A DNA stretch of 50,170 nucleotides. Origin: a virus. The notes beneath the pieces are model-generated. The model was not told the origin of the DNA. It did no database searches and saw only the letters and a program-made list of their open reading frames with translations. The stretch is from positions 1 to 50,170 of the IMG/VR virus record IMGVR_UViG_3300032322_002433; one strand, given 5' to 3'. Shown one piece after another: positions 1 to 50,170 of this stretch (the first letter of the stretch is position 1; every line of letters starts with the position of its first letter). Made by a program: the position numbers and the translations under genes.

Positions 1-49
1 GGGGACCTATAATCGCCCTTCAGTCTACTCATTAAAAGTAAAGTCTATC

Positions 50-122
50 GCGGGATAGAGAAACGGTAACTCAAGAGTCTCATAAGCTCTAGATCCTGGT
101 TCGATTCCAGGTCCCGCAACCA
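50..122 (+). tRNA. tRNA with CAT anticodon (Met or Ile2)
   Basis: A cloverleaf can be drawn by eye. The acceptor strands at 50-56 and 111-117 pair with one G-U at the base. The D stem is GAG/CTC. The anticodon stem AGAGT/GCTCT closes a seven-base loop with CAT. The T arm is CCTGG-TTCGATT-CCAGG. The first acceptor pair is G-C, which argues against an initiator tRNA, so this is elongator Met or lysidine-modified Ile2. The CCA at 120-122 follows one extra A after the discriminator. Confidence 0.85.
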
Positions 123-129
123 ATATACT

Positions 130-279
130 ATGAAACTATTTGAAGCAACAATAAGAGTGAACGGTAAAGAATTTAAGGATCGTGTAGGCGCAGAAAATGC
201 ACAAGAAGCAATGAAGCTTCTTCAACAACGACACGGTCCTAGGGCGGTGCCGTATATTCCTCATATGATACCAAGTTAA
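130..279 (+). CDS. 49-residue mini-protein between tRNA genes
   Basis: This is a short open frame from ATG 130 to TAA 277-279. It lies between tRNA-Met, whose CCA ends at 122, and tRNA-Pro, which begins at 282. The product is small and mildly basic, starts MKLFEATIRVNG and has a helical middle (AENAQEAMKLLQQRHG). I do not recognise the family. There is no ribosome binding site, and only seven bases separate the tRNA 3' end from the ATG, so after tRNA 3' processing the message would be almost leaderless. The exact fit between two tRNAs and the sensible composition support a real gene, but its size keeps this uncertain. Confidence 0.5.
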   Translation: MKLFEATIRVNGKEFKDRVGAENAQEAMKLLQQRHGPRAVPYIPHMIPS

Positions 280-281
280 TT

Positions 282-358
282 CGGAGTGTGGCGCAGTCTG
301 GTAGCGCACCTGGTTTGGGACCAGGGGGTCCAAGGTTCGAATCCTTGTACTCCGACCA
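282..358 (+). tRNA. tRNA-Pro (TGG)
   Basis: The acceptor strands CGGAGTG and TACTCCG pair with a G-U at the base. The anticodon stem CCTGG/CCAGG encloses TTTGGGA, so the anticodon is TGG. The T arm CAAGG-TTCGAAT-CCTTG is perfect and CCA is encoded at 356-358. The gene starts two bases after the stop codon of the preceding mini-ORF. Confidence 0.95.
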
Positions 359-377
359 TTTTTTATAAAAGGTAATA

Positions 378-563
378 ATGACAAAAGCAGAAGATCAAGC
401 TGCAACAGACGCGGCAATAGCAGAATTTTTAGCCAAGGGCGGTGTTATTCAACAATTGAAACCGAATCAAAGTGCCAGAGTCGAAGGAGAGTCATATTCG
501 CCCTGGGGTAAGAAAAAAGCCACAACTTCACCTTTGGCAAATCCTCCGGAAGAAGATGAATAA
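378..563 (+). CDS. 61-residue conserved-looking phage protein, function unknown
   Basis: This small acidic soluble protein has an N-terminal helix (EDQAATDAAIAEFLAKGG), then a Gln/Pro-rich linker and a short acidic tail. It has a usable ribosome binding site (AAAAGG, 366-372) ahead of ATG 378. The stop codon at 561-563 is followed at once by tRNA-Arg at 564, so gene and tRNA are packed without a spacer. The short AxxxIAEFLAKGGxIxQ pattern recalls small proteins I associate with marine T4-like phages, but I cannot name a function. Confidence 0.75.
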   Translation: MTKAEDQAATDAAIAEFLAKGGVIQQLKPNQSARVEGESYSPWGKKKATTSPLANPPEEDE

Positions 564-638
564 CTCGCTGTAGTTCAATGGACAGAACGGTTCTCTCCTA
601 AAGAACAAATCCAGGTTCGATTCCTGGTGGCGAGGCCA
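564..638 (+). tRNA. tRNA-Arg (CCT)
   Basis: The acceptor strands CTCGCTG and TGGCGAG pair with two G-U pairs at the base. The D stem is GTTC/GAAC. The anticodon stem GTTCT/AGAAC encloses CTCCTAA, giving anticodon CCT (AGG codons). The T arm is CCAGG-TTCGATT-CCTGG. The discriminator is G635 and CCA lies at 636-638. AGG and AGA codons are used freely in the surrounding AT-rich genes. Confidence 0.93.
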
Positions 639-656
639 GAAGTTAAATAAATGTAT

Positions 657-730
657 GCGGGATTAGTTTAATGGTAAAACGAAAGCCTTCCAAGCTCTAG
701 TCATGAGTTCGATTCTCATATCCCGCTCCA
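657..730 (+). tRNA. tRNA-Gly (TCC)
   Basis: The acceptor strands GCGGGAT and ATCCCGC pair perfectly. The anticodon loop CTTCCAA gives TCC (GGA codons). The anticodon stem AAAGC/GCTCT has one A-C mismatch. The T arm is TGAG-TTCGATT-CTCA-like and CCA lies at 728-730. The next gene starts six bases after the CCA. Confidence 0.9.
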
Positions 731-736
731 CTTACA

Positions 737-1312
737 ATGCAAGTAATAGATCAAAACGATACCTTTAGAAAATTTGATTTCAGTTCTGTGATTACCGCAG
801 ACGATAATAGATCAGCCATAAGTACGATCAAGGATATTATTGCAGACGGTAATTATTTTACCAATAGTCCTAAATTTCAAACCAAAGAAAATATATTTTC
901 TCGACCTGAACCTGTGTGGCTCAAATACAGGATGAGTTTTCTATTTTCTGTGTTTATGTATTTAGGCCGCGAGGTTAAAGTCAGTAATATGATGGCTTGG
1001 TCATTTATGACTAATCTCGAAGGTGCCGAAGATCGTGAAAAATTATGGCACCATCATTGGCATCCTAGTCGTCCAGAAGCTAAACTGCTCAGCGGTATTT
1101 GGTACTTACATATACCCGACGATGTAAAAGATCGAGATTACTGCGGTACCGAAATGGCTCCAAACGGTATCGACGCTGACGAAAAATTTTTTATTAGGCC
1201 CGCAGATTTCAATTGGTTGGTATACCCTTCTGATAAATGGCATCGCCCGGGTATAGTACAAAGCAATCAATATCGATTCATTTTGGCAGCAGATGTTGAA
1301 TATTACATTTGA
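737..1312 (+). CDS. 2OG-Fe(II) oxygenase family protein
   Basis: This 191-residue protein has the double-stranded beta-helix pattern of phage 2-oxoglutarate/Fe(II) oxygenases (2OG-FeII_Oxy_5-like). It has a His cluster (H105-H107, H109), then a hydrophobic strand LLSGIWYLHIP, then YPSDKWH with the distal H169, and R180 in NQYRF as the likely 2-oxoglutarate anchor. Such enzymes use Fe(II), O2 and 2-oxoglutarate to hydroxylate a substrate, which cannot be told here. The ATG comes six bases after tRNA-Gly and has no ribosome binding site, so translation may depend on tRNA processing of the transcript. The stop at 1310-1312 overlaps the -35 box of the IF-1 promoter. Confidence 0.8.
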   Translation: MQVIDQNDTFRKFDFSSVITADDNRSAISTIKDIIADGNYFTNSPKFQTKENIFSRPEPVWLKYRMSFLFSVFMYLGREVKVSNMMAWSFMTNLEGAEDREKLWHHHWHPSRPEAKLLSGIWYLHIPDDVKDRDYCGTEMAPNGIDADEKFFIRPADFNWLVYPSDKWHRPGIVQSNQYRFILAADVEYYI

Positions 1313-1337
1313 CAATCTCATAGTATTTTGCTATAAT
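1309..1337 (+). promoter_or_regulatory. perfect sigma-70 promoter driving a leaderless IF-1 message
   Basis: TTGACA (1309-1314) and TATAAT (1332-1337) are separated by exactly 17 bp. The expected +1 is about 1343-1344, which is the ATG of the IF-1 gene at 1343. No Shine-Dalgarno sequence lies upstream of the ATG. The -35 box overlaps the stop codon of the preceding oxygenase gene. Confidence 0.85.
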
Positions 1338-1342
1338 AAGTA

Positions 1343-1561
1343 ATGTCAAAAAATGATTTAATCGAATTAACCGGCACCGTTGACGAAGTTTTACCCGGTA
1401 GTATGTATCGGATAAAGATCGACAATATGCCAAATATAATCACCTGCTATACCGGCGGTAAACTCAAACAACATAAAATCAAGATCATCCTAGGTGATCG
1501 TGTCAAGGTAGAAGTCAGCGCCTACGATCTTACCAAGGGTCGTGTTACATATCGTTTATAA
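1343..1561 (+). CDS. infA: translation initiation factor IF-1
   Basis: The product is 72 residues, the same length as bacterial IF-1, and follows the family pattern throughout. It has an N-terminal IELTGTVDEVLPGSMYRIKIDN, a central GGKLKQHKIKIILGDRVKVEVS and a C-terminal YDLTKGRVTYRL, making one S1-type OB fold. IF-1 sits in the 30S A site and helps IF-2 and IF-3 select the start codon. A phage copy could replace or bias the host factor during infection. The gene has its own perfect sigma-70 promoter placed for a leaderless message, so it is probably early and relatively independent of Shine-Dalgarno pairing. The identification is firm; the role in infection is inferred. Confidence 0.95.
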   Translation: MSKNDLIELTGTVDEVLPGSMYRIKIDNMPNIITCYTGGKLKQHKIKIILGDRVKVEVSAYDLTKGRVTYRL

Positions 1562-1571
1562 GGAGTCTCCG

Positions 1572-2132
1572 ATGGCACCGTGGATACAAAACGTATCGCT
1601 CAGCGATATACGTAAAGGACATCACATCGATGCAGGAATCAACTCGATGTTGATCCAGATCGTAGATCCTGCTATGAAGTTTCCTACTCCTTCTTATCAG
1701 TTCAAAGAAGTTCATCAGTTCGAGTTCCTTGATCTCGAGCAGAATGATCACAGTATCGACGAAGATTGGAAGATCAGCGACGCACAGGCAGAGCAATTAG
1801 TTGCCCTGCTACAGCGAGCATTTGAGAATCGAATGAACGTTGTAGTACACTGTGTTGCTGGTGTTTGCCGCAGCGGGGCTGTCTGCGAAGTTGGAGTGAT
1901 GATGGGCTTTCGTGATACAGAAGCTTTTCGTAGCCCCAACTTACTGGTCAAGCACAAGATGATGCGAGTCCTAGGTTGGACCTACGATGAAAACGAAACT
2001 CACACTATTAACGGTGTAACTCTACCTTCGGGCATCGTAGTTCCACCTAAGGCCGTAGATTGGACTAACGACAACGAGAAAGTCTTTATGTTGGCTGCTG
2101 AACGCAGAGCTCGTAGAGAGCAGAAAGGTTAA
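1572..2132 (+). CDS. protein tyrosine/dual-specificity phosphatase-like protein
   Basis: The 186-residue product carries the cysteine phosphatase signature HCVAGVCRS at residues 93-101 (H93, nucleophile C94, R100, S101) after a hydrophobic strand, followed by a helix. The N-terminal part resembles the small DSP fold. I start it at ATG 1572, because AAGGAG at 1560-1565 is well spaced; an in-frame ATG at 1542 lies inside the IF-1 gene and lacks a binding site. Asp residues in the 54-65 region could supply the general acid. It may dephosphorylate a host protein, a nucleotide or an RNA end; the substrate is unknown. It forms a tight run with the metallopeptidase and phosphoesterase downstream. 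Confidence 0.85.
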   Translation: MAPWIQNVSLSDIRKGHHIDAGINSMLIQIVDPAMKFPTPSYQFKEVHQFEFLDLEQNDHSIDEDWKISDAQAEQLVALLQRAFENRMNVVVHCVAGVCRSGAVCEVGVMMGFRDTEAFRSPNLLVKHKMMRVLGWTYDENETHTINGVTLPSGIVVPPKAVDWTNDNEKVFMLAAERRARREQKG

Positions 2133-2133
2133 C

Positions 2134-2538
2134 GTGGAATATGACATCGAAACCAAGAGCAAACGCACACGAGATTTTTTTGAATATATCGTTCCTAAAA
2201 TGATCGATGAACTCAAATTAAATCGAAGTCGCAAAACTCTTTTGATTAAGGTTACTAATAAAGATCTTGACGAGCAAGAAGGAACAACATTTCCTCTAGA
2301 CGTTATAGATAGTTACGTTGTCTTAATCAAACCCAAAAGTCTCAAAGATATGGGAGTTACTCTAGCTCACGAGATGATCCATGTTAAGCAGTTGGCTAAA
2401 GGAACATTGAAGCAGGTCAACGGAGTAAATTTTTGGAAAGGAAAGCGTTATCGTAAAAACCACAAGTATCTAAATCTACCGTGGGAAATCGAAGCGTTTT
2501 CTAAACAAGAACTACTCTTTAGAAGAGTAATAACATAA
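2134..2538 (+). CDS. HExxH zinc metallopeptidase-like protein
   Basis: This 134-residue protein contains LAHEMIHVKQ with the HExxH zinc motif at residues 79-83. About 35 residues later PWEIEAF offers E118 or E120 as a third ligand, followed by a C-terminal helix. This is the layout of small SprT/WLM-like or phage-type minimal metallopeptidases. The start is GTG 2134, one base after the stop of the phosphatase gene, with GAAAGG just upstream. It could be a protease, or a processing factor with no general protease activity. It has no signal peptide, so it should act in the cytoplasm. Confidence 0.75.
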   Translation: MEYDIETKSKRTRDFFEYIVPKMIDELKLNRSRKTLLIKVTNKDLDEQEGTTFPLDVIDSYVVLIKPKSLKDMGVTLAHEMIHVKQLAKGTLKQVNGVNFWKGKRYRKNHKYLNLPWEIEAFSKQELLFRRVIT

Positions 2539-2550
2539 AAGGAGAGCGAA

Positions 2551-3156
2551 ATGCCTAGCGTATTTTTAGTTAGCGACACGCACTTTGGACACGCTGGCGT
2601 TTGCCGATTTACTAGAGACGACGGTGTTACAAAGTTGCGCCCTTGGAACGATCCCGAGGAAATGGACGAAGCGATGGTCAAGGCCTGGAACGAAAGGGTC
2701 AAGCCTACCGATAAGGTCTACCACTTAGGCGATGTTGTCATTAACCGTAAGGCTATGAAAACATTAGCAAGATTAAACGGGGACAAGGTCTTGATTCGCG
2801 GTAACCACGATATTTTTCGTGACACTGAGTACGCTGAATATTTCCGTGAGTTACGTGCATACCACGTTATGAACGGAATGATATTAAGTCATATTCCGGT
2901 TCACGAAGCAAGTTTAGGTCGTTTTGGTGTAAACATACACGGTCACTTACACTCTAACAGAGTCAAGAAAGCACGTGGTGTAGATGCTCGAACAGGTGCA
3001 GTATTATATGGAGACGAAATTGATCCTCGTTACCACTGTGTTTGCGTAGAGCAGACTCCAGACTTTGCCCCTATCTTGTTTGAAGACGTGATCAAGCGTA
3101 TTGAAGCAGAAGGCGGTAGCGTAGGTTTTAGGAACGGCAACGGACCTACAATGTAA
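2551..3156 (+). CDS. calcineurin-like metallophosphoesterase
   Basis: The 201-residue product shows all blocks of the metallophosphoesterase superfamily in order: D9-x-H11 (SDTHFGH), GD at 60-61, GNHD at 84-87, H114 (LSHIP) and GHLH at 131-134. This arrangement binds two metal ions for phosphoester hydrolysis. Small phage members of this type act on cyclic nucleotides, nucleotides or RNA ends; the substrate here is unknown. AAAGGAG lies upstream of ATG 2551. It is the last gene of the operon and is followed by a strong terminator. Confidence 0.9.
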   Translation: MPSVFLVSDTHFGHAGVCRFTRDDGVTKLRPWNDPEEMDEAMVKAWNERVKPTDKVYHLGDVVINRKAMKTLARLNGDKVLIRGNHDIFRDTEYAEYFRELRAYHVMNGMILSHIPVHEASLGRFGVNIHGHLHSNRVKKARGVDARTGAVLYGDEIDPRYHCVCVEQTPDFAPILFEDVIKRIEAEGGSVGFRNGNGPTM

Positions 3157-3183
3157 AATAGGCCCGTTGGGGCCTATTTTTTT
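3155..3183 (+). terminator. Rho-independent terminator
   Basis: A nine-base-pair stem AATAGGCCC / GGGCCTATT with loop GTTG (3157-3178) runs into a T tract ending at 3183. The first bases overlap the stop codon of the phosphoesterase gene. It separates the IF-1 to phosphoesterase operon from the island that follows. Confidence 0.92.
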
Positions 3184-3203
3184 GACTAAAATTTCTATAC
3201 ATT

Positions 3204-3209
3204 TAAATA
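3204..3209 (+). promoter_or_regulatory. T4-like late promoter core
   Basis: TAAATA lies so that the usual T4 late +1, six bases after the last A, falls at 3215, the A of the ATG of the next gene. No Shine-Dalgarno sequence is present. Confidence 0.5.
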
Positions 3210-3214
3210 CAGCT

Positions 3215-3679
3215 ATGGACACGTTAATTCATTTAAACTATGCTGTAGATAAAAAAAGATTATTAGAAGAAGCCGAATTATTTCGAAATCAAGCAGTATC
3301 GTACACAGATTCTAGATATCCAGAATTAAAATTAGATAATTGGTTGATCGGTAGAGGAACAACTGAGTACATAGAAAATATCATCCAAGACTTTGAAGTA
3401 AAAGGCAGGCCTAGATTTTATTACCTAAAGCCATATGCAGTAATACCTGAGCACGTAGATAACGGTACACTATGCAGTCTAAATTTTGTCTTAACAGAAA
3501 ATGCAAGTCCAATAATATTTGGTGATAAAGAATATTTTTACGAATCTGTTCTGCTAGATACTACAGTTCCTCATAGGGTAGTTAACAATCAACACGAAAG
3601 AATTATGTTAAAAATTTCCATTTTTGAAGAAAGTTTTGAACAAGTGGCTAATCGAATACAAAAATATATAATATGCTAA
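3215..3679 (+). CDS. 2OG-Fe(II) oxygenase-like protein, small
   Basis: This 154-residue protein has the facial triad pattern H80-x-D82 (IPEHVDNG), distal H120 (TVPHRVVN) and R129 (HERIMLKI), with beta-strand spacing typical of the double-stranded beta-helix. It is near the minimal size for the fold. I choose ATG 3215 rather than 3167, because the earlier start lies inside the terminator. The late promoter core at 3204-3209 would start the RNA on the ATG itself. The next gene overlaps the end by seven bases. The substrate is unknown. Confidence 0.7.
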   Translation: MDTLIHLNYAVDKKRLLEEAELFRNQAVSYTDSRYPELKLDNWLIGRGTTEYIENIIQDFEVKGRPRFYYLKPYAVIPEHVDNGTLCSLNFVLTENASPIIFGDKEYFYESVLLDTTVPHRVVNNQHERIMLKISIFEESFEQVANRIQKYIIC

Positions 3680-4401
3680 TCAACAAAGAAAAAATAATAA
3701 ACGATACAATTCGAGTTTTTAATCAATCTAACAAACAAAAAGAAAAATTTAAAAAAATCAAATCGTACATCTATGAAGATGAATATAAAATTCTGCATAA
3801 AAATTTTTTAACACCGATCAATCTTAAGATTGACTGTGATTTATTCATTAAAGAAATAATACGATTTTCTGAGTGTTTTGAACAATGGGGTTCTCAGCAT
3901 AATCATCTTCCTAGATTCGGGCTAGCTGTCGTTAATCAAGATGGCATTCTAAAGAAAAATGATCCTATAAACGGATCGTTGTATGAATGGAATTTTAAAA
4001 ATCCCAACGACCCTATTATAGAATCTGATTGTGTTATTCCAACTGAAGTTTTAAAAATAGAATCGCTAGCTCCTTTAAAAGTTTTTAATCATCATTGGTG
4101 TAGATCAAATATCTTAAAATGGCACAGCGGATCAGAATTTAAACCTCATATCGACACAGTTATTCCTAGCCCGTGGCTGCGACTCTGGGGCACGACAAAT
4201 CCAGAAAGTTTAGACCTAAGATATGACAACGGATCTGGCACCCTCGTGAAATTTAATAATATAGAGCCGGGCAGAATTTATCTTATAGACACAAGCATTG
4301 TTCATGATGCTCGCTCTTTTAGTGATGATGTTTATCAATTTTTTCTTAGCGTTCTTCCTTCTTCTATAAATATCCTAAAGGATTTATCATGCCCGCATTA
4401 A
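3673..4401 (+). CDS. aspartyl-hydroxylase-like 2OG oxygenase, divergent
   Basis: In this 242-residue protein the last 100 residues carry a likely Fe(II) site: H159-x-D161 in FKPHIDT, then strands WLRLWGT and GTLVKF, then GRIYLIDTSIVHDA with H211. The Arg expected about ten residues after the distal His is not obvious (VYQFFLSV), so 2-oxoglutarate binding may differ or be lost. The N-terminal 100 residues are Lys-rich and unassigned. The gene overlaps both neighbours and is translationally coupled to the methyltransferase downstream. Confidence 0.6.
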   Translation: MLINKEKIINDTIRVFNQSNKQKEKFKKIKSYIYEDEYKILHKNFLTPINLKIDCDLFIKEIIRFSECFEQWGSQHNHLPRFGLAVVNQDGILKKNDPINGSLYEWNFKNPNDPIIESDCVIPTEVLKIESLAPLKVFNHHWCRSNILKWHSGSEFKPHIDTVIPSPWLRLWGTTNPESLDLRYDNGSGTLVKFNNIEPGRIYLIDTSIVHDARSFSDDVYQFFLSVLPSSINILKDLSCPH

Positions 4402-5156
4402 CCGATTTTACAGAAGATTGGAATAAGTATTCTCTAAAAATAGATACAGACAGAGGAGTGTTAACTTTAAAATGGAACGATGCTAATAATTTAGCACTGT
4501 GGTCTAACATTCAGGCAGGTCTTTATCTACAAGATAAGAATTCTCTGCAAACGTTCTACGAACATTTTCCCAGATGGTATCAATTATTTTGGAACGCTAG
4601 ATATAAACAAGGTCTTTTTAATTTACCAAACGACTCTGTCATTGTTGACATAGGTTCGGGAGTAGCTGTAATTGATCTATTATTAGCCTTGTATCTCCCT
4701 CAGAGTAAATTTTATCTTATAGACAAGCAAGGTTTTAATTTTAGAAAAGGCGTGTATTACGACAAAGAGTACCCCGAATACAATTCATGGGAGCCGGTTA
4801 AAGATTGCATCAATGCAACAGGTCTAGATCCTTCAAGATTTGTAATGCAATCGCCGGAAGAAAAATTTCCCGAAAATGTAGATTGTATAACTTCATATCT
4901 TTCCTGGGGCTGGCACTACCCAAAAGAAACATATTGGGAACAAGTCATGGCCAATCTTAAAATTGGCGGAAAGTTAATAATGGATGTACGTACTTTACCT
5001 GGTAGAGATGTAGTTGCTGAAATTTCAGAAGATATGAAATCAGAGCCTGTGGCTCATTGGTTCGATATAAAATTGCCAGAACACATCGACAATCTTCCTG
5101 CTCCCGAGAAAGGGATACCAGTCGGAGGAAGATTTATGTGGACCAGGAATGGATAA
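4389..5156 (+). CDS. SAM-dependent methyltransferase, first of a tandem pair
   Basis: This 255-residue class I methyltransferase has motif I VDIGSG at 86-91, a second strand YLIDKQ with the acidic residue for the ribose, a DCITSYLSW motif IV-like stretch, and GGKLIMDVR as the post-motif strand. It begins with an approximately 75-residue domain containing FPRWYQLFW. It is clearly homologous to the next gene through its full length, so the pair arose by duplication. The substrate could be a sugar or a small molecule, judging by its place among oxygenases and radical SAM genes; this is inference. Confidence 0.85.
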   Translation: MPALTDFTEDWNKYSLKIDTDRGVLTLKWNDANNLALWSNIQAGLYLQDKNSLQTFYEHFPRWYQLFWNARYKQGLFNLPNDSVIVDIGSGVAVIDLLLALYLPQSKFYLIDKQGFNFRKGVYYDKEYPEYNSWEPVKDCINATGLDPSRFVMQSPEEKFPENVDCITSYLSWGWHYPKETYWEQVMANLKIGGKLIMDVRTLPGRDVVAEISEDMKSEPVAHWFDIKLPEHIDNLPAPEKGIPVGGRFMWTRNG

Positions 5157-5904
5157 GTTCTCCGACAATTGGAACTTTTACGAATTAACGATCAATTCGA
5201 ATAAGGGTCCCTTAGATTTAAAATGGACTGATGTGGAAGAACTTGCAAAATATACCACCCTTCAATCCGGACTTTTTGGGCAAAATCGTCCTTTTTCTAA
5301 ACAAGTTTTCTTCGAAGTATTTCCTAAATTTTATCAAAATCTTTGGTCCTTAACAGAATCATTGGGAGGTTTTGACTTGCCCGATTCTGCTGTAATAGTT
5401 GACATAGGTTCTGGTATCGGAATTATGGATTTGTTATTAGCAAAATTTTTAAAAGACCCGAAAATATTTCTAGTTGACAGGCAAGAATTAAATAACAAAC
5501 CAGGTGTATATTTTTCAGAAAATTATTTTTTCTACAATTCTTGGATGCCAACAATTGACTGTCTGGAGTCAACTCCGGGAATTAAAGAAAAAATAACTAT
5601 GATAGATCCTCAGGACAAATGGCCTGAAGAAGTCGACTGTATTACATCTTATTTTTCTTGGTGTATGCACTATCCTAAAGATGTTTATTGGGATAGAATT
5701 AAACAGTGTCTGAAGCCGAACGGAAAACTGATAGTCGATATTAGAAAACTTAAAGATAAAAATATCGTAGAAGAAATCAGCGACGAGTTTAAATCGAATC
5801 CTAAAATGCATAGATACGAAAATACTGTGGTAAAATGGATAGACGATAATCAAGATGACACATTGGGTTATAGATGCGTCTGGACAAGGAAAGACAATGT
5901 ATAA
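5149..5904 (+). CDS. SAM-dependent methyltransferase, second of a tandem pair
   Basis: The 251-residue product matches its upstream neighbour in order and spacing: N-terminal FPKFYQNLW, motif I VDIGSG at 84-89, LVDRQ, DCITSYFSWCMHYPKDVYW and GKLIVDIRK. The copies differ at many positions, so the duplication is old and both appear intact. It overlaps the previous gene by eight bases and the next oxygenase gene by eight bases, pointing to one coupled message. Confidence 0.85.
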   Translation: MDKFSDNWNFYELTINSNKGPLDLKWTDVEELAKYTTLQSGLFGQNRPFSKQVFFEVFPKFYQNLWSLTESLGGFDLPDSAVIVDIGSGIGIMDLLLAKFLKDPKIFLVDRQELNNKPGVYFSENYFFYNSWMPTIDCLESTPGIKEKITMIDPQDKWPEEVDCITSYFSWCMHYPKDVYWDRIKQCLKPNGKLIVDIRKLKDKNIVEEISDEFKSNPKMHRYENTVVKWIDDNQDDTLGYRCVWTRKDNV

Positions 5905-6529
5905 AAAAGGTATTGTTAGATCAATATTTCCTACACTAATTTACGAAGCTCAGTATGACAACTTCGAAAATGTACAGCAATCTTTAATAGACAGAGCATT
6001 AGCTAGTTTTGAAAATAACCTAGCTCCGGGAAATGATTACTTTGATAAAGATGGCAACGACATCTTTAAAAGAACTTTGCCTAATCTTCACCTACGACCA
6101 GAATTTAAAGATGTATTAGAAGTATTAGATTTTCACGGAAAAGCATATTGGGATTCTCTTGATCTTACTACACAAGAGGAACCTTACGTTCTTCAATTAT
6201 GGGCTAACGATGTACCACCCGGAGGATTCACCGCTTCTCATAATCATACTCCTATTGCAATAGGAGGAGTTATGTATCTCGATGCTGATCCATTAAAAGG
6301 AAATATACATCTAGAAGATCCAACACATATGGTAAAGGAAAGACTTCCTTACAACTGGCAAAAAAAACCTTATGTTTATACGGAAGAAATTCAAGTAGAA
6401 GCAGGTAAAATTGTAATGTTTCCTGGTTATCTTATGCATCACGTTAGATCAAATCGATCAACAACTAATAGGATAGTTTTAGGATTTAATTATGGATTAT
6501 CCTGGACATATAAATCTAAACCATATTAA
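5897..6529 (+). CDS. 2OG-Fe(II) oxygenase (2OG-FeII_Oxy_5 type)
   Basis: The 210-residue protein begins at ATG 5897, inside the end of the methyltransferase gene; the longer frame from 5855 has no support. It shows the family pattern well: FPTLIYEA at the N-terminus, H115-x-H117 in FTASHNH, GGVMYLDA, GNIHLEDP, then GKIVMFPGYLMHHVRSN with H181/H182, and R192 in NRIVLGFN. It is one of four close relatives in the island (with the genes at 6539, 10149 and 12421). These enzymes are common in marine T4-like phages, but their substrates are mostly unknown. Confidence 0.88.
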   Translation: MYKKGIVRSIFPTLIYEAQYDNFENVQQSLIDRALASFENNLAPGNDYFDKDGNDIFKRTLPNLHLRPEFKDVLEVLDFHGKAYWDSLDLTTQEEPYVLQLWANDVPPGGFTASHNHTPIAIGGVMYLDADPLKGNIHLEDPTHMVKERLPYNWQKKPYVYTEEIQVEAGKIVMFPGYLMHHVRSNRSTTNRIVLGFNYGLSWTYKSKPY

Positions 6530-6538
6530 GGAACTAAA

Positions 6539-7219
6539 ATGATTAATTATCAACAAATTTTCCCTCATACTATTTGTATAGCAGATTATCCAGATTTCGG
6601 AGATATACAAGAATCTATTAAATTAGAAATAAAAAAATATCTAGGAATAGATATTCAGATGGATTCTGATAAAGTTGACATTTATGATAGAGTACATGAT
6701 CATCCCTGCAGAGGAGGCGAGTACGGAATTATGTACGATGTAATTAATTTCGACAATCCCGACAATCCTGACAATATTAAAAATCCAGATCTAAGAAAAT
6801 TGCACGATTGGATGAACGAACAATGTAAAATGTATTGGGAAGAATTGGGTTATAATAAACTCTTACACCCATATATATTACAGATGTGGGGACTATATCA
6901 AGGACCAGGTGGCTTTACAGCTTCACACAATCATGCCGGAATACCTATATCCGCTGCATTTTATGTAGATGCTGAAGAAAAAGGAAATCTAGTGCTCGAA
7001 GATCCTTCAGAGTTAGTGCTGTCTAGAGCGCCTTATAATAAAGTAAAAGGCACACCGAAAAGATTTCATCACGAAGTTGAAGTAAAAAATGGTAGATTGG
7101 TTATGTTTCCAGGTTGGATGAAACACTTTAGTAGAGAAAACACTTCTAAAGAAGATAGAATATTAATGGCAATAAACTACGGATGTTTTGGCCGGGTCTA
7201 TTATACAGATATGGGTTAA
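6539..7219 (+). CDS. 2OG-Fe(II) oxygenase (2OG-FeII_Oxy_5 type)
   Basis: This 226-residue paralogue of the preceding gene has the metal triad H130, H132 and H196 (FTASHNH; PGWMKHFSREN) and the 2-oxoglutarate Arg at R207 (EDRILMAINYG). An acidic insert (about 70-85, FDNPDNPDNIKNPD) is not in the neighbour. It has a good ribosome binding site (AAGGA at 6529-6533). The stop codon lies in GTTAAC and shares TTAA with the stop of the opposing gene, so the two convergent genes overlap by four bases and no terminator separates them. Confidence 0.88.
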   Translation: MINYQQIFPHTICIADYPDFGDIQESIKLEIKKYLGIDIQMDSDKVDIYDRVHDHPCRGGEYGIMYDVINFDNPDNPDNIKNPDLRKLHDWMNEQCKMYWEELGYNKLLHPYILQMWGLYQGPGGFTASHNHAGIPISAAFYVDAEEKGNLVLEDPSELVLSRAPYNKVKGTPKRFHHEVEVKNGRLVMFPGWMKHFSRENTSKEDRILMAINYGCFGRVYYTDMG

Positions 7220-7452
7220 CATAGTTCAGGAGCGACAGTGCTAGGATTAGCAGAAATTCTGTCAAACAAAGAAAAATCCATTCTTAATTTTTCTTCATGG
7301 TCATAAATTCTTATTGTATACCTATCTTTCAAATTGATCAATTTGAGAACTAGTTCAAGTAAGCCCGATTTAGGAGAAACCAAAGTATGTATTTCTTTAC
7401 CGTTCTCAGATATCTTAATTTTGTAAAAAAAATGATTTAGATCGTTGTCCAT
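7216..7452 (-). CDS. 78-residue protein of unknown function
   Basis: I place the start at the ATG 7452, inside the last codons of the upstream gene, so the two would be coupled; an in-frame start at 7476 also exists. The protein is small and mixed charge, with a beta-like N-terminus (HFFYKIKISENGKEIHTLV) and a possible helix (LLELVLKLINL). No motif is recognisable. It sits at the 3' end of a late minus-strand unit beside a B12-type radical SAM gene, so a role as an accessory or substrate protein is conceivable but unsupported. Confidence 0.6.
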   Translation of the reverse strand: MDNDLNHFFYKIKISENGKEIHTLVSPKSGLLELVLKLINLKDRYTIRIYDHEEKLRMDFSLFDRISANPSTVAPELC

Positions 7453-8279
7453 TGTGTTCTCGCATAATCTAAACATTGATCGATTCTTTCTTTATCAATG
7501 TGTCCCAATAAACTTAGATAATTTAATGAGTTGTGTAATATCTGATGAGCATTGGATACGATTTCCAATTTGCTATACATCCAAGGCATCTTATCTACAT
7601 CTGACCAAAAATATCCTTGTGGATCTTTGTACATCATAGATGGATCACCTAAATTCAAAGGCAACCCACATTTGTATTTTTCTGCGATTGCAGATGACTC
7701 TTTTAATAGAATTAAAAAATTATCTATATAATCTACAAAGAATTTTTTTGTGTTATCCTTTGTGTCAGTAGTCGCATATTGTGAAATATATTCAACTAGA
7801 TTTTCAATATTTCCTGATACTACTTCTTCCGGAAGGTATACTCCCTCGGAATGTGTAATTCCGTTATCAAATATTGTATCAAGAATGCTTAGGCCATAAG
7901 TACTTCCTGGCGATTGTAGTTCTGAATATTCCCAGATAGACCCATCGAACATTGACAATTCTTCTCTATATTTAGGAATATCAATTCTAAATGTTTTTAG
8001 TTCTTGAGATTTATTATATAATTCTTGATAACAAGGCCAATCATTTTTAAACCAGTCTTTTCTAATTCTTATAATTAATCCGTTTCTTAAATTGTAGTAT
8101 GCAACAAAATCGTCTCTGACGTAAATGTAACCGTTTTCATCTCTAAAAATCCCGAAATCTTTAATATTAGTATTCGTAGGTAAGTTTGAAAAATAAGATT
8201 TCCTATTTTGAGGATCACTCCAAAATTCGAGTTTATTTTTCAACTGTACTTGATATATTGATCTTTGAAAAGCTAGCAT
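7437..8279 (-). CDS. 280-residue protein of unknown function
   Basis: I recognise no family. The protein is soluble, rich in Tyr, Asp and Asn, and has a block LNLGDPSMMYKDPQGYFWSDVDK near residues 204-226. This faintly resembles the catalytic and metal loops of kinase-like small-molecule phosphotransferases, but the canonical HxDxxxxN is missing. A ribosome binding site (GGGGA) and a GATAAATA late core lie upstream. It is followed by the coupled 78-residue gene, and the B12-binding radical SAM gene starts a new unit upstream. It could be an accessory protein of that enzyme. Confidence 0.75.
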   Translation of the reverse strand: MLAFQRSIYQVQLKNKLEFWSDPQNRKSYFSNLPTNTNIKDFGIFRDENGYIYVRDDFVAYYNLRNGLIIRIRKDWFKNDWPCYQELYNKSQELKTFRIDIPKYREELSMFDGSIWEYSELQSPGSTYGLSILDTIFDNGITHSEGVYLPEEVVSGNIENLVEYISQYATTDTKDNTKKFFVDYIDNFLILLKESSAIAEKYKCGLPLNLGDPSMMYKDPQGYFWSDVDKMPWMYSKLEIVSNAHQILHNSLNYLSLLGHIDKERIDQCLDYARTQWTTI

Positions 8280-8295
8280 ATTTGTCCCCGTACAG

Positions 8296-8303
8296 TATTT
8301 ATC
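8296..8303 (-). promoter_or_regulatory. T4-like late promoter core (GATAAATA)
   Basis: Read on the minus strand, this gives GATAAATAC about 16 bases upstream of the ATG at 8279, with GGGGA between them as the ribosome binding site. Confidence 0.55.
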
Positions 8304-8336
8304 TTTTTTGTGTCAACGTTGATTTGTATGAATTTA

Positions 8337-10100
8337 CTAGGATTTCTCTAGTACAAAATTTTGTAAATTTTCCGGTGTAAGCCCGTATTTTGTTGTATGC
8401 TGAAAATTATTCTGTATATCGGGCGGAATATCTAGTGACACCCTGATGTTAAACAATTTGTCTTCATCATTACCAAACAAGTCATTTAAAAAATGACGTC
8501 GAGATCCTACCCAATTTTGAAATCCGTATGCTCGATCTTTAAAGAAAATTTCAATCCTATCTGTTTCAAGAAAATGAACATAACTGTCATTTATAACTTT
8601 ATTTAAAATTACCAAACTATTATCAAAGTAATTTTCTTCATTTCCTAGCCCAGCTTGTCTATGGTCTGATTGTACCCCATTATAATCAGTCAACGCACCG
8701 TATAGGTTAAAAAGAAACACTCCAGTAAACCAATCTTTGTTTGATAGAGTAAAATTTTCCACAACAGCATTGGCCCAATGACTAGAAATAGGTCCTGGAT
8801 GCATATCTACACCATCTGCCACATTTAAATAAACTCTTTTAATCTTCATTTGATATTTTTCTTGATATGCAGGTTCGGCCGCAGGAGAATTTGGTAGTAG
8901 TTCAAATATGTGATGTGTAGGAAACATTCCTAATGAACCGCTTTCTATCATGTTCTTTCTAATGTGAGATAATGTTTGACCAGGCATTCCCCAAATAAAA
9001 TTACACCAAACAGGATTAGTTCTTTCCCCCCAGACTTTCACTTTGCTGTGTTTGTCTAAGATGTTTTTAATTAATGTTTTATGATATTCCCATTCTATTT
9101 CAGGACGATCGATAAGATCTAATACAACAGGATCTAAGTCTTGAAGATCAAATTTTAAGCCTGCGGTAACCTGATAGGTTAACATCTTATCTAATAGAGA
9201 ATAAGAATGTTCTTTCTTTGTCTTAGAAAATTGTGTGCTTATAAAAATAGGTGTATGTTTTTTTGATTGTTTTAAATCACAAATATAGTCTACTATTTCT
9301 GTGTCTTGGGGTGTTAAACCTACATTAGGATTCGTCCAATATATACCAGGAACTCCTATTTTACTGAATAGGTTCAGCTCTTTTTTCCAATTCGGAACCA
9401 ACTCATCTTTACCCCAAATTCTTACCTTATGATGTAGACCTGAACTCCAGTCACAGAAAGAACATAAGAATGGGCAACCTTTTGTTGTTTCCCAGCATAG
9501 AGCATAAAAAACACCTCTGTCTCTCAAGCCCTTTAAAAATTTTGTAATTTCATTTTCAAATTCAATGTATATACTGTATTTTAAAATATCATCTTTTTTA
9601 TTCACCGGCTCGTGTTCGCTAATAAATCCCTGTTTTGAAATCACGTTTAACAGATTAACTTCGTGACCAGCTAAATGATCTAGTAGTCTCGAAAAGGCTA
9701 TCTCAGCTTCTCCGTATATCACCCAATCAATAAAATCATATTTTTTAAAAAATTCTTTATCTCTATGCGCATCTAATTCTGGACCACCGACAATAATTGT
9801 AAGATTAGGGTTTTTCTTTTTAAAGAATTCTGCCATCTCAAAAAATTCTTTTTTATTCCATATATAGACACTAAATGCAACTACATCTATCTCTTCTTCC
9901 AACAACATATTGTATGTTTTTTCTAAGTTGAATTCTTCCGGGCTGACTAAAAAATACGGATCAGTCCATTGATATTCGTCCTTAGAAGCTGAAAATTTTA
10001 CGTGATGAAGCTTCAGCATCCAGTTAATAGGAGACACATAGCAGATTTTCTGAGACCATATGCTAAGACAATTTGAACTGAATATTTTTATTTTTTTCAT
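8337..10100 (-). CDS. B12-binding-type radical SAM protein
   Basis: The 587-residue product combines a cobalamin-binding-like Rossmann region (about 60-150, with IDVVAFSVYIWN, IIVGGPELD and IDWVIYGEAE) with a radical SAM core whose CxxxCxxC cluster motif is C209, C213 and C216 (TTKGCPFLCSFCDW). A C-terminal region of about 200 residues is unassigned. Proteins of this layout do B12-dependent methylations or ring and carbon-skeleton reactions. The classic DxHxxG cobalamin motif is not obvious, so B12 binding is uncertain. It has its own late promoter. Reaction and substrate are unknown. Confidence 0.88.
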   Translation of the reverse strand: MKKIKIFSSNCLSIWSQKICYVSPINWMLKLHHVKFSASKDEYQWTDPYFLVSPEEFNLEKTYNMLLEEEIDVVAFSVYIWNKKEFFEMAEFFKKKNPNLTIIVGGPELDAHRDKEFFKKYDFIDWVIYGEAEIAFSRLLDHLAGHEVNLLNVISKQGFISEHEPVNKKDDILKYSIYIEFENEITKFLKGLRDRGVFYALCWETTKGCPFLCSFCDWSSGLHHKVRIWGKDELVPNWKKELNLFSKIGVPGIYWTNPNVGLTPQDTEIVDYICDLKQSKKHTPIFISTQFSKTKKEHSYSLLDKMLTYQVTAGLKFDLQDLDPVVLDLIDRPEIEWEYHKTLIKNILDKHSKVKVWGERTNPVWCNFIWGMPGQTLSHIRKNMIESGSLGMFPTHHIFELLPNSPAAEPAYQEKYQMKIKRVYLNVADGVDMHPGPISSHWANAVVENFTLSNKDWFTGVFLFNLYGALTDYNGVQSDHRQAGLGNEENYFDNSLVILNKVINDSYVHFLETDRIEIFFKDRAYGFQNWVGSRRHFLNDLFGNDEDKLFNIRVSLDIPPDIQNNFQHTTKYGLTPENLQNFVLEKS

Positions 10101-10125
10101 ATGAAGTTAACCAAAGATAGCTTAA

Positions 10126-10133
10126 TATTTATA
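10126..10133 (-). promoter_or_regulatory. perfect T4 late promoter core (TATAAATA)
   Basis: On the minus strand TATAAATATT lies about 26 bases upstream of the ATG at 10100 of the B12-type radical SAM gene. The core sits within the short palindrome CTTATAAATATTAAG. Confidence 0.65.
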
Positions 10134-10148
10134 AGTATGATTTTTATC

Positions 10149-10781
10149 CTACGATCGATCATATTGTCCAGCCCAATAAGACCCTTTGCACCCGATATTA
10201 AAGCCTAATATTAATCTAGGAGTCTCTGATAAATTTGCTTTTACGCTATGTCGAAGGTATCCGGGAAACATAATTAGGTCTCCCGAACGAACAGATATTT
10301 CTTGTCCTATGGGATATTTAATATTCGGACTTATCGGTTGAGTCATTAACACTGTTTCTAAGGGATTTTCTAAAAACAAATTTCCTTGCTCCGGGCTAGC
10401 ATCAATGTACATAACTGCGGTAAAAGGCATATTTCCGTGAAGATGAGAATCTATGTATCCACCCTTCGGTGTTTTATTAGCCCATACTTGAAACACAAAA
10501 GGAGTCAATCCTTCAAAGTATCCGCATTCTTTCCAATAATTTTTAGCACAAGATTCGACAAAGTCTACTACATCTTTTGTTTGATCAGGAAATAATTTGT
10601 GCAAATCATCGGCAGTATGATATGAGCATAATGTTCCTTCTCTCATAAAGACATTATTATTATTTTTTGTTTCTTCAAATACTGATTCTAATTTAGAAAA
10701 CAAATTTGTTTTTAAATTCGAGAAATCTGAATAATAATTCTTATATACTAGAGTAGGAAATAAACTTAATGTTTCTTGCAT
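10149..10781 (-). CDS. 2OG-Fe(II) oxygenase (2OG-FeII_Oxy_5 type)
   Basis: This 210-residue paralogue of the oxygenases at 5897, 6539 and 12421 has H113-x-H115 (DSHLHGN), VMYIDASPEQGNLFLENP, GDLIMFPGYLRHSV with H178, and R189 (TPRLILGFN). The N-terminus LSLFPTLVYKNYY is typical. It shares one base with the preceding cupin gene, so the two cupins and this gene form one coupled minus-strand unit. The enzyme is probably active; the substrate is not known. Confidence 0.88.
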   Translation of the reverse strand: MQETLSLFPTLVYKNYYSDFSNLKTNLFSKLESVFEETKNNNNVFMREGTLCSYHTADDLHKLFPDQTKDVVDFVESCAKNYWKECGYFEGLTPFVFQVWANKTPKGGYIDSHLHGNMPFTAVMYIDASPEQGNLFLENPLETVLMTQPISPNIKYPIGQEISVRSGDLIMFPGYLRHSVKANLSETPRLILGFNIGCKGSYWAGQYDRS

Positions 10782-11269
10782 TATTGATATTTTACATTTG
10801 GAGCGTGTACAGGTCCAATAGGATCCCCATCGTAGTGAACACTCTGACTAGTCATCTCGAGACCCTCTTCCCAATGTTGTGTTATTATTACTAATGCACC
10901 TTTATGGCCCGCCCAAACGGAATGAACGTCTGATCCGTCGAAGGGATGTTCTGCACCCATATAAACATTAGTACCGTCTTCTTTTTCTACTTCACATACT
11001 GGTGTTGAATCTAGTAGTCTTACGCCATTGCAACTACCTGATAAAGTTCCCGATAGATATATAATTCTTGCATCTACTCCCGGATGTCCGTGCTGAGGAG
11101 TCTCCCAATTGGGAGCTAACATATACATTTCAGCTTGATACCTGCCTTCTCTAAAAACTATAGCACTATAGGTATGATCCGTCACATAGATAGGATCTTT
11201 AGCAGGCGGTCTGATCGGATACCCATTGTCTTTATACCAAGCTGTAAATTCATCTAAATTATTCCACAT
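10781..11269 (-). CDS. cupin-like protein, copy 2
   Basis: The 162-residue protein is a full-length paralogue of the gene upstream: both begin MWNNLxEFxxWYKxNGxPIRPP and share a central cupin-like block. In this copy the block is FREGRYQAEMYMLAPNWETPQHGHPGVDARIIYLSG, with His residues (QHGHPG) as likely metal ligands. The C-terminal part has DVHSVWAGHKGALVIITQHW. Cupins of this kind may be metal-dependent oxygenases, isomerases or binding proteins. It starts one base after the end of its paralogue and runs directly into the oxygenase gene. Confidence 0.7.
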   Translation of the reverse strand: MWNNLDEFTAWYKDNGYPIRPPAKDPIYVTDHTYSAIVFREGRYQAEMYMLAPNWETPQHGHPGVDARIIYLSGTLSGSCNGVRLLDSTPVCEVEKEDGTNVYMGAEHPFDGSDVHSVWAGHKGALVIITQHWEEGLEMTSQSVHYDGDPIGPVHAPNVKYQ

Positions 11270-11270
11270 A

Positions 11271-11765
11271 TTATTTTTCCAATGTTTTAATTATTTTACC
11301 GTGGCTAGGATCTACAGGATCTCCAGCCCAATTAATAGTTACAGAGTTAGGAGTTATTCCTTCCGGCCATTTTTCTAGACTAAGAAAGGCACCTCCCTTG
11401 TCTCCTGCTATCAAGGCGTGAGTTTGATCGTCTGTTAATTTCTCACTGCACATTCCAAACAGTTTGTTTGTACCGGTTTTACTAGGTTCTCTATAGTGAT
11501 CGGAATAATCAAAAAGTTTGCCGTTCTGAATGGTATGTACATTTCCGCCCCATACCATAATAATATTTTCTACGCCAGGATGACTATGCTCAGGGCTGCT
11601 AGTGTTAGGACGTACCAGATAAAGTTCTGCCTGATACTGACCTTCCCTAAACAGCACATAGCTGTAGCTTATGTCGGTGACATAAACAGGATCCTCAAAC
11701 GGGGGTCTGATCGGAAATCCGTTTTGTTTGTACCATTCTGCGAATTCTTCTAAATTATTCCACAT
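11271..11765 (-). CDS. cupin-like protein, copy 1
   Basis: This 164-residue cupin-like protein has the metal-site candidate SPEHSHPGVENIIMVWGG in its middle and the same N-terminal WNNLEEFAEWYKQNGFPIRPP as its neighbour. The likely ligand pattern ExSH is kept between the two copies while other regions diverge. A late-type core (AATAAATA on the minus strand, about 11784-11791) and a GAGAGA ribosome binding site lie upstream. The function is unknown; the context suggests small-molecule or glycan chemistry together with the adjoining 2OG oxygenase. Confidence 0.7.
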   Translation of the reverse strand: MWNNLEEFAEWYKQNGFPIRPPFEDPVYVTDISYSYVLFREGQYQAELYLVRPNTSSPEHSHPGVENIIMVWGGNVHTIQNGKLFDYSDHYREPSKTGTNKLFGMCSEKLTDDQTHALIAGDKGGAFLSLEKWPEGITPNSVTINWAGDPVDPSHGKIIKTLEK

Positions 11766-11786
11766 GATCTGTCTCTCTATGCATAT

Positions 11787-12356
11787 TTATTGGTTTGCAG
11801 GACGTATTTCTGTCCAATCTTGATACGGTACATCTATCATCAAATCTTGTACGTAAATTCTATCTTTAAACGTTATTAGATTAGATAATAACTCAGCGAT
11901 ATCCTGCGTTTTTAATTTCTTTGCCGACAATGATTTTGACATCTCAGTATCGACTAATCCCACAACTAAATTCAGTATCTGCGGAGATGCTTTAAGCTTT
12001 CTTTGCATAATGAAATCTATCTGAGACTTTTTGTCACGTATGTAATCTTTCATAAATTCAGGAACAACTTCTGTGTGGACAGCTTTGCTGGCAACATTTA
12101 TTATTAATTTTTTCTGATTATCCCACTGTTGTACTTTATTTTTCAACAGATAAAGTTGTGAGTTAGGATAATACGCATTATTAATAAAAACATCAAAATC
12201 ATTTGTTTCCATTAAAATACGATCTATATCGATTTCTTTGCAGATATCGTATCCGTTAGATCTGGAATATCCGTAGACATCGTGTCCTTGTTGAACAAGC
12301 TCTTGATATAGGGCTTGCCCAATTCCTTTAGTATGACCGGTAATTGCTATTTTCAC
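11787..12356 (-). CDS. short-chain dehydrogenase/reductase
   Basis: The 189-residue protein has the SDR N-terminal nucleotide motif TGHTKGIG at residues 6-13, FINNAYY near 58-63, S90 in NVASK and the catalytic pair Y105-xxx-K109. It lacks the longer C-terminal region of many SDRs, so it is a short member. It should bind NAD(P)(H) and oxidise or reduce a carbonyl or alcohol. The start is GTG 12356. It is transcribed away from the oxygenase/radical SAM operon at 12421 and sits upstream of the cupin genes. Confidence 0.85.
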   Translation of the reverse strand: MKIAITGHTKGIGQALYQELVQQGHDVYGYSRSNGYDICKEIDIDRILMETNDFDVFINNAYYPNSQLYLLKNKVQQWDNQKKLIINVASKAVHTEVVPEFMKDYIRDKKSQIDFIMQRKLKASPQILNLVVGLVDTEMSKSLSAKKLKTQDIAELLSNLITFKDRIYVQDLMIDVPYQDWTEIRPANQ

Positions 12357-12383
12357 GATGTACTTATCAACTATCAGACAGTC

Positions 12384-12391
12384 TATAAATA
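12384..12391 (+). promoter_or_regulatory. perfect T4 late promoter core (TATAAATA)
   Basis: TATAAATA gives a predicted +1 near 12397 and a leader of about 24 bases with AAAGAGAT before ATG 12421. A short inverted repeat, AGACA (12376-12380) and TGTCT (12394-12398), encloses the core. The five genes from 12421 to 16808 follow it with overlaps of 1-4 bases. Confidence 0.65.
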
Positions 12392-12420
12392 TTTGTCTAC
12401 CTAGATAAAGAGATTACCGA

Positions 12421-13050
12421 ATGCTTAAAGACATCTTTCCAGTTCAAATATATGAAGCAGATTTTCCAAATTATGAAGTAATTAAAGACGATCTTTTATC
12501 GGACGTTATGGCTCTATTCAATCAAAACTTAGAGCTATATTCAAAACATAGACTATTTAATCAGTCTTACAGTCTCGAAGGAACTGAGCCCGGTATGTAT
12601 CGAGATCTGCATAAGAAGCTAGATTATCCAGAACTAATGACTTGGATACAAGGCGAAGTCGAAAAATACTGGCAAGCTCTCAGCTACAGTAGATTTGTGA
12701 AACCCGAAATCGTTCATATGTGGAGTAACCTAACTCCAAAAGGCGGTAATATAATACAGCACAATCATAGCCCTTACGAAATAGCAGGTTCATTTTATGT
12801 GGACGCCAGTCCAGATCGCGGATGTCTTGTTTTAGTTGACCCAAACGAAATGATAAGAGGACGGCTACCTTATTACGATTCAAATGAAAGTAAGCAGGGT
12901 AGGTACTTTTTCGATCATATAGTCGAACCGAAACCAGGAAAATTAGTTTTGTTTCCCGGATGGTTATATCACAAAACACAAAAAAATCCCAGCGACGACC
13001 CTAGAGTAGTTATAGGTTTAAACGCCGGATTAATGTACAGAATAGTATAA
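12421..13050 (+). CDS. 2OG-Fe(II) oxygenase (2OG-FeII_Oxy_5 type)
   Basis: The 209-residue protein has the complete family signature: FPVQIYEADFP at the N-terminus, H114-x-H116 (IIQHNHSP), AGSFYVDASPDRGCLVLVDP, GKLVLFPGWLYHKT with H184, and R195 (DPRVVIGLNAG). It is the first gene of a plus-strand operon with two radical SAM genes, another oxygenase and a GNAT-like gene. Its TAA overlaps the ATG of the next gene by one base (TAATG), a sign of translational coupling. Confidence 0.88.
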   Translation: MLKDIFPVQIYEADFPNYEVIKDDLLSDVMALFNQNLELYSKHRLFNQSYSLEGTEPGMYRDLHKKLDYPELMTWIQGEVEKYWQALSYSRFVKPEIVHMWSNLTPKGGNIIQHNHSPYEIAGSFYVDASPDRGCLVLVDPNEMIRGRLPYYDSNESKQGRYFFDHIVEPKPGKLVLFPGWLYHKTQKNPSDDPRVVIGLNAGLMYRIV

Positions 13051-14210
13051 TGTTATTAATACACAAAACAGTTAGTCTTTGCGATCATTGTTATCGCCAC
13101 ATACCGGCAAATGTCTACGAAGACAATGGTCAGATACTTATGGCTAAAAATTGTTCCGAACACGGAATAATGCACAGCGTAGTAGAAACAGATCCTGAAT
13201 TTTATTACGGTTTAGATCATAAAAAAGATTTTACTACTTTCAATCAAGTATTGTTCGAAGTTACTGATAGATGTCAATTGAATTGTCCTCATTGCTATCA
13301 TCTTCCAGATAACAAAATTAAAGATTCACCTTTAGATTTTGTAATAGAACAGGTTAAAACTTTTCCTAAAGATTGTATGCCAATGTTTGCAGGAGCCGAA
13401 GCAACTCTTCGAAAGGATTTTATTGAATTATGTAAAAAAATAAACGATCTAGACTTCGAAGAATTTTCGTTGATATCGAATGGAGTGAAATTCGCAGACA
13501 TAGATTTTACTAAAAAATGCTTTGGTGCTGGACTTAAACAACTGTGTTTCGGACTAAATCATCACAGCTATCAAGGCAAACGAGTTCATACAAAACAATT
13601 AAAAGGGTTGAATAACTTAATCGAAGTAGGATACAACTTAGGTTATGTAGGATATACTATCGAAAGTTTAGACGATGTTCCTGAAATATTAGAGGAAATA
13701 CAAAAAATAAAATCATCAAGCATAAATCATTATAGAATTAGATGCGGTAGTTTTATTGGTCGTAGCTTAGATAAACACAGAAGTTATCTAAGCGATCTTG
13801 TTAAAAAAGTAAAATCTTTATTAGGCGATGAAGTAAATTTTGGAGTGTATGATGATAATCCCTATCATGTTATGATGGAATGGAGAGATGTAAAATTAAG
13901 GCTTATCCAGTGGCCAGATGTAACAAATATTGACATGGAAGAGCTAGCCACTGGTCCTTGGTGCCAATTCTACGACGGTCCTATAACTAATTTTGTTCAC
14001 CAAGTAATAACCAGAGATGCTTATAAAAATATGAATATGCCTAAATTAGATGAGGTTCCGGTTAGATATCATTATCGAAGAATAACCAACGAATTTAACG
14101 ATCATCACTGGAAACATCACTGGTCCGGGACTACAAAAATTTCCAAATTTGATTGGACTTTAGATCAAGATCAAAAGCCTGTTAAAATTTATACCCTAAG
14201 TCCTGTATGA
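13050..14210 (+). CDS. radical SAM protein of COG1964 type
   Basis: The 386-residue protein has the core motif C75-xxx-C79-xx-C82 (VTDRCQLNCPHCYH) and then MFAGAEATLRKD in the place of the GGE motif. The N-terminus TVSLCDHCYRHIPANVYEDNGQ, with C11, C14 and C35 (KNCSEHG), is the small zinc-ribbon-like domain seen in COG1964 proteins. That group includes the hydroxymethylpterin methyltransferases and the archaeal tetraether lipid synthases. Such enzymes join or methylate otherwise inert carbon atoms. GGEPT is altered to GAEAT here, so the SAM amino group contact may differ. A pterin or lipid substrate is only a suggestion from the family. Confidence 0.85.
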   Translation: MLLIHKTVSLCDHCYRHIPANVYEDNGQILMAKNCSEHGIMHSVVETDPEFYYGLDHKKDFTTFNQVLFEVTDRCQLNCPHCYHLPDNKIKDSPLDFVIEQVKTFPKDCMPMFAGAEATLRKDFIELCKKINDLDFEEFSLISNGVKFADIDFTKKCFGAGLKQLCFGLNHHSYQGKRVHTKQLKGLNNLIEVGYNLGYVGYTIESLDDVPEILEEIQKIKSSSINHYRIRCGSFIGRSLDKHRSYLSDLVKKVKSLLGDEVNFGVYDDNPYHVMMEWRDVKLRLIQWPDVTNIDMEELATGPWCQFYDGPITNFVHQVITRDAYKNMNMPKLDEVPVRYHYRRITNEFNDHHWKHHWSGTTKISKFDWTLDQDQKPVKIYTLSPV

Positions 14211-14782
14211 AATTTATAGAAAAAATACCTTTAGAAGTCGATCTTAATTTAATTCTTGAAGACCTTGACACTGTTTTAAAAAAAATAGATTGGCCAGAAT
14301 CATCTTTAAAAGATAACGGTCGAGTATATCATGCTAATCAAATAGGTCTTACCTATAGACCTAATGCTAAATTTCCCTGGTTCGATGCTAGCGGGAGTCT
14401 GTATGATAAAGAACAGAAACATTTTACAGGAACCGAGCAAGACTTTACAGAATGGAATCCGATTGAAAAATATACAAAATCAGTAATTGAACAGCTATCT
14501 GATATGATGCGAATTAAATTTGGAAGAATTCGTTATATGAGGCTTTTACCTAAAACAGGTCTCAGTGTGCATCATGATTTCGAATCTCGATATCATTTAG
14601 TATTAAAAACTAATCCGAATTGTTATTTTTTAGATTGCGTTTCGGATATCGAAACAGCGACTAGGGGCTATCATATTCCAGCTGACGGATTTTTTTATAG
14701 AGTCGATACAACACGTGATCATACGGTGTATAACGGTGGATGGGAGCCGAGAATTCATTTGGTTCTTAATGAGGTAAAATGA
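14207..14782 (+). CDS. aspartyl/asparaginyl hydroxylase-like 2OG oxygenase
   Basis: The 191-residue protein has H122-x-D124 in LSVHHDFESRYHLVLK, then a strand NCYFLD, GFFYRVDTTRDHTVYNGG with H172, and R182 in EPRIHLVLN. This is the metal and co-substrate layout of the aspartyl beta-hydroxylase branch and is distinct from the four Oxy_5-type paralogues. It overlaps both neighbours by four bases (ATGA). It could hydroxylate a residue of a protein made in the same operon or in the virion, but this is inference. Confidence 0.78.
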   Translation: MKFIEKIPLEVDLNLILEDLDTVLKKIDWPESSLKDNGRVYHANQIGLTYRPNAKFPWFDASGSLYDKEQKHFTGTEQDFTEWNPIEKYTKSVIEQLSDMMRIKFGRIRYMRLLPKTGLSVHHDFESRYHLVLKTNPNCYFLDCVSDIETATRGYHIPADGFFYRVDTTRDHTVYNGGWEPRIHLVLNEVK

Positions 14783-16233
14783 CCTTTGATATTATTATTC
14801 TTACCGGAATATCGGGATTCGAATTTCAAAGAGCCATCGGAGCTTATCGAATAGCTGCCCACTTAAGACAACACGGTTATTCTGTTCAGGTTATCGACTT
14901 CATAGACTATTTTGATCTCGACGAATTAGCAAACATCTTAGATCAAGTCACAGGAAGCAATACATTAGCTTTATGTGTGAGCACTAGTTTTTTAAAAACT
15001 GTCACAAAAGACATTATTGTAGATTCAACTTATAAGAAATTAAGACAAGTTTCTCCTGATACTCGATCTATAATTGAAACTTATCGAGATCGACATCCTT
15101 CGATAAAAATAGTTGGTGGAGGGGCTAACGTTTTTTGGTATAAGGAAGACACACTATTTGACACAGTTATAACAGGGTACGGAGAAAATGCGATTCTCGA
15201 TTACATTGATTCTTTAAAAAATAAACAAAAAAGAATCTACACAAAATATAAAAATATTAATTTGATCAACGGTGATAAAAATTTGCCTGATATTCAGCAC
15301 ATGGAACATCATTGGGCAATTAACGATTGCATCATTCCGGGAGAAACGCTGCCTATAGAAATTTCAAGAGGTTGTATTTTTAACTGTCGATTTTGTTCTT
15401 ATCCCCTTAATGGAAAAAAGAAATTTGATTATCTACGAGATCCTTTGTATATAAAAGACGAAATGATTAGAAATTACGAGCTCTTCAGCACCACAAATTA
15501 TATGTTCAGTGACGATACTTTTAATGATAGTACATACAAATTAGAACAGTTACATAAAGTTTTTACATCGTTGCCTTTTAAAATAAAATTTGTGTCTTAC
15601 CTGAGATTAGATTTATTGTATGCTCATCAAGAACAAATACAACTATTAAAAGAAATGGGTTTAGGATCGGCTGGTTTCGGTATAGAAAGTCTAAAACCAA
15701 AAACTGCTAAATTTATCGGTAAAGGGTTAGCAGAAGATAAGGTCAAAGATTTTTTGCCTAAACTTTATTACGATTATTGGAACGAAGAAATATCAGTAAT
15801 TTGCTCTTTTATAGTAGGGCTTCCGTACGAAACAGCAGAAGAAGTTGAAGAAAGTTTTAAATGGATACAAAGCGTAGGAATTAATTCAATATGGATGCCA
15901 TTGGCTATTACTCCTAGCAATTTTTATCTCAGCGAAATAGATAAAAATTATGAAAAATATGGATATGTTTTAGGTGAGGAAATAGGTTACTGGAAAAGTC
16001 CTTTAATGGATAGAAAAAAGGCTGAGGAAATAGCATTGAGATTTAGTAAAGAAGCTAGCTCAGTGGGAACAATCAATTCTTGGTACTTATTTTTAATGCT
16101 GAGTTACGGTCTGAATAGTTTCGAAGAACTCAAAAAATTAAAATGGTCTGAATTAGATATTAAGAAATATTCCCATAGAAAAGAACAACTAATTCAAGAA
16201 TATAAAAGATTGTTAGCAGAATCCATAAAATGA
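14779..16233 (+). CDS. B12-binding-type radical SAM protein
   Basis: The 484-residue product has an N-terminal cobalamin-binding-like Rossmann region (about 1-145: IIILTGISGFEF, YRIAAHLRQHGYSVQVIDF, IKIVGGGANVFW, DTVITGYGENAI) and a radical SAM core with C199, C203 and C206 (ISRGCIFNCRFCSYPL). GFGIESLKPKTAKFIGKG is the usual conserved block after the core, and ICSFIVGLPYET is the late barrel strand. The protein differs from the 587-residue one at 8337, so the island has two distinct B12-type enzymes. It is coupled by ATGA overlaps to the genes on both sides. Confidence 0.88.
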   Translation: MTFDIIILTGISGFEFQRAIGAYRIAAHLRQHGYSVQVIDFIDYFDLDELANILDQVTGSNTLALCVSTSFLKTVTKDIIVDSTYKKLRQVSPDTRSIIETYRDRHPSIKIVGGGANVFWYKEDTLFDTVITGYGENAILDYIDSLKNKQKRIYTKYKNINLINGDKNLPDIQHMEHHWAINDCIIPGETLPIEISRGCIFNCRFCSYPLNGKKKFDYLRDPLYIKDEMIRNYELFSTTNYMFSDDTFNDSTYKLEQLHKVFTSLPFKIKFVSYLRLDLLYAHQEQIQLLKEMGLGSAGFGIESLKPKTAKFIGKGLAEDKVKDFLPKLYYDYWNEEISVICSFIVGLPYETAEEVEESFKWIQSVGINSIWMPLAITPSNFYLSEIDKNYEKYGYVLGEEIGYWKSPLMDRKKAEEIALRFSKEASSVGTINSWYLFLMLSYGLNSFEELKKLKWSELDIKKYSHRKEQLIQEYKRLLAESIK

Positions 16234-16808
16234 TAGATACTTACAAAACTGTAGATAATTTTGACTTAGATTGGCAATATTTAAGAAACACGGCCAAGCA
16301 AGATAAAGATCATTTGCTATGGGAAAATTATCAGGATTTTGATTTAAAAACCTACGATCACATGATTGTAAACGTTAGAGACGGAACTCCTGCTGCATTT
16401 CATGGTATTTACAATAATGGTCGATGGCCTAACAATGTGGCCAGATTCTGTAACCGAGCCTATATAAACCCTCATTTCAGAAAATTAGGACAGGGGCTGG
16501 AAATAACTTACAAAAACATAAAATATGTTTTGGACAATTATGAAAACTGGGGCAAAGACATATTGTTTATTTCCCGAGGAGTTCAATACGATAATGCCGA
16601 GATTACCTGGAAAAAATTTCAAAAATTCTGTCAATTTTTAATAGAAAAAACAAACTACCATTTAATTTACGACGATAAGCTTTACCAATGTTGCCCTAAT
16701 TTATGTAAAGATTGTTTTCAATTTTGTATATGGTATGATCCAAAAAATCTCAAAAAACATCTAAATATACACAGTATTAGCATTGATCAATGGGCCCGTT
16801 TACCCTGA
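16230..16808 (+). CDS. GNAT-like protein, tentative
   Basis: This 192-residue protein has a stretch DGTPAAFHGIYNN followed by a conserved-looking ARFCNRAYINPHFRKLGQG. This resembles the beta4 strand and the R/Q-x-x-G-x-G/A acyl-CoA loop of GNAT acyltransferases, though the pyrophosphate loop is imperfect. The C-terminal part holds a Cys cluster CCPNLCKDCFQFC that could bind metal. It is the last gene of the operon from 12421 and overlaps the radical SAM gene by four bases. Acyltransfer is a guess from fold similarity; I am not sure. Confidence 0.55.
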   Translation: MIDTYKTVDNFDLDWQYLRNTAKQDKDHLLWENYQDFDLKTYDHMIVNVRDGTPAAFHGIYNNGRWPNNVARFCNRAYINPHFRKLGQGLEITYKNIKYVLDNYENWGKDILFISRGVQYDNAEITWKKFQKFCQFLIEKTNYHLIYDDKLYQCCPNLCKDCFQFCIWYDPKNLKKHLNIHSISIDQWARLP

Positions 16809-16828
16809 GCTTAGATTACTTTATCTGG

Positions 16829-16836
16829 CATAAATA
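16829..16836 (+). promoter_or_regulatory. T4-like late promoter core (CATAAATA)
   Basis: The predicted +1 is near 16842, giving a leader of about 29 bases. CAGGAG at 16856-16861 serves as a good ribosome binding site for ATG 16871. This fits a structural gene expressed late. Confidence 0.6.
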
Positions 16837-16870
16837 ATACAACAAGAGATAGCCCCAGGAGTCGATTACT

Positions 16871-18802
16871 ATGCCTTTACAAATTCGCAGAGGAACCACA
16901 GCGGAAAGAACGTCAATTAGGCCCATCATAGGCGAATTGATCTATGATACTACATTAAAACAAGTTTATGTCGGTGACAGCACAGACGGGGGAATCACCG
17001 GCACGCTCGGTGGAACCGCTGTTACAACTTTCGGAACAGAAGATGCTCAAGATGCAGTAGCCAGTGTTCTATCATCCGGAACACATACCGGTATATCATT
17101 CGTTTACGATGATGCTGCCAATAAAATTTCAGCCACAGTTGGAGGTGGTGTAGTTGTTTTAGATATCAAAGGTTCAGTATTCACAGATGATACTAGCACA
17201 GTGTTAGTAGATGGTGTCTTAGGAGCAATTAATCTCGATAATACCGTTAGAAGTAATGTAATTCCTTATGTAGATTCTACCTATGATTTAGGCAGCGCCT
17301 CTAAAAGATTCAAAGATTTATATTTGAGCGGATCTAGCCTATATGTAGGCAATGCTGTTATTACTGCTACAGGATCTGCAATTAATCTTCCTGCTGGGTC
17401 GACAGTAGGCGGAGTGTCAATCGGAGCAGGATCGGGTCTAGGAGATGGTGTAGTTTCTGGCAGTAATTACAATATCAATATTGTAGCAGATGATAGCACG
17501 GTGATGGTGAATTCAAGTACAGGTTTGATTACAGCTCCTGATGGTTTTATCGGTAATGTGATAGGAAATTTAAAAGGTGATGTTAGGGCAACAAACAGTG
17601 CAGTGGTGTTAGATTCCGGAACTAACGGTACCGATGCTGTATTTACAGGGTCAGTAACAGGTAATGTCACAGGTAATGTCACAGGTAATGTCACAGGTGA
17701 TGTCACAGGTAATGTCACTGGTAATGTCACAGGTAATGTCACAGGCGATTTAAAAGGATCAGTATTTGCTGATGATAGCACTGTATTAGTCGATGGTCCT
17801 GCTGGAGTGTTACGAGGTCAACTAATTGGTTCAGTGGCCGGTAATGTCACTGGAACAATAACTACTGATTCTATAATTAAGTCAGGTACCACTGGAGTTG
17901 GTACTATCGGTCAGTTCGCAAATAAGTGGGGTATTGTCTACTCCACCACATTTGCCGGAGACTTAACAGGTAATGTCACTGGTAATGTCACTGGTAATGT
18001 CACTGGTAATGTCACTGGTAATGTCGCTGGTAATGTCACTGGTAATGTCACTGGTGATGTGATAGGAAATTCTACAGGATTTCATTTAGGTGACGTGAGA
18101 GGTTCTGTGGTCGCAGACGACTCTACTATGTTGGTAGATGGCGTTTCTGGTAGAATTGTAGGACCTGTGACTGGAAATTCCATTACTTCTTCCGGTGCTA
18201 CCGTTCTTAACACTACATCAAAGACTGCTACATTAGCACAGATAAATTTAGAGGGCACCGGTCTGCTATTTGGTACCACAATGACTGTGTTAACGTCATT
18301 GAATAATTTTCTTACAGAATCATATAGTGCTGGCGGTGATCCTTTTGTTAATATCTATAGCGGTCATGGATCTGCAGCAGGCACAGGCGAAGTATCACTA
18401 ACACGAAGCAGAGGTACTTTGATATCTCCTTCCGCTGTTCAAAACAACGACGAATTAGGACATTTTGTCTTTACCGGTCACGACGGATCTAACTTTTCAT
18501 CATCTAGTAGAATTATATGTTATGTAGACGGTGCAGTAAGCACAGCTACTATACCGTCGAGAATTGCGTTCAGCGTCACTAACAGCACAGGAACAGAAGC
18601 TACTAAACTAACTATTAAGAGTTCGGCAGTAGAATTTGCAGTACCTCCTAAACTTCCAGTAGTTGCAAATGACACAGCTCGTACAGCGTTAGTGGCATCT
18701 CCGTCTGCAGGAATGTTAATCTTTATGCAGAGCGGAACAGCTCCAGCAGCCACAAATGTAGTTCAGGTGTATGACGGCAGTAACTGGGTTAATTTACATT
18801 AA
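16871..18802 (+). CDS. tail-fibre-like structural protein with GNVT repeats
   Basis: The 643-residue protein begins with LQIRRGTTAERTSIRPIIGELIYDT and VYVGDSTDGG, a domain found at the N-terminus of many phage fibre and tropism proteins. The middle has Gly/Thr/Val-rich repeats: two GNVT arrays (about 263-291 and 366-396), and the motif KGSVFADDSTVLVDG several times. The end is GMLIFMQSGTAPAATNVVQVYDGSNWVNLH, typical of phage fibre C-termini. It probably forms a trimeric elongated fibre or a decoration protein. It lies between two sets of radical SAM genes, unusual for a structural gene, and its end overlaps the convergent radical SAM gene by 14 bases. Confidence 0.85.
   Translation: MPLQIRRGTTAERTSIRPIIGELIYDTTLKQVYVGDSTDGGITGTLGGTAVTTFGTEDAQDAVASVLSSGTHTGISFVYDDAANKISATVGGGVVVLDIKGSVFTDDTSTVLVDGVLGAINLDNTVRSNVIPYVDSTYDLGSASKRFKDLYLSGSSLYVGNAVITATGSAINLPAGSTVGGVSIGAGSGLGDGVVSGSNYNINIVADDSTVMVNSSTGLITAPDGFIGNVIGNLKGDVRATNSAVVLDSGTNGTDAVFTGSVTGNVTGNVTGNVTGDVTGNVTGNVTGNVTGDLKGSVFADDSTVLVDGPAGVLRGQLIGSVAGNVTGTITTDSIIKSGTTGVGTIGQFANKWGIVYSTTFAGDLTGNVTGNVTGNVTGNVTGNVAGNVTGNVTGDVIGNSTGFHLGDVRGSVVADDSTMLVDGVSGRIVGPVTGNSITSSGATVLNTTSKTATLAQINLEGTGLLFGTTMTVLTSLNNFLTESYSAGGDPFVNIYSGHGSAAGTGEVSLTRSRGTLISPSAVQNNDELGHFVFTGHDGSNFSSSSRIICYVDGAVSTATIPSRIAFSVTNSTGTEATKLTIKSSAVEFAVPPKLPVVANDTARTALVASPSAGMLIFMQSGTAPAATNVVQVYDGSNWVNLH
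17660..17745 (+). repeat. 12-bp tandem array GGTAATGTCACA
   Basis: About seven copies of a 12-bp unit encode Gly-Asn-Val-Thr, with single-base variants that change Asn to Asp. The Thr codon is mostly ACA here. The repeat length keeps the reading frame, so copy-number change would alter fibre length without frameshift. Confidence 0.9.
17969..18060 (+). repeat. 12-bp tandem array GGTAATGTCACT
   Basis: A second array of about seven or eight units encodes the same tetrapeptide, but uses the Thr codon ACT (one unit has GCT, Ala). The separate codon choice shows each array expanded or was homogenised on its own. Confidence 0.9.
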
Positions 18803-19871
18803 ACACTGACATATCTTTAATAAAATAAGGCATGGTTTGTAATAGATCATGCCTTTCTTTACTTTTAGGTATGCATAGACCGCAGCCACAAAGATCGTTA
18901 GGGCATTGTATTATAGGCATTTGTTTGCTTACTAATCTGTCTCGAAGATCTGTTATCACAGACTCCCATTCTGAAGTTTTTCCTATAGAACCTCTGGTAC
19001 TGTCTAGTTTGGCCTGACAGGTTTGATGATGATATATCAATTCATTCTGTTGATCGATATGTAAAAAATACCAATTCACTGCACAACTCCATTCTTTGAA
19101 GTTTCTGTAATTAACTGATTTAGTTATTTCTTCTGTGTCACCATTGCAAACCTTAAAGCTTCTCCCACCGCAACACGGCCTGTGTAACGGCCCGACGTCG
19201 ATATTCCAAAAATCTTTAAGCCAATCTTTTTGTTCTTGAGTATATAGATGTCCCTGACTGAACGGACTGGTGGGATTTTCTCCTATTAATCTAGGAATGA
19301 AATTAACATTATTTTCTTTTAACCAATCACATAGCTCTTTACACTCATCAAAAAAATTAAAATGAAACATAACATTAACTTTCATTTTAATTCCATTGTT
19401 TTTAAATTGTATAATCCTTTCTTTTACCTGTTTTTTGAGTTTAGAATCCGCTTCAGCATGATAACTTATTGTTACGTGATCGTAGTTCTTAATTATTCCA
19501 TCTGCTATCTTAGAAGACATTGCACCATTAGTTGTAACATCTAACCAAAGATTGATATCCTTATCAAGTTTTTCTATTTTTTTAAAATTAACATATTCTG
19601 AAAATTCTAAAAAGTGTGGATTTACAGTTGGCTCGCCTCCTGTAAAACTTAAATGATATTGTTTATTGACTTTGTACTGAGATAGAAGATTGATATATTC
19701 AAAAACAAAATCTGCATTACTTTTCAAACTATCTAAACTTGCATGAGGACTAAAATTGTCGTGCCGGTGGCCGGGGCAATAACTACAATCATAATTACAT
19801 CTACGCCCCATATCCCAGGTTATTACAAATGAATCTTGGTTGACAGGTTTTATTGAAAAGAATTTAGTCAT
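18789..19871 (-). CDS. radical SAM protein with C-terminal Cys-rich domain
   Basis: The 360-residue protein has the core motif C25, C29 and C32 (GRRCNYDCSYCPGH), the GGEPT motif in LSFTGGEPTVNP, and a C-terminal Cys-rich region (RPCCGGRSFKVC, HHQTCQAK, CPNDLCGCGLC) like a twitch or SPASM domain that binds an extra Fe-S cluster. Such enzymes usually modify peptides, or act on sugars and small substrates. It is the last gene of a seven-gene minus-strand operon and overlaps the preceding gene by eight bases; its end overlaps the fibre gene. Confidence 0.88.
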   Translation of the reverse strand: MTKFFSIKPVNQDSFVITWDMGRRCNYDCSYCPGHRHDNFSPHASLDSLKSNADFVFEYINLLSQYKVNKQYHLSFTGGEPTVNPHFLEFSEYVNFKKIEKLDKDINLWLDVTTNGAMSSKIADGIIKNYDHVTISYHAEADSKLKKQVKERIIQFKNNGIKMKVNVMFHFNFFDECKELCDWLKENNVNFIPRLIGENPTSPFSQGHLYTQEQKDWLKDFWNIDVGPLHRPCCGGRSFKVCNGDTEEITKSVNYRNFKEWSCAVNWYFLHIDQQNELIYHHQTCQAKLDSTRGSIGKTSEWESVITDLRDRLVSKQMPIIQCPNDLCGCGLCIPKSKERHDLLQTMPYFIKDMSVFNVN

Positions 19872-20964
19872 TGTTTACTCTAAGTATAAATTGATCTTTT
19901 GGTTTTGAAAATCCAGTCTTTCCACACACCCGAGCACAGGTGTATAATTTTTTCGAAGACCAATATTCTTCCCAGATACGTTGCCATCTATCATCGTTTA
20001 TAATTTCTTTTATAGAATATTTTAAAGCTGACAATCTTTCTATACCACCCAATGCATTTGTTAAATCGTAGTATTGTTCTAAAGTTTTATCATAAAAATT
20101 ATTAACATAAGTCTGTACAATATCTAAATGGGTATTCTTTGGTGAATAATTATAGGGTGCCGAAGCTAGAAAACAGCAAGGAAATACGTTCTTATGAGCA
20201 TCGATGTAGATTTCTTTTGCATCTAAAACATAACAATTTATTTCGCTTTGCTTTAAAATTTTTTCGTAATTAATTATACTATCTGCATTTATTAAAGAAA
20301 CTTTATTATCAGTTGGAGGTTCGAGATAATAAATGGTATCTCCTTTTTCATCGACTACATTAAATCGATCGCTGCCGACGAATCTGGTTGTATTTTTTAC
20401 TGTGAATCTTTTGAATCCTATTTTTTTACTGCGCAGTTCTGCTTCCGATGCTTGATGTTCATTGTGTTTAAATTTAATAAATGCCCAGTCGGCGATTCCG
20501 CCTTCCTCAATGAATGCTCTAGCATTGTTTATAACGTTCTCGTAGGTTGTTCCTATTCTATATATGTGATGAGTATCTTCTAACCCGTCAATGGCAAAGA
20601 CAACTGTATGATTTATAGGTAGGCAATGAAACAATTCCTTCCACCAAGAAGTTGTTCTAGCCCCACCATTTGTATGAATTCTTACTTCAATGTTCGGCGC
20701 ATTATCTTTAATAAATGAACACATACGAAGCAGATCATTGTTCATTATAGGATCACCAAAATTACCACAAAAATACACTAATCGTATCTGTGATAATGTT
20801 TCTGAATCAAATATTTTTTCAAAATCGTCAAATGTCCAATCGGCAATTTTTAAATTTTCATTGGTCATGCCTCCGTGATACTTGCGAGGACACATTGGAC
20901 AAGATGCCTGACATCTATTACTGATTTCTAAATGCACTGTGTTGAGTTCTTTAAATTGAAACAT
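19864..20964 (-). CDS. radical SAM protein with SPASM-like region
   Basis: The 366-residue protein has C18, C22 and C25 (SNRCQASCPMCPRK), then FCGNFGDPIMN in the place of GGEP, and VFAIDGLEDTHHIYRIGTTYE, a block typical of SPASM-type radical SAM proteins. The C-terminal Cys residues (ESCY-like CYVLDAKEIYID, FPCCFLAS, CARVCGK) probably hold one or two auxiliary clusters. The GDP in place of GEP is a usual variant in this subgroup. It overlaps its neighbours by 8 and 14 bases. The substrate is unknown. Confidence 0.86.
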   Translation of the reverse strand: MFQFKELNTVHLEISNRCQASCPMCPRKYHGGMTNENLKIADWTFDDFEKIFDSETLSQIRLVYFCGNFGDPIMNNDLLRMCSFIKDNAPNIEVRIHTNGGARTTSWWKELFHCLPINHTVVFAIDGLEDTHHIYRIGTTYENVINNARAFIEEGGIADWAFIKFKHNEHQASEAELRSKKIGFKRFTVKNTTRFVGSDRFNVVDEKGDTIYYLEPPTDNKVSLINADSIINYEKILKQSEINCYVLDAKEIYIDAHKNVFPCCFLASAPYNYSPKNTHLDIVQTYVNNFYDKTLEQYYDLTNALGGIERLSALKYSIKEIINDDRWQRIWEEYWSSKKLYTCARVCGKTGFSKPKDQFILRVNND

Positions 20965-21550
20965 AGCCTATGATCATGAATCTTTTATATAGAGAAAGAT
21001 CTAATTCTCCAGAATATAATATATAATTTAAACCGCTTTGTTGTTTAAATTCTTCAAGGTTATTAGATATTCTTACGTGTTCAGCAATATTGTAATTATT
21101 ACTTTGTAACACTATCAATGAACTATCAGGAATGTTCGCCAACCATAAATCGTGTTGCTCTTGGGTGATATGTTCACAACTCGTATTGATAACAACATCA
21201 GCTTGACTTTTTTCGTTACACATATCAGCAGTCACAGCATTAAATCGACCTTGCATCTCTTCTTTTTTATTCATAGTTGCTGCGATAGATTCGCAGGAAG
21301 GATCAATGTCAATACTACGAATAGTAGTAACTGGTATATCGCTTTGAAATAACATACTGGCTAGAACCCCTACCCAGCCGCCGTAGATATCAAAACTGCT
21401 TTCGAAATGTACATAATTTTTAAGATGATCTATCAACCACTCTTTGCTGTTCATCTGGCCTTGCCAAAAAGCATCAAGGGTTCTTTTTGGATCCGAGCTT
21501 TCTCTTATAGCACACATCCAATAGTGTAAATGTTCTGTATCAATTTTCAT
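20951..21550 (-). CDS. SAM-dependent methyltransferase, class I
   Basis: In this 199-residue protein motif I is FDIYGGWVGVLA at 53-64, followed by IRSIDIDPSCESIA with the acidic ribose contact at D81-D83, FNAVTADMCN as motif III, and DVVINTSCEHITQEQHDLW as the motif IV region. It is shorter than the tandem methyltransferases at 4389 and 5149 and not closely related. It is embedded by 11- and 14-base overlaps between two radical SAM genes, which ties its role to theirs. The substrate cannot be read from sequence. Confidence 0.82.
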   Translation of the reverse strand: MKIDTEHLHYWMCAIRESSDPKRTLDAFWQGQMNSKEWLIDHLKNYVHFESSFDIYGGWVGVLASMLFQSDIPVTTIRSIDIDPSCESIAATMNKKEEMQGRFNAVTADMCNEKSQADVVINTSCEHITQEQHDLWLANIPDSSLIVLQSNNYNIAEHVRISNNLEEFKQQSGLNYILYSGELDLSLYKRFMIIGYVSI

Positions 21551-22571
21551 ATATAGGTATAATTTTTTTCGGAGCTTCTTTCCATTTTGTTAATACAGCT
21601 TCTCCGGCACAAGAACATATATTCCTTTCACAAACTACTGGCTGTAATACAGGATTAAATTTCTCTGGAAGATCAGGATCATTGATGTTAAAGTAATTGT
21701 CAATGCCATATAGTTTGGCTTTACAGGTTCCTGTAATCTCTCCTTTTCTATTAATAGAAATCCAATTAATTCCAATAGTACATTTCCAACCGAGAAATTT
21801 GTTTAATTTTCTTAAAATAAAATATTGATCAGTTCTTGTTTTTTCTTTTGTACCGTCGTCGAAAATTGCCGTGTATGTAGGCAACATAGCAAATTCGATA
21901 AAATATTTTATAATATGCTTCAACGAGGGTAGTCGTTTACGAGTAGTTTTTAAGTATTTTAATTGTTCTTCATCATAATCTACAACACCATCGATGTTTA
22001 TTGGCTTAGCCATTACCGTAAACTTTTTCTTCGTTGAAGTGAGTTTATCAATCATTGACCGACATTTGTCCCAAGCATCACGATCCATTAATACCGTTGT
22101 GATTACCAAAACATTTTTATCTAATAAAATTTCAGCTACTTGTTGAACATGGTCCAAGTCTACTCTTTCGTGATGAACACTTATACTAACCATACTAAAA
22201 TAGTGACCATATTCTTTCCACCATCTAACGGTCCTAGAACCGTTAGTTTGTACAGTGATATTGAGTTTTTTCTTTTTTCTATCAAACTTAGTATTTTCAA
22301 TAAGATACTGTGTTAGTTCTCCCAGATGCTTCCACAATGTAGGTTCGCCACCTAGATAATTTAATTGAATGCTATCAATGTCGTTTTCAAAATAAAACTC
22401 TATTATCCTGGATAAATTTTTCTTCACTATGTTTAGTTCTGGCCAAGGAGAGTCTCCGTCATTACATCCTGGAAAACAATACCAACATTTGTAATTACAA
22501 ATATTGCTGAGCTCGTACTGAATTTTTAAAGTCTTTGATCCGCTGTTTTTTATTTCTATTAGCTGTTTCAT
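21540..22571 (-). CDS. radical SAM protein
   Basis: The 343-residue protein has the cluster motif C25, C29 and C32 (SNICNYKCWYCFPGC), YLGGEPTLW as the GGE motif and VSISVHHERVDLDH as a conserved barrel block. The C-terminus holds WKCTIGINW, GTCKAKLYG and CERNICSC, which may bind an auxiliary cluster. It shows the same general order as the proteins at 18789 and 24563, and these probably descend from one ancestor by duplication. The gene overlaps the next by 11 bases and the previous by four. Confidence 0.87.
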   Translation of the reverse strand: MKQLIEIKNSGSKTLKIQYELSNICNYKCWYCFPGCNDGDSPWPELNIVKKNLSRIIEFYFENDIDSIQLNYLGGEPTLWKHLGELTQYLIENTKFDRKKKKLNITVQTNGSRTVRWWKEYGHYFSMVSISVHHERVDLDHVQQVAEILLDKNVLVITTVLMDRDAWDKCRSMIDKLTSTKKKFTVMAKPINIDGVVDYDEEQLKYLKTTRKRLPSLKHIIKYFIEFAMLPTYTAIFDDGTKEKTRTDQYFILRKLNKFLGWKCTIGINWISINRKGEITGTCKAKLYGIDNYFNINDPDLPEKFNPVLQPVVCERNICSCAGEAVLTKWKEAPKKIIPIYEN

Positions 22572-23959
22572 AGCAAATGACCCAATTCTGGAAAAATTCT
22601 TTTAGCGTCTGTATTACGAATCGAGTCTAAATTTTTAACATATTCTTTAAAGTCTGGAACTAGATGACTATGATCTTCTGCTTCTACAAACTTTAGAATA
22701 CTTTCCCAACGATTCCATCCATTAGGGTTATGTTTCCAGAAGTCATCATCCTGGCGATAGTTATCCCATAACCACTGTTTAAATTCTATAAAATCTTTTC
22801 GTAATTGTTCTTTATCGGCTTTAGGGAGAATACGTGCAGAGAGAAAAGTAGGAATATACAACATATGCATATTCAGTATCCCACCTCCTGCTTCAATATC
22901 AAACACTTCGAATAAATTTATCTTCTTAAATTTTTTCAATATCTTCCATTTAGCAAAATCTATAATATGTTTGATATTGAATATTTGAACTGCACAGGCA
23001 ATACCTACTTTGATATTATCTGGAGTATTATCTAATTTCATTAGAGCAGATTCGGTTTCCTGCCAACTTACCGGATATCTAATATAATGATTTCGATCTT
23101 CAAGAGCATCTATGCTAAATGCGAATCTAACTTCTTTGAATTTTGACCAAATGTTAATAATATTATCATCTACTAACACGCCGTTTGAATTGTATCGAAC
23201 TGTGATATTGTCGGCATATCCTCGACGAATGATCTCTTCTAAAAAATTCTTGTGTTCTTTAATCATTAAAGGTTCGCCACCTGCAAAATACAGTTGACGA
23301 ATGTTAGGAATTTGATCGAATATTTCTTTCCATAGTTCTGGTTTTTCGTACCAATAATTGTCAAACGAATTCTTATCCCAAGACATCTGATGCAAAACGA
23401 TCTTACTCTCTGTAGATTTTATCAATTGATCGTGATCTTGTACCCATCTACTACTGTCGTGTGGACTGCACATAACGCACTTTAAATTACAAGTGTGACC
23501 TAATCGTAGATCTAGGTATCTGATTATAGGCGGAACCTCTCCATCCCGGGTTGTTTCTTTTACTAATTGATCTATTTCTAATTTTTCTTCACTCCAATAA
23601 TATGTTTCCCAAATCCTTTTGCTGACAATACCTTTAGATTCTTCTTCGAAGCATTTAAAACAGCTCGATGGAATATTACCATCCAGCATGGTAGTTCTAA
23701 CTGTTCGCATGTACTGGTTGTTCCATGCACTCTGCAGAGTCTCTTTACCAAAGTTTGCAGCAATTCCATCTTCTTTCTTTACTAGGCCTGCATCCATGAT
23801 ACCGTTAGTGGCCTGACTGGCATTAGATCCACAGCACAATCTTGCATCGCCATTAGGACGAGTAGCTACGTGAATCCACGGAAGGACGCAGAAAGTCTTA
23901 GTGCCTGTTTTCTGTTCTACAATTTCTATAAACTTTTTAACTTTTTCAGACACGACCAA
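22568..23959 (-). CDS. twitch-domain radical SAM protein
   Basis: The 463-residue product has an N-terminal Cys-containing block (FCVLPWIHVATRPNGDARLCC, residues 23-43) and IPSSCFKCFEEE (96-107), followed by the radical SAM core C157, C161 and C164 (LGHTCNLKCVMCSPHDSS) and YFAGGEPLMIKEH. This N-terminal arrangement is what annotation pipelines call twitch-domain radical SAM proteins, common in marine phages. It is the longest member of the minus-strand operon. Function is unknown; the extra Cys residues suggest auxiliary Fe-S clusters. Confidence 0.88.
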   Translation of the reverse strand: MVVSEKVKKFIEIVEQKTGTKTFCVLPWIHVATRPNGDARLCCGSNASQATNGIMDAGLVKKEDGIAANFGKETLQSAWNNQYMRTVRTTMLDGNIPSSCFKCFEEESKGIVSKRIWETYYWSEEKLEIDQLVKETTRDGEVPPIIRYLDLRLGHTCNLKCVMCSPHDSSRWVQDHDQLIKSTESKIVLHQMSWDKNSFDNYWYEKPELWKEIFDQIPNIRQLYFAGGEPLMIKEHKNFLEEIIRRGYADNITVRYNSNGVLVDDNIINIWSKFKEVRFAFSIDALEDRNHYIRYPVSWQETESALMKLDNTPDNIKVGIACAVQIFNIKHIIDFAKWKILKKFKKINLFEVFDIEAGGGILNMHMLYIPTFLSARILPKADKEQLRKDFIEFKQWLWDNYRQDDDFWKHNPNGWNRWESILKFVEAEDHSHLVPDFKEYVKNLDSIRNTDAKRIFPELGHLL

Positions 23960-24566
23960 ATCCCCATTGTCTTTCTTCGCACCACCAACATTGGCCGCAG
24001 TGGTCGTAGTACTCTAATTTTCCTGCTTGTTCGCAACTACGTGTTACAGGAAACAGGGCTTCCATTAAATTTAATTGTTTGTAAATATCTGCAATTGTTT
24101 TTTTATCTTTGTTTACAAAAGGTCTTCTTAAGAATCCGTTGTGATCAACTTCATTTTTGATCACAGTAGGATCTCGTTCCTCGGTACTAGGAGAAGCAAA
24201 TACTACATCGCTAGGGGGGTTAGCAGTTACTCCAAAGAACACACAACTGATTGTTTTAGACTTTAGATATTCTCGTTGGGTGTCAAACAAACTGCTTTCA
24301 GTTTGATCTTCTGAATAATAAGAATGATGTATTACGTTGATGTTATCAGTTAATTGAATACAACGTTCTATTACTCTAGGAACAACAACAGCATTAGCTC
24401 TGCCTTTTTTATTATTTGAAAGAGTAAAAATATGAATAGGATCTTTAGTATGTTTCATTAAGATGTAGAGAAGGAGAGAACTATCTGTTCCTCCGGAACA
24501 ACTAATACCTACTGGCCCTGTTGGGATTTCGATTACTGTGTTATTTGCCAACTCTATTCTTTTCAT
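23946..24566 (-). CDS. PP-loop ATP pyrophosphatase, QueC-like
   Basis: The 206-residue protein has a PP-loop SGGTDSS near residues 24-30 and a C-terminal zinc-type Cys set C178, C190, C193 and C196 followed by EER and a Phe (HCGQCWWCEERQWGF). This closely parallels QueC, which makes preQ0 from carboxy-deazaguanine. The middle is shorter and divergent. It could be a true 7-cyano-7-deazaguanine synthase or a related adenylating enzyme acting on another carboxylate in the operon. A QueD-like gene lies at 34845, but QueE, FolE and a DNA transglycosylase are not in the window. Confidence 0.78.
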   Translation of the reverse strand: MKRIELANNTVIEIPTGPVGISCSGGTDSSLLLYILMKHTKDPIHIFTLSNNKKGRANAVVVPRVIERCIQLTDNINVIHHSYYSEDQTESSLFDTQREYLKSKTISCVFFGVTANPPSDVVFASPSTEERDPTVIKNEVDHNGFLRRPFVNKDKKTIADIYKQLNLMEALFPVTRSCEQAGKLEYYDHCGQCWWCEERQWGFGRV

Positions 24567-25543
24567 TTATGTTTAGGTATCTTACTGTCAGCAGAACTAA
24601 CACAACTTGGTGTAATACATTTAGCAGGGGCTTTAAACAATTCAAACCCGTCTGTTAAGGTTCCAAGAATAGCATCGTGACAGCTATAAGATCTTTTTAC
24701 TTCATTACTTCTTATAATAACACTTTGGTACCCGGAATTACAATGCCACCCTTTAAACTTATTAAAGTCGAACGCATTAAATCGTTCTGCTTGATCAAAC
24801 AGGTATTCTTGATTATTGTGATCATAGAGAGATATTTGATATATTTCTTCTCCGGCGGCCTGCTGAGGAAACCCCATTTGCATTAGATGAATCATCTCTT
24901 CTGTATATCCTTCTATCACCCGACTGGCTGTAGAATCACTTTGAGGTTTCAGTGTTATATTAATACCTCGTTTGTGTAATCGTTCGCAGCGTTCATAGAG
25001 CTCATAAAATTTTTCTGGCACCATTACTTGATTGATTGTAACGTATACGTTATCATACATAAGCTGAAGACACTTATCACCAAATTCTTGTTCTTTGGCA
25101 AATTCTGAATGATAACTTGCTGTTATACTTCTTCTCTGTAAATTAGAAGTAACGTTTGACCAATTATTCCACCATTTACTACCAGGACTTAGATTAGTAG
25201 TCATATGTATACTTTGATACGGACTTTCTAAATCATTTTCTAAATGCTTTATTAGATCTAATAATTGTTTATAGGCCGTTGGTTCCCCGCCGCTGAAGCT
25301 CCAATGAAATTCCGTAAAGCCATTCTGTCTTGCTTGTCTTTTAATTTCGTCTACTGTATTTTTATAGATGTCTAATGATTGATAATCGATTCTATCCGAT
25401 CTTGCATATGGCCAGCAATATGAACAACTATAATTACAAAATCTTCCTAGTATCCAACTTGTAGAAAATAACGGTCGGGCCAACATTGTTCTTTGACCAA
25501 ATCTGGTTATATTTTGAAATGGTATATTTTGAAAATCGTGCAT
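24563..25543 (-). CDS. radical SAM protein, first gene of minus-strand operon
   Basis: The 326-residue protein has C36, C40 and C43 (GRFCNYSCSYCWPYARSD), FSGGEPTAYK, ITASYHSEFAK as a barrel block and C-terminal Cys residues (WHCNSGYQ, SYSCHDAIL, KCITPSCVSS). The arrangement matches the proteins at 18789 and 21540. It is not QueE, which has a different CxxxxxxxCxxC-type loop. It overlaps the QueC-like gene by four bases, so the two may act on the same substrate. A late-type core lies eight bases from the ATG and there is no ribosome binding site. Confidence 0.87.
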   Translation of the reverse strand: MHDFQNIPFQNITRFGQRTMLARPLFSTSWILGRFCNYSCSYCWPYARSDRIDYQSLDIYKNTVDEIKRQARQNGFTEFHWSFSGGEPTAYKQLLDLIKHLENDLESPYQSIHMTTNLSPGSKWWNNWSNVTSNLQRRSITASYHSEFAKEQEFGDKCLQLMYDNVYVTINQVMVPEKFYELYERCERLHKRGINITLKPQSDSTASRVIEGYTEEMIHLMQMGFPQQAAGEEIYQISLYDHNNQEYLFDQAERFNAFDFNKFKGWHCNSGYQSVIIRSNEVKRSYSCHDAILGTLTDGFELFKAPAKCITPSCVSSADSKIPKHK

Positions 25544-25556
25544 AATTAACTGCTAT

Positions 25557-25562
25557 TATTTA
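25557..25562 (-). promoter_or_regulatory. possible late promoter core for the minus-strand radical SAM operon
   Basis: On the minus strand GTAAATAATAG gives a predicted +1 near 25551 and a leader of only about eight bases before ATG 25543. It lacks a Shine-Dalgarno sequence. The seven genes from 25543 down to 18789 all overlap and would share this promoter. Confidence 0.45.
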
Positions 25563-25574
25563 CTCTATTAGCTA

Positions 25575-25603
25575 TTGTTTTTTACAAATTAAGGTTATAT
25601 AAT
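25575..25603 (+). promoter_or_regulatory. sigma-70 promoter for the tRNA-Leu-like gene
   Basis: TTGTTT (25575-25580) and TATAAT (25598-25603) are 17 bp apart. The predicted +1 is about 25610, exactly the first base of the tRNA-like gene. The -10 box is perfect and the -35 box is weak. Confidence 0.6.
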
Positions 25604-25609
25604 ATACTT

Positions 25610-25719
25610 GTGGTCGTCAGTGGAATTGGTAGACCTCCGGTCCGTTGAGAAACGCACTTGGGAACAGGGCACCGTCTTAGACACCGCCTTTGTAGGTTCG
25701 AATCCTACCGGCCACACCA
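25610..25719 (+). tRNA. oversized tRNA-Leu-like gene, anticodon uncertain
   Basis: The acceptor strands GTGGTCG and CGGCCAC pair, the T arm GTAGG-TTCGAAT-CCTAC is perfect, and CCA is encoded at 25717-25719. The D region GGAATTGGTAGAC is the standard bacterial Leu type. From first base to discriminator it is 107 bases, about 20 more than a normal tRNA-Leu. Between D arm and T arm I see CGTT-GAGA-AACG (25643-25654), GACC-TCC-GGTC (25632-25642) and AGGGC...GCCTT (25666-25690), but no normal anticodon arm. CTTAGAC at 25676-25682 would give anticodon TAG. It may be a functional tRNA with an insertion, or a degenerate or re-purposed tRNA. Confidence 0.5.
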
Positions 25720-25762
25720 AATTCTATAATAAGTAGAATACTACTAACTAAAAGGAAATTAT

Positions 25763-25954
25763 ATGTCAAACACAGTAGAACAACTAAAAGCAGACTTCGA
25801 AGCATTTTTGGCTGAAGACGCAAAGTTCACAGCAGGTAACGGTGCAGCCGGTACTCGCGCTCGTAAAGCTCTACAAGAAGTTGCCAAGGGCGTAAAAGCT
25901 CGCCGCAATGAAATCACAGCAGAAAAGAACGCCCGTAAAGAAGCCAAGGCCTAA
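25763..25954 (+). CDS. histone H1-like (Hc1-type) small basic protein
   Basis: The 63-residue protein resembles the N-terminal domain of bacterial Hc1-type histone-H1-like proteins: an amphipathic helix VEQLKADFEAFLAEDAKF, then GNGAAGTRARKALQEVAKGVKARRNEI and a Lys/Arg/Ala tail. Such proteins compact DNA. In phages they may bind packaged DNA or the host nucleoid. A strong ribosome binding site (AAAGGAAA) precedes ATG 25763. It is the first coding gene after the tRNA-like gene, and the structural gene follows after two bases. Confidence 0.75.
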   Translation: MSNTVEQLKADFEAFLAEDAKFTAGNGAAGTRARKALQEVAKGVKARRNEITAEKNARKEAKA

Positions 25955-25956
25955 TC

Positions 25957-26445
25957 ATGAACGACAAGGATAATATTATCCTTGGTGGAAGTGAGTTTGA
26001 CAGCATCACAGTCACAGATACAGTAACATTAGATCTCGATTTTGGTGCTGCCGAACCTGCTCTTTCGACCGTAGGCATAGACACAATTACACTCGACGAC
26101 ATTAATATGTCTAGTAGTATAACAATACCATCTAGTTCTTATGTAATAAGTGGTGCTGCTGGCAGTGGCGGTTATAGCTATTCGAACAATGGTTATAATT
26201 GGACTACTACTGCTCCAACCACAGTTAATATAGACACCAACGGTGTTAATATTAAAGAAGGCGGAGATCTCAAGATTGGTAATGCTAGTCTTAAAGATTT
26301 TATGACGAAAATGGAACAGAGATTGGCTATTCTTGTTCCCGACCCAGAAAAACTTGAAAAGTTCGAAGCACTCAAAAAAGCCTACGAACATTACAAAACA
26401 ATGGAATCACTATGTTTCCCAGATGAGAAAGACGAAGAAGAATGA
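25957..26445 (+). CDS. probable virion structural protein
   Basis: The 162-residue protein starts with Asp/Thr-rich strands, has a Ser/Gly/Tyr-rich middle (SGAAGSGGYSYSNNGYNW), then NGVNIKEGGDLKIGNASLKDFMTKMEQRLAIL and a charged coiled-coil-like end. The phrase DLKIGNxSLKDFMxxMEqRLaIL is familiar to me from small structural proteins of marine T4-like phages, which is the basis for the call. Its stop overlaps the ThyX start by four bases. The exact location in the particle is unknown. Confidence 0.7.
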   Translation: MNDKDNIILGGSEFDSITVTDTVTLDLDFGAAEPALSTVGIDTITLDDINMSSSITIPSSSYVISGAAGSGGYSYSNNGYNWTTTAPTTVNIDTNGVNIKEGGDLKIGNASLKDFMTKMEQRLAILVPDPEKLEKFEALKKAYEHYKTMESLCFPDEKDEEE

Positions 26446-27128
26446 ATGTTAAACTTGTATCCTATTCACAACCAACAGCAGAATTCGCAGGTCTCGGAGT
26501 CGACGATGCACAGGAACTCATCGCGTATTGCGCCCGTGTCAGCAATCCATCAAACCAACTCAATACAGAGACATCAGAGAAGCTTATTCGATATCTTGTT
26601 AAACACGCACACTGGAGTCCCTTGGAGATGGTTTCGGCCTGTGTCGAAATTACCACAACCAGAGACATCGCAAGGCAAATTCTACGACATAGAAGCTTCT
26701 CCTTCCAAGAGTTTAGTCAACGATACGCTGACCCTACAAAGGATCTTAACTTCATCACTAGAGAAGCAAGGTTGCAGGACACCAAAAACAGACAGAATTC
26801 TGTCGAATTGGACATGGCAGACCCTGAGCAGAGAGAGCTTGCACGTCTATGGGAAGAAAAACAACAGGCTGTTATTAGAACCTCTCGTGAAGCCTACACT
26901 TGGGCTGTCTCGAATGGCATAGCCAAAGAACAGGCTCGTGCTGTTCTTCCAGAAGGTAATACAGAAAGTCGTGTATATATGAACGGAACTATTCGTTCGT
27001 GGGTACATTTTATTGAACTACGATCTGGAAACGGTACACAAAAAGAGCATCAGTTAGTAGCATTGGCCTGTGCTAAAGCTATTGCTGCCATCTTTCCGAT
27101 GACTGAAAGTTTAATTAATAATGGATGA
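26442..27128 (+). CDS. thyX: flavin-dependent thymidylate synthase ThyX
   Basis: The 228-residue product carries the ThyX signature RHRSFSFQEFSQR at residues 82-94, together with HWSPLEM near 57-63, the C-terminal block ARAVLPEGNTESRVYMNGTIRSW, and FIELR with the Arg used for nucleotide binding. ThyX converts dUMP to dTMP with FAD, NADPH and methylene-tetrahydrofolate, and supplies thymidine nucleotides for phage DNA replication. It is complete and of usual length. It overlaps the structural gene before it and the hypothetical gene after it by a few bases. Confidence 0.97.
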   Translation: MNVKLVSYSQPTAEFAGLGVDDAQELIAYCARVSNPSNQLNTETSEKLIRYLVKHAHWSPLEMVSACVEITTTRDIARQILRHRSFSFQEFSQRYADPTKDLNFITREARLQDTKNRQNSVELDMADPEQRELARLWEEKQQAVIRTSREAYTWAVSNGIAKEQARAVLPEGNTESRVYMNGTIRSWVHFIELRSGNGTQKEHQLVALACAKAIAAIFPMTESLINNG

Positions 27129-27504
27129 AGAAGTCAAACAGTTCTGCGAAAACTACGAAGTCCGTGTCCTAAACGATCAAAAGCGTAGGGCACGATATCA
27201 TCCTCCTAGATTTTTTACAGATCCGGAACGTGCTGATATCATCCGTAACGATATTGTAGAATACGAAACCGAAAAGGTTATCACTTTGGAAATACCTGAA
27301 AGCAGATTAAGAACTTTAATCGAGATGGAAAGGCGTTTCTATAAATGGCAACACCACACTAAAGCAGAAGTTGATATGTTTCAAACATTAATGGATAAAG
27401 AACGTGAGGAATCATTCTATCGAAATACCAATTCTGCCGTCCAGAAAGCCTACGAACAATATTCTATAATGTTAAATATGGCCGGATATCAAGGAAAATT
27501 TTAA
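27121..27504 (+). CDS. 127-residue phage protein of unknown function
   Basis: This is a soluble, charged, mainly helical protein. It has an Arg-rich N-terminal part (VLNDQKRRARYHPPRFFTDPERADIIRND) and two long predicted helices (ESRLRTLIEMERRFYKWQ and EVDMFQTLMDKEREE). The Glu/Arg heptad-like pattern could form a coiled coil. No catalytic motif is seen. It overlaps ThyX by eight bases and shares one base with the membrane protein gene after it. Its place between metabolic genes does not reveal a role. Confidence 0.75.
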   Translation: MDEEVKQFCENYEVRVLNDQKRRARYHPPRFFTDPERADIIRNDIVEYETEKVITLEIPESRLRTLIEMERRFYKWQHHTKAEVDMFQTLMDKEREESFYRNTNSAVQKAYEQYSIMLNMAGYQGKF

Positions 27505-27860
27505 TGACAATAACACAAATATTATTAGCCAATATAGCATTTTTAATTTTAATAGGTGCAGTCTATACTCATTCGAACTGGGGCAAGATCAAAGAATGCT
27601 ACGGAATGTGGTTTACTCGTGAATACTGGACAGATTATAATACTGTGGAGTTTCTTTCTTGGTTCGCCAAGGCCACTATTATTGTTCCTGGTTTGATCTT
27701 TGGCGTAACGTTATGGTGGTTATTTTTCTTAACATTGTTTACTAGTCTTACGCTAATATGGGCTAGTAACAAAAAACTACTTCCGACCCTGGTAGGATTT
27801 AATACTATATGGGTCTGGATTAGTTGTATGGTATTAGCACAGCATCTTGTGAGATATTAA
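27504..27860 (+). CDS. small multi-span membrane protein
   Basis: The 118-residue protein has a first hydrophobic segment at about 5-21 (ILLANIAFLILIGAVY), then a polar, aromatic stretch (SNWGKIKECYGMWFTREYWTDYN) and two or three more segments from about 50 to 116 (ATIIVPGLIFGVTLWWLFFLTLF and TLVGFNTIWVWISCMVLA). It probably lies in the host inner membrane with three or four spans. No family is recognised. It directly precedes the halogenase gene with no gap. Confidence 0.7.
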   Translation: MTITQILLANIAFLILIGAVYTHSNWGKIKECYGMWFTREYWTDYNTVEFLSWFAKATIIVPGLIFGVTLWWLFFLTLFTSLTLIWASNKKLLPTLVGFNTIWVWISCMVLAQHLVRY

Positions 27861-29363
27861 ATGAAAAACATTTATGTAATAGGCGGTGGAACTGCTGGTT
27901 GGTTCACTGCATTGTTAGTGAAAAAATTTCATCCAGGGCATAATGTTACACTAATTGAAAGTTCCGATATTGGAATTTTAGGAGCAGGTGAAGGATCTGT
28001 TCCGTTTATAACAAATGTTCTAGATATGCTAGACATTCCAATACCAGATCTTATAAGAGAATGCAAGGCTACTTTTAAACTAGGTATTAACTTTGTAAAT
28101 TGGAACGGTGATGGTAAATCATATTTTCATAGTTTCATTTATAAGGATGAAATTCACAATCCTATACCAGTAGATCAAAATCTTATAGATAAGCTTCTTT
28201 CTTTACAGATAGCTATAGCCAATGGTCACGAACCAGAAGAACTTTCTGTATATGAAAAAATGGCGAAAGAAAATGTTATTCCTTTCACCTGGTCCGATAA
28301 AAATTCTACTCTCGATTCATTACCGTTAAATCATCATGGACAGTTTTCTTTACACTTCGATGCAAGACTGTTTGCGGTTTATTTGGCTAAGATAGCGAAA
28401 CAGAGAGGCATTAATAGAATAGATGCAAAAGTTAAGAATTTTGAAGGACAAGAAATTATTAACTCTATAATTCTCGAAGATGAAACAAAACTAGACTGCG
28501 ATTTTGTATTTGACTGTTCCGGATTCGCAAGATTAGTTATCGGGAAACATCATAATGTGAAATGGCTCAGTTATATGAATACGTGTGGATTAGATAGAGC
28601 CATGCCATTTTTTATAGATCACGATAATGATATTTCCCCTGTAACTGATGCATTTTGTATGAAAAATGGATGGATATGGCGAATTCCTGTATTAGGAAGG
28701 TACGGATGCGGTTATGTTTATAATTCTAAATATTGTACAGAAGAAGAAGCTTTGGCAGAGGCAGAAGAATTTTTCGGGATGAAATTAACTTATCCAAAAG
28801 TTTTTAAGTTTGAAGCAGGAACTTTTGAAAAAACAGCAGTCGGAAATTCTATGGCTGTGGGGCTTTCTCAAGGATTTTTAGAGCCGTTAGAAGCAACTAA
28901 TATATGGGTAAGTGCTTTGAATGTCATAGACTTTTTAAATTGCGATGGGTTAAATCGCCGAGAACAAGAGTTTATAGATGATTTTAACGATCGATGTTTG
29001 ACTAGAAATACCAATATCTTAGAATTCGTTTATTTGCACTATATGACAAAAAGAGACGATTCTCAATTTTGGAGAGACTTTCAAAAAAATTATCCCCCTC
29101 CCGAAAGATTAAAAACTATTCTAGAACAATTACATTCTGGACAGAGTCCAGAAATCGATTTCAGTATGTTTTCCGATAGAAGTTGGATGCAGGTCTTACA
29201 CGGATTAAGATTAGTAGATTTAACCAAATATTATGATCTTATGAAAGACTACTACGTGCCTTATATATTAACATCTCCAACACACGTTCAAACAAATGAT
29301 TTTGTTTCTCACAGAGAAATTTTAGATCATTTTGGTAACTTTTCAGTGTCAAATTCAAATTGA
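27861..29363 (+). CDS. flavin-dependent halogenase (tryptophan-halogenase family)
   Basis: This is a 500-residue PF04820-type protein. The FAD motif GGGTAGW is at 8-14, LGAGEGSVP follows, and a Lys in ATFKLGINF (K73) matches the catalytic lysine that forms chloramine in this family. The WxWxIP motif appears as GWIWRIP at about 270-276. QGFLEPLEATNIW at about 337-349 contains the conserved Glu. Halogenases use FADH2, O2 and halide to halogenate aromatic compounds. A marine phage relative (VirX1 from a cyanophage) is a known broad halogenase, so activity is plausible. The target is unknown. Confidence 0.93.
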   Translation: MKNIYVIGGGTAGWFTALLVKKFHPGHNVTLIESSDIGILGAGEGSVPFITNVLDMLDIPIPDLIRECKATFKLGINFVNWNGDGKSYFHSFIYKDEIHNPIPVDQNLIDKLLSLQIAIANGHEPEELSVYEKMAKENVIPFTWSDKNSTLDSLPLNHHGQFSLHFDARLFAVYLAKIAKQRGINRIDAKVKNFEGQEIINSIILEDETKLDCDFVFDCSGFARLVIGKHHNVKWLSYMNTCGLDRAMPFFIDHDNDISPVTDAFCMKNGWIWRIPVLGRYGCGYVYNSKYCTEEEALAEAEEFFGMKLTYPKVFKFEAGTFEKTAVGNSMAVGLSQGFLEPLEATNIWVSALNVIDFLNCDGLNRREQEFIDDFNDRCLTRNTNILEFVYLHYMTKRDDSQFWRDFQKNYPPPERLKTILEQLHSGQSPEIDFSMFSDRSWMQVLHGLRLVDLTKYYDLMKDYYVPYILTSPTHVQTNDFVSHREILDHFGNFSVSNSN

Positions 29364-29380
29364 ATCATTTTTGAATCATC

Positions 29381-29409
29381 TTGACAGGTTTTTAGAAATC
29401 TTGTATAAT
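29381..29409 (+). promoter_or_regulatory. perfect sigma-70 promoter
   Basis: TTGACA (29381-29386) and TATAAT (29404-29409) are separated by 17 bp. The predicted +1 is near 29416, leaving a leader of about 21 bases with AGAAAG before ATG 29437. It drives the cluster of conserved unknown genes to 31668, probably early in infection. Confidence 0.88.
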
Positions 29410-29436
29410 TAAAGTGTTCGACAGAAAGAATATTAT

Positions 29437-30255
29437 ATGAGAAACTACTGGACTTGTTCAAAATTCGCAGATTGGATCCGTGGCACTACCAAACTAAAGT
29501 GTGGCACAGGAAAAGAATGGGCGGAATGGGAAAAGGCTGCAAAGGCCAAGTATCCAATCCGTTGGTGGATCGCTGAGGAAGGTTTGGACAAAATTCAAGA
29601 TGTTTGGTGTTATATCCCCGAAAGGATCAACGATGTACGCTACTATATCAACAATCGCTGGATCACTAAAACCCACGCTCTTACTGCTCATCCAAGCGAT
29701 ATTCCTCGCGGCCAGTGGCGTGATGTTGGCAACCGTTTTCTTCCATGTCTTTTTAATGAGCTTGTCGATTTTGTTGAAGTAGAACAAGCATGGCATACCT
29801 GTATGTGGGACGAAGAAGCCCGTAAAAAATATGCTCCACCTTGGTGGCGCAGTGGTTGGCTACGTTGGAGAACTTGGCGCTGTCCAGAAGCAGGCATCGA
29901 CTATCTAAAGTGGGCAATGACTCTTACCAATGCAGAATTCATCGAAGAAGGCGAAACTCCCGAACCTACTTACCAAGCTAAGGCTGCTAAGGAAATTCTA
30001 GAGCTTTACACTTGGTGGAAAGAAGTCTATCCAAATCGTCCAGATGTACACGATGCCAGCGGTTGGTCGACCTACTGTGATATGCGTAGAGCCAAAGGTT
30101 ATCATCTTCTCGATATGGAAGATAAAAGCGAGGATGAGGTAGCGATGCGTGACAAAGCTCTAGCTAAGAGTCAAGAAATTGAAAAAGCCTACAACGATGA
30201 AGACGAAGCTATGATGATTCGTCTTATCAAAATTCGCGAATCACTTTGGACCTAA
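29437..30255 (+). CDS. Trp-rich phage protein, function unknown
   Basis: The 272-residue protein is unusually rich in Trp (for example WTCSKFADWIRG, EWAEWEKAA, YPIRWWIAEE, PPWWRSGWLRWRTWRC, LYTWWKEVYP) and has a charged C-terminal helix. There is no transmembrane segment and no recognised catalytic motif. It looks like the conserved hypothetical proteins of T4-like marine phages. It is the first gene of an early operon with a perfect sigma-70 promoter. Its third codon positions are more GC-rich than those in the radical SAM island. Confidence 0.8.
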   Translation: MRNYWTCSKFADWIRGTTKLKCGTGKEWAEWEKAAKAKYPIRWWIAEEGLDKIQDVWCYIPERINDVRYYINNRWITKTHALTAHPSDIPRGQWRDVGNRFLPCLFNELVDFVEVEQAWHTCMWDEEARKKYAPPWWRSGWLRWRTWRCPEAGIDYLKWAMTLTNAEFIEEGETPEPTYQAKAAKEILELYTWWKEVYPNRPDVHDASGWSTYCDMRRAKGYHLLDMEDKSEDEVAMRDKALAKSQEIEKAYNDEDEAMMIRLIKIRESLWT

Positions 30256-30256
30256 T

Positions 30257-30475
30257 ATGAGCTTAGACGAAAAATTTGGACACAGCACTGAAGATCTTTA
30301 TGTAAAGTATCTTCAATTTACTGGAGTAATGCTAGAAGATTACGATGCTATGGAAATAGCCGCTGTTATGGCTACTCAATCTTTAAGCTTATACAGAACT
30401 TGTATGAGCGAAGAAGATTACCAACTTATGGTAAAAAGCATCTATGATAGCAGACATGAGGTTAAAACATTCTAA
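30257..30475 (+). CDS. 72-residue phage protein of unknown function
   Basis: This is a small acidic helical protein. EDLYVKYLQFTGVMLEDYDAMEIAAVMATQSLSLYRTCM looks like two packed helices, and the end SEEDYQLMVKSIYDSR a third. There is no motif. It starts one base after the preceding gene and its stop overlaps the next start as TAATG, so it is translated as part of the operon. It could be a small regulatory or inhibitor protein, but nothing shows this directly. Confidence 0.7.
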   Translation: MSLDEKFGHSTEDLYVKYLQFTGVMLEDYDAMEIAAVMATQSLSLYRTCMSEEDYQLMVKSIYDSRHEVKTF

Positions 30476-30888
30476 TGAAAGCAGAAAAACCAGCACAAGG
30501 TGTTATGATGACCGGGGATTATGGAAACTCAAAATTCTACAAAGTAGTCTGCGGTTGCGGACAGCCAGATCATGATTTGGATTTTGAGGTAGCAGCTGAA
30601 GAAACTGGTGTCAGCGTTAATACCTATGTTCGTGCCAAAACTGACTATTGGACAGAATCTGTAAAGAAACGCTACGACATTGACACAATATGGATGCAGG
30701 AATGGGATTGGTTTTGGAAAGATATTTGGAACGGACTTGTAACTCGCATTAAACTGACTTGGACTGTTTGGACCAAAGGTTATGTACAATGCGAAACCAC
30801 CATTGCTATGAGCGAGCAACAGGCTCTTAACTACGCAGAAACTATTAAATCCGCAATTCAAGATGTCAAAGATTTCAAAAAGCCCTGA
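30475..30888 (+). CDS. 137-residue phage protein of unknown function
   Basis: The N-terminal half has strand-like VVCGCGQPDHDLDFEVAAE, with a CxC near residues 25-27 that could bind metal. The middle is aromatic (WMQEWDWFWKDIWNGLVTRIKLTWTVWTKGYVQCETTIAMSEQQ) and a short helix ends the protein. It may be a small beta-rich binding protein. It overlaps the previous gene by one base and the next by 26 bases. I do not recognise a family with a known function. Confidence 0.7.
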   Translation: MKAEKPAQGVMMTGDYGNSKFYKVVCGCGQPDHDLDFEVAAEETGVSVNTYVRAKTDYWTESVKKRYDIDTIWMQEWDWFWKDIWNGLVTRIKLTWTVWTKGYVQCETTIAMSEQQALNYAETIKSAIQDVKDFKKP

Positions 30889-31453
30889 ACGACATTCTTT
30901 CCAAAAGGAAGGTTATGTCAAGCGTCAGGCAGAAAAAGGCGAACCCGCCAACGACGATTATCTAGATTTCTTTGAAAAGATAATCAACGATCACAAAAAC
31001 AAGTTCAGCGATCCCCAAAGCCGTGAAAACAATATGGAATACGATCTCCTAACCACTGATTGGATTTTGGAGAAAGTTCGCACCAGGGATGACTATGCCC
31101 AAAACTTATATGCGGCAATGTGCAATAATGACTTCATTCGTTTTGAAGTTGTTCCTATACTACGACAGGATCCTGAAAAAGATTTTTGGAGTTGCTCTTG
31201 GCGATCGGCTGGCGGCATAATCGCAGATATGCAAGAAAAGGGCGACTATATTGATTGGTACTGTTCTGGTATTCGAGATATCGGAGTCTATGCTCCTGAA
31301 AACGAAACCGTAGAACTCACCGACGAGCAAAAAGCTCGAATGGCAGTAGTAGAGAAATATGTGCCGGAAGGCCGTATCACCGACGAGATCCGGAATGATC
31401 TCCAACGTCTTGGCTGGGCAGTGACGCCCGGTGGAGATTGGGAAAACTTTTAA
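30863..31453 (+). CDS. 196-residue phage protein of unknown function
   Basis: The basic N-terminus (SPERHSFQKEGYVKRQAEKGE) is followed by an acidic helical region and a middle part FEVVPILRQDPEKDFWSCSWRSAGGIIADMQEKGDYIDWYCSGI that looks conserved. The end is VPEGRITDEIRNDLQRLGWAVTPGGDWENF. This type occurs in T4-like marine phage genomes without a known role. It starts inside the preceding gene and is followed by a good ribosome binding site (TTTAGGAG) for the next. Confidence 0.75.
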   Translation: MSKISKSPERHSFQKEGYVKRQAEKGEPANDDYLDFFEKIINDHKNKFSDPQSRENNMEYDLLTTDWILEKVRTRDDYAQNLYAAMCNNDFIRFEVVPILRQDPEKDFWSCSWRSAGGIIADMQEKGDYIDWYCSGIRDIGVYAPENETVELTDEQKARMAVVEKYVPEGRITDEIRNDLQRLGWAVTPGGDWENF

Positions 31454-31476
31454 CTTTAGGAGATTAATAACATATC

Positions 31477-31668
31477 ATGACCTGGGAACTTTACGAGGTC
31501 TGGGCCGAGGATTTGGACGGCCACGAAGAGCTAGTTGATACTACCAAAAGCCATAAAGAAGCCAAGGCTTTGGCAAAAAAGGCACTGAACGAAGGTGCCC
31601 AAGAAGTTTGGATCTGCCGCGAAACTGGCGACGGAGACTTCGACGAAATTGAACGGTTGACAGCATGA
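31477..31668 (+). CDS. 63-residue phage protein of unknown function
   Basis: This is a small alpha/beta protein. LYEVWAEDLDGHEELVDTTKSHKEAKALAKKALNEGAQEVWICRE resembles a compact beta-alpha-beta unit in which the helix is followed by a strand. The last codons contain the -35 box of the next promoter (TTGACA at 31657). A TTTAGGAG ribosome binding site precedes ATG 31477. Confidence 0.72.
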   Translation: MTWELYEVWAEDLDGHEELVDTTKSHKEAKALAKKALNEGAQEVWICRETGDGDFDEIERLTA

Positions 31669-31685
31669 AAGATTGGTGCTATAAT
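31657..31685 (+). promoter_or_regulatory. perfect sigma-70 promoter inside the end of a gene
   Basis: TTGACA (31657-31662) and TATAAT (31680-31685) are 17 bp apart. The predicted +1 is near 31692, leaving a leader of about 27 bases with TAGGAG ahead of ATG 31719. The -35 box lies in the coding sequence of the preceding 63-residue protein. Confidence 0.88.
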
Positions 31686-31718
31686 ATACACATACTGTTA
31701 ACTAATAGGAGCAATTGA

Positions 31719-32906
31719 ATGGCAAAGGCAGCAGTTAAAACTCGTGTTACTAAAAAACAAGTAATTGAACATCGAGCCAAAGCTCAAAAGGATCTTAGCC
31801 CAAAGTGGGACGGTCACGAGACTTGGACTGCGGATCAGTTTTCGCGACACTTCCGAATCGCTATGGAATATTATCGTGTAGAATTCAACGGTCGCGATCT
31901 CAAGCCTAAGGTCATCAATTGGATGGGTGCTAACGGTTATACCAAAGACCAAATTAAGGCATTTAAAGACACTAAAGACTTTCGTTGTAATGGTACAATG
32001 GGGGCGATCGCAGCCAATCTGCTTCGTGGTATGCCCGCTGTTCGTGCAGACTTCAACGAAGGACGTAATACTGCACAATGGTTAGGATCGCAGATTTCTA
32101 AGATTATCGAAGAAGGCAAAGACGATTACGAACCAGAAGAACCTGCAGATGATAAGCCTGCTGTTCCTCAGATGTCTATCCAGGATCGTGTTCGCGAAGC
32201 CACTTTTGGTATGACTGAAGAAATCGAAGATGCTATCGAGTCCTTTGTAAAAGATCCAGAAGCATTTGATCCCAAAGCATTCAAGATGCTGAGTCTACTG
32301 CGTGGAAAACAGGTCAAGGCTGCTCACGCTCGTATTATCAAAGATTTTTACCAGCGTCAGTACAATGAATATCTTGAATTGCAGGAAGGTAAATGCGATC
32401 AACTCAAAGAGGGCTATAGCCATTTGACTAAAGCTCAGGTTAAGAAGATCGTTGCGTTCTACCAAGAAATCCTTTCAGCCTGCGATATGTTGATGCAGGA
32501 AGCTAAAATTAACCGTAAGCCTCGTGCTAAGAAATCTAAGCCCGTTGAAAAGATCGTTGAAAAACTCAAGTATTTGAAGCAAGACGACAAGCTCAAACTG
32601 GTCAGTATCAGTCCTACAGATATTGTAGGTGCTAAAGAACTTTGGGTATTCAATATCAAGACTCGCAAGTTGGGCAAGTATGTCACAAGCGAGTTCAGTG
32701 AGCTAGGCGTTAAGGGCACTAGCATTACAGGATTTGACGAAGTTAAATCCGTGCAAAAGACCCTGCGTAAGCCCGAAGAGCAGCTCAAAGAGTTTAAGGC
32801 TGCGGGCAAAGTAGTTCTGCGCAAGTTCCTCGAGGACATTAAAGCAGTAGATATTAAGCTCAACGGACGCATTAACGAAGATACTATCCTACTAAAAACT
32901 TCGTAA
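31719..32906 (+). CDS. 395-residue phage protein of unknown function
   Basis: This large, Lys-rich, soluble protein has three visible parts: an N-terminal region with WDGHETWTADQFSRHFRIAMEYYRVEF (about 29-55); a middle acidic linker and a helical region (IQDRVREATFGMTEEIEDAIESF); and a C-terminal half with KLKYLKQDDKLKLVSISPTDIVGAKELWVFNIKTRKLGKYV and a conserved-looking FDEVKSVQKTLRKPEEQLKEF. I associate this type with conserved T4-like marine phage proteins of unknown role, possibly nucleic-acid binding given its charge. It has its own perfect sigma-70 promoter and codon use more GC-rich than the island. Confidence 0.8.
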   Translation: MAKAAVKTRVTKKQVIEHRAKAQKDLSPKWDGHETWTADQFSRHFRIAMEYYRVEFNGRDLKPKVINWMGANGYTKDQIKAFKDTKDFRCNGTMGAIAANLLRGMPAVRADFNEGRNTAQWLGSQISKIIEEGKDDYEPEEPADDKPAVPQMSIQDRVREATFGMTEEIEDAIESFVKDPEAFDPKAFKMLSLLRGKQVKAAHARIIKDFYQRQYNEYLELQEGKCDQLKEGYSHLTKAQVKKIVAFYQEILSACDMLMQEAKINRKPRAKKSKPVEKIVEKLKYLKQDDKLKLVSISPTDIVGAKELWVFNIKTRKLGKYVTSEFSELGVKGTSITGFDEVKSVQKTLRKPEEQLKEFKAAGKVVLRKFLEDIKAVDIKLNGRINEDTILLKTS

Positions 32907-32916
32907 TACGAATCGA

Positions 32917-32958
32917 GGTCTGTCATAGTTCTAAATAAATACTAGACTATGACAGACC
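32917..32958 (+). promoter_or_regulatory. 13-bp hairpin enclosing a late promoter and burying a start codon
   Basis: GGTCTGTCATAGT (32917-32929) and ACTATGACAGACC (32946-32958) are perfect reverse complements. The 16-base loop holds the late core CTAAATAAATA (32931-32941). The ATG of the next gene (32949) lies in the right arm. Read-through RNA would fold and hide the start, while RNA begun at the late promoter (+1 near 32947) would lack the left arm. This matches the known arrangement at T4 gene e and some other T4 late genes. Confidence 0.8.
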
Positions 32959-34106
32959 AAAACAACCTAGATAAAGCTATTGCTTACCTTGGAACAGCTC
33001 TAAAAGACCTGGCCAATAATACTAAACCTGTTTTTGATTTTAATGATATCGTTAAATCAATACCAAAAAGAGGATTAAGTGGGGATCACATAACAGGCGG
33101 GACAATAACTGCATTCTCTAGCCTAGGAATTAAAGATGAAGCCACTGGTACTAAACTTGTAATAAACAACGATGGTATTAAAATTGATGTTCTTACTGTA
33201 GACAAATTACAAGGTAACCTCAATGTTTCCGAAAACATAACAGCTAAAAATCTAACCATTAGCGGTCATCTAAAAGCAGCAACGATCGAAGTAACTGAAA
33301 TTTTATCGGATACTAGGATTGAAAGATCTGCATCTTTAGAATTTAAAAAAACCGAAACTGAATCTTTAGAAAACAAAGGACTTTGGTGGATCGGAGAAGG
33401 ATATGCTAAACAGTTTGTTTATAAATCGTATCCTGATAGATTCTTCAGTACGGAAATAGTCGACATTCACAAGGACAAGCACTATGCCATTAACGGTGTT
33501 CCTGTGCTAACCTCTAATGAATTAGGTAATTCCGTAACTAAGAGTTCTCTTAGAGAGCTTGGTAGATTAAAAGGTTTAATAGTAGACGGTGATGTAATAA
33601 TCGATCAATACATTGTCTATAGTTCTAACACTAATAGACTAGGTCTCGGCACCGAAGAGCCCAATGCTGCATTTTCTGTAATGGAAGATGGTGTTGAAGT
33701 ATTGTTAGGCACTAAAGATCAAACCAGAGGTATTGTAGGCACTTACGCTAGCCTACCATTCGATATTGTTACAGACAATACAGCTAGAATCACCGTACAA
33801 CCGAACGGTGATATTATTCTCGGAAACCAAAATCAATTTCCGAGCAAAGTTTTTGTTCACGGTAAATTGTCTATCGGTGCTAAGAATCCCGACGAACGTG
33901 CTGCATTACACGTTCAAGGATCTATAAAATTTGACGATAGATTACATCAATATGGTGAAAGATTTCCTAGCAGCGGTAATTACAATAAAGGTGACATCGT
34001 TTGGAATACAGAACCAAGACCCGGATCCTATATCGGATGGGTATGCATTTCTGCAGGATCTCCAGGAATATGGTTACCATTCGGTGACATCAAACCTACA
34101 CTGTGA
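32949..34106 (+). CDS. phage virion structural protein, fibre-like
   Basis: The 385-residue protein has a helical start (NNLDKAIAYLGTALKDLANN), then strand-rich blocks like those of fibre proteins: ITGGTITAFSSLGIKDEATGTKLVINNDGIKI, then LSVSENITAKNLTISGHLK-like segments. Further on it has RLGLGTEEPNAAFSVMEDG and a C-terminal part ALHVQGSIKFDD followed by GSYIGWVCISAGSPGIWLPFGDIKPTL. This end recurs at the termini of T4-like marine phage fibre proteins. Its translation start is governed by the hairpin and late promoter just upstream. No ribosome binding site is visible. Confidence 0.78.
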   Translation: MTDQNNLDKAIAYLGTALKDLANNTKPVFDFNDIVKSIPKRGLSGDHITGGTITAFSSLGIKDEATGTKLVINNDGIKIDVLTVDKLQGNLNVSENITAKNLTISGHLKAATIEVTEILSDTRIERSASLEFKKTETESLENKGLWWIGEGYAKQFVYKSYPDRFFSTEIVDIHKDKHYAINGVPVLTSNELGNSVTKSSLRELGRLKGLIVDGDVIIDQYIVYSSNTNRLGLGTEEPNAAFSVMEDGVEVLLGTKDQTRGIVGTYASLPFDIVTDNTARITVQPNGDIILGNQNQFPSKVFVHGKLSIGAKNPDERAALHVQGSIKFDDRLHQYGERFPSSGNYNKGDIVWNTEPRPGSYIGWVCISAGSPGIWLPFGDIKPTL

Positions 34107-34735
34107 ATTCGGTAGTAGTTTTAGGTAACGGCGAAAGCAGAGCAGCCGTTGACATTCATCATCTTAAAAAAATATATCCGTTAGTTGGCTGCAACGCTAT
34201 ACATAGAGATATCGTTGTTGATCATCTCATCTGTTGTGATCACCGAATGGTATTTGAATCTCTAGAAAACAAAAATAATACATCAACTAAAATATACGTG
34301 AGAGAACGATCCTATAGATCATTTAAAAAAATTCAAAAAAACAAAAATGTATATCAGTTACCCGCAGTGCCGACAACAGGGTCAATCAAACGAGATAATC
34401 CGGAACATTGGGGCAGCGGTCCTTACGCAGTATTAGTGGCCAGCTTGTTAGACCAAGATCAAATTTATCTGGTAGGATTCGATCTTTACCCAAGCAATAA
34501 CAAATTCAATAATATCTACAAAGGGACAAAAAATTACAATAGCATCGACTCTGCTCCTGTAGATCCCAGTTATTGGATTTATCAGGTGTCCGAAACTTTT
34601 AAACGATATGATCATAAACGATATATCATTGTTAATTACAAAGATTGGAAAATTCCTAAAGAATGGCAACTAGAGAATGTGTCATTTCTCGAAATGGAAA
34701 ATTTTAAAAAAAATATTCAGAGCCTTGATCTATAA
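34103..34735 (+). CDS. putative glycosyltransferase (DUF115/GT42-like)
   Basis: This 210-residue protein starts at GTG 34103, overlapping the stop of the structural gene (GTGA). It begins with VVVLGNGESRAAVDIHHLKKIYPLVGCNAIHRD, the nucleotide-sugar-type LGNGxS start of DUF115 or sialyltransferase-like proteins, and has HWGSGPYAVLVASLLDQDQIYLVGFDLYPS, the matching second block. A role in glycan or tail modification fits its place next to structural, KdsA and glycosyltransferase genes. The family assignment is by motif only. Confidence 0.65.
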   Translation: MNSVVVLGNGESRAAVDIHHLKKIYPLVGCNAIHRDIVVDHLICCDHRMVFESLENKNNTSTKIYVRERSYRSFKKIQKNKNVYQLPAVPTTGSIKRDNPEHWGSGPYAVLVASLLDQDQIYLVGFDLYPSNNKFNNIYKGTKNYNSIDSAPVDPSYWIYQVSETFKRYDHKRYIIVNYKDWKIPKEWQLENVSFLEMENFKKNIQSLDL

Positions 34736-34753
34736 CTAAATATCGTGTATTAT
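34725..34753 (+). promoter_or_regulatory. sigma-70 promoter for the QueD-like gene
   Basis: TTGATC (34725-34730) and TATTAT (34748-34753) are separated by 17 bp. The predicted +1 is near 34760, creating a leader of about 85 bases. A TAAATA element also lies inside the spacer. Confidence 0.6.
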
Positions 34754-34761
34754 ATACACAT

Positions 34762-34838
34762 AGAGGACTTCAATGACTTTCAACCCTCTTTAAATATTCT
34801 GCAAGTCATCAAACTTACTCGCTTATTTTTACAGGAGG
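34762..34838 (+). promoter_or_regulatory. structured leader with potential H-type pseudoknot, riboswitch-like
   Basis: P1 is AGAGG (34762-34766) with CCTCT (34785-34789). The loop segment ATGACTT (34773-34779) is perfectly complementary to AAGTCAT (34803-34809), giving a seven-pair pseudoknot. CCTCT could instead pair with GGAGG of the ribosome binding site AGGAGG (34833-34838), so P1 and RBS pairing are mutually exclusive. The gene is QueD-like, and P1 matches the usual P1 of preQ1-I riboswitches, but the A-rich 3' tail of that class is missing. Confidence 0.55.
34773..34793 (+). CDS. possible six-codon leader ORF
   Basis: ATG 34773 is followed by five sense codons and TAA at 34791-34793, encoding MTFNPL. 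AGAGG at 34762-34766 lies six bases upstream and would serve as a Shine-Dalgarno sequence. The start codon is inside the pseudoknot-forming segment, so translation of the leader and folding of the RNA would exclude each other. It may be chance. Confidence 0.35.
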   Translation: MTFNPL

Positions 34839-34844
34839 CAAGAG

Positions 34845-35372
34845 ATGGCGAAATATCTTTCAACAAAAACTTACGGTAATGATCGCGGCCTAAGCTGCTG
34901 CTTTAGACAATGGCGTAGCACACATAGTCACTGCTCATTACTACACGGATACTCAATCGGTATCAAACTAATCTTTGAATCAGAAACACTAGATGACCGC
35001 AATTGGGTCATGGACTTTGGTGGTCTCAAAGCATTTAAAGAATGGAGTGAATGGCAATTTGATCATACAATGGTTATCGCCAAAGACGATCCAGAGAGAA
35101 GTACCTTTGTAGAACTAAACAAAATCCAAGGTGGATTTAAAAATATGGGCATCATCGATCTTCGTATTGTAGACGGTGTGGGCTGTGAAATGTTTGCAAA
35201 ATTAGTTTATGACACTATGAATGAAATTTTATGTGCTTATCAAGAAGGTCGCGGTTGGACTCATCCCGATGGAAGAATTTTCGAAGCACGTTATCCTGTG
35301 GGTCAAGGTGTTAAACTAAAATCTGCAGAAGTATTTGAACACGCTGGCAACTCTGCAATCTACGAAGGATGA
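34845..35372 (+). CDS. 6-carboxy-tetrahydropterin synthase QueD-like protein (PTPS family)
   Basis: The 175-residue protein has the PTPS-family zinc and catalytic region in CCFRQWRSTHSHCSLLHGYS: H27/H29, catalytic-type C30 and H34. The usual third zinc His of HGH is Tyr (Y36), as in an alternative QueD-like subfamily that has HGY. VMDFGGLKAF and QFDHTMV match the later conserved blocks. QueD makes 6-carboxy-tetrahydropterin on the path to queuosine and 7-deazaguanine. A QueC-like gene lies at 23946. A strong ribosome binding site (AGGAGG) and a structured leader precede it. The assignment to QueD rather than another PTPS-fold enzyme is uncertain. Confidence 0.82.
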   Translation: MAKYLSTKTYGNDRGLSCCFRQWRSTHSHCSLLHGYSIGIKLIFESETLDDRNWVMDFGGLKAFKEWSEWQFDHTMVIAKDDPERSTFVELNKIQGGFKNMGIIDLRIVDGVGCEMFAKLVYDTMNEILCAYQEGRGWTHPDGRIFEARYPVGQGVKLKSAEVFEHAGNSAIYEG

Positions 35373-35560
35373 ACAGTTTTGAAAAAATCTGGGCCCGGGC
35401 AACTGGGCACTTAATGGGCAGTACTGATGAGGATCGGCCAGACGTACCAATCCTCACTATTAAAGAGGCTCGAATAGCATTGTTCCTAAAAACATTTTGG
35501 GTCGTTATCCACGTAGTCACTTGTCTGTTTATTATTGCCAATGTCATTAGACACTGGTAA
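35369..35560 (+). CDS. small single-span membrane protein
   Basis: The 63-residue protein has a polar N-terminus ([26 protein letters not shown]) and a hydrophobic segment at about 37-58 ([24 protein letters not shown]). It probably has its N-terminus in the cytoplasm with a single span. It begins within the stop codon of the QueD-like gene (ATGA) and its stop (TAA) is part of the late core before KdsA. Function is unknown. Confidence 0.7.
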
Positions 35561-35563
35561 ATA
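35558..35563 (+). promoter_or_regulatory. late promoter core set for a leaderless kdsA message
   Basis: TAAATA includes the stop codon of the preceding gene. Its usual +1, six bases after the last A, is 35569, which is the A of the KdsA ATG. No Shine-Dalgarno sequence is visible. Confidence 0.5.
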
Positions 35564-35568
35564 ATAAT

Positions 35569-36408
35569 ATGCACACATTTTCAATCAATCATATAGAAGC
35601 CAGCAATAAGAATAAGATATTCGTAATTGCTGGTCCTTGTCAAATAGAAAGTCAAGATCACGCTCAACAAACGGCCGGTTCTATCAAAGAAATCTGCGAT
35701 TCTCTTGATATTGGACTAGTCTATAAAAGCAGCTTCGATAAAGCCAATCGATCTAGTATAAACACCAAACGAGGTATTGGCCTAGAGAAAGGCTTACAGA
35801 TATTAAACTCTGTCAAGCATATCTTTGGAGTTCCTATATTAACCGATATACACGAATGCTGGCAGGCCGACGTAGTTTCTAATGCGGGCGTTGATGTATT
35901 ACAGATACCTGCATTTTTATGTAGACAAACTGATTTACTTTTGGCTGCAGGAAATACTGGAAAGGCTGTTAATGTTAAGAAAGGGCAATTCTTAGCACCT
36001 CACGATATGAAAAATGTCGCAGAAAAAATAGCATCTACTGGAAACGATCGTGTGATGTTATGTGAAAGGGGTTATACTCATGGATACAATAATTTGGTGG
36101 TGGATATGCGTAGTTTACCCATTATGGCAAGCACCGGGTATCCAGTGGTCTTTGATGCCACACATAGCGTTCAACAACCTGGCGGAATGGGAGAAAGATC
36201 TGGCGGCGATAGGACCATGGTACCCTACTTGGCGAGAGCTGCTGTAGCGACTGGTTGCCTTAGCGCAGTTTTTATCGAAACTCACGAAGATCCCGATCGA
36301 GCTCCCAGTGACGGTCCAAATATGGTTCGTCTAGATAAATTAAAAGAACTATTAGAAGAATTGGTGACCATAGATGGAATTGTCAAAAGAAGAACGCAGA
36401 CGTCTTAA
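35569..36408 (+). CDS. kdsA: 3-deoxy-D-manno-octulosonate 8-phosphate synthase (KdsA)
   Basis: The 279-residue protein follows the KdsA family over its length: [10 protein letters not shown], the diagnostic [92 protein letters not shown] and [15 protein letters not shown]. The enzyme joins phosphoenolpyruvate and arabinose-5-phosphate to KDO-8-phosphate, the sugar of the LPS inner core. A phage copy may alter LPS during infection or supply a sugar for virion glycans. It overlaps the glycosyltransferase gene by 35 bases, so the two are linked. Confidence 0.96.
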
Positions 36409-37162
36409 GGCGGAAAAACGTGCAGAGAAAAACAATCAACAGACAACTGTTGCTCCCGAAGACGACAAAGTTACTGTTCTTTGTGTAAGATTTGGTAACA
36501 GATACGGCAGAGAATATGTCGAGAGACTCCGAAACATGGTATCTCGACATCTTACTGTCCCTTATGAATTTGTTTGCCTAACTGATGATCGTCATAGTAT
36601 AGACGGAGTTAGAACGATTTATCAACCAACAGGACCTTATAAAAAACTCTGGTGGCATAAGGTTCATATGTTCGACTCTAAATTACCTGTACACGGCAGG
36701 ATCTTATATTTCGATTTAGATGTTATAATACACGCCAACATCAACAAGTTGGTAACAAATTTAGGCAACGGTTTTTACGGTATACAAGATTTCAATAGAA
36801 AATTCTATAATAATTGGAAAATTATTAATAGCTCTGTAATGTCTTGGAGACACGGCTCTCAAACAGAAATATATGAAAAATTTATGATCAATCCTTCTGA
36901 AGCACAGCGACTACAAGGCGATCAAGATTGGATTTATAAAGTGAGTTTTAATAAAATAAAATATTGGCCTACAGATTGGATACTGAGTTATAAATGGGAA
37001 ATAAGAAAGAGAGAAGAACTTATCTACGATAAAGGCAAAAGATTTTTCAAAGACACGCAAGACAATCTTAATATTAGTCCAGATTGCTGTGTAGCAGTAT
37101 TCCACGGTGATCCAAAACCACAAGACGTTAGAGATAAATTTGTAGTTGACAACTGGCGATGA
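36374..37162 (+). CDS. glycosyltransferase-like protein with DxD motif
   Basis: The 262-residue protein begins with a Lys/Arg-rich stretch of about 25 residues that may be a linker. It then has [33 protein letters not shown] and the nucleotide-sugar DxD motif at D114-L-D116 ([10 protein letters not shown]), followed by SSVMSWRHG and GDQDWIYKV. This layout is like GT8-type or other GT-A phage transferases. It overlaps the kdsA gene and could use a KDO-related or other sugar in virion or host surface modification. The acceptor is unknown. Confidence 0.75.
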
Positions 37163-37174
37163 TTCTAGTATAAT
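37146..37174 (+). promoter_or_regulatory. perfect sigma-70 promoter driving a leaderless uvsE message
   Basis: TTGACA (37146-37151) and TATAAT (37169-37174) are 17 bp apart. The standard +1, seven bases after the -10 box, is 37181, the A of the UvsE ATG. There is no Shine-Dalgarno sequence. The -35 box lies in the end of the glycosyltransferase gene. Confidence 0.85.
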
Positions 37175-37180
37175 AATACT

Positions 37181-38239
37181 ATGACTAAACGTATCGGCTT
37201 CGCTTGCAAATGGATCGACCATCCCGGACAGGTAGATGGTATTAAACCCAAAGACGACTGTAAGAAATACAACACAGGCTCAACAACTGTTGCCTGGTTG
37301 AATAGACAGACCAAGGATGTGGCTGTAGAAAAACTATGGTCCCTAATGGAACAGAACATCGAATCGTGCCGCCTCCTTGTAGAACGAGTAGGAGAACTAG
37401 ATGAAGATCTTAGAATGGTACGACTCAGCAGCGATATACTTCCTGTATACACTGAGCCAACTTGGGGCTGGTTTTGGCGGACTGCCGATGTCAGAGCCTA
37501 TGCAGAAAGAGAATTTGGAAGAGTGGGAGCGTTGGCTCGCGAGAGGAACGTTCGCCTTAGTTTTCATCCTGGGCAGTTTACTGTCCTTGCTAGCGATAAC
37601 CCAGATATTGTAAATAGAAGTATCGAGGAGTTCGAATATCATGTGGACATGGCCCGCTGGATGGGATTTGGCAAAACGTTTCAAGACTTTAAGATCAACG
37701 TTCATATCGCAGGCAGACAAGGCCCAATGGGAATTGTTGCTGCGTTGGCTCGGATGACGCCCGAAGCAAGGAACACCCTGACTATTGAGAACGACGAAAT
37801 TAGCTGGGGCACAGATGCTAGTCTTGAATTAGTTGATCACTGTGCTCTAGTGTTAGACATACATCATCATTGGATACACACAGGAGAATATATTGAAGCA
37901 TCTGACGACCGTGTTAAAAGGATTATTGATAGCTGGCGCGGTGTGCGTCCTGTTATACATTATAGTGTTTCACGGGAAGACTGCATTATTGACCATCCCA
38001 GACACCAACGCCCCGATCTTTGGACGCTACTAGAAAATGGTCACAAAAAAGCAAAACTCAGAGCACATTCAAACTTCTACTGGAACACAGCAGTGAATGA
38101 ATGGGCACTGAGTTTTAGGGATAACTTCGATATTATGTGCGAAAGCAAAGCTAAAAATCTAGCTTCGTTTGCACTCTACGAAGAGGCAAAAAAGATTATT
38201 TTGCCTTTGGCTTGCGACCGCGAGTTGCTGCTTTATTAA
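37181..38239 (+). CDS. uvsE: UV damage endonuclease UvsE/UVDE
   Basis: The 352-residue TIM-barrel endonuclease has the family blocks MTKRIGFACKWI, VRLSSDILPVY, VRLSFHPGQFTVLAS, INVHIAGRQGPM, LTIENDEISW, LVLDIHHHWI and PVIHYSVSRED, with the metal-binding His, Glu and Asp residues of the family. UvsE nicks DNA next to UV photoproducts and starts alternative excision repair. The promoter directly in front of the ATG suggests early expression as a leaderless message. The 3' end overlaps the convergent dockerin-repeat gene by 44 bases. Confidence 0.93.
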   Translation: MTKRIGFACKWIDHPGQVDGIKPKDDCKKYNTGSTTVAWLNRQTKDVAVEKLWSLMEQNIESCRLLVERVGELDEDLRMVRLSSDILPVYTEPTWGWFWRTADVRAYAEREFGRVGALARERNVRLSFHPGQFTVLASDNPDIVNRSIEEFEYHVDMARWMGFGKTFQDFKINVHIAGRQGPMGIVAALARMTPEARNTLTIENDEISWGTDASLELVDHCALVLDIHHHWIHTGEYIEASDDRVKRIIDSWRGVRPVIHYSVSREDCIIDHPRHQRPDLWTLLENGHKKAKLRAHSNFYWNTAVNEWALSFRDNFDIMCESKAKNLASFALYEEAKKIILPLACDRELLLY

Positions 38240-38591
38240 CAGTTTCTTTAGCCTTGGCTGTTGCCTTTTTAGCAACTGTCTTGGCTTTTTCTGTTACTAC
38301 TGCTACATCAGCAGAATCAACTTTTCCGTCTTTGTTTACGTCGGCAGTGGCTTTTACACCCTCGACTACATTTTGAACGGCTGCTTTAGCATCAGCTGCA
38401 TCTACTTTGCCATCATTGTTTACGTCGGCAGTGGCTTTTACACCCTCGACTACATTTTGAACGGCTGCTTTAGCATCAGCTGCATCTACTTTGCCATCAT
38501 TGTTTACATCTAGTCCTTTGGAACTGCGATTGTAATAAATGAACGCACCTAGTGCTACTGCTACTGCTACTGCGATAAGTACGATTTCCAT
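38196..38591 (-). CDS. membrane-anchored protein with three dockerin-like Ca-binding repeats
   Basis: In this 131-residue protein a hydrophobic segment at about 3-20 (IVLIAVAVAVALGAFIYY) is followed by three copies of DVNxDGKVDxAD, the calcium loop of dockerin or EF-hand type, spaced 28 residues apart. The C-terminal tail is rich in Ala and Lys (AKKATAKAKETVNKAATRGRKPKAK), like histone H1 tails, and could bind DNA or anionic surfaces. An AAGGAG ribosome binding site and a TATAAATA late core lie upstream. The first two repeats are identical at DNA level. It could be an anchor or adhesin-like protein; no function is proven. Confidence 0.8.
   Translation of the reverse strand: MEIVLIAVAVAVALGAFIYYNRSSKGLDVNNDGKVDAADAKAAVQNVVEGVKATADVNNDGKVDAADAKAAVQNVVEGVKATADVNKDGKVDSADVAVVTEKAKTVAKKATAKAKETVNKAATRGRKPKAK
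38332..38499 (-). repeat. perfect 84-bp direct tandem repeat in the dockerin-like gene
   Basis: Two adjacent copies, 38332-38415 and 38416-38499, are identical over 84 bases by eye and are followed by the start of a third that diverges. Each encodes 28 residues covering one Ca-binding loop and its helix. Identity at all third positions points to very recent duplication or gene conversion. Confidence 0.92.
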
Positions 38592-38611
38592 GGTTAAATC
38601 TCCTTGTGATT

Positions 38612-38628
38612 TATTTATACGATAAATA
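38612..38628. promoter_or_regulatory. back-to-back divergent late promoter cores
   Basis: On the minus strand TATAAATA (38612-38619) serves the dockerin-like gene. On the plus strand GATAAATA (38621-38628) serves SOD. Only one base separates the two cores. The plus +1 falls at 38634, the A of the SOD ATG, so that message would be leaderless; the minus +1 leaves a leader of about 15 bases with AAGGAG. Confidence 0.6.
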
Positions 38629-38633
38629 TAGGT

Positions 38634-39191
38634 ATGCTACATTTTATTAAAAGTTTAAAAGAATCTACTGACAAGAGGGAATTATATCAGGAAAAACTCA
38701 AGTTTGCAAAAAACGAGTTAGCACCTGTAATGAGTGAAGCTACCATCAAATATCACTATGATGGACTAGCTGCCAAATATTCTGAGCGATACAACAAAGG
38801 AGAAGGTGATGCTGATTTTAACTACGGTGGTGCTGTTCTACACAATCTATTTTTTAGCAATTTGGCCCCTCCCAGAGCTGCAAACAAGCCAGAAGGAAAC
38901 AGTAAAGTTTTAATAGATGAAAAATATGGCAGTTTTGAAAAGTTTAAAGAAGCTGTTGAAAAAGAGTTCATGGCCGCTCAAGGATCCAATTGGATCTATA
39001 TGGATTCCAGCGGCGCACTGCACACAATACATAATCACGAATATAAAAAGACAATGAAGATTGCACTGTTGATAGACGCTTGGGAACACGCTTGGGCTCT
39101 TGATTATCAACAGGACAAAGCCAAATACCTTAACAATATTTGGCGTATCATCAACTGGGACGTTGTTGATATTCGACTACAAGGAGCGTAA
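38634..39191 (+). CDS. Fe/Mn superoxide dismutase
   Basis: The 185-residue protein matches the Fe/Mn SOD family: N-terminal hairpin LAPVMSEATIKYHYDGLAAKYSERYN with ligand H41, second helix GAVLHNLFF with ligand H70, QGSNW, and the C-terminal LLIDAWEHAWALDYQ with D148 and H152, then NWDVVDIRL. The four metal ligands are all present. It should convert superoxide to peroxide. Whether it uses Fe or Mn cannot be told. In a phage with many Fe-S enzymes it may protect those clusters; that is inference. Predicted to be expressed late and leaderless. Confidence 0.92.
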   Translation: MLHFIKSLKESTDKRELYQEKLKFAKNELAPVMSEATIKYHYDGLAAKYSERYNKGEGDADFNYGGAVLHNLFFSNLAPPRAANKPEGNSKVLIDEKYGSFEKFKEAVEKEFMAAQGSNWIYMDSSGALHTIHNHEYKKTMKIALLIDAWEHAWALDYQQDKAKYLNNIWRIINWDVVDIRLQGA

Positions 39192-39192
39192 A

Positions 39193-39309
39193 ATGTTAGA
39201 TACACTATTTTGGGTAGCAGTAGGTGCATTTGTCGGTTGGAATTTTCCACAGCCTTTCTGGGCTAAGATCATACAGGAAAAGATCCAAACTATGATTGCT
39301 AAAAAATAA
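39193..39309 (+). CDS. 38-residue small membrane protein
   Basis: The frame starts at ATG 39193, with AAGGAG at 39181-39186. An upstream in-frame start at 39100 lies inside the SOD gene and is unlikely. The product has one hydrophobic segment, LFWVAVGAFVGWNF, and a Lys-rich tail that predicts a cytoplasmic C-terminus. This short TM-plus-basic-tail form is common in T4-like marine phages. Function is unknown. Confidence 0.72.
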   Translation: MLDTLFWVAVGAFVGWNFPQPFWAKIIQEKIQTMIAKK

Positions 39310-39321
39310 AAAGGAACAGGA

Positions 39322-39714
39322 ATGGCATATTCAGACAAGGTTATCGATCACTATGAGAACCCTCGCAATGTAGGTAGCTTTGATAAGAATGATCCCGAGG
39401 TAGGCACCGGTATGGTCGGTGCTCCTGCCTGCGGGGACGTAATGAAGCTACAGATCAAAGTCAACGAAGAGGGCATTATCACAGATGCGAAGTTTAAAAC
39501 TTATGGCTGCGGTTCGGCGATCGCGTCGAGTTCACTCGCAACAGAGTGGCTCAAAGGTATGTCGCTGGATCAGGCAACTAATATCAAAAATTCAGAGATA
39601 GCAGAAGAACTAGCTTTACCGCCCGTAAAAATACACTGCTCTATTCTAGCAGAAGATGCTATCAAAGCAGCAATATTAGATTATAAAACTAAGCATGGTC
39701 AAGAGTCCGTGTAA
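39322..39714 (+). CDS. iscU: Fe-S cluster scaffold protein IscU
   Basis: The 130-residue product has all the IscU ligands at the same numbers as the bacterial protein: C37, D39, C63, H105 and C106 (APACGDVMKL, YGCGSAIASSS, KIHCSI). The LPPVK chaperone-binding motif lies at 99-103. IscU is the scaffold on which 2Fe-2S clusters are built with sulfur from IscS, and it hands them to IscA-type carriers with HscA/HscB help. IscS is not in the window, so host IscS would be needed. The good ribosome binding site is AAAGGAACAGGA. The end overlaps the DUF1289 gene. Confidence 0.97.
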   Translation: MAYSDKVIDHYENPRNVGSFDKNDPEVGTGMVGAPACGDVMKLQIKVNEEGIITDAKFKTYGCGSAIASSSLATEWLKGMSLDQATNIKNSEIAEELALPPVKIHCSILAEDAIKAAILDYKTKHGQESV

Positions 39715-39865
39715 CAAAGTCTGTAATCTAGATTCCAACAAAGTTTGTGTAGGTTGTAAAAGAACCATAGAAGAAATATCAACTTGGAGTAGTTTATCCG
39801 ACGATGAACGACTAGAGATATTAAACAGGATCAACAATGATATCAATAACACCGTTAGCAGCTGA
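39695..39865 (+). CDS. DUF1289 family protein, overlapped by both neighbours
   Basis: The 56-residue protein starts at ATG 39695 inside iscU (20-base overlap) and ends inside iscA (29-base overlap). It has the DUF1289 pattern: SPCNKVCNLD, C18-x-x-C21 (VCVGCKRTIEEISTWSS) and a C-terminal helix with DDERLEILNRI. Cys residues C6, C10, C18 and C21 could bind zinc or an Fe-S cluster. DUF1289 is common in proteobacteria, so this set may have been picked up from such a host. It is placed between the two Fe-S assembly proteins, suggesting a related role. Confidence 0.85.
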   Translation: MVKSPCNKVCNLDSNKVCVGCKRTIEEISTWSSLSDDERLEILNRINNDINNTVSS

Positions 39866-40157
39866 AAAAGTTCGCAAGACAATCGAAAATAGAGGAAAAG
39901 GCCACGGTATCAAAGTTGGCGTAAAAACCACAGGATGTAGTGGTTTAGCCTATGTTTTAGAATTTGTCGACGATCCTTTACAAGAAGATCTTAGTTTTGT
40001 CAGCGAAGGAGTACATATTTTTGTAGATCCTAAGGCACTGCCTTATGTCAGCGGTATGACTATGGATTGGTTGAAAAAAGGCTTAAACGAAGGATTTGAC
40101 TTTATAAATCCCAATGAACGCGACCGTTGTGGCTGCGGAGAATCTTTTAGAATTTAG
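39837..40157 (+). CDS. iscA: A-type Fe-S carrier protein (IscA/ErpA-like)
   Basis: The 106-residue product has the three conserved A-type ligands C34 (TTGCSGLAYVLEF), C98 and C100 (DRCGCGESF), and the family length. It receives clusters from IscU and passes them to apo-proteins. The start lies in the end of the DUF1289 gene. The last 11 bases overlap the convergent zinc-ribbon gene. I call it IscA because it follows IscU; sequence alone does not separate IscA from ErpA or SufA. Confidence 0.95.
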   Translation: MISITPLAAEKVRKTIENRGKGHGIKVGVKTTGCSGLAYVLEFVDDPLQEDLSFVSEGVHIFVDPKALPYVSGMTMDWLKKGLNEGFDFINPNERDRCGCGESFRI

Positions 40158-40434
40158 ATACTGGCCAATCTATACCTGCAGGCATATCCCATATTTTCTT
40201 CCTCTCAACTCCTTTACGTTGAGCGAATTTTTTTGCATCGCAAGATGAGCAGCAATGAAAATAATTATTGCTTAGTCTTTTACTATGGATCTTTTTTAAT
40301 TCTCTTTTAAAAATTTCATCGCAGTTGTCACATCTAAAGACCGCCAGGGTCTTTTTTCTTTTATATCTGTGCTCTTTACCTAACTTACTAGTTCGCACAT
40401 ATTCACTTGATTCGATTTCTGTTTTTAAGAACAT
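40147..40434 (-). CDS. zinc-ribbon protein conserved in T4-like marine phages
   Basis: The 95-residue basic protein starts at ATG 40434; an earlier in-frame ATG at 40488 would run across the upstream late promoter region. It has two Cys pairs, C35-x-x-C38 (FRCDNCDEIF) and C61/C62...C65 (FHCCSSCDAKKFAQRKGVERKKIW), as a zinc ribbon, and an Arg/Lys-rich N-terminal part. The end DMPAGIDWPVSKF is typical of this phage family. It may bind nucleic acid. TAAATA on the minus strand at 40440-40445 would place +1 on the ATG, so this may also be a leaderless late message. Confidence 0.78.
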   Translation of the reverse strand: MFLKTEIESSEYVRTSKLGKEHRYKRKKTLAVFRCDNCDEIFKRELKKIHSKRLSNNYFHCCSSCDAKKFAQRKGVERKKIWDMPAGIDWPVSKF

Positions 40435-40439
40435 ATGAT

Positions 40440-40445
40440 TATTTA
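40440..40445 (-). promoter_or_regulatory. late promoter core for the zinc-ribbon gene
   Basis: Minus-strand TAAATA is followed by five bases and then ATG 40434, so the usual T4 late +1 is the A of the ATG. There is no Shine-Dalgarno sequence. Confidence 0.45.
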
Positions 40446-40468
40446 CATTAGGCTTATAGAATTTTGGG

Positions 40469-40475
40469 CTAAATA
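40469..40475 (+). promoter_or_regulatory. late promoter core for the giant fibre gene
   Basis: CTAAATA gives a predicted +1 near 40481. A leader of about 24 bases with TTAGGA precedes ATG 40505, a normal arrangement for a late structural gene. Confidence 0.55.
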
Positions 40476-40504
40476 CATAGAAATTCATATTCTTAGGAAT
40501 TATT

Positions 40505-43500
40505 ATGGCAAGAAAATCGATAGATATTGGCACACTTGGTAACGACGGTACTGGTGATAGTATACGTGATGCATTTAGAAAAGTAAATGACAATTTCAGA
40601 GAACTCTACGGCTCGTTGGGTCTAGGAGAAAGATTATCATTTACAGGGTTAGACCAAACACCCAATTCTTTTCAAGGGCAAGATAACAAAATATTAGCCG
40701 TAAGTGAAGAACAAGGAGGTCAGGTAGTTTTTAAGTCTATCATCGAAGGCAGTGGAATTAACATTAATAGCACACCTTCTGCTATAACTATATCTTCATT
40801 ATTTTCCGCTATCTCCGGAGACAAAAATCCTCAGTTAGGAGGTAATCTCTCAGCACAATTTGGTGCGGAACAATATCGAATCCAAGATCTAGTAACGCCG
40901 GTAAGCAGCGACGAGGCTGCTAACAAAGGATATGTCGACACAAAAATATCGCTCGCAGGTGTTGAAGCTGTAGATCCAGACGGCGGAGGAGTTACTTCTG
41001 CATTCGGAAGAATGACCGGGCCGTTAATCCTTTCTAGAGATCCAGAACCCGAAGACGACGAAACATACAACGGGTTGATCGCTGCAACAAAAAGATACGT
41101 AGACGCATCTGCATTCGGTAGTGTGGCTAATCTATATGTTGCTACATCGGGAGAAGACTCGAGAGTAGGAGTTTCAAACGCTCTACAAGGAAGAGCGTTA
41201 GCATACGCTTATAGAACATTAGAAGCTGCTTTAAAGAGAGCCGAAGAAATAATCAATGACAGTCCTTTAGAAATAGGACCTTATAAAAAAGTATTAACAT
41301 ATAACAATGGAGCGAATTTCTGTACTCTAACAGATATTAGTACATCCCCACTTTCCGGAAGCGGATTTTCAGGAACAACTTATGTTAGCATAGACGAAAT
41401 TGAAATTAATTTTGCAGGAGCAAATTATGCTATCGGAGATATTATTATAGTTTCTGGTGGAACTGGTATCTCAGCAAGATACGAAGTATTAGATGTAGAT
41501 GCTTTCGAAGGCAGTGGCGGAAGAGGTCCTGTGCTTTCTTTTAAACAACTAAGCGCGGGAAAATATAGAGTAATCCCCGGTAGTGTCATTGGTAGCATAG
41601 TTCGAGTAACCACTACTGCTACTAACGCAAACGGGAGCAGCACCCCAGGTAGCGGCGCAACCTTTAATGTCACCTTTAACGTTAATAGCGTGGAAATCGA
41701 CGACGGTGGTGCAGGTTCTGGTTACACATTAGTTTCTGTGAGATTCGTTGGAGGTAGTGGTGGCAATGCTTTTGGTACTGCTACAGTAAATCAAGTAGAT
41801 GGCAGTATTGATACTCTCACTATTACCAGCAGAGGATCGGGATTTACAGGTGTTCCAACCTGCGTGGTAGACCTGCCACGATTCTTAATTTTCACTAACG
41901 GACAAAGAACTGATTTCACCGGTGATGTTCTCACAGGTACTCCGGAGGCAATACGAGGAAGAGATATCAGAGAAGGACTATATCTCTATGGCGAAACGTC
42001 CGGAGCATTGGCTCAAATTCTAGCTCATACTGGTGCTCTGGATGGCACCTCAGAGTTTGGAAATTTATCCGAAGTATTTGATGTTGATATTATCTACGGT
42101 GCGTTCCAAGAAGGTGAGAGAATAGCCTATGGCGATATAACGAAAAATACTCAGGTATCGATTTTTGTAGAGAGCGGAATCTACGAAGAAAATTTGCCTC
42201 TCAAGGTTCCTCAGAACGTTGCTATCATAGGCGATGAATTTAGAAGAACGATTATCAGACCTAAACAGGGATTTAGTACAAGTCCTTGGGTATTCCAAAA
42301 TTTTAGACGAGATAGAACTATCGACGGCATAGCTACTTCCGAAAGATTGTTCGGTTATCATTATCTAGAAAATTCAGATAGTCCGATTTATCCAATGGTC
42401 AATAACAAAGGATCATTTACCAGTGCTGCTGAGTTATTATCTCTAAATAAACTATTTTTACAGACAGAAGTAGTGGCTTGGATCGATAATCAGATAGAAG
42501 AAGGTACAGCTCCTTTTTCGACCAGCTTTACCTATAACAGTGAAATTTGCAAAAGAGACGTTGGACTAATTATAGAATCTATGATCTTCGATTTAAAATA
42601 CGGAGGTTATAATAGGACAGTTTCTGCAGCATTGAAATACAGGGATCCATTCAACGAAAGCGCAGCTCTAGCGATCGATCCTTCTGGACAATTAGATGAA
42701 ACCATGGCTGCTATTGAACGGCTAGAATACCTAGTACAAAGAGTCATACAAAATATAGAAATCGACGAATCTCAACGTTTTAGCACAGCTACTCAGATAG
42801 CAGACGCTGCATACCAGGCCGAAAGGGGCGCTGGTGCATTGCCAAGAAATATCAGTGCTGCTACTCAGGCTAATCCAGTAAGATTAACTTTTACCGCTGC
42901 ACATGGTTATGCAGATAAAGAAAGAATAAGCATAAGCAGTATCGCCGGCGGTAGTATGACCAACCTAAACGGTAACACATATTATGTCAAGACTGTTGCT
43001 AACCAACCCACAAGAGTAGATCTGTATACAGATTTCGATCTTACTACAACTGTAAACGGGTCTGGATTCGCTGCATATGTACCAGGAAGTGGTGGAGTTG
43101 TTACACCACAAGGGGGTAGTGTTGGAATTCTCTTTGACGTTATTTTAGACATCATAGAAAATTCTCCAAGCAATTTGCCTAAAAATAATGATGAATTAGA
43201 TATTTTCCTATGTAATGACGCTGTGATTTTGAGAGCGATGACCATGCAAGGTCAAGGAGGTTTTGCTATGATTCTTGACCCTGAAGGTCAAATTCTTGCC
43301 AAATCTCCATATGCTCAAGAAGGTGCAGTATTCAGTAGGAGCACAGGATATAAAAGATTTGCTGGCGGAATGTTTGTCGATGGGTTTACCGGCAACTTAC
43401 AATTCCGAATCACTAACGCTATAACTTCAACAAGATTAGCAGTTTCGGGATTAATGAGACCCCCTCAATTGCCTTGCTCATTCATTGTCAACGACGAAGT

Positions 43501-46500
43501 ATATAGAATTAACTATATTAGACAGTATATCTTTAATCCTAGCGGATCTACTGCTCAGTTTGAATTAGATGAAACTACTCCTTTCAGCCTTGCTTATGGA
43601 TCGCAGGCATTTACCTTTACTAATCCCGGCAGCATAGCCACCGTCAATAAAACAGGACACGGATTACAGAGCGGTGCGACTATAAGATTTTCGTTAGGTG
43701 CAGGAGGGGTCTTGCCTAGCGGTGTCACATCTGGACAAGATTATTATGTCCTGCAAGGAGGAAAAACAGCTAATACATTTAGATTTTCAGATGAGCCAGA
43801 TGGCGATCCTGTAGAGATATCCTCTACAGGTTCCGGAACACTAAACTACGAAAGAATATACGAAGTTTTGATGCCTGGTAATAGATCTATGTTAAGCAAC
43901 GACTTTACCCAGGTTAACGATATGGGTTACGGCTTGATCGCTACCAACGGCGGGTTGACCGAAGCTGTATCGATGTTTACCTATTACTGTCACATATCTT
44001 ATTATTCTATCAACGGCGGCCAAATCAGATCTATCGGCGGTTCGAGCTCTCACGGTAATTTTGCTTTGGTAGCAGAAGGCAGCGATCCTTTAGAAGTTCC
44101 AACTCCAGTATCGTTGTATCATAAGCTTTCTCAAAGATTTACAGTAGTTGCAAGTCCCAGCCAATATGCAAATAGAAAATCAAGCACATCTATCTACGGG
44201 TATTATGAAGATTACAATCCATTAAACGGATCTGAATTAGAAATAAATCACAGCGGATCAATAGTAAGATATTCGATTTCTACCGTTGATCTAGTCGACG
44301 CTGCTACTAAACTAACGAGATTAAATATTGCCAGCAGTGGCGGTTTACAATTTGCAGTGCCAAATGGTCTTGTATGTACCATAAGACAAAACAGCTATGT
44401 AGTTCTTACAGGTGATGTTGTTGATGTCGCCACTCGTCCTAGTACTGCTTTAAAATTGGCAGATTCGAACGATGTTTATCGTGTTCTAGATTTTTCAAAT
44501 TACGATTCGGAATATGACGGAGACACGTTTACTATTACTGGTATCACACTGGCTAATCCGGCAGTGATCACTACCGATATTCCTCATAGACAGCAAATAG
44601 GATATCAGGTTAAAATTATCAAAGCAACATCTGGAGCTACAGTCCCAGAATCGATCGATGCAGATATCGATCCAGATTTTGCTACTACTTATTATGTTAC
44701 ATCTATTCCTAGCGATTATACATTTACCATTTCTGCTACCGACGGTGGAACGTCTGTAAACACAGCAAGCAATGTCACTACACTGTCGGGAACAGTGTAT
44801 ATGATTCCGTTTGGATTGGCATTAACACAGTTGAGAGAAAATTACAATTATGTTGATATAGGCTTATATCGATCTCAACCATATTCTGCTCCCGGAAGTC
44901 TTGTAACATATACTGTGACAGCCGGTACCCCCGGAGTTTTTAATAAAGTAGCTCACGGGTTAACGGCAGGAACTATGTTAAGATTTAGTACCAGTGGAAC
45001 TGGATCTTCATTGCCGGCCGGTATTAGCAGTACCGATACACATTATTGGGTAGTATCCAAAGATCTGTTAGCAGATTCTTTCAAAGTTTCCAATGAACCA
45101 CCTATAGACAGCACATTAATAGGGGTCGGTGGTACTTTGACTGGTACTACCATCACAGGATTATCGTCCACTGACAATTTAGCAGCAGGTGATAAATTAG
45201 TATCTCGTCCAAATATCACCGGTGTAAGCGGTACTAGTACTGCTAGTTTAGCCACGTTAACTTTTACCAAACAACCTAGACCACCTTACCTATCAGGTCA
45301 ATCAATTGTTGTAAGCGGATTTAGCGGTGGAGCTACAAGTCTTAACGGCACAAAAACTGTCATAAGTTGCACTACAACTACAGTAACTTATTCTAATGGT
45401 ACTATTGTTGCTTCCGGTAGTGGCGGGACTATCACTGTAGATACCACTGGAAGTTTAGGTACTGATCCAGAAATCGTTACCATAGTCAGTGAAACTTCGA
45501 TTACTATCTCTGCTGCCGGGTCTTCCAACGGAACTGTGGTTTTTAATATAGAAAAACCCGCGCTTAATGTTTCTACTACCGGTGTGGGTACTCAAGTTTA
45601 CGGAACGTTGATAGGAGGACAAAATTCAACGACCTTAGCTATAGCTGATCTCTCAGCTACCGATGCTCAAAGAATAGACAATGGCATAGCGTCTGGGGAT
45701 GAATATGAATTAGTTTACGAAGGAACCACTTATCAGATAACCAATTATCAAAGCAAAGAATCTTTAGGAACCCTATATGCTCTGTTAACTGTTTCACCTG
45801 CGTTTGATATTAGTCCAACGTCATTTGATTTTCAGATCACTTTGAAAGCAGGATTACCTGTATATTCAAGTTTTGCAGTAGGAACCCTTACTATTAGGAT
45901 TTCTCTAACTAGAGTTACATCTCACGATTTATTAGAAATAGGAACAGGTTCTTATGCCGACACAAATTATCCTAATGAGATTTACGGTCAAGCAGTTAAT
46001 AGCATAGACGGTGTTCCGTTGTCATCAACTAGCATCGATGAAGACGGAGCAGAAGTTACTAGATCTCAAACACAAGAAAGAGGATCGGGTCGTGTATTCT
46101 TTGTAACCACAGACCAGTTTGGTAATTTTTCAGTAGGACCTTATTTCCGGGTAGATCAAGGAACTGGATCTGTAACTTTTGCAGCATCTCTAGCTTTGAG
46201 TAACCTAGACGGTCTAGGATTCAAACGAGGTACCACGATAGCTGAATTTTCAACAGACGATAGTATGAGTGATCCTCAACAAGATACTGTTCCGACCGAA
46301 TCGGCTGTTGTAGGGTACATAGAACGAAGATTAGGAACTAGAGCAGCCAGCGGAGCCGCTGTATCGGCAGAATCTAGAATTCCGGCTAATATAGGTGGTT
46401 TCTTGGCTCTAAGCGGTATACTAGAGTGGGAAGGTCCTGACAATTTTAAAATTAATAATTATAAGATTGTCGATTTAGCGGACCCAACAAGTCCTCAAGA

Positions 46501-48094
46501 TGCGGTAAATTTAAGAAGTTTAACGATATCAAACTTTGATGACTTTGATCTAGATAATGTGAGGGGAGGCGACGTTGCGATTTTTACCGGAGCCGGAAAT
46601 ATTATCACAAATGCTGAAATATCAGCAGGCGGTGACATTGCATTATCTTTAGACAGTACTGCTCATTCTGTAACATTAAATGTACAAAATGACAAAATAA
46701 CTAATTCGCAGATAAACTCATCGGCGGCAATAGATCAATCAAAGTTATCGTTGAACAATGCCTACGGAACTTCAGTGAGTGGAATATCTTCAGTGTCGGC
46801 CACAGGATCAGGATCTGTGGTAACACTGTCTTTTGCTTCAACAACAACTGCGGTATTTACAGCTGGTCAGAAGATCATAGTTTCGGGATTTGCCTCAGGC
46901 ACACCTAGCTATAACGGAATTTATACTGTTTCGACTTGCACAGCTACTCAAATAACATATGCAGGAACTAAAACCGGTTCAGAATCTGGAGGTACGGTTA
47001 CATCACTAAAAGGCATTTCGGGATTCGATTCTACACAGTTCGATGTAACGAACGGTTGGGCTAGTTTAAAAACTAACGGAGTACCTACAGGTAAGATACA
47101 ACAGATAACGACTAAAACTGCCTTAGCTAATAATTCTGCTGGTACAGATAATGTTGCAGCAGTTCCTTTTACGACTATAGTTGAAGAAGGAGGAGCTATC
47201 CTTAAGAGCCAATATAGCAGTCTAGGCTTCTTAAGAAAGACCGGAGCGGGTGCATCGGATTACGGAATGATCGCAGGAACTGACGCAGCGACCGGTACCA
47301 CTGTTGCTGTGAGAAGTGCCGGAGGAAACATAGCTTTCTCTGATGTTACCGCTAATAGATTATTATTGAACAATGATGCAGCTACTCCGGTGGCTCAGAC
47401 TATTTTAGATCTAACTGGAGCAGGTACCGGTGGATTTACTCAAATATACGGATACAACGGCTCCGGAGCATCAGTCGGGGCGATATTTGTAGGAGATGGT
47501 ACAGCATCCGTCGATAAAAAGACATTATATTACAACGAATCTCACATATTCTATACCCAAAACGGTCTTAGCAAAGCGGCATTACAAACAGGAAATATCA
47601 CCGCAGAAGGCACCGTTAGTGTATATTCTCTATCTGCAGGTAATACAGGATCGACAGCCACAGTTTCAGGTACTTGGACTTTGAATACCGGCGCTAGATT
47701 CCAAGCTACGTATTCAGCAGACCTAGCAGAATATTACGAAGGAGATCAAGAATATGAAGTTGGAACTGTTTTGATTTTCGGAGGCGAAAAAGAAGTTACT
47801 GTTTCAACTAAAGAAAAAGATCATCGAGTGGCGGGAATTATCAGCGATAATGCTGGTTATGTTATGAACGGTGCTTGCCCCGGTTATAAAAACTTAATTG
47901 CATTGCAGGGAAGAGTTCCTTGTAAAGTAGTTGGAAAGATCAACAAAGGAGATTTAATGGTTACCAGTAATATCCCAGGAGTGGCTGTGTCTGCGAAAGG
48001 AACGGCATCCCCAGGAACTATTTTAGGTAAAGCATTAGAAGATTATGATAGCAATCATATTGGAACTATTGAACTTGCTGTAGGGAGAGCATAA
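40505..48094 (+). CDS. giant tail-fibre or virion surface protein (2529 residues)
   Basis: The N-terminal ~35 residues carry DIGTLGNDGTGDSIRDAFRKVNDNFRELY, shared with the next three genes. Residues ~200-250 hold LYVATSGEDSR and a helical block. VSIFVESGIYEENLPLKVPQNVAIIGD at ~545 is beta-helix-like. From ~800 to ~1560 there are repeats of an HG-x-(5-10)-T/S module typical of phage adhesins (AAHGYADKERISI, TGHGLQSGATIRF, VAHGLTAGTMLRF). The C-terminal 130 residues (SADLAEYYEGDQEYEVGTVLIFGG, HRVAGIIS, GKALEDYDS) form a conserved tip or chaperone-like domain. It is probably a long fibre that binds the host; cleavage of the C-terminal part is possible. Confidence 0.88.
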   Translation: MARKSIDIGTLGNDGTGDSIRDAFRKVNDNFRELYGSLGLGERLSFTGLDQTPNSFQGQDNKILAVSEEQGGQVVFKSIIEGSGININSTPSAITISSLFSAISGDKNPQLGGNLSAQFGAEQYRIQDLVTPVSSDEAANKGYVDTKISLAGVEAVDPDGGGVTSAFGRMTGPLILSRDPEPEDDETYNGLIAATKRYVDASAFGSVANLYVATSGEDSRVGVSNALQGRALAYAYRTLEAALKRAEEIINDSPLEIGPYKKVLTYNNGANFCTLTDISTSPLSGSGFSGTTYVSIDEIEINFAGANYAIGDIIIVSGGTGISARYEVLDVDAFEGSGGRGPVLSFKQLSAGKYRVIPGSVIGSIVRVTTTATNANGSSTPGSGATFNVTFNVNSVEIDDGGAGSGYTLVSVRFVGGSGGNAFGTATVNQVDGSIDTLTITSRGSGFTGVPTCVVDLPRFLIFTNGQRTDFTGDVLTGTPEAIRGRDIREGLYLYGETSGALAQILAHTGALDGTSEFGNLSEVFDVDIIYGAFQEGERIAYGDITKNTQVSIFVESGIYEENLPLKVPQNVAIIGDEFRRTIIRPKQGFSTSPWVFQNFRRDRTIDGIATSERLFGYHYLENSDSPIYPMVNNKGSFTSAAELLSLNKLFLQTEVVAWIDNQIEEGTAPFSTSFTYNSEICKRDVGLIIESMIFDLKYGGYNRTVSAALKYRDPFNESAALAIDPSGQLDETMAAIERLEYLVQRVIQNIEIDESQRFSTATQIADAAYQAERGAGALPRNISAATQANPVRLTFTAAHGYADKERISISSIAGGSMTNLNGNTYYVKTVANQPTRVDLYTDFDLTTTVNGSGFAAYVPGSGGVVTPQGGSVGILFDVILDIIENSPSNLPKNNDELDIFLCNDAVILRAMTMQGQGGFAMILDPEGQILAKSPYAQEGAVFSRSTGYKRFAGGMFVDGFTGNLQFRITNAITSTRLAVSGLMRPPQLPCSFIVNDEVYRINYIRQYIFNPSGSTAQFELDETTPFSLAYGSQAFTFTNPGSIATVNKTGHGLQSGATIRFSLGAGGVLPSGVTSGQDYYVLQGGKTANTFRFSDEPDGDPVEISSTGSGTLNYERIYEVLMPGNRSMLSNDFTQVNDMGYGLIATNGGLTEAVSMFTYYCHISYYSINGGQIRSIGGSSSHGNFALVAEGSDPLEVPTPVSLYHKLSQRFTVVASPSQYANRKSSTSIYGYYEDYNPLNGSELEINHSGSIVRYSISTVDLVDAATKLTRLNIASSGGLQFAVPNGLVCTIRQNSYVVLTGDVVDVATRPSTALKLADSNDVYRVLDFSNYDSEYDGDTFTITGITLANPAVITTDIPHRQQIGYQVKIIKATSGATVPESIDADIDPDFATTYYVTSIPSDYTFTISATDGGTSVNTASNVTTLSGTVYMIPFGLALTQLRENYNYVDIGLYRSQPYSAPGSLVTYTVTAGTPGVFNKVAHGLTAGTMLRFSTSGTGSSLPAGISSTDTHYWVVSKDLLADSFKVSNEPPIDSTLIGVGGTLTGTTITGLSSTDNLAAGDKLVSRPNITGVSGTSTASLATLTFTKQPRPPYLSGQSIVVSGFSGGATSLNGTKTVISCTTTTVTYSNGTIVASGSGGTITVDTTGSLGTDPEIVTIVSETSITISAAGSSNGTVVFNIEKPALNVSTTGVGTQVYGTLIGGQNSTTLAIADLSATDAQRIDNGIASGDEYELVYEGTTYQITNYQSKESLGTLYALLTVSPAFDISPTSFDFQITLKAGLPVYSSFAVGTLTIRISLTRVTSHDLLEIGTGSYADTNYPNEIYGQAVNSIDGVPLSSTSIDEDGAEVTRSQTQERGSGRVFFVTTDQFGNFSVGPYFRVDQGTGSVTFAASLALSNLDGLGFKRGTTIAEFSTDDSMSDPQQDTVPTESAVVGYIERRLGTRAASGAAVSAESRIPANIGGFLALSGILEWEGPDNFKINNYKIVDLADPTSPQDAVNLRSLTISNFDDFDLDNVRGGDVAIFTGAGNIITNAEISAGGDIALSLDSTAHSVTLNVQNDKITNSQINSSAAIDQSKLSLNNAYGTSVSGISSVSATGSGSVVTLSFASTTTAVFTAGQKIIVSGFASGTPSYNGIYTVSTCTATQITYAGTKTGSESGGTVTSLKGISGFDSTQFDVTNGWASLKTNGVPTGKIQQITTKTALANNSAGTDNVAAVPFTTIVEEGGAILKSQYSSLGFLRKTGAGASDYGMIAGTDAATGTTVAVRSAGGNIAFSDVTANRLLLNNDAATPVAQTILDLTGAGTGGFTQIYGYNGSGASVGAIFVGDGTASVDKKTLYYNESHIFYTQNGLSKAALQTGNITAEGTVSVYSLSAGNTGSTATVSGTWTLNTGARFQATYSADLAEYYEGDQEYEVGTVLIFGGEKEVTVSTKEKDHRVAGIISDNAGYVMNGACPGYKNLIALQGRVPCKVVGKINKGDLMVTSNIPGVAVSAKGTASPGTILGKALEDYDSNHIGTIELAVGRA

Positions 48095-49725
48095 TGGCAC
48101 AACAGACAATAAATCCTGGTTCAGCTCCCGTACTGTGGAGTTCAATCGACGATGCGTTTAATAAAATTAATTCAAATTTTACCGAACTTTATTTAACTAT
48201 ATCAGGCGGCAGTTCAGGTGCCGTAGATCTAGAAAATCTAGCCAGTAATGTTAGCCCTAATACATCAGGTGCCTACTTTCTAGGATCAAGCGATCATCGA
48301 TGGAAAGCTTTATATCTTACCACGGATGGTATTGATATAGGAGGTGCATTGATAATCAGCCCCAACGGATCAACTATTAACTTGCCATCAGGATCTACTG
48401 TAGGCGGAGAATTAATAAAAAATCCAGCAGAATCTAGTTTTAAGAATATCGCTGTCAGTGGGCAGAGCACTGTATCTGCAGACGATTATACAGATACAGT
48501 TACATTTGCTGGAACAGATATCAATATCACAACCAATGCCTCTACAGATACTGTAACTTTTGTTAACAATGGCGTAACTCAACTTAATGGTACAGCCAAT
48601 GAGATAGGAGTCAGCGGTACAGGAAAAGGAAATGTTACATTAACTAATCTAGGCGTTACGCAACTAGTAGGAACAGCAGGTCAGATAGGAGTCAGCGGAA
48701 CGCTAGCAGGGGGGCGAGGTCAAGTAACGCTGACCAATCTAGGAGTTACCGGTATCGCAGCAGGTACAGGAATTTCAATCAGTCCTGTAGGAGGCACAGG
48801 TGTTGTAACTATCACCAACGACTTGCCAGATACATTTGGTTTCAGAACTATAGCTGTAACCGGACAAGGTTCTGTGGTTGCTGAGGTTCGAGAAGACACT
48901 CTTACTTTAACAGCAGGTACAAATATTTTTATTACCACTGTGCCTGGCACAGATACGATCACTATATCTTCTACAACAAATTTTGACCTAAAAGGTTCAG
49001 TATTTGGCGACGACAGTTCGATATTAGTGGACGGTGTTAACAATTATATCTATGGTAATGTTTCAGCTACAACACTAAGAACAGCAGATACAAAAATTGC
49101 ACTAGGTCAAGGTGCAGGAGGCGACGGACTGCAAGGTTTAGAATCTATTGCTATTGGCTTTACAGCAGGTGGGTTTACTCAAGGAGACTATGCTGTTGCT
49201 ATTGGTTCTGGTGCAGGTAACATTGGACAAGGAAATCGTGCTATTGCTATCGGAGCTACCGCAGGTGTGGATCAAGGCGATTACGCTATTTCTATAGGCA
49301 ATGGAGCAGGGTATCCGTCAGCTGTTTCAGGATCCATTGCAATTAACGCATCTGGATTTACACTAAATGCACCAGCGGCTGGTTTCTTTGTTAATCCAAT
49401 TAGAAATGCCACAGGTGCCAATGGCGTTGTACAATATGATTCTACTACTAAAGAAGTCACATACAGTTCTACACTAGGCTCAGTTAGCGGTACATTTACT
49501 GGAAATATTTTTACAAGTTTAATTGACTCAGCTGACTCTTCAGCAATTACTGTTACCCCGTCAACAATTTTTAGCAGTGATGTCACTGTAGAAAATGATT
49601 TAAATGTTACACAGCGATTGCAGGTACAAGGCAGTAGAGTTATTAATCTAACTGAATTAAAAGCCATTGTGGCGGCCAGTGCAGATTTTGCTGCACTTAA
49701 AACAGCAATAGCAGCATTGGTATAA
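48094..49725 (+). CDS. tail-fibre-like structural protein
   Basis: This 543-residue protein's N-terminus (INPGSAPVLWSSIDDAFNKINSNFTELYL) is a variant of the motif in the neighbouring genes. Its middle repeats VTQLNGTANEIGVSGTGKGNVTLTNLG-like units, and FDLKGSVFGDDSSILVDGVNNYIYGNV resembles the fibre at 16871. Later QGAGGDGLQGLESIAIGFTAG-type units resemble the head repeats of trimeric autotransporter adhesins. The end is a short helix (ELKAIVAASADFAALKTAIAALV) that may trimerise. Start and previous stop overlap as TAATG. Confidence 0.85.
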   Translation: MAQQTINPGSAPVLWSSIDDAFNKINSNFTELYLTISGGSSGAVDLENLASNVSPNTSGAYFLGSSDHRWKALYLTTDGIDIGGALIISPNGSTINLPSGSTVGGELIKNPAESSFKNIAVSGQSTVSADDYTDTVTFAGTDINITTNASTDTVTFVNNGVTQLNGTANEIGVSGTGKGNVTLTNLGVTQLVGTAGQIGVSGTLAGGRGQVTLTNLGVTGIAAGTGISISPVGGTGVVTITNDLPDTFGFRTIAVTGQGSVVAEVREDTLTLTAGTNIFITTVPGTDTITISSTTNFDLKGSVFGDDSSILVDGVNNYIYGNVSATTLRTADTKIALGQGAGGDGLQGLESIAIGFTAGGFTQGDYAVAIGSGAGNIGQGNRAIAIGATAGVDQGDYAISIGNGAGYPSAVSGSIAINASGFTLNAPAAGFFVNPIRNATGANGVVQYDSTTKEVTYSSTLGSVSGTFTGNIFTSLIDSADSSAITVTPSTIFSSDVTVENDLNVTQRLQVQGSRVINLTELKAIVAASADFAALKTAIAALV

Positions 49726-49736
49726 CGGAGCGATAA

Positions 49737-50081
49737 ATGGCAAAACAGAATATTAATGTAGGCACAACAGCTAACGATAAAAAAGGCGATAGCCTACGTG
49801 CTGCGTTCCAAAAAGTAAATGCTAATTTCACAGAACTGTACACAGCACTGGGATTAAACAGTGACGGAACATTAAATCTAGGCGCATTTGAATTTGCGGG
49901 CAGTACGCTAAGTACCACAGATAGTACTGCCATTGTAATTGATCAAGCTGTTACAGTCTCCAGCGATTTAACTGTTGATGGGGACATTGTTGCAAGCAAT
50001 ATCAAACGAGTAACAAGCACAGCTGGGTTGAAACAGGTTTATTTTGATCCTGCTACTGGACAGTTAGTCGCTGTAATTTAA
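49737..50081 (+). CDS. small fibre-associated structural protein
   Basis: This 114-residue protein starts with QNINVGTTANDKKGDSLRAAFQKVNANFTELYTALGL, the clearest copy of the motif shared by the four genes at this end of the window. After that come short strands (GTLNLGAFEFAGSTLSTTD, AVTVSSDLTVDGDIVASNI) and LKQVYFDPATGQLVAVI. It is probably a short linker, collar or decoration protein that uses the same attachment motif as the long fibre. AACGGAG at 49724-49730 is a ribosome binding site. Confidence 0.85.
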   Translation: MAKQNINVGTTANDKKGDSLRAAFQKVNANFTELYTALGLNSDGTLNLGAFEFAGSTLSTTDSTAIVIDQAVTVSSDLTVDGDIVASNIKRVTSTAGLKQVYFDPATGQLVAVI

Positions 50082-50083
50082 GT

Positions 50084-50089
50084 TAAATA
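50084..50089 (+). promoter_or_regulatory. late promoter core at window end
   Basis: TAAATA lies just after the stop codon of the 114-residue gene. The predicted +1 is about 50095, with AAGAGAGCGG as ribosome binding site before ATG 50108. Confidence 0.5.
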
Positions 50090-50107
50090 TACTAAAGAGA
50101 GCGGATT

Positions 50108-50170
50108 ATGGCCATACAAACAATCAATATAGGTAATGTAGTCAACGACGGATTAGGCGATGACCTACGA
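50108..50170 (+). CDS. partial structural gene, cut by the window end
   Basis: Twenty-one codons of an open frame start at ATG 50108 and run off the end. The visible start has INIGNVVNDGLGDDLR, the same beginning as the fibre genes at 40505 and 49737. It is therefore a fourth member of this structural gene series. Only the motif start can be seen. Confidence 0.85.
   Translation, partial: MAIQTINIGNVVNDGLGDDLR

Follow-up and report, generated by a model that had tools for sequence, protein, structure and literature searches.

A phage island of radical SAM enzymes and 2OG-Fe(II) oxygenases inserted beside a tRNA-like RNA without an anticodon arm

The window analyzed here, a stretch of 50,170 nucleotides (positions 1 to 50,170 of IMG/VR virus record IMGVR_UViG_3300032322_002433), contains a 22.4-kb accessory island inserted beside a gene for a tRNA-like RNA. 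The island comprises ~25 genes, mostly for chemical modification, including eight radical SAM (rSAM) enzymes and seven established or putative oxygenases (Table 1; genes are named by their lowest coordinate). The surrounding genome, in which gp9/10 N-domain and baseplate matches are found downstream of the island, represents an uncultured, probably jumbo, lineage of T4-type phages. In related phages (L141-L145) the homologues of the flanking genes 2551 and 25763 are separated by only 190-238 bp, an empty site that identifies the block as a discrete insertion. The island genes are under purifying selection, with dN/dS values of 0.00-0.17 in the comparison with the relative L001, in which 24 of the 25 genes have a match. 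Two convergent genes are separated by 217 bp and the tRNA-like RNA occupies a gap of 219 bp, these being the largest gaps. No direct repeat of the RNA 3' end of 10 bp or longer was found at the left border, hence tRNA-type site-specific integration is not demonstrated. The T4 late promoter TATAAATA occurs in the window at chance level, so the timing of island expression is not inferred; a candidate TTGACA-type promoter for 24563 is unconvincing. Two Fe-S supply genes, iscU and iscA, lie ~14 kb from the island and were overlooked in an earlier, sequence-only reading of this DNA; IscU is a possible cofactor supply for the island.

Table 1. Features of the island, its border RNA and selected neighboring genes.
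Feature	Coordinates	Strand	Evidence
Whole island	3167..25543	.	lies between gene 2551-3156 and the tRNA-like RNA; 97.9% coding
2OG-Fe(II) oxygenase-like, weak Asp_Arg_Hydrox	3167..3679	+	PF05118 E 0.009, below cut-off; HxD...H by eye
Putative 2OG oxygenase	3673..4401	+	no Pfam match; PHID...VH motif by eye only
Methyltransferase-like	4389..5156	+	weak GidB match; sister of 5149 by eye
Methyltransferase-like	5149..5904	+	PF13489 E 4.5e-4, below cut-off
2OG-Fe(II) oxygenase PF13759	5855..6529	+	61.7 bits, above cut-off
2OG-Fe(II) oxygenase PF13759	6539..7219	+	56.6 bits, above cut-off
Protein kept in relatives L001, L002, L004, L008	7437..8279	-	no Pfam/PHROG match
B12-binding rSAM, probable class B methyltransferase	8337..10100	-	PF04055 37.8 bits; PF02310 36.7 bits, above cut-off
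2OG-Fe(II) oxygenase PF13759	10149..10781	-	56.9 bits, above cut-off
Cupin-like	10781..11269	-	no Pfam match; sister of 11271 by eye
Cupin-like	11271..11765	-	Cupin_2 E 0.019, below cut-off
Short-chain dehydrogenase-like (SDR)	11787..12356	-	adh_short E 8e-6, slightly below cut-off
2OG-Fe(II) oxygenase PF13759	12421..13050	+	64.7 bits, above cut-off
rSAM with HMPTM zinc ribbon, Tes/GDGT-MAS-like	13050..14210	+	PF23545 51.5, PF04055 38.9 bits; GDGT-MAS 5.7e-22
Aspartyl/asparaginyl beta-hydroxylase-like oxygenase	14207..14782	+	PF05118 37 bits, above cut-off
B12-binding rSAM	14779..16233	+	PF04055 59.4 bits; PF02310 25.7 bits, below cut-off; AprD4 1.6e-4
GNAT-like by eye, kept in relatives	16230..16808	+	no Pfam/PHROG match
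Tail-fibre-like structural protein, locally variable	16871..18802	+	Mtd_N 28.4 bits; tail PHROGs
rSAM, core-associated	18789..19871	-	41.4 bits; homologues in 59/84 viral loci
Core rSAM, SPASM-like C-terminal cysteines (invariant)	19864..20964	-	32.5 bits
Core class I methyltransferase-fold protein	20951..21550	-	model pLDDT 95.5; top PDB matches are methyltransferases
rSAM	21540..22571	-	45.8 bits
Core twitch-domain rSAM	22568..23959	-	NF033640 381 bits vs cut-off 170
PP-loop ATPase, QueC-like, optional	23946..24566	-	PF06508 35.4 bits; below NCBIfam QueC cut-off
rSAM, MoaA/anSME type, first gene of core operon	24563..25543	-	46.1 bits; alignment; PDB fold matches
tRNA-like RNA without anticodon arm, island border	25610..25719	+	CM R1 112.6 bits; covariation; promoter
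63-aa basic protein, right-flank backbone gene	25763..25954	+	~82-100% identical in most relatives having the gene
IscU Fe-S scaffold, outside island	39322..39714	+	TIGR01999 228 bits vs cut-off 192
IscA-type Fe-S carrier, outside island	39837..40157	+	PF01521 62 bits; TIGR00049 above cut-off

All eight rSAM proteins named in the sequence-only reading were recovered by our criterion, which combines the Pfam PF04055 cut-off of 29.5 bits (observed scores 32.5-59.4 bits) with a CxxxCxxC motif, and they are the only ones in the record. The B12-binding regions proposed for two of them correspond to PF02310 matches, above cut-off in 8337 and below it in 14779. Judged by family matches, five of the seven proposed island oxygenases appear solid (PF13759 in 5855, 6539, 10149 and 12421; PF05118 in 14207) and two plausible, 3167 by a weak match and 3673 by its motif only, while an eighth proposed outside the island at 737 is weak (PF05118 E 0.03, below cut-off). 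Among the three suggested methyltransferases, 20951 lacks a Pfam match and is assigned to class I by its structure model and PDB comparison, whereas 5149 and 4389 have weak Pfam matches only. Family matches support the SDR (11787) and the PP-loop protein (23946); one of two cupins (11271) is matched weakly and the other (10781) was called by eye without a match, and the GNAT call at 16230 found no family match. To this inventory we add that 16871 is a tail-fibre-like protein with an Mtd_N match rather than an enzyme, and that 22568 is a twitch rSAM, the sole protein with a SPASM match above cut-off. None of the rSAMs reaches a substrate-level family assignment, the broad twitch subfamily NF033640 being the only one matched.

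Four genes constitute the core of the island, namely the rSAM 24563, the methyltransferase 20951, the SPASM-like rSAM 19864 and the twitch rSAM 22568. The core is present in hundreds of viral contigs, some of them 230-400 kb long, and shows synteny across viral loci; at least 585 viral relatives of 24563 were found, and of the 78 loci collected with 24563 as seed, 73 contain a homologue of 20951. The left block of the island is conserved in about eight loci. Each of 26 records has 3-11 rSAMs, and a 281,658-bp record has up to 19. In the phylogenetic tree, 45 viral 24563 sequences form a single clade (100/100 support), and the nearest cellular homologues are chromosomal and belong to Bdellovibrionota, where the same core is often present. 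Searches of cultured phages with 13050 and 14779 found nothing. Sister islands carry nucleotide-sugar dehydrogenases, epimerases and a DegT aminotransferase, as well as amidinotransferase-like genes, of which none was found in the window. The island is a conserved core accompanied by exchangeable tailoring enzymes (B12-rSAMs, 2OG oxygenases, PP-loop, SDR and cupins). The earlier proposal of a phage-borne modification island would have failed if most motifs had fallen outside the rSAM and 2OG families, or if the genes were unrelated single cargo genes. The rSAM motifs and most of the oxygenases lie inside these families, and the island is phage-owned with a neighborhood conserved across viral loci, so neither objection holds.

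The 110-nt RNA that adjoins the right border escaped the sequence-only reading. Its acceptor stem and T arm covary (a consensus of 14 pairs, five of which show compensatory changes), ACCA is encoded in all 38 RNAs of a set for which the T-loop motif served as search key, and a capped hairpin of variable length, with GNRA, UUCG or other loops, replaces the anticodon arm. The structure rests on covariation, since single-sequence folding is uninformative (z -0.16), and a sigma70-like promoter precedes the gene. The seven-nt anticodon loop of a tRNA is lacking, the Rfam tRNA model scores 24.4 bits against a gathering threshold of 29, and default ARAGORN calls no tRNA; tmRNA was rejected, with no match by ARAGORN or Rfam. 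No published functional study was found in the open-licence literature, and as far as could be found this anticodon-less RNA, which covaries and has a promoter of its own, is an undescribed phage RNA. It poses the question of how a phage uses a tRNA unable to decode.

The RNA could serve as an aminoacyl carrier or substrate, charged by a LeuRS-like synthetase that ignores the anticodon, with the island enzymes modifying the amino acid or the RNA. Its discriminator A and long variable arm would suit such an enzyme, its conservation, covariation, promoter and CCA are consistent with such a role, and of the 107 loci detected from the RNA sequence alone, 77 have 24563 within 400 bp, in two different backbone contexts. 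However, the RNA also occurs at empty sites without the island, the core also occurs without the RNA (both in 23, the RNA alone in 7, the core alone in 8 and neither in 10; Fisher p 0.03 among related records), and a covariance-model search found no such RNA beside the Bdellovibrionota core. The empty sites and these counts rule out an obligate partnership, and a carrier role is improbable. Less probable still is a dedicated non-ribosomal tRNA acting as aminoacyl carrier or modification substrate for an amino-acid-derived product of the phage rSAM, oxygenase and methyltransferase enzymes; if true, it would be the first virus pathway of tRNA-tethered radical chemistry.

In an alternative reading, the rSAMs and oxygenases would modify a ribosomal substrate, such as the tail-fibre-like 16871 or another virion protein; peptides are often the substrate of SPASM and twitch rSAMs. 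The fold of 24563, nearest to MoaA and then to anSME and EpeE, the resemblance of 14207 to beta-hydroxylase, and the position of the structural gene 16871 mid-island, between two converging gene sets, are in line with this. Yet 16871 has homologues in only 12 of 84 core-bearing loci, a small precursor gene does not fit an island that is 97.9% coding, and Pfam matches to PqqD/RRE, proteases and transporters are absent among the island proteins; a protein or peptide substrate is thus unlikely. The last two observations also disfavor the earlier analogy with the proteusin RiPP polytheonamide, which the island resembles in combining B12-rSAM, SPASM-type rSAM, hydroxylase and methyltransferase genes, and from which it differs in having no detected precursor, RRE, protease or transporter. 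The precursor search covered the island; a precursor might be encoded at a distance. The RiPP B12-rSAM C-methyltransferase model TIGR03975 gives 40.7 bits against a cut-off of 281.85, and 8337 matches the KedN5 family below cut-off (E 1.5e-38). The nearest solved structures, which likewise do not favor the RiPP analogy, are TokK (1.8e-32) and CysS for 8337 and AprD4 (1.6e-4) for 14779, all of them small-molecule enzymes, as is cytosylglucuronate decarboxylase, matched weakly by 22568. Together with a Trp-halogenase family gene adjoining the island, they would suit small-molecule or nucleotide chemistry that yields, in the course of infection, a diffusible metabolite such as an antimicrobial, a chain terminator or a cofactor, a reading which we nevertheless consider doubtful, because no exporter or resistance gene was recognized within the island and the viperin model is not reached. 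The best NF038283 score is 56.1 bits (21540) against a cut-off of 180, by which a viperin-type antiviral rSAM was rejected.

Nucleic-acid hypermodification of the 7-deazaguanine type, by the QueC-like 23946, the QueD-like 34845 and an rSAM, is the least probable reading. Campylobacter phage CP220 also has a QueD-like gene close to its rSAM cluster, but all scores fall below the equivalog cut-offs (QueC 26.9 vs 150, QueD 36.3 vs 89, QueE 19.8 vs 206 bits), no FolE, QueE or DNA transglycosylase was recognized among the proteins scanned, and most island enzymes would be left unexplained. Thymidine hypermodification was rejected, the thymidylate synthase being ThyX and not a dUMP hydroxymethylase.

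The reading that we favor, with a probability of roughly 0.4, is surface chemistry. The core would make or activate a common scaffold, which the tailoring enzymes would hydroxylate, methylate and oxidize, with Fe-S clusters for the island enzymes perhaps aided by the phage IscU/IscA. As the least certain steps, the product may be a decorated surface structure, either a glycan or lipid of the host envelope or a group attached to the tail, and the decorated surface may alter receptor recognition or exclude other phages. A surface link is suggested by the tail-fibre-like 16871 inside the island, whose middle part has only 0.07-0.48 identity to L001 while most neighbors are 92-100% identical, by KdsA at 35569, by the sugar-modifying and DegT aminotransferase genes of sister islands, and by the epimerase-, asparagine-synthase- and GT2-like genes (called by eye) adjoining the core in L102. 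Phage Mosig has a comparable island adjacent to tail fibres and VrlC, and others lie in the host recognition cluster of pelagimyophages (PMC7029224). On the other hand, there is no glycosyltransferase inside the island, the one called at 36374 was assigned by eye without a Pfam match, the genes around the core in several Bdellovibrionota (L092, L100) have no evident surface role, and the tail-fibre neighborhood can reflect hitch-hiking in a variable region.

The earlier statement that no phage system with this content had been described was too strong. Regions rich in rSAMs, known since 2010 and without an assigned function, are already described in Campylobacter group II phages, where CP220 and CPt10 encode 11-12 rSAM proteins and five rSAMs form an exchangeable cluster (PMC2853527), and in pelagimyophages, which have rSAM cassettes within the host recognition cluster (PMC7029224); the island of Pelagibacter phage Mosig EXVC030M is another example. 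No functional study of such islands was found in the open-licence literature. The Campylobacter regions resemble the present island in their many rSAMs, the exchangeable module, and QueD-like and glycosyltransferase-like genes. They differ in that only one rSAM is matched, at ~22% identity, with none for 24563 or 20951, and no oxygenase or B12 set is described there. With neither orthologous rSAMs nor the glycine amidinotransferase of that cluster in the window, the island is not of the Campylobacter type. The host recognition cluster of pelagimyophages and cyanomyophages and the Mosig island also belong to T4-type phages. They are variable and combine tail fibres and sugar enzymes with 2OG/Asp_Arg_Hydrox oxygenases, methyltransferases, GNAT and MoaA-like rSAMs, and the present island, with its Mtd_N gene and empty sites, is likewise a variable island with tail fibres. 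It is richer in rSAMs and B12 enzymes, and tblastn searches of cultured phages gave no match to its core genes 24563 and 20951. The border RNA recalls by description, not by sequence, the pseudo-tRNA tRNA-Other of Bacillus cereus, which is tRNA-like, has no role in translation and flanks a genomic island (PMC3399842), with the difference that the phage RNA has a capped hairpin in place of the anticodon arm. The chromosomal core of Bdellovibrionota (L085, L092, L100, L102, L104, L106) contains homologues of 24563 (46-51% identity to the phage protein), 19864 and 22568, often also of 20951, and is often paired with a glycosyltransferase-like protein; unlike the phage core, it lies outside the viral clade and is not accompanied by the tRNA-like RNA. 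With this chromosomal counterpart to a widespread four-enzyme core, the function of such regions can be addressed without recourse to an uncultured phage.

The island is a discrete, recurrent unit. In five related loci (L141-L145) that carry a 92% identical homologue of the left-flank gene 2551, this gene and the right-flank gene 25763 are separated by only 190-238 bp, compared with 22.6 kb in the window. The location of the island is not fixed, as its core adjoins 25763 in some relatives and 30863/IF-1 in others, and no direct repeat was found at its ends. The core comprises the radical SAM protein 24563, the methyltransferase 20951, the SPASM-like radical SAM protein 19864 and the twitch-domain radical SAM protein 22568 (381 bits, cut-off 170); 20951, without a Pfam match, is confidently predicted to adopt a class I methyltransferase fold. 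Among 84 viral loci, which were retrieved almost entirely with 19864 and of which many are short and some have paralogues as best matches, homologues of 20951, 22568 and 24563 occur in 81, 72 and 67, respectively. Likewise, 20951 is present in 73 of the 78 loci found with 24563, a relative of which is encoded in at least 585 viral stretches. About eight loci preserve the gene order of the island's left half. Radical SAM genes number 3-11 per record, with a maximum of 19, and one large relative has none.

All eight radical SAM proteins proposed by the sequence-only reading scored over the Pfam cut-off, and exactly those eight were recovered in the record. Of the seven oxygenases it placed in the island, five scored over the cut-off, 3167 gave a weak match and 3673 was recognized by motif; the eighth, 737, outside the island, also matched weakly. 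The island is 97.9% coding and includes a tail-fibre-like gene, 16871. Its genes are maintained, since dN/dS is 0.00-0.17 for each of the 24 (of 25) matched in L001, the nearest relative.

The entire IMG/VR record is linear, 50,170 bp long and probably a fragment. A T4 gp9/10-like N-terminal domain (PF07880) in a 2,529-aa protein downstream of the island, together with a baseplate-wedge match among the downstream genes, indicates a T4-type myovirus. The sizes of contigs with relatives of the right-flank gene 29437 (up to 399,796 bp) and of 24563 (up to 363,943 bp) suggest a jumbo phage lineage. The phage also encodes translation initiation factor IF-1, kept beside the island in many relatives, a flavin-dependent Trp-halogenase family protein present in only some relatives, and a UV-damage endonuclease.

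Coordinates of the island and associated features in the window
Feature	Position	Strand	Remarks
IF-1	1343-1561		TIGR00008, 89.2 bits vs 61.15
Island	3167-25543		
tRNA-like RNA	25610-25719	+	110 nt, between 24563 and 25763
Trp-halogenase family	27861-29363		phrog_2928, E 2e-98; adjoins island
KdsA (KDO-8-phosphate synthase)	35569-36408		414 bits, over cut-off
Glycosyltransferase-like (by eye)	36374-37162		no Pfam match; directly after KdsA
UvdE	37181-38239		PF03851, 136.7 bits
IscU, IscA-type, Fe-SOD-like	38634-40157		in a row; IscU over cut-off

The tRNA-like RNA at the right border was not called by ARAGORN at default settings and scored 24.4 bits against the Rfam tRNA model, under the gathering score of 29. 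Its 38 distinct versions all end in an encoded ACCA and have both an acceptor stem and a T arm; across 23 of these versions, five of 14 consensus pairs carry compensatory changes. Where a tRNA has its anticodon arm, this RNA has a hairpin that varies in length and in many cases ends in a GNRA or UUCG cap, and pairing in a variable-arm-like hairpin is kept across many different stems. A covariance model recovered the RNA at >45 bits in most viral loci reaching the site; it was not found beside the Bdellovibrionota core. The RNA is conserved on many viral contigs and has a sigma70-like promoter of its own; a -10-like box lies 3-9 nt upstream in 30 of 30 testable cases (12% in shuffled sequence).

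Among 107 loci found by a piece of the RNA sequence alone and having enough upstream DNA, 24563 lies within 400 bp in 77. Co-occurrence of RNA and core (23 records with both, 7 with RNA only, 8 with core only, 10 with neither; Fisher p 0.03) is only suggestive because the records are related and fragmentary, and a functional link between the RNA and the island enzymes is possible. The RNA is retained where the site is empty, and it is missing from several records that carry the core. On a conservative reading, it is a backbone gene with its own role at an insertion hot spot.

Full-length homologues of 24563 (46-51% identity) were found by genome scan mainly in Bdellovibrionota MAGs, and on contigs of 200 kb (L100) and 494 kb (L092) the core is located among chromosomal genes. 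In the maximum-likelihood tree, the 45 viral sequences form a single clade (support 100/100, the bootstrap being not fully settled) separated by a long branch of 1.24, a topology that would fit a single old exchange in either direction. Five marine MAG contigs (L097, L098, L105, L107, L110) cluster together, are rich in radical SAM genes and may be mis-binned phage DNA; ThyX on L110 is 65% identical to that of the window. These contigs carry assignments to unrelated bacterial groups. Runs of distant 24563-like genes occur on Elusimicrobia and other MAG contigs (L112-L126). In cells as well as phages, the radical SAM core is accompanied by a widespread family of proteins that share the motifs FISYxExNA and VVDGD (at L085:13685-14392 and at 42 further loci), glycosyltransferase-like by eye and without a Pfam match.

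The nearest solved structures of the tailoring radical SAM proteins, TokK and CysS for 8337, AprD4 for 14779 and GDGT-MAS for 13050, are small-molecule or lipid enzymes. The fold of 24563 resembles MoaA, anSME and EpeE at TM scores of about 0.4-0.5, and therefore no substrate is deduced from it. Among 58 proteins selected for a Pfam scan, 51 in sister islands and seven in the window, were epimerases, UDP-sugar dehydrogenases, aminotransferases, a fatty-acid desaturase, a SAM decarboxylase, further oxygenases and an arginine-deiminase/amidinotransferase-type match. The tail-fibre-like gene 16871 is a point of local divergence between two otherwise nearly identical islands, a comparable island in phage Mosig is flanked by tail fibres and VrlC, and radical SAM cassettes lie within the host recognition cluster of pelagimyophages (PMC7029224). 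Because of the sugar enzymes, the downstream KdsA and glycosyltransferase-like genes, the variable tail-fibre-like gene and these two parallels, we favour, with modest confidence, surface chemistry as the role of the island. The Fe-S assembly genes (IscU and IscA-type) and the Fe-SOD-like gene may support Fe-S enzymes; in L018 and L022, homologues of IscU are located close to the core.

The proposal that no described phage system has such content is too strong, since richness in radical SAM genes is known from other phage regions (PMC2853527, PMC7029224); Campylobacter phages encode 11-12 radical SAM proteins and an exchangeable module of five (PMC2853527). The border RNA on its own could represent a new kind of element and a separate finding. 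New are the core as defined here, which has a counterpart in Bdellovibrionota, the breadth of this core, the combination of oxygenases with B12 enzymes, and the RNA that lacks an anticodon.
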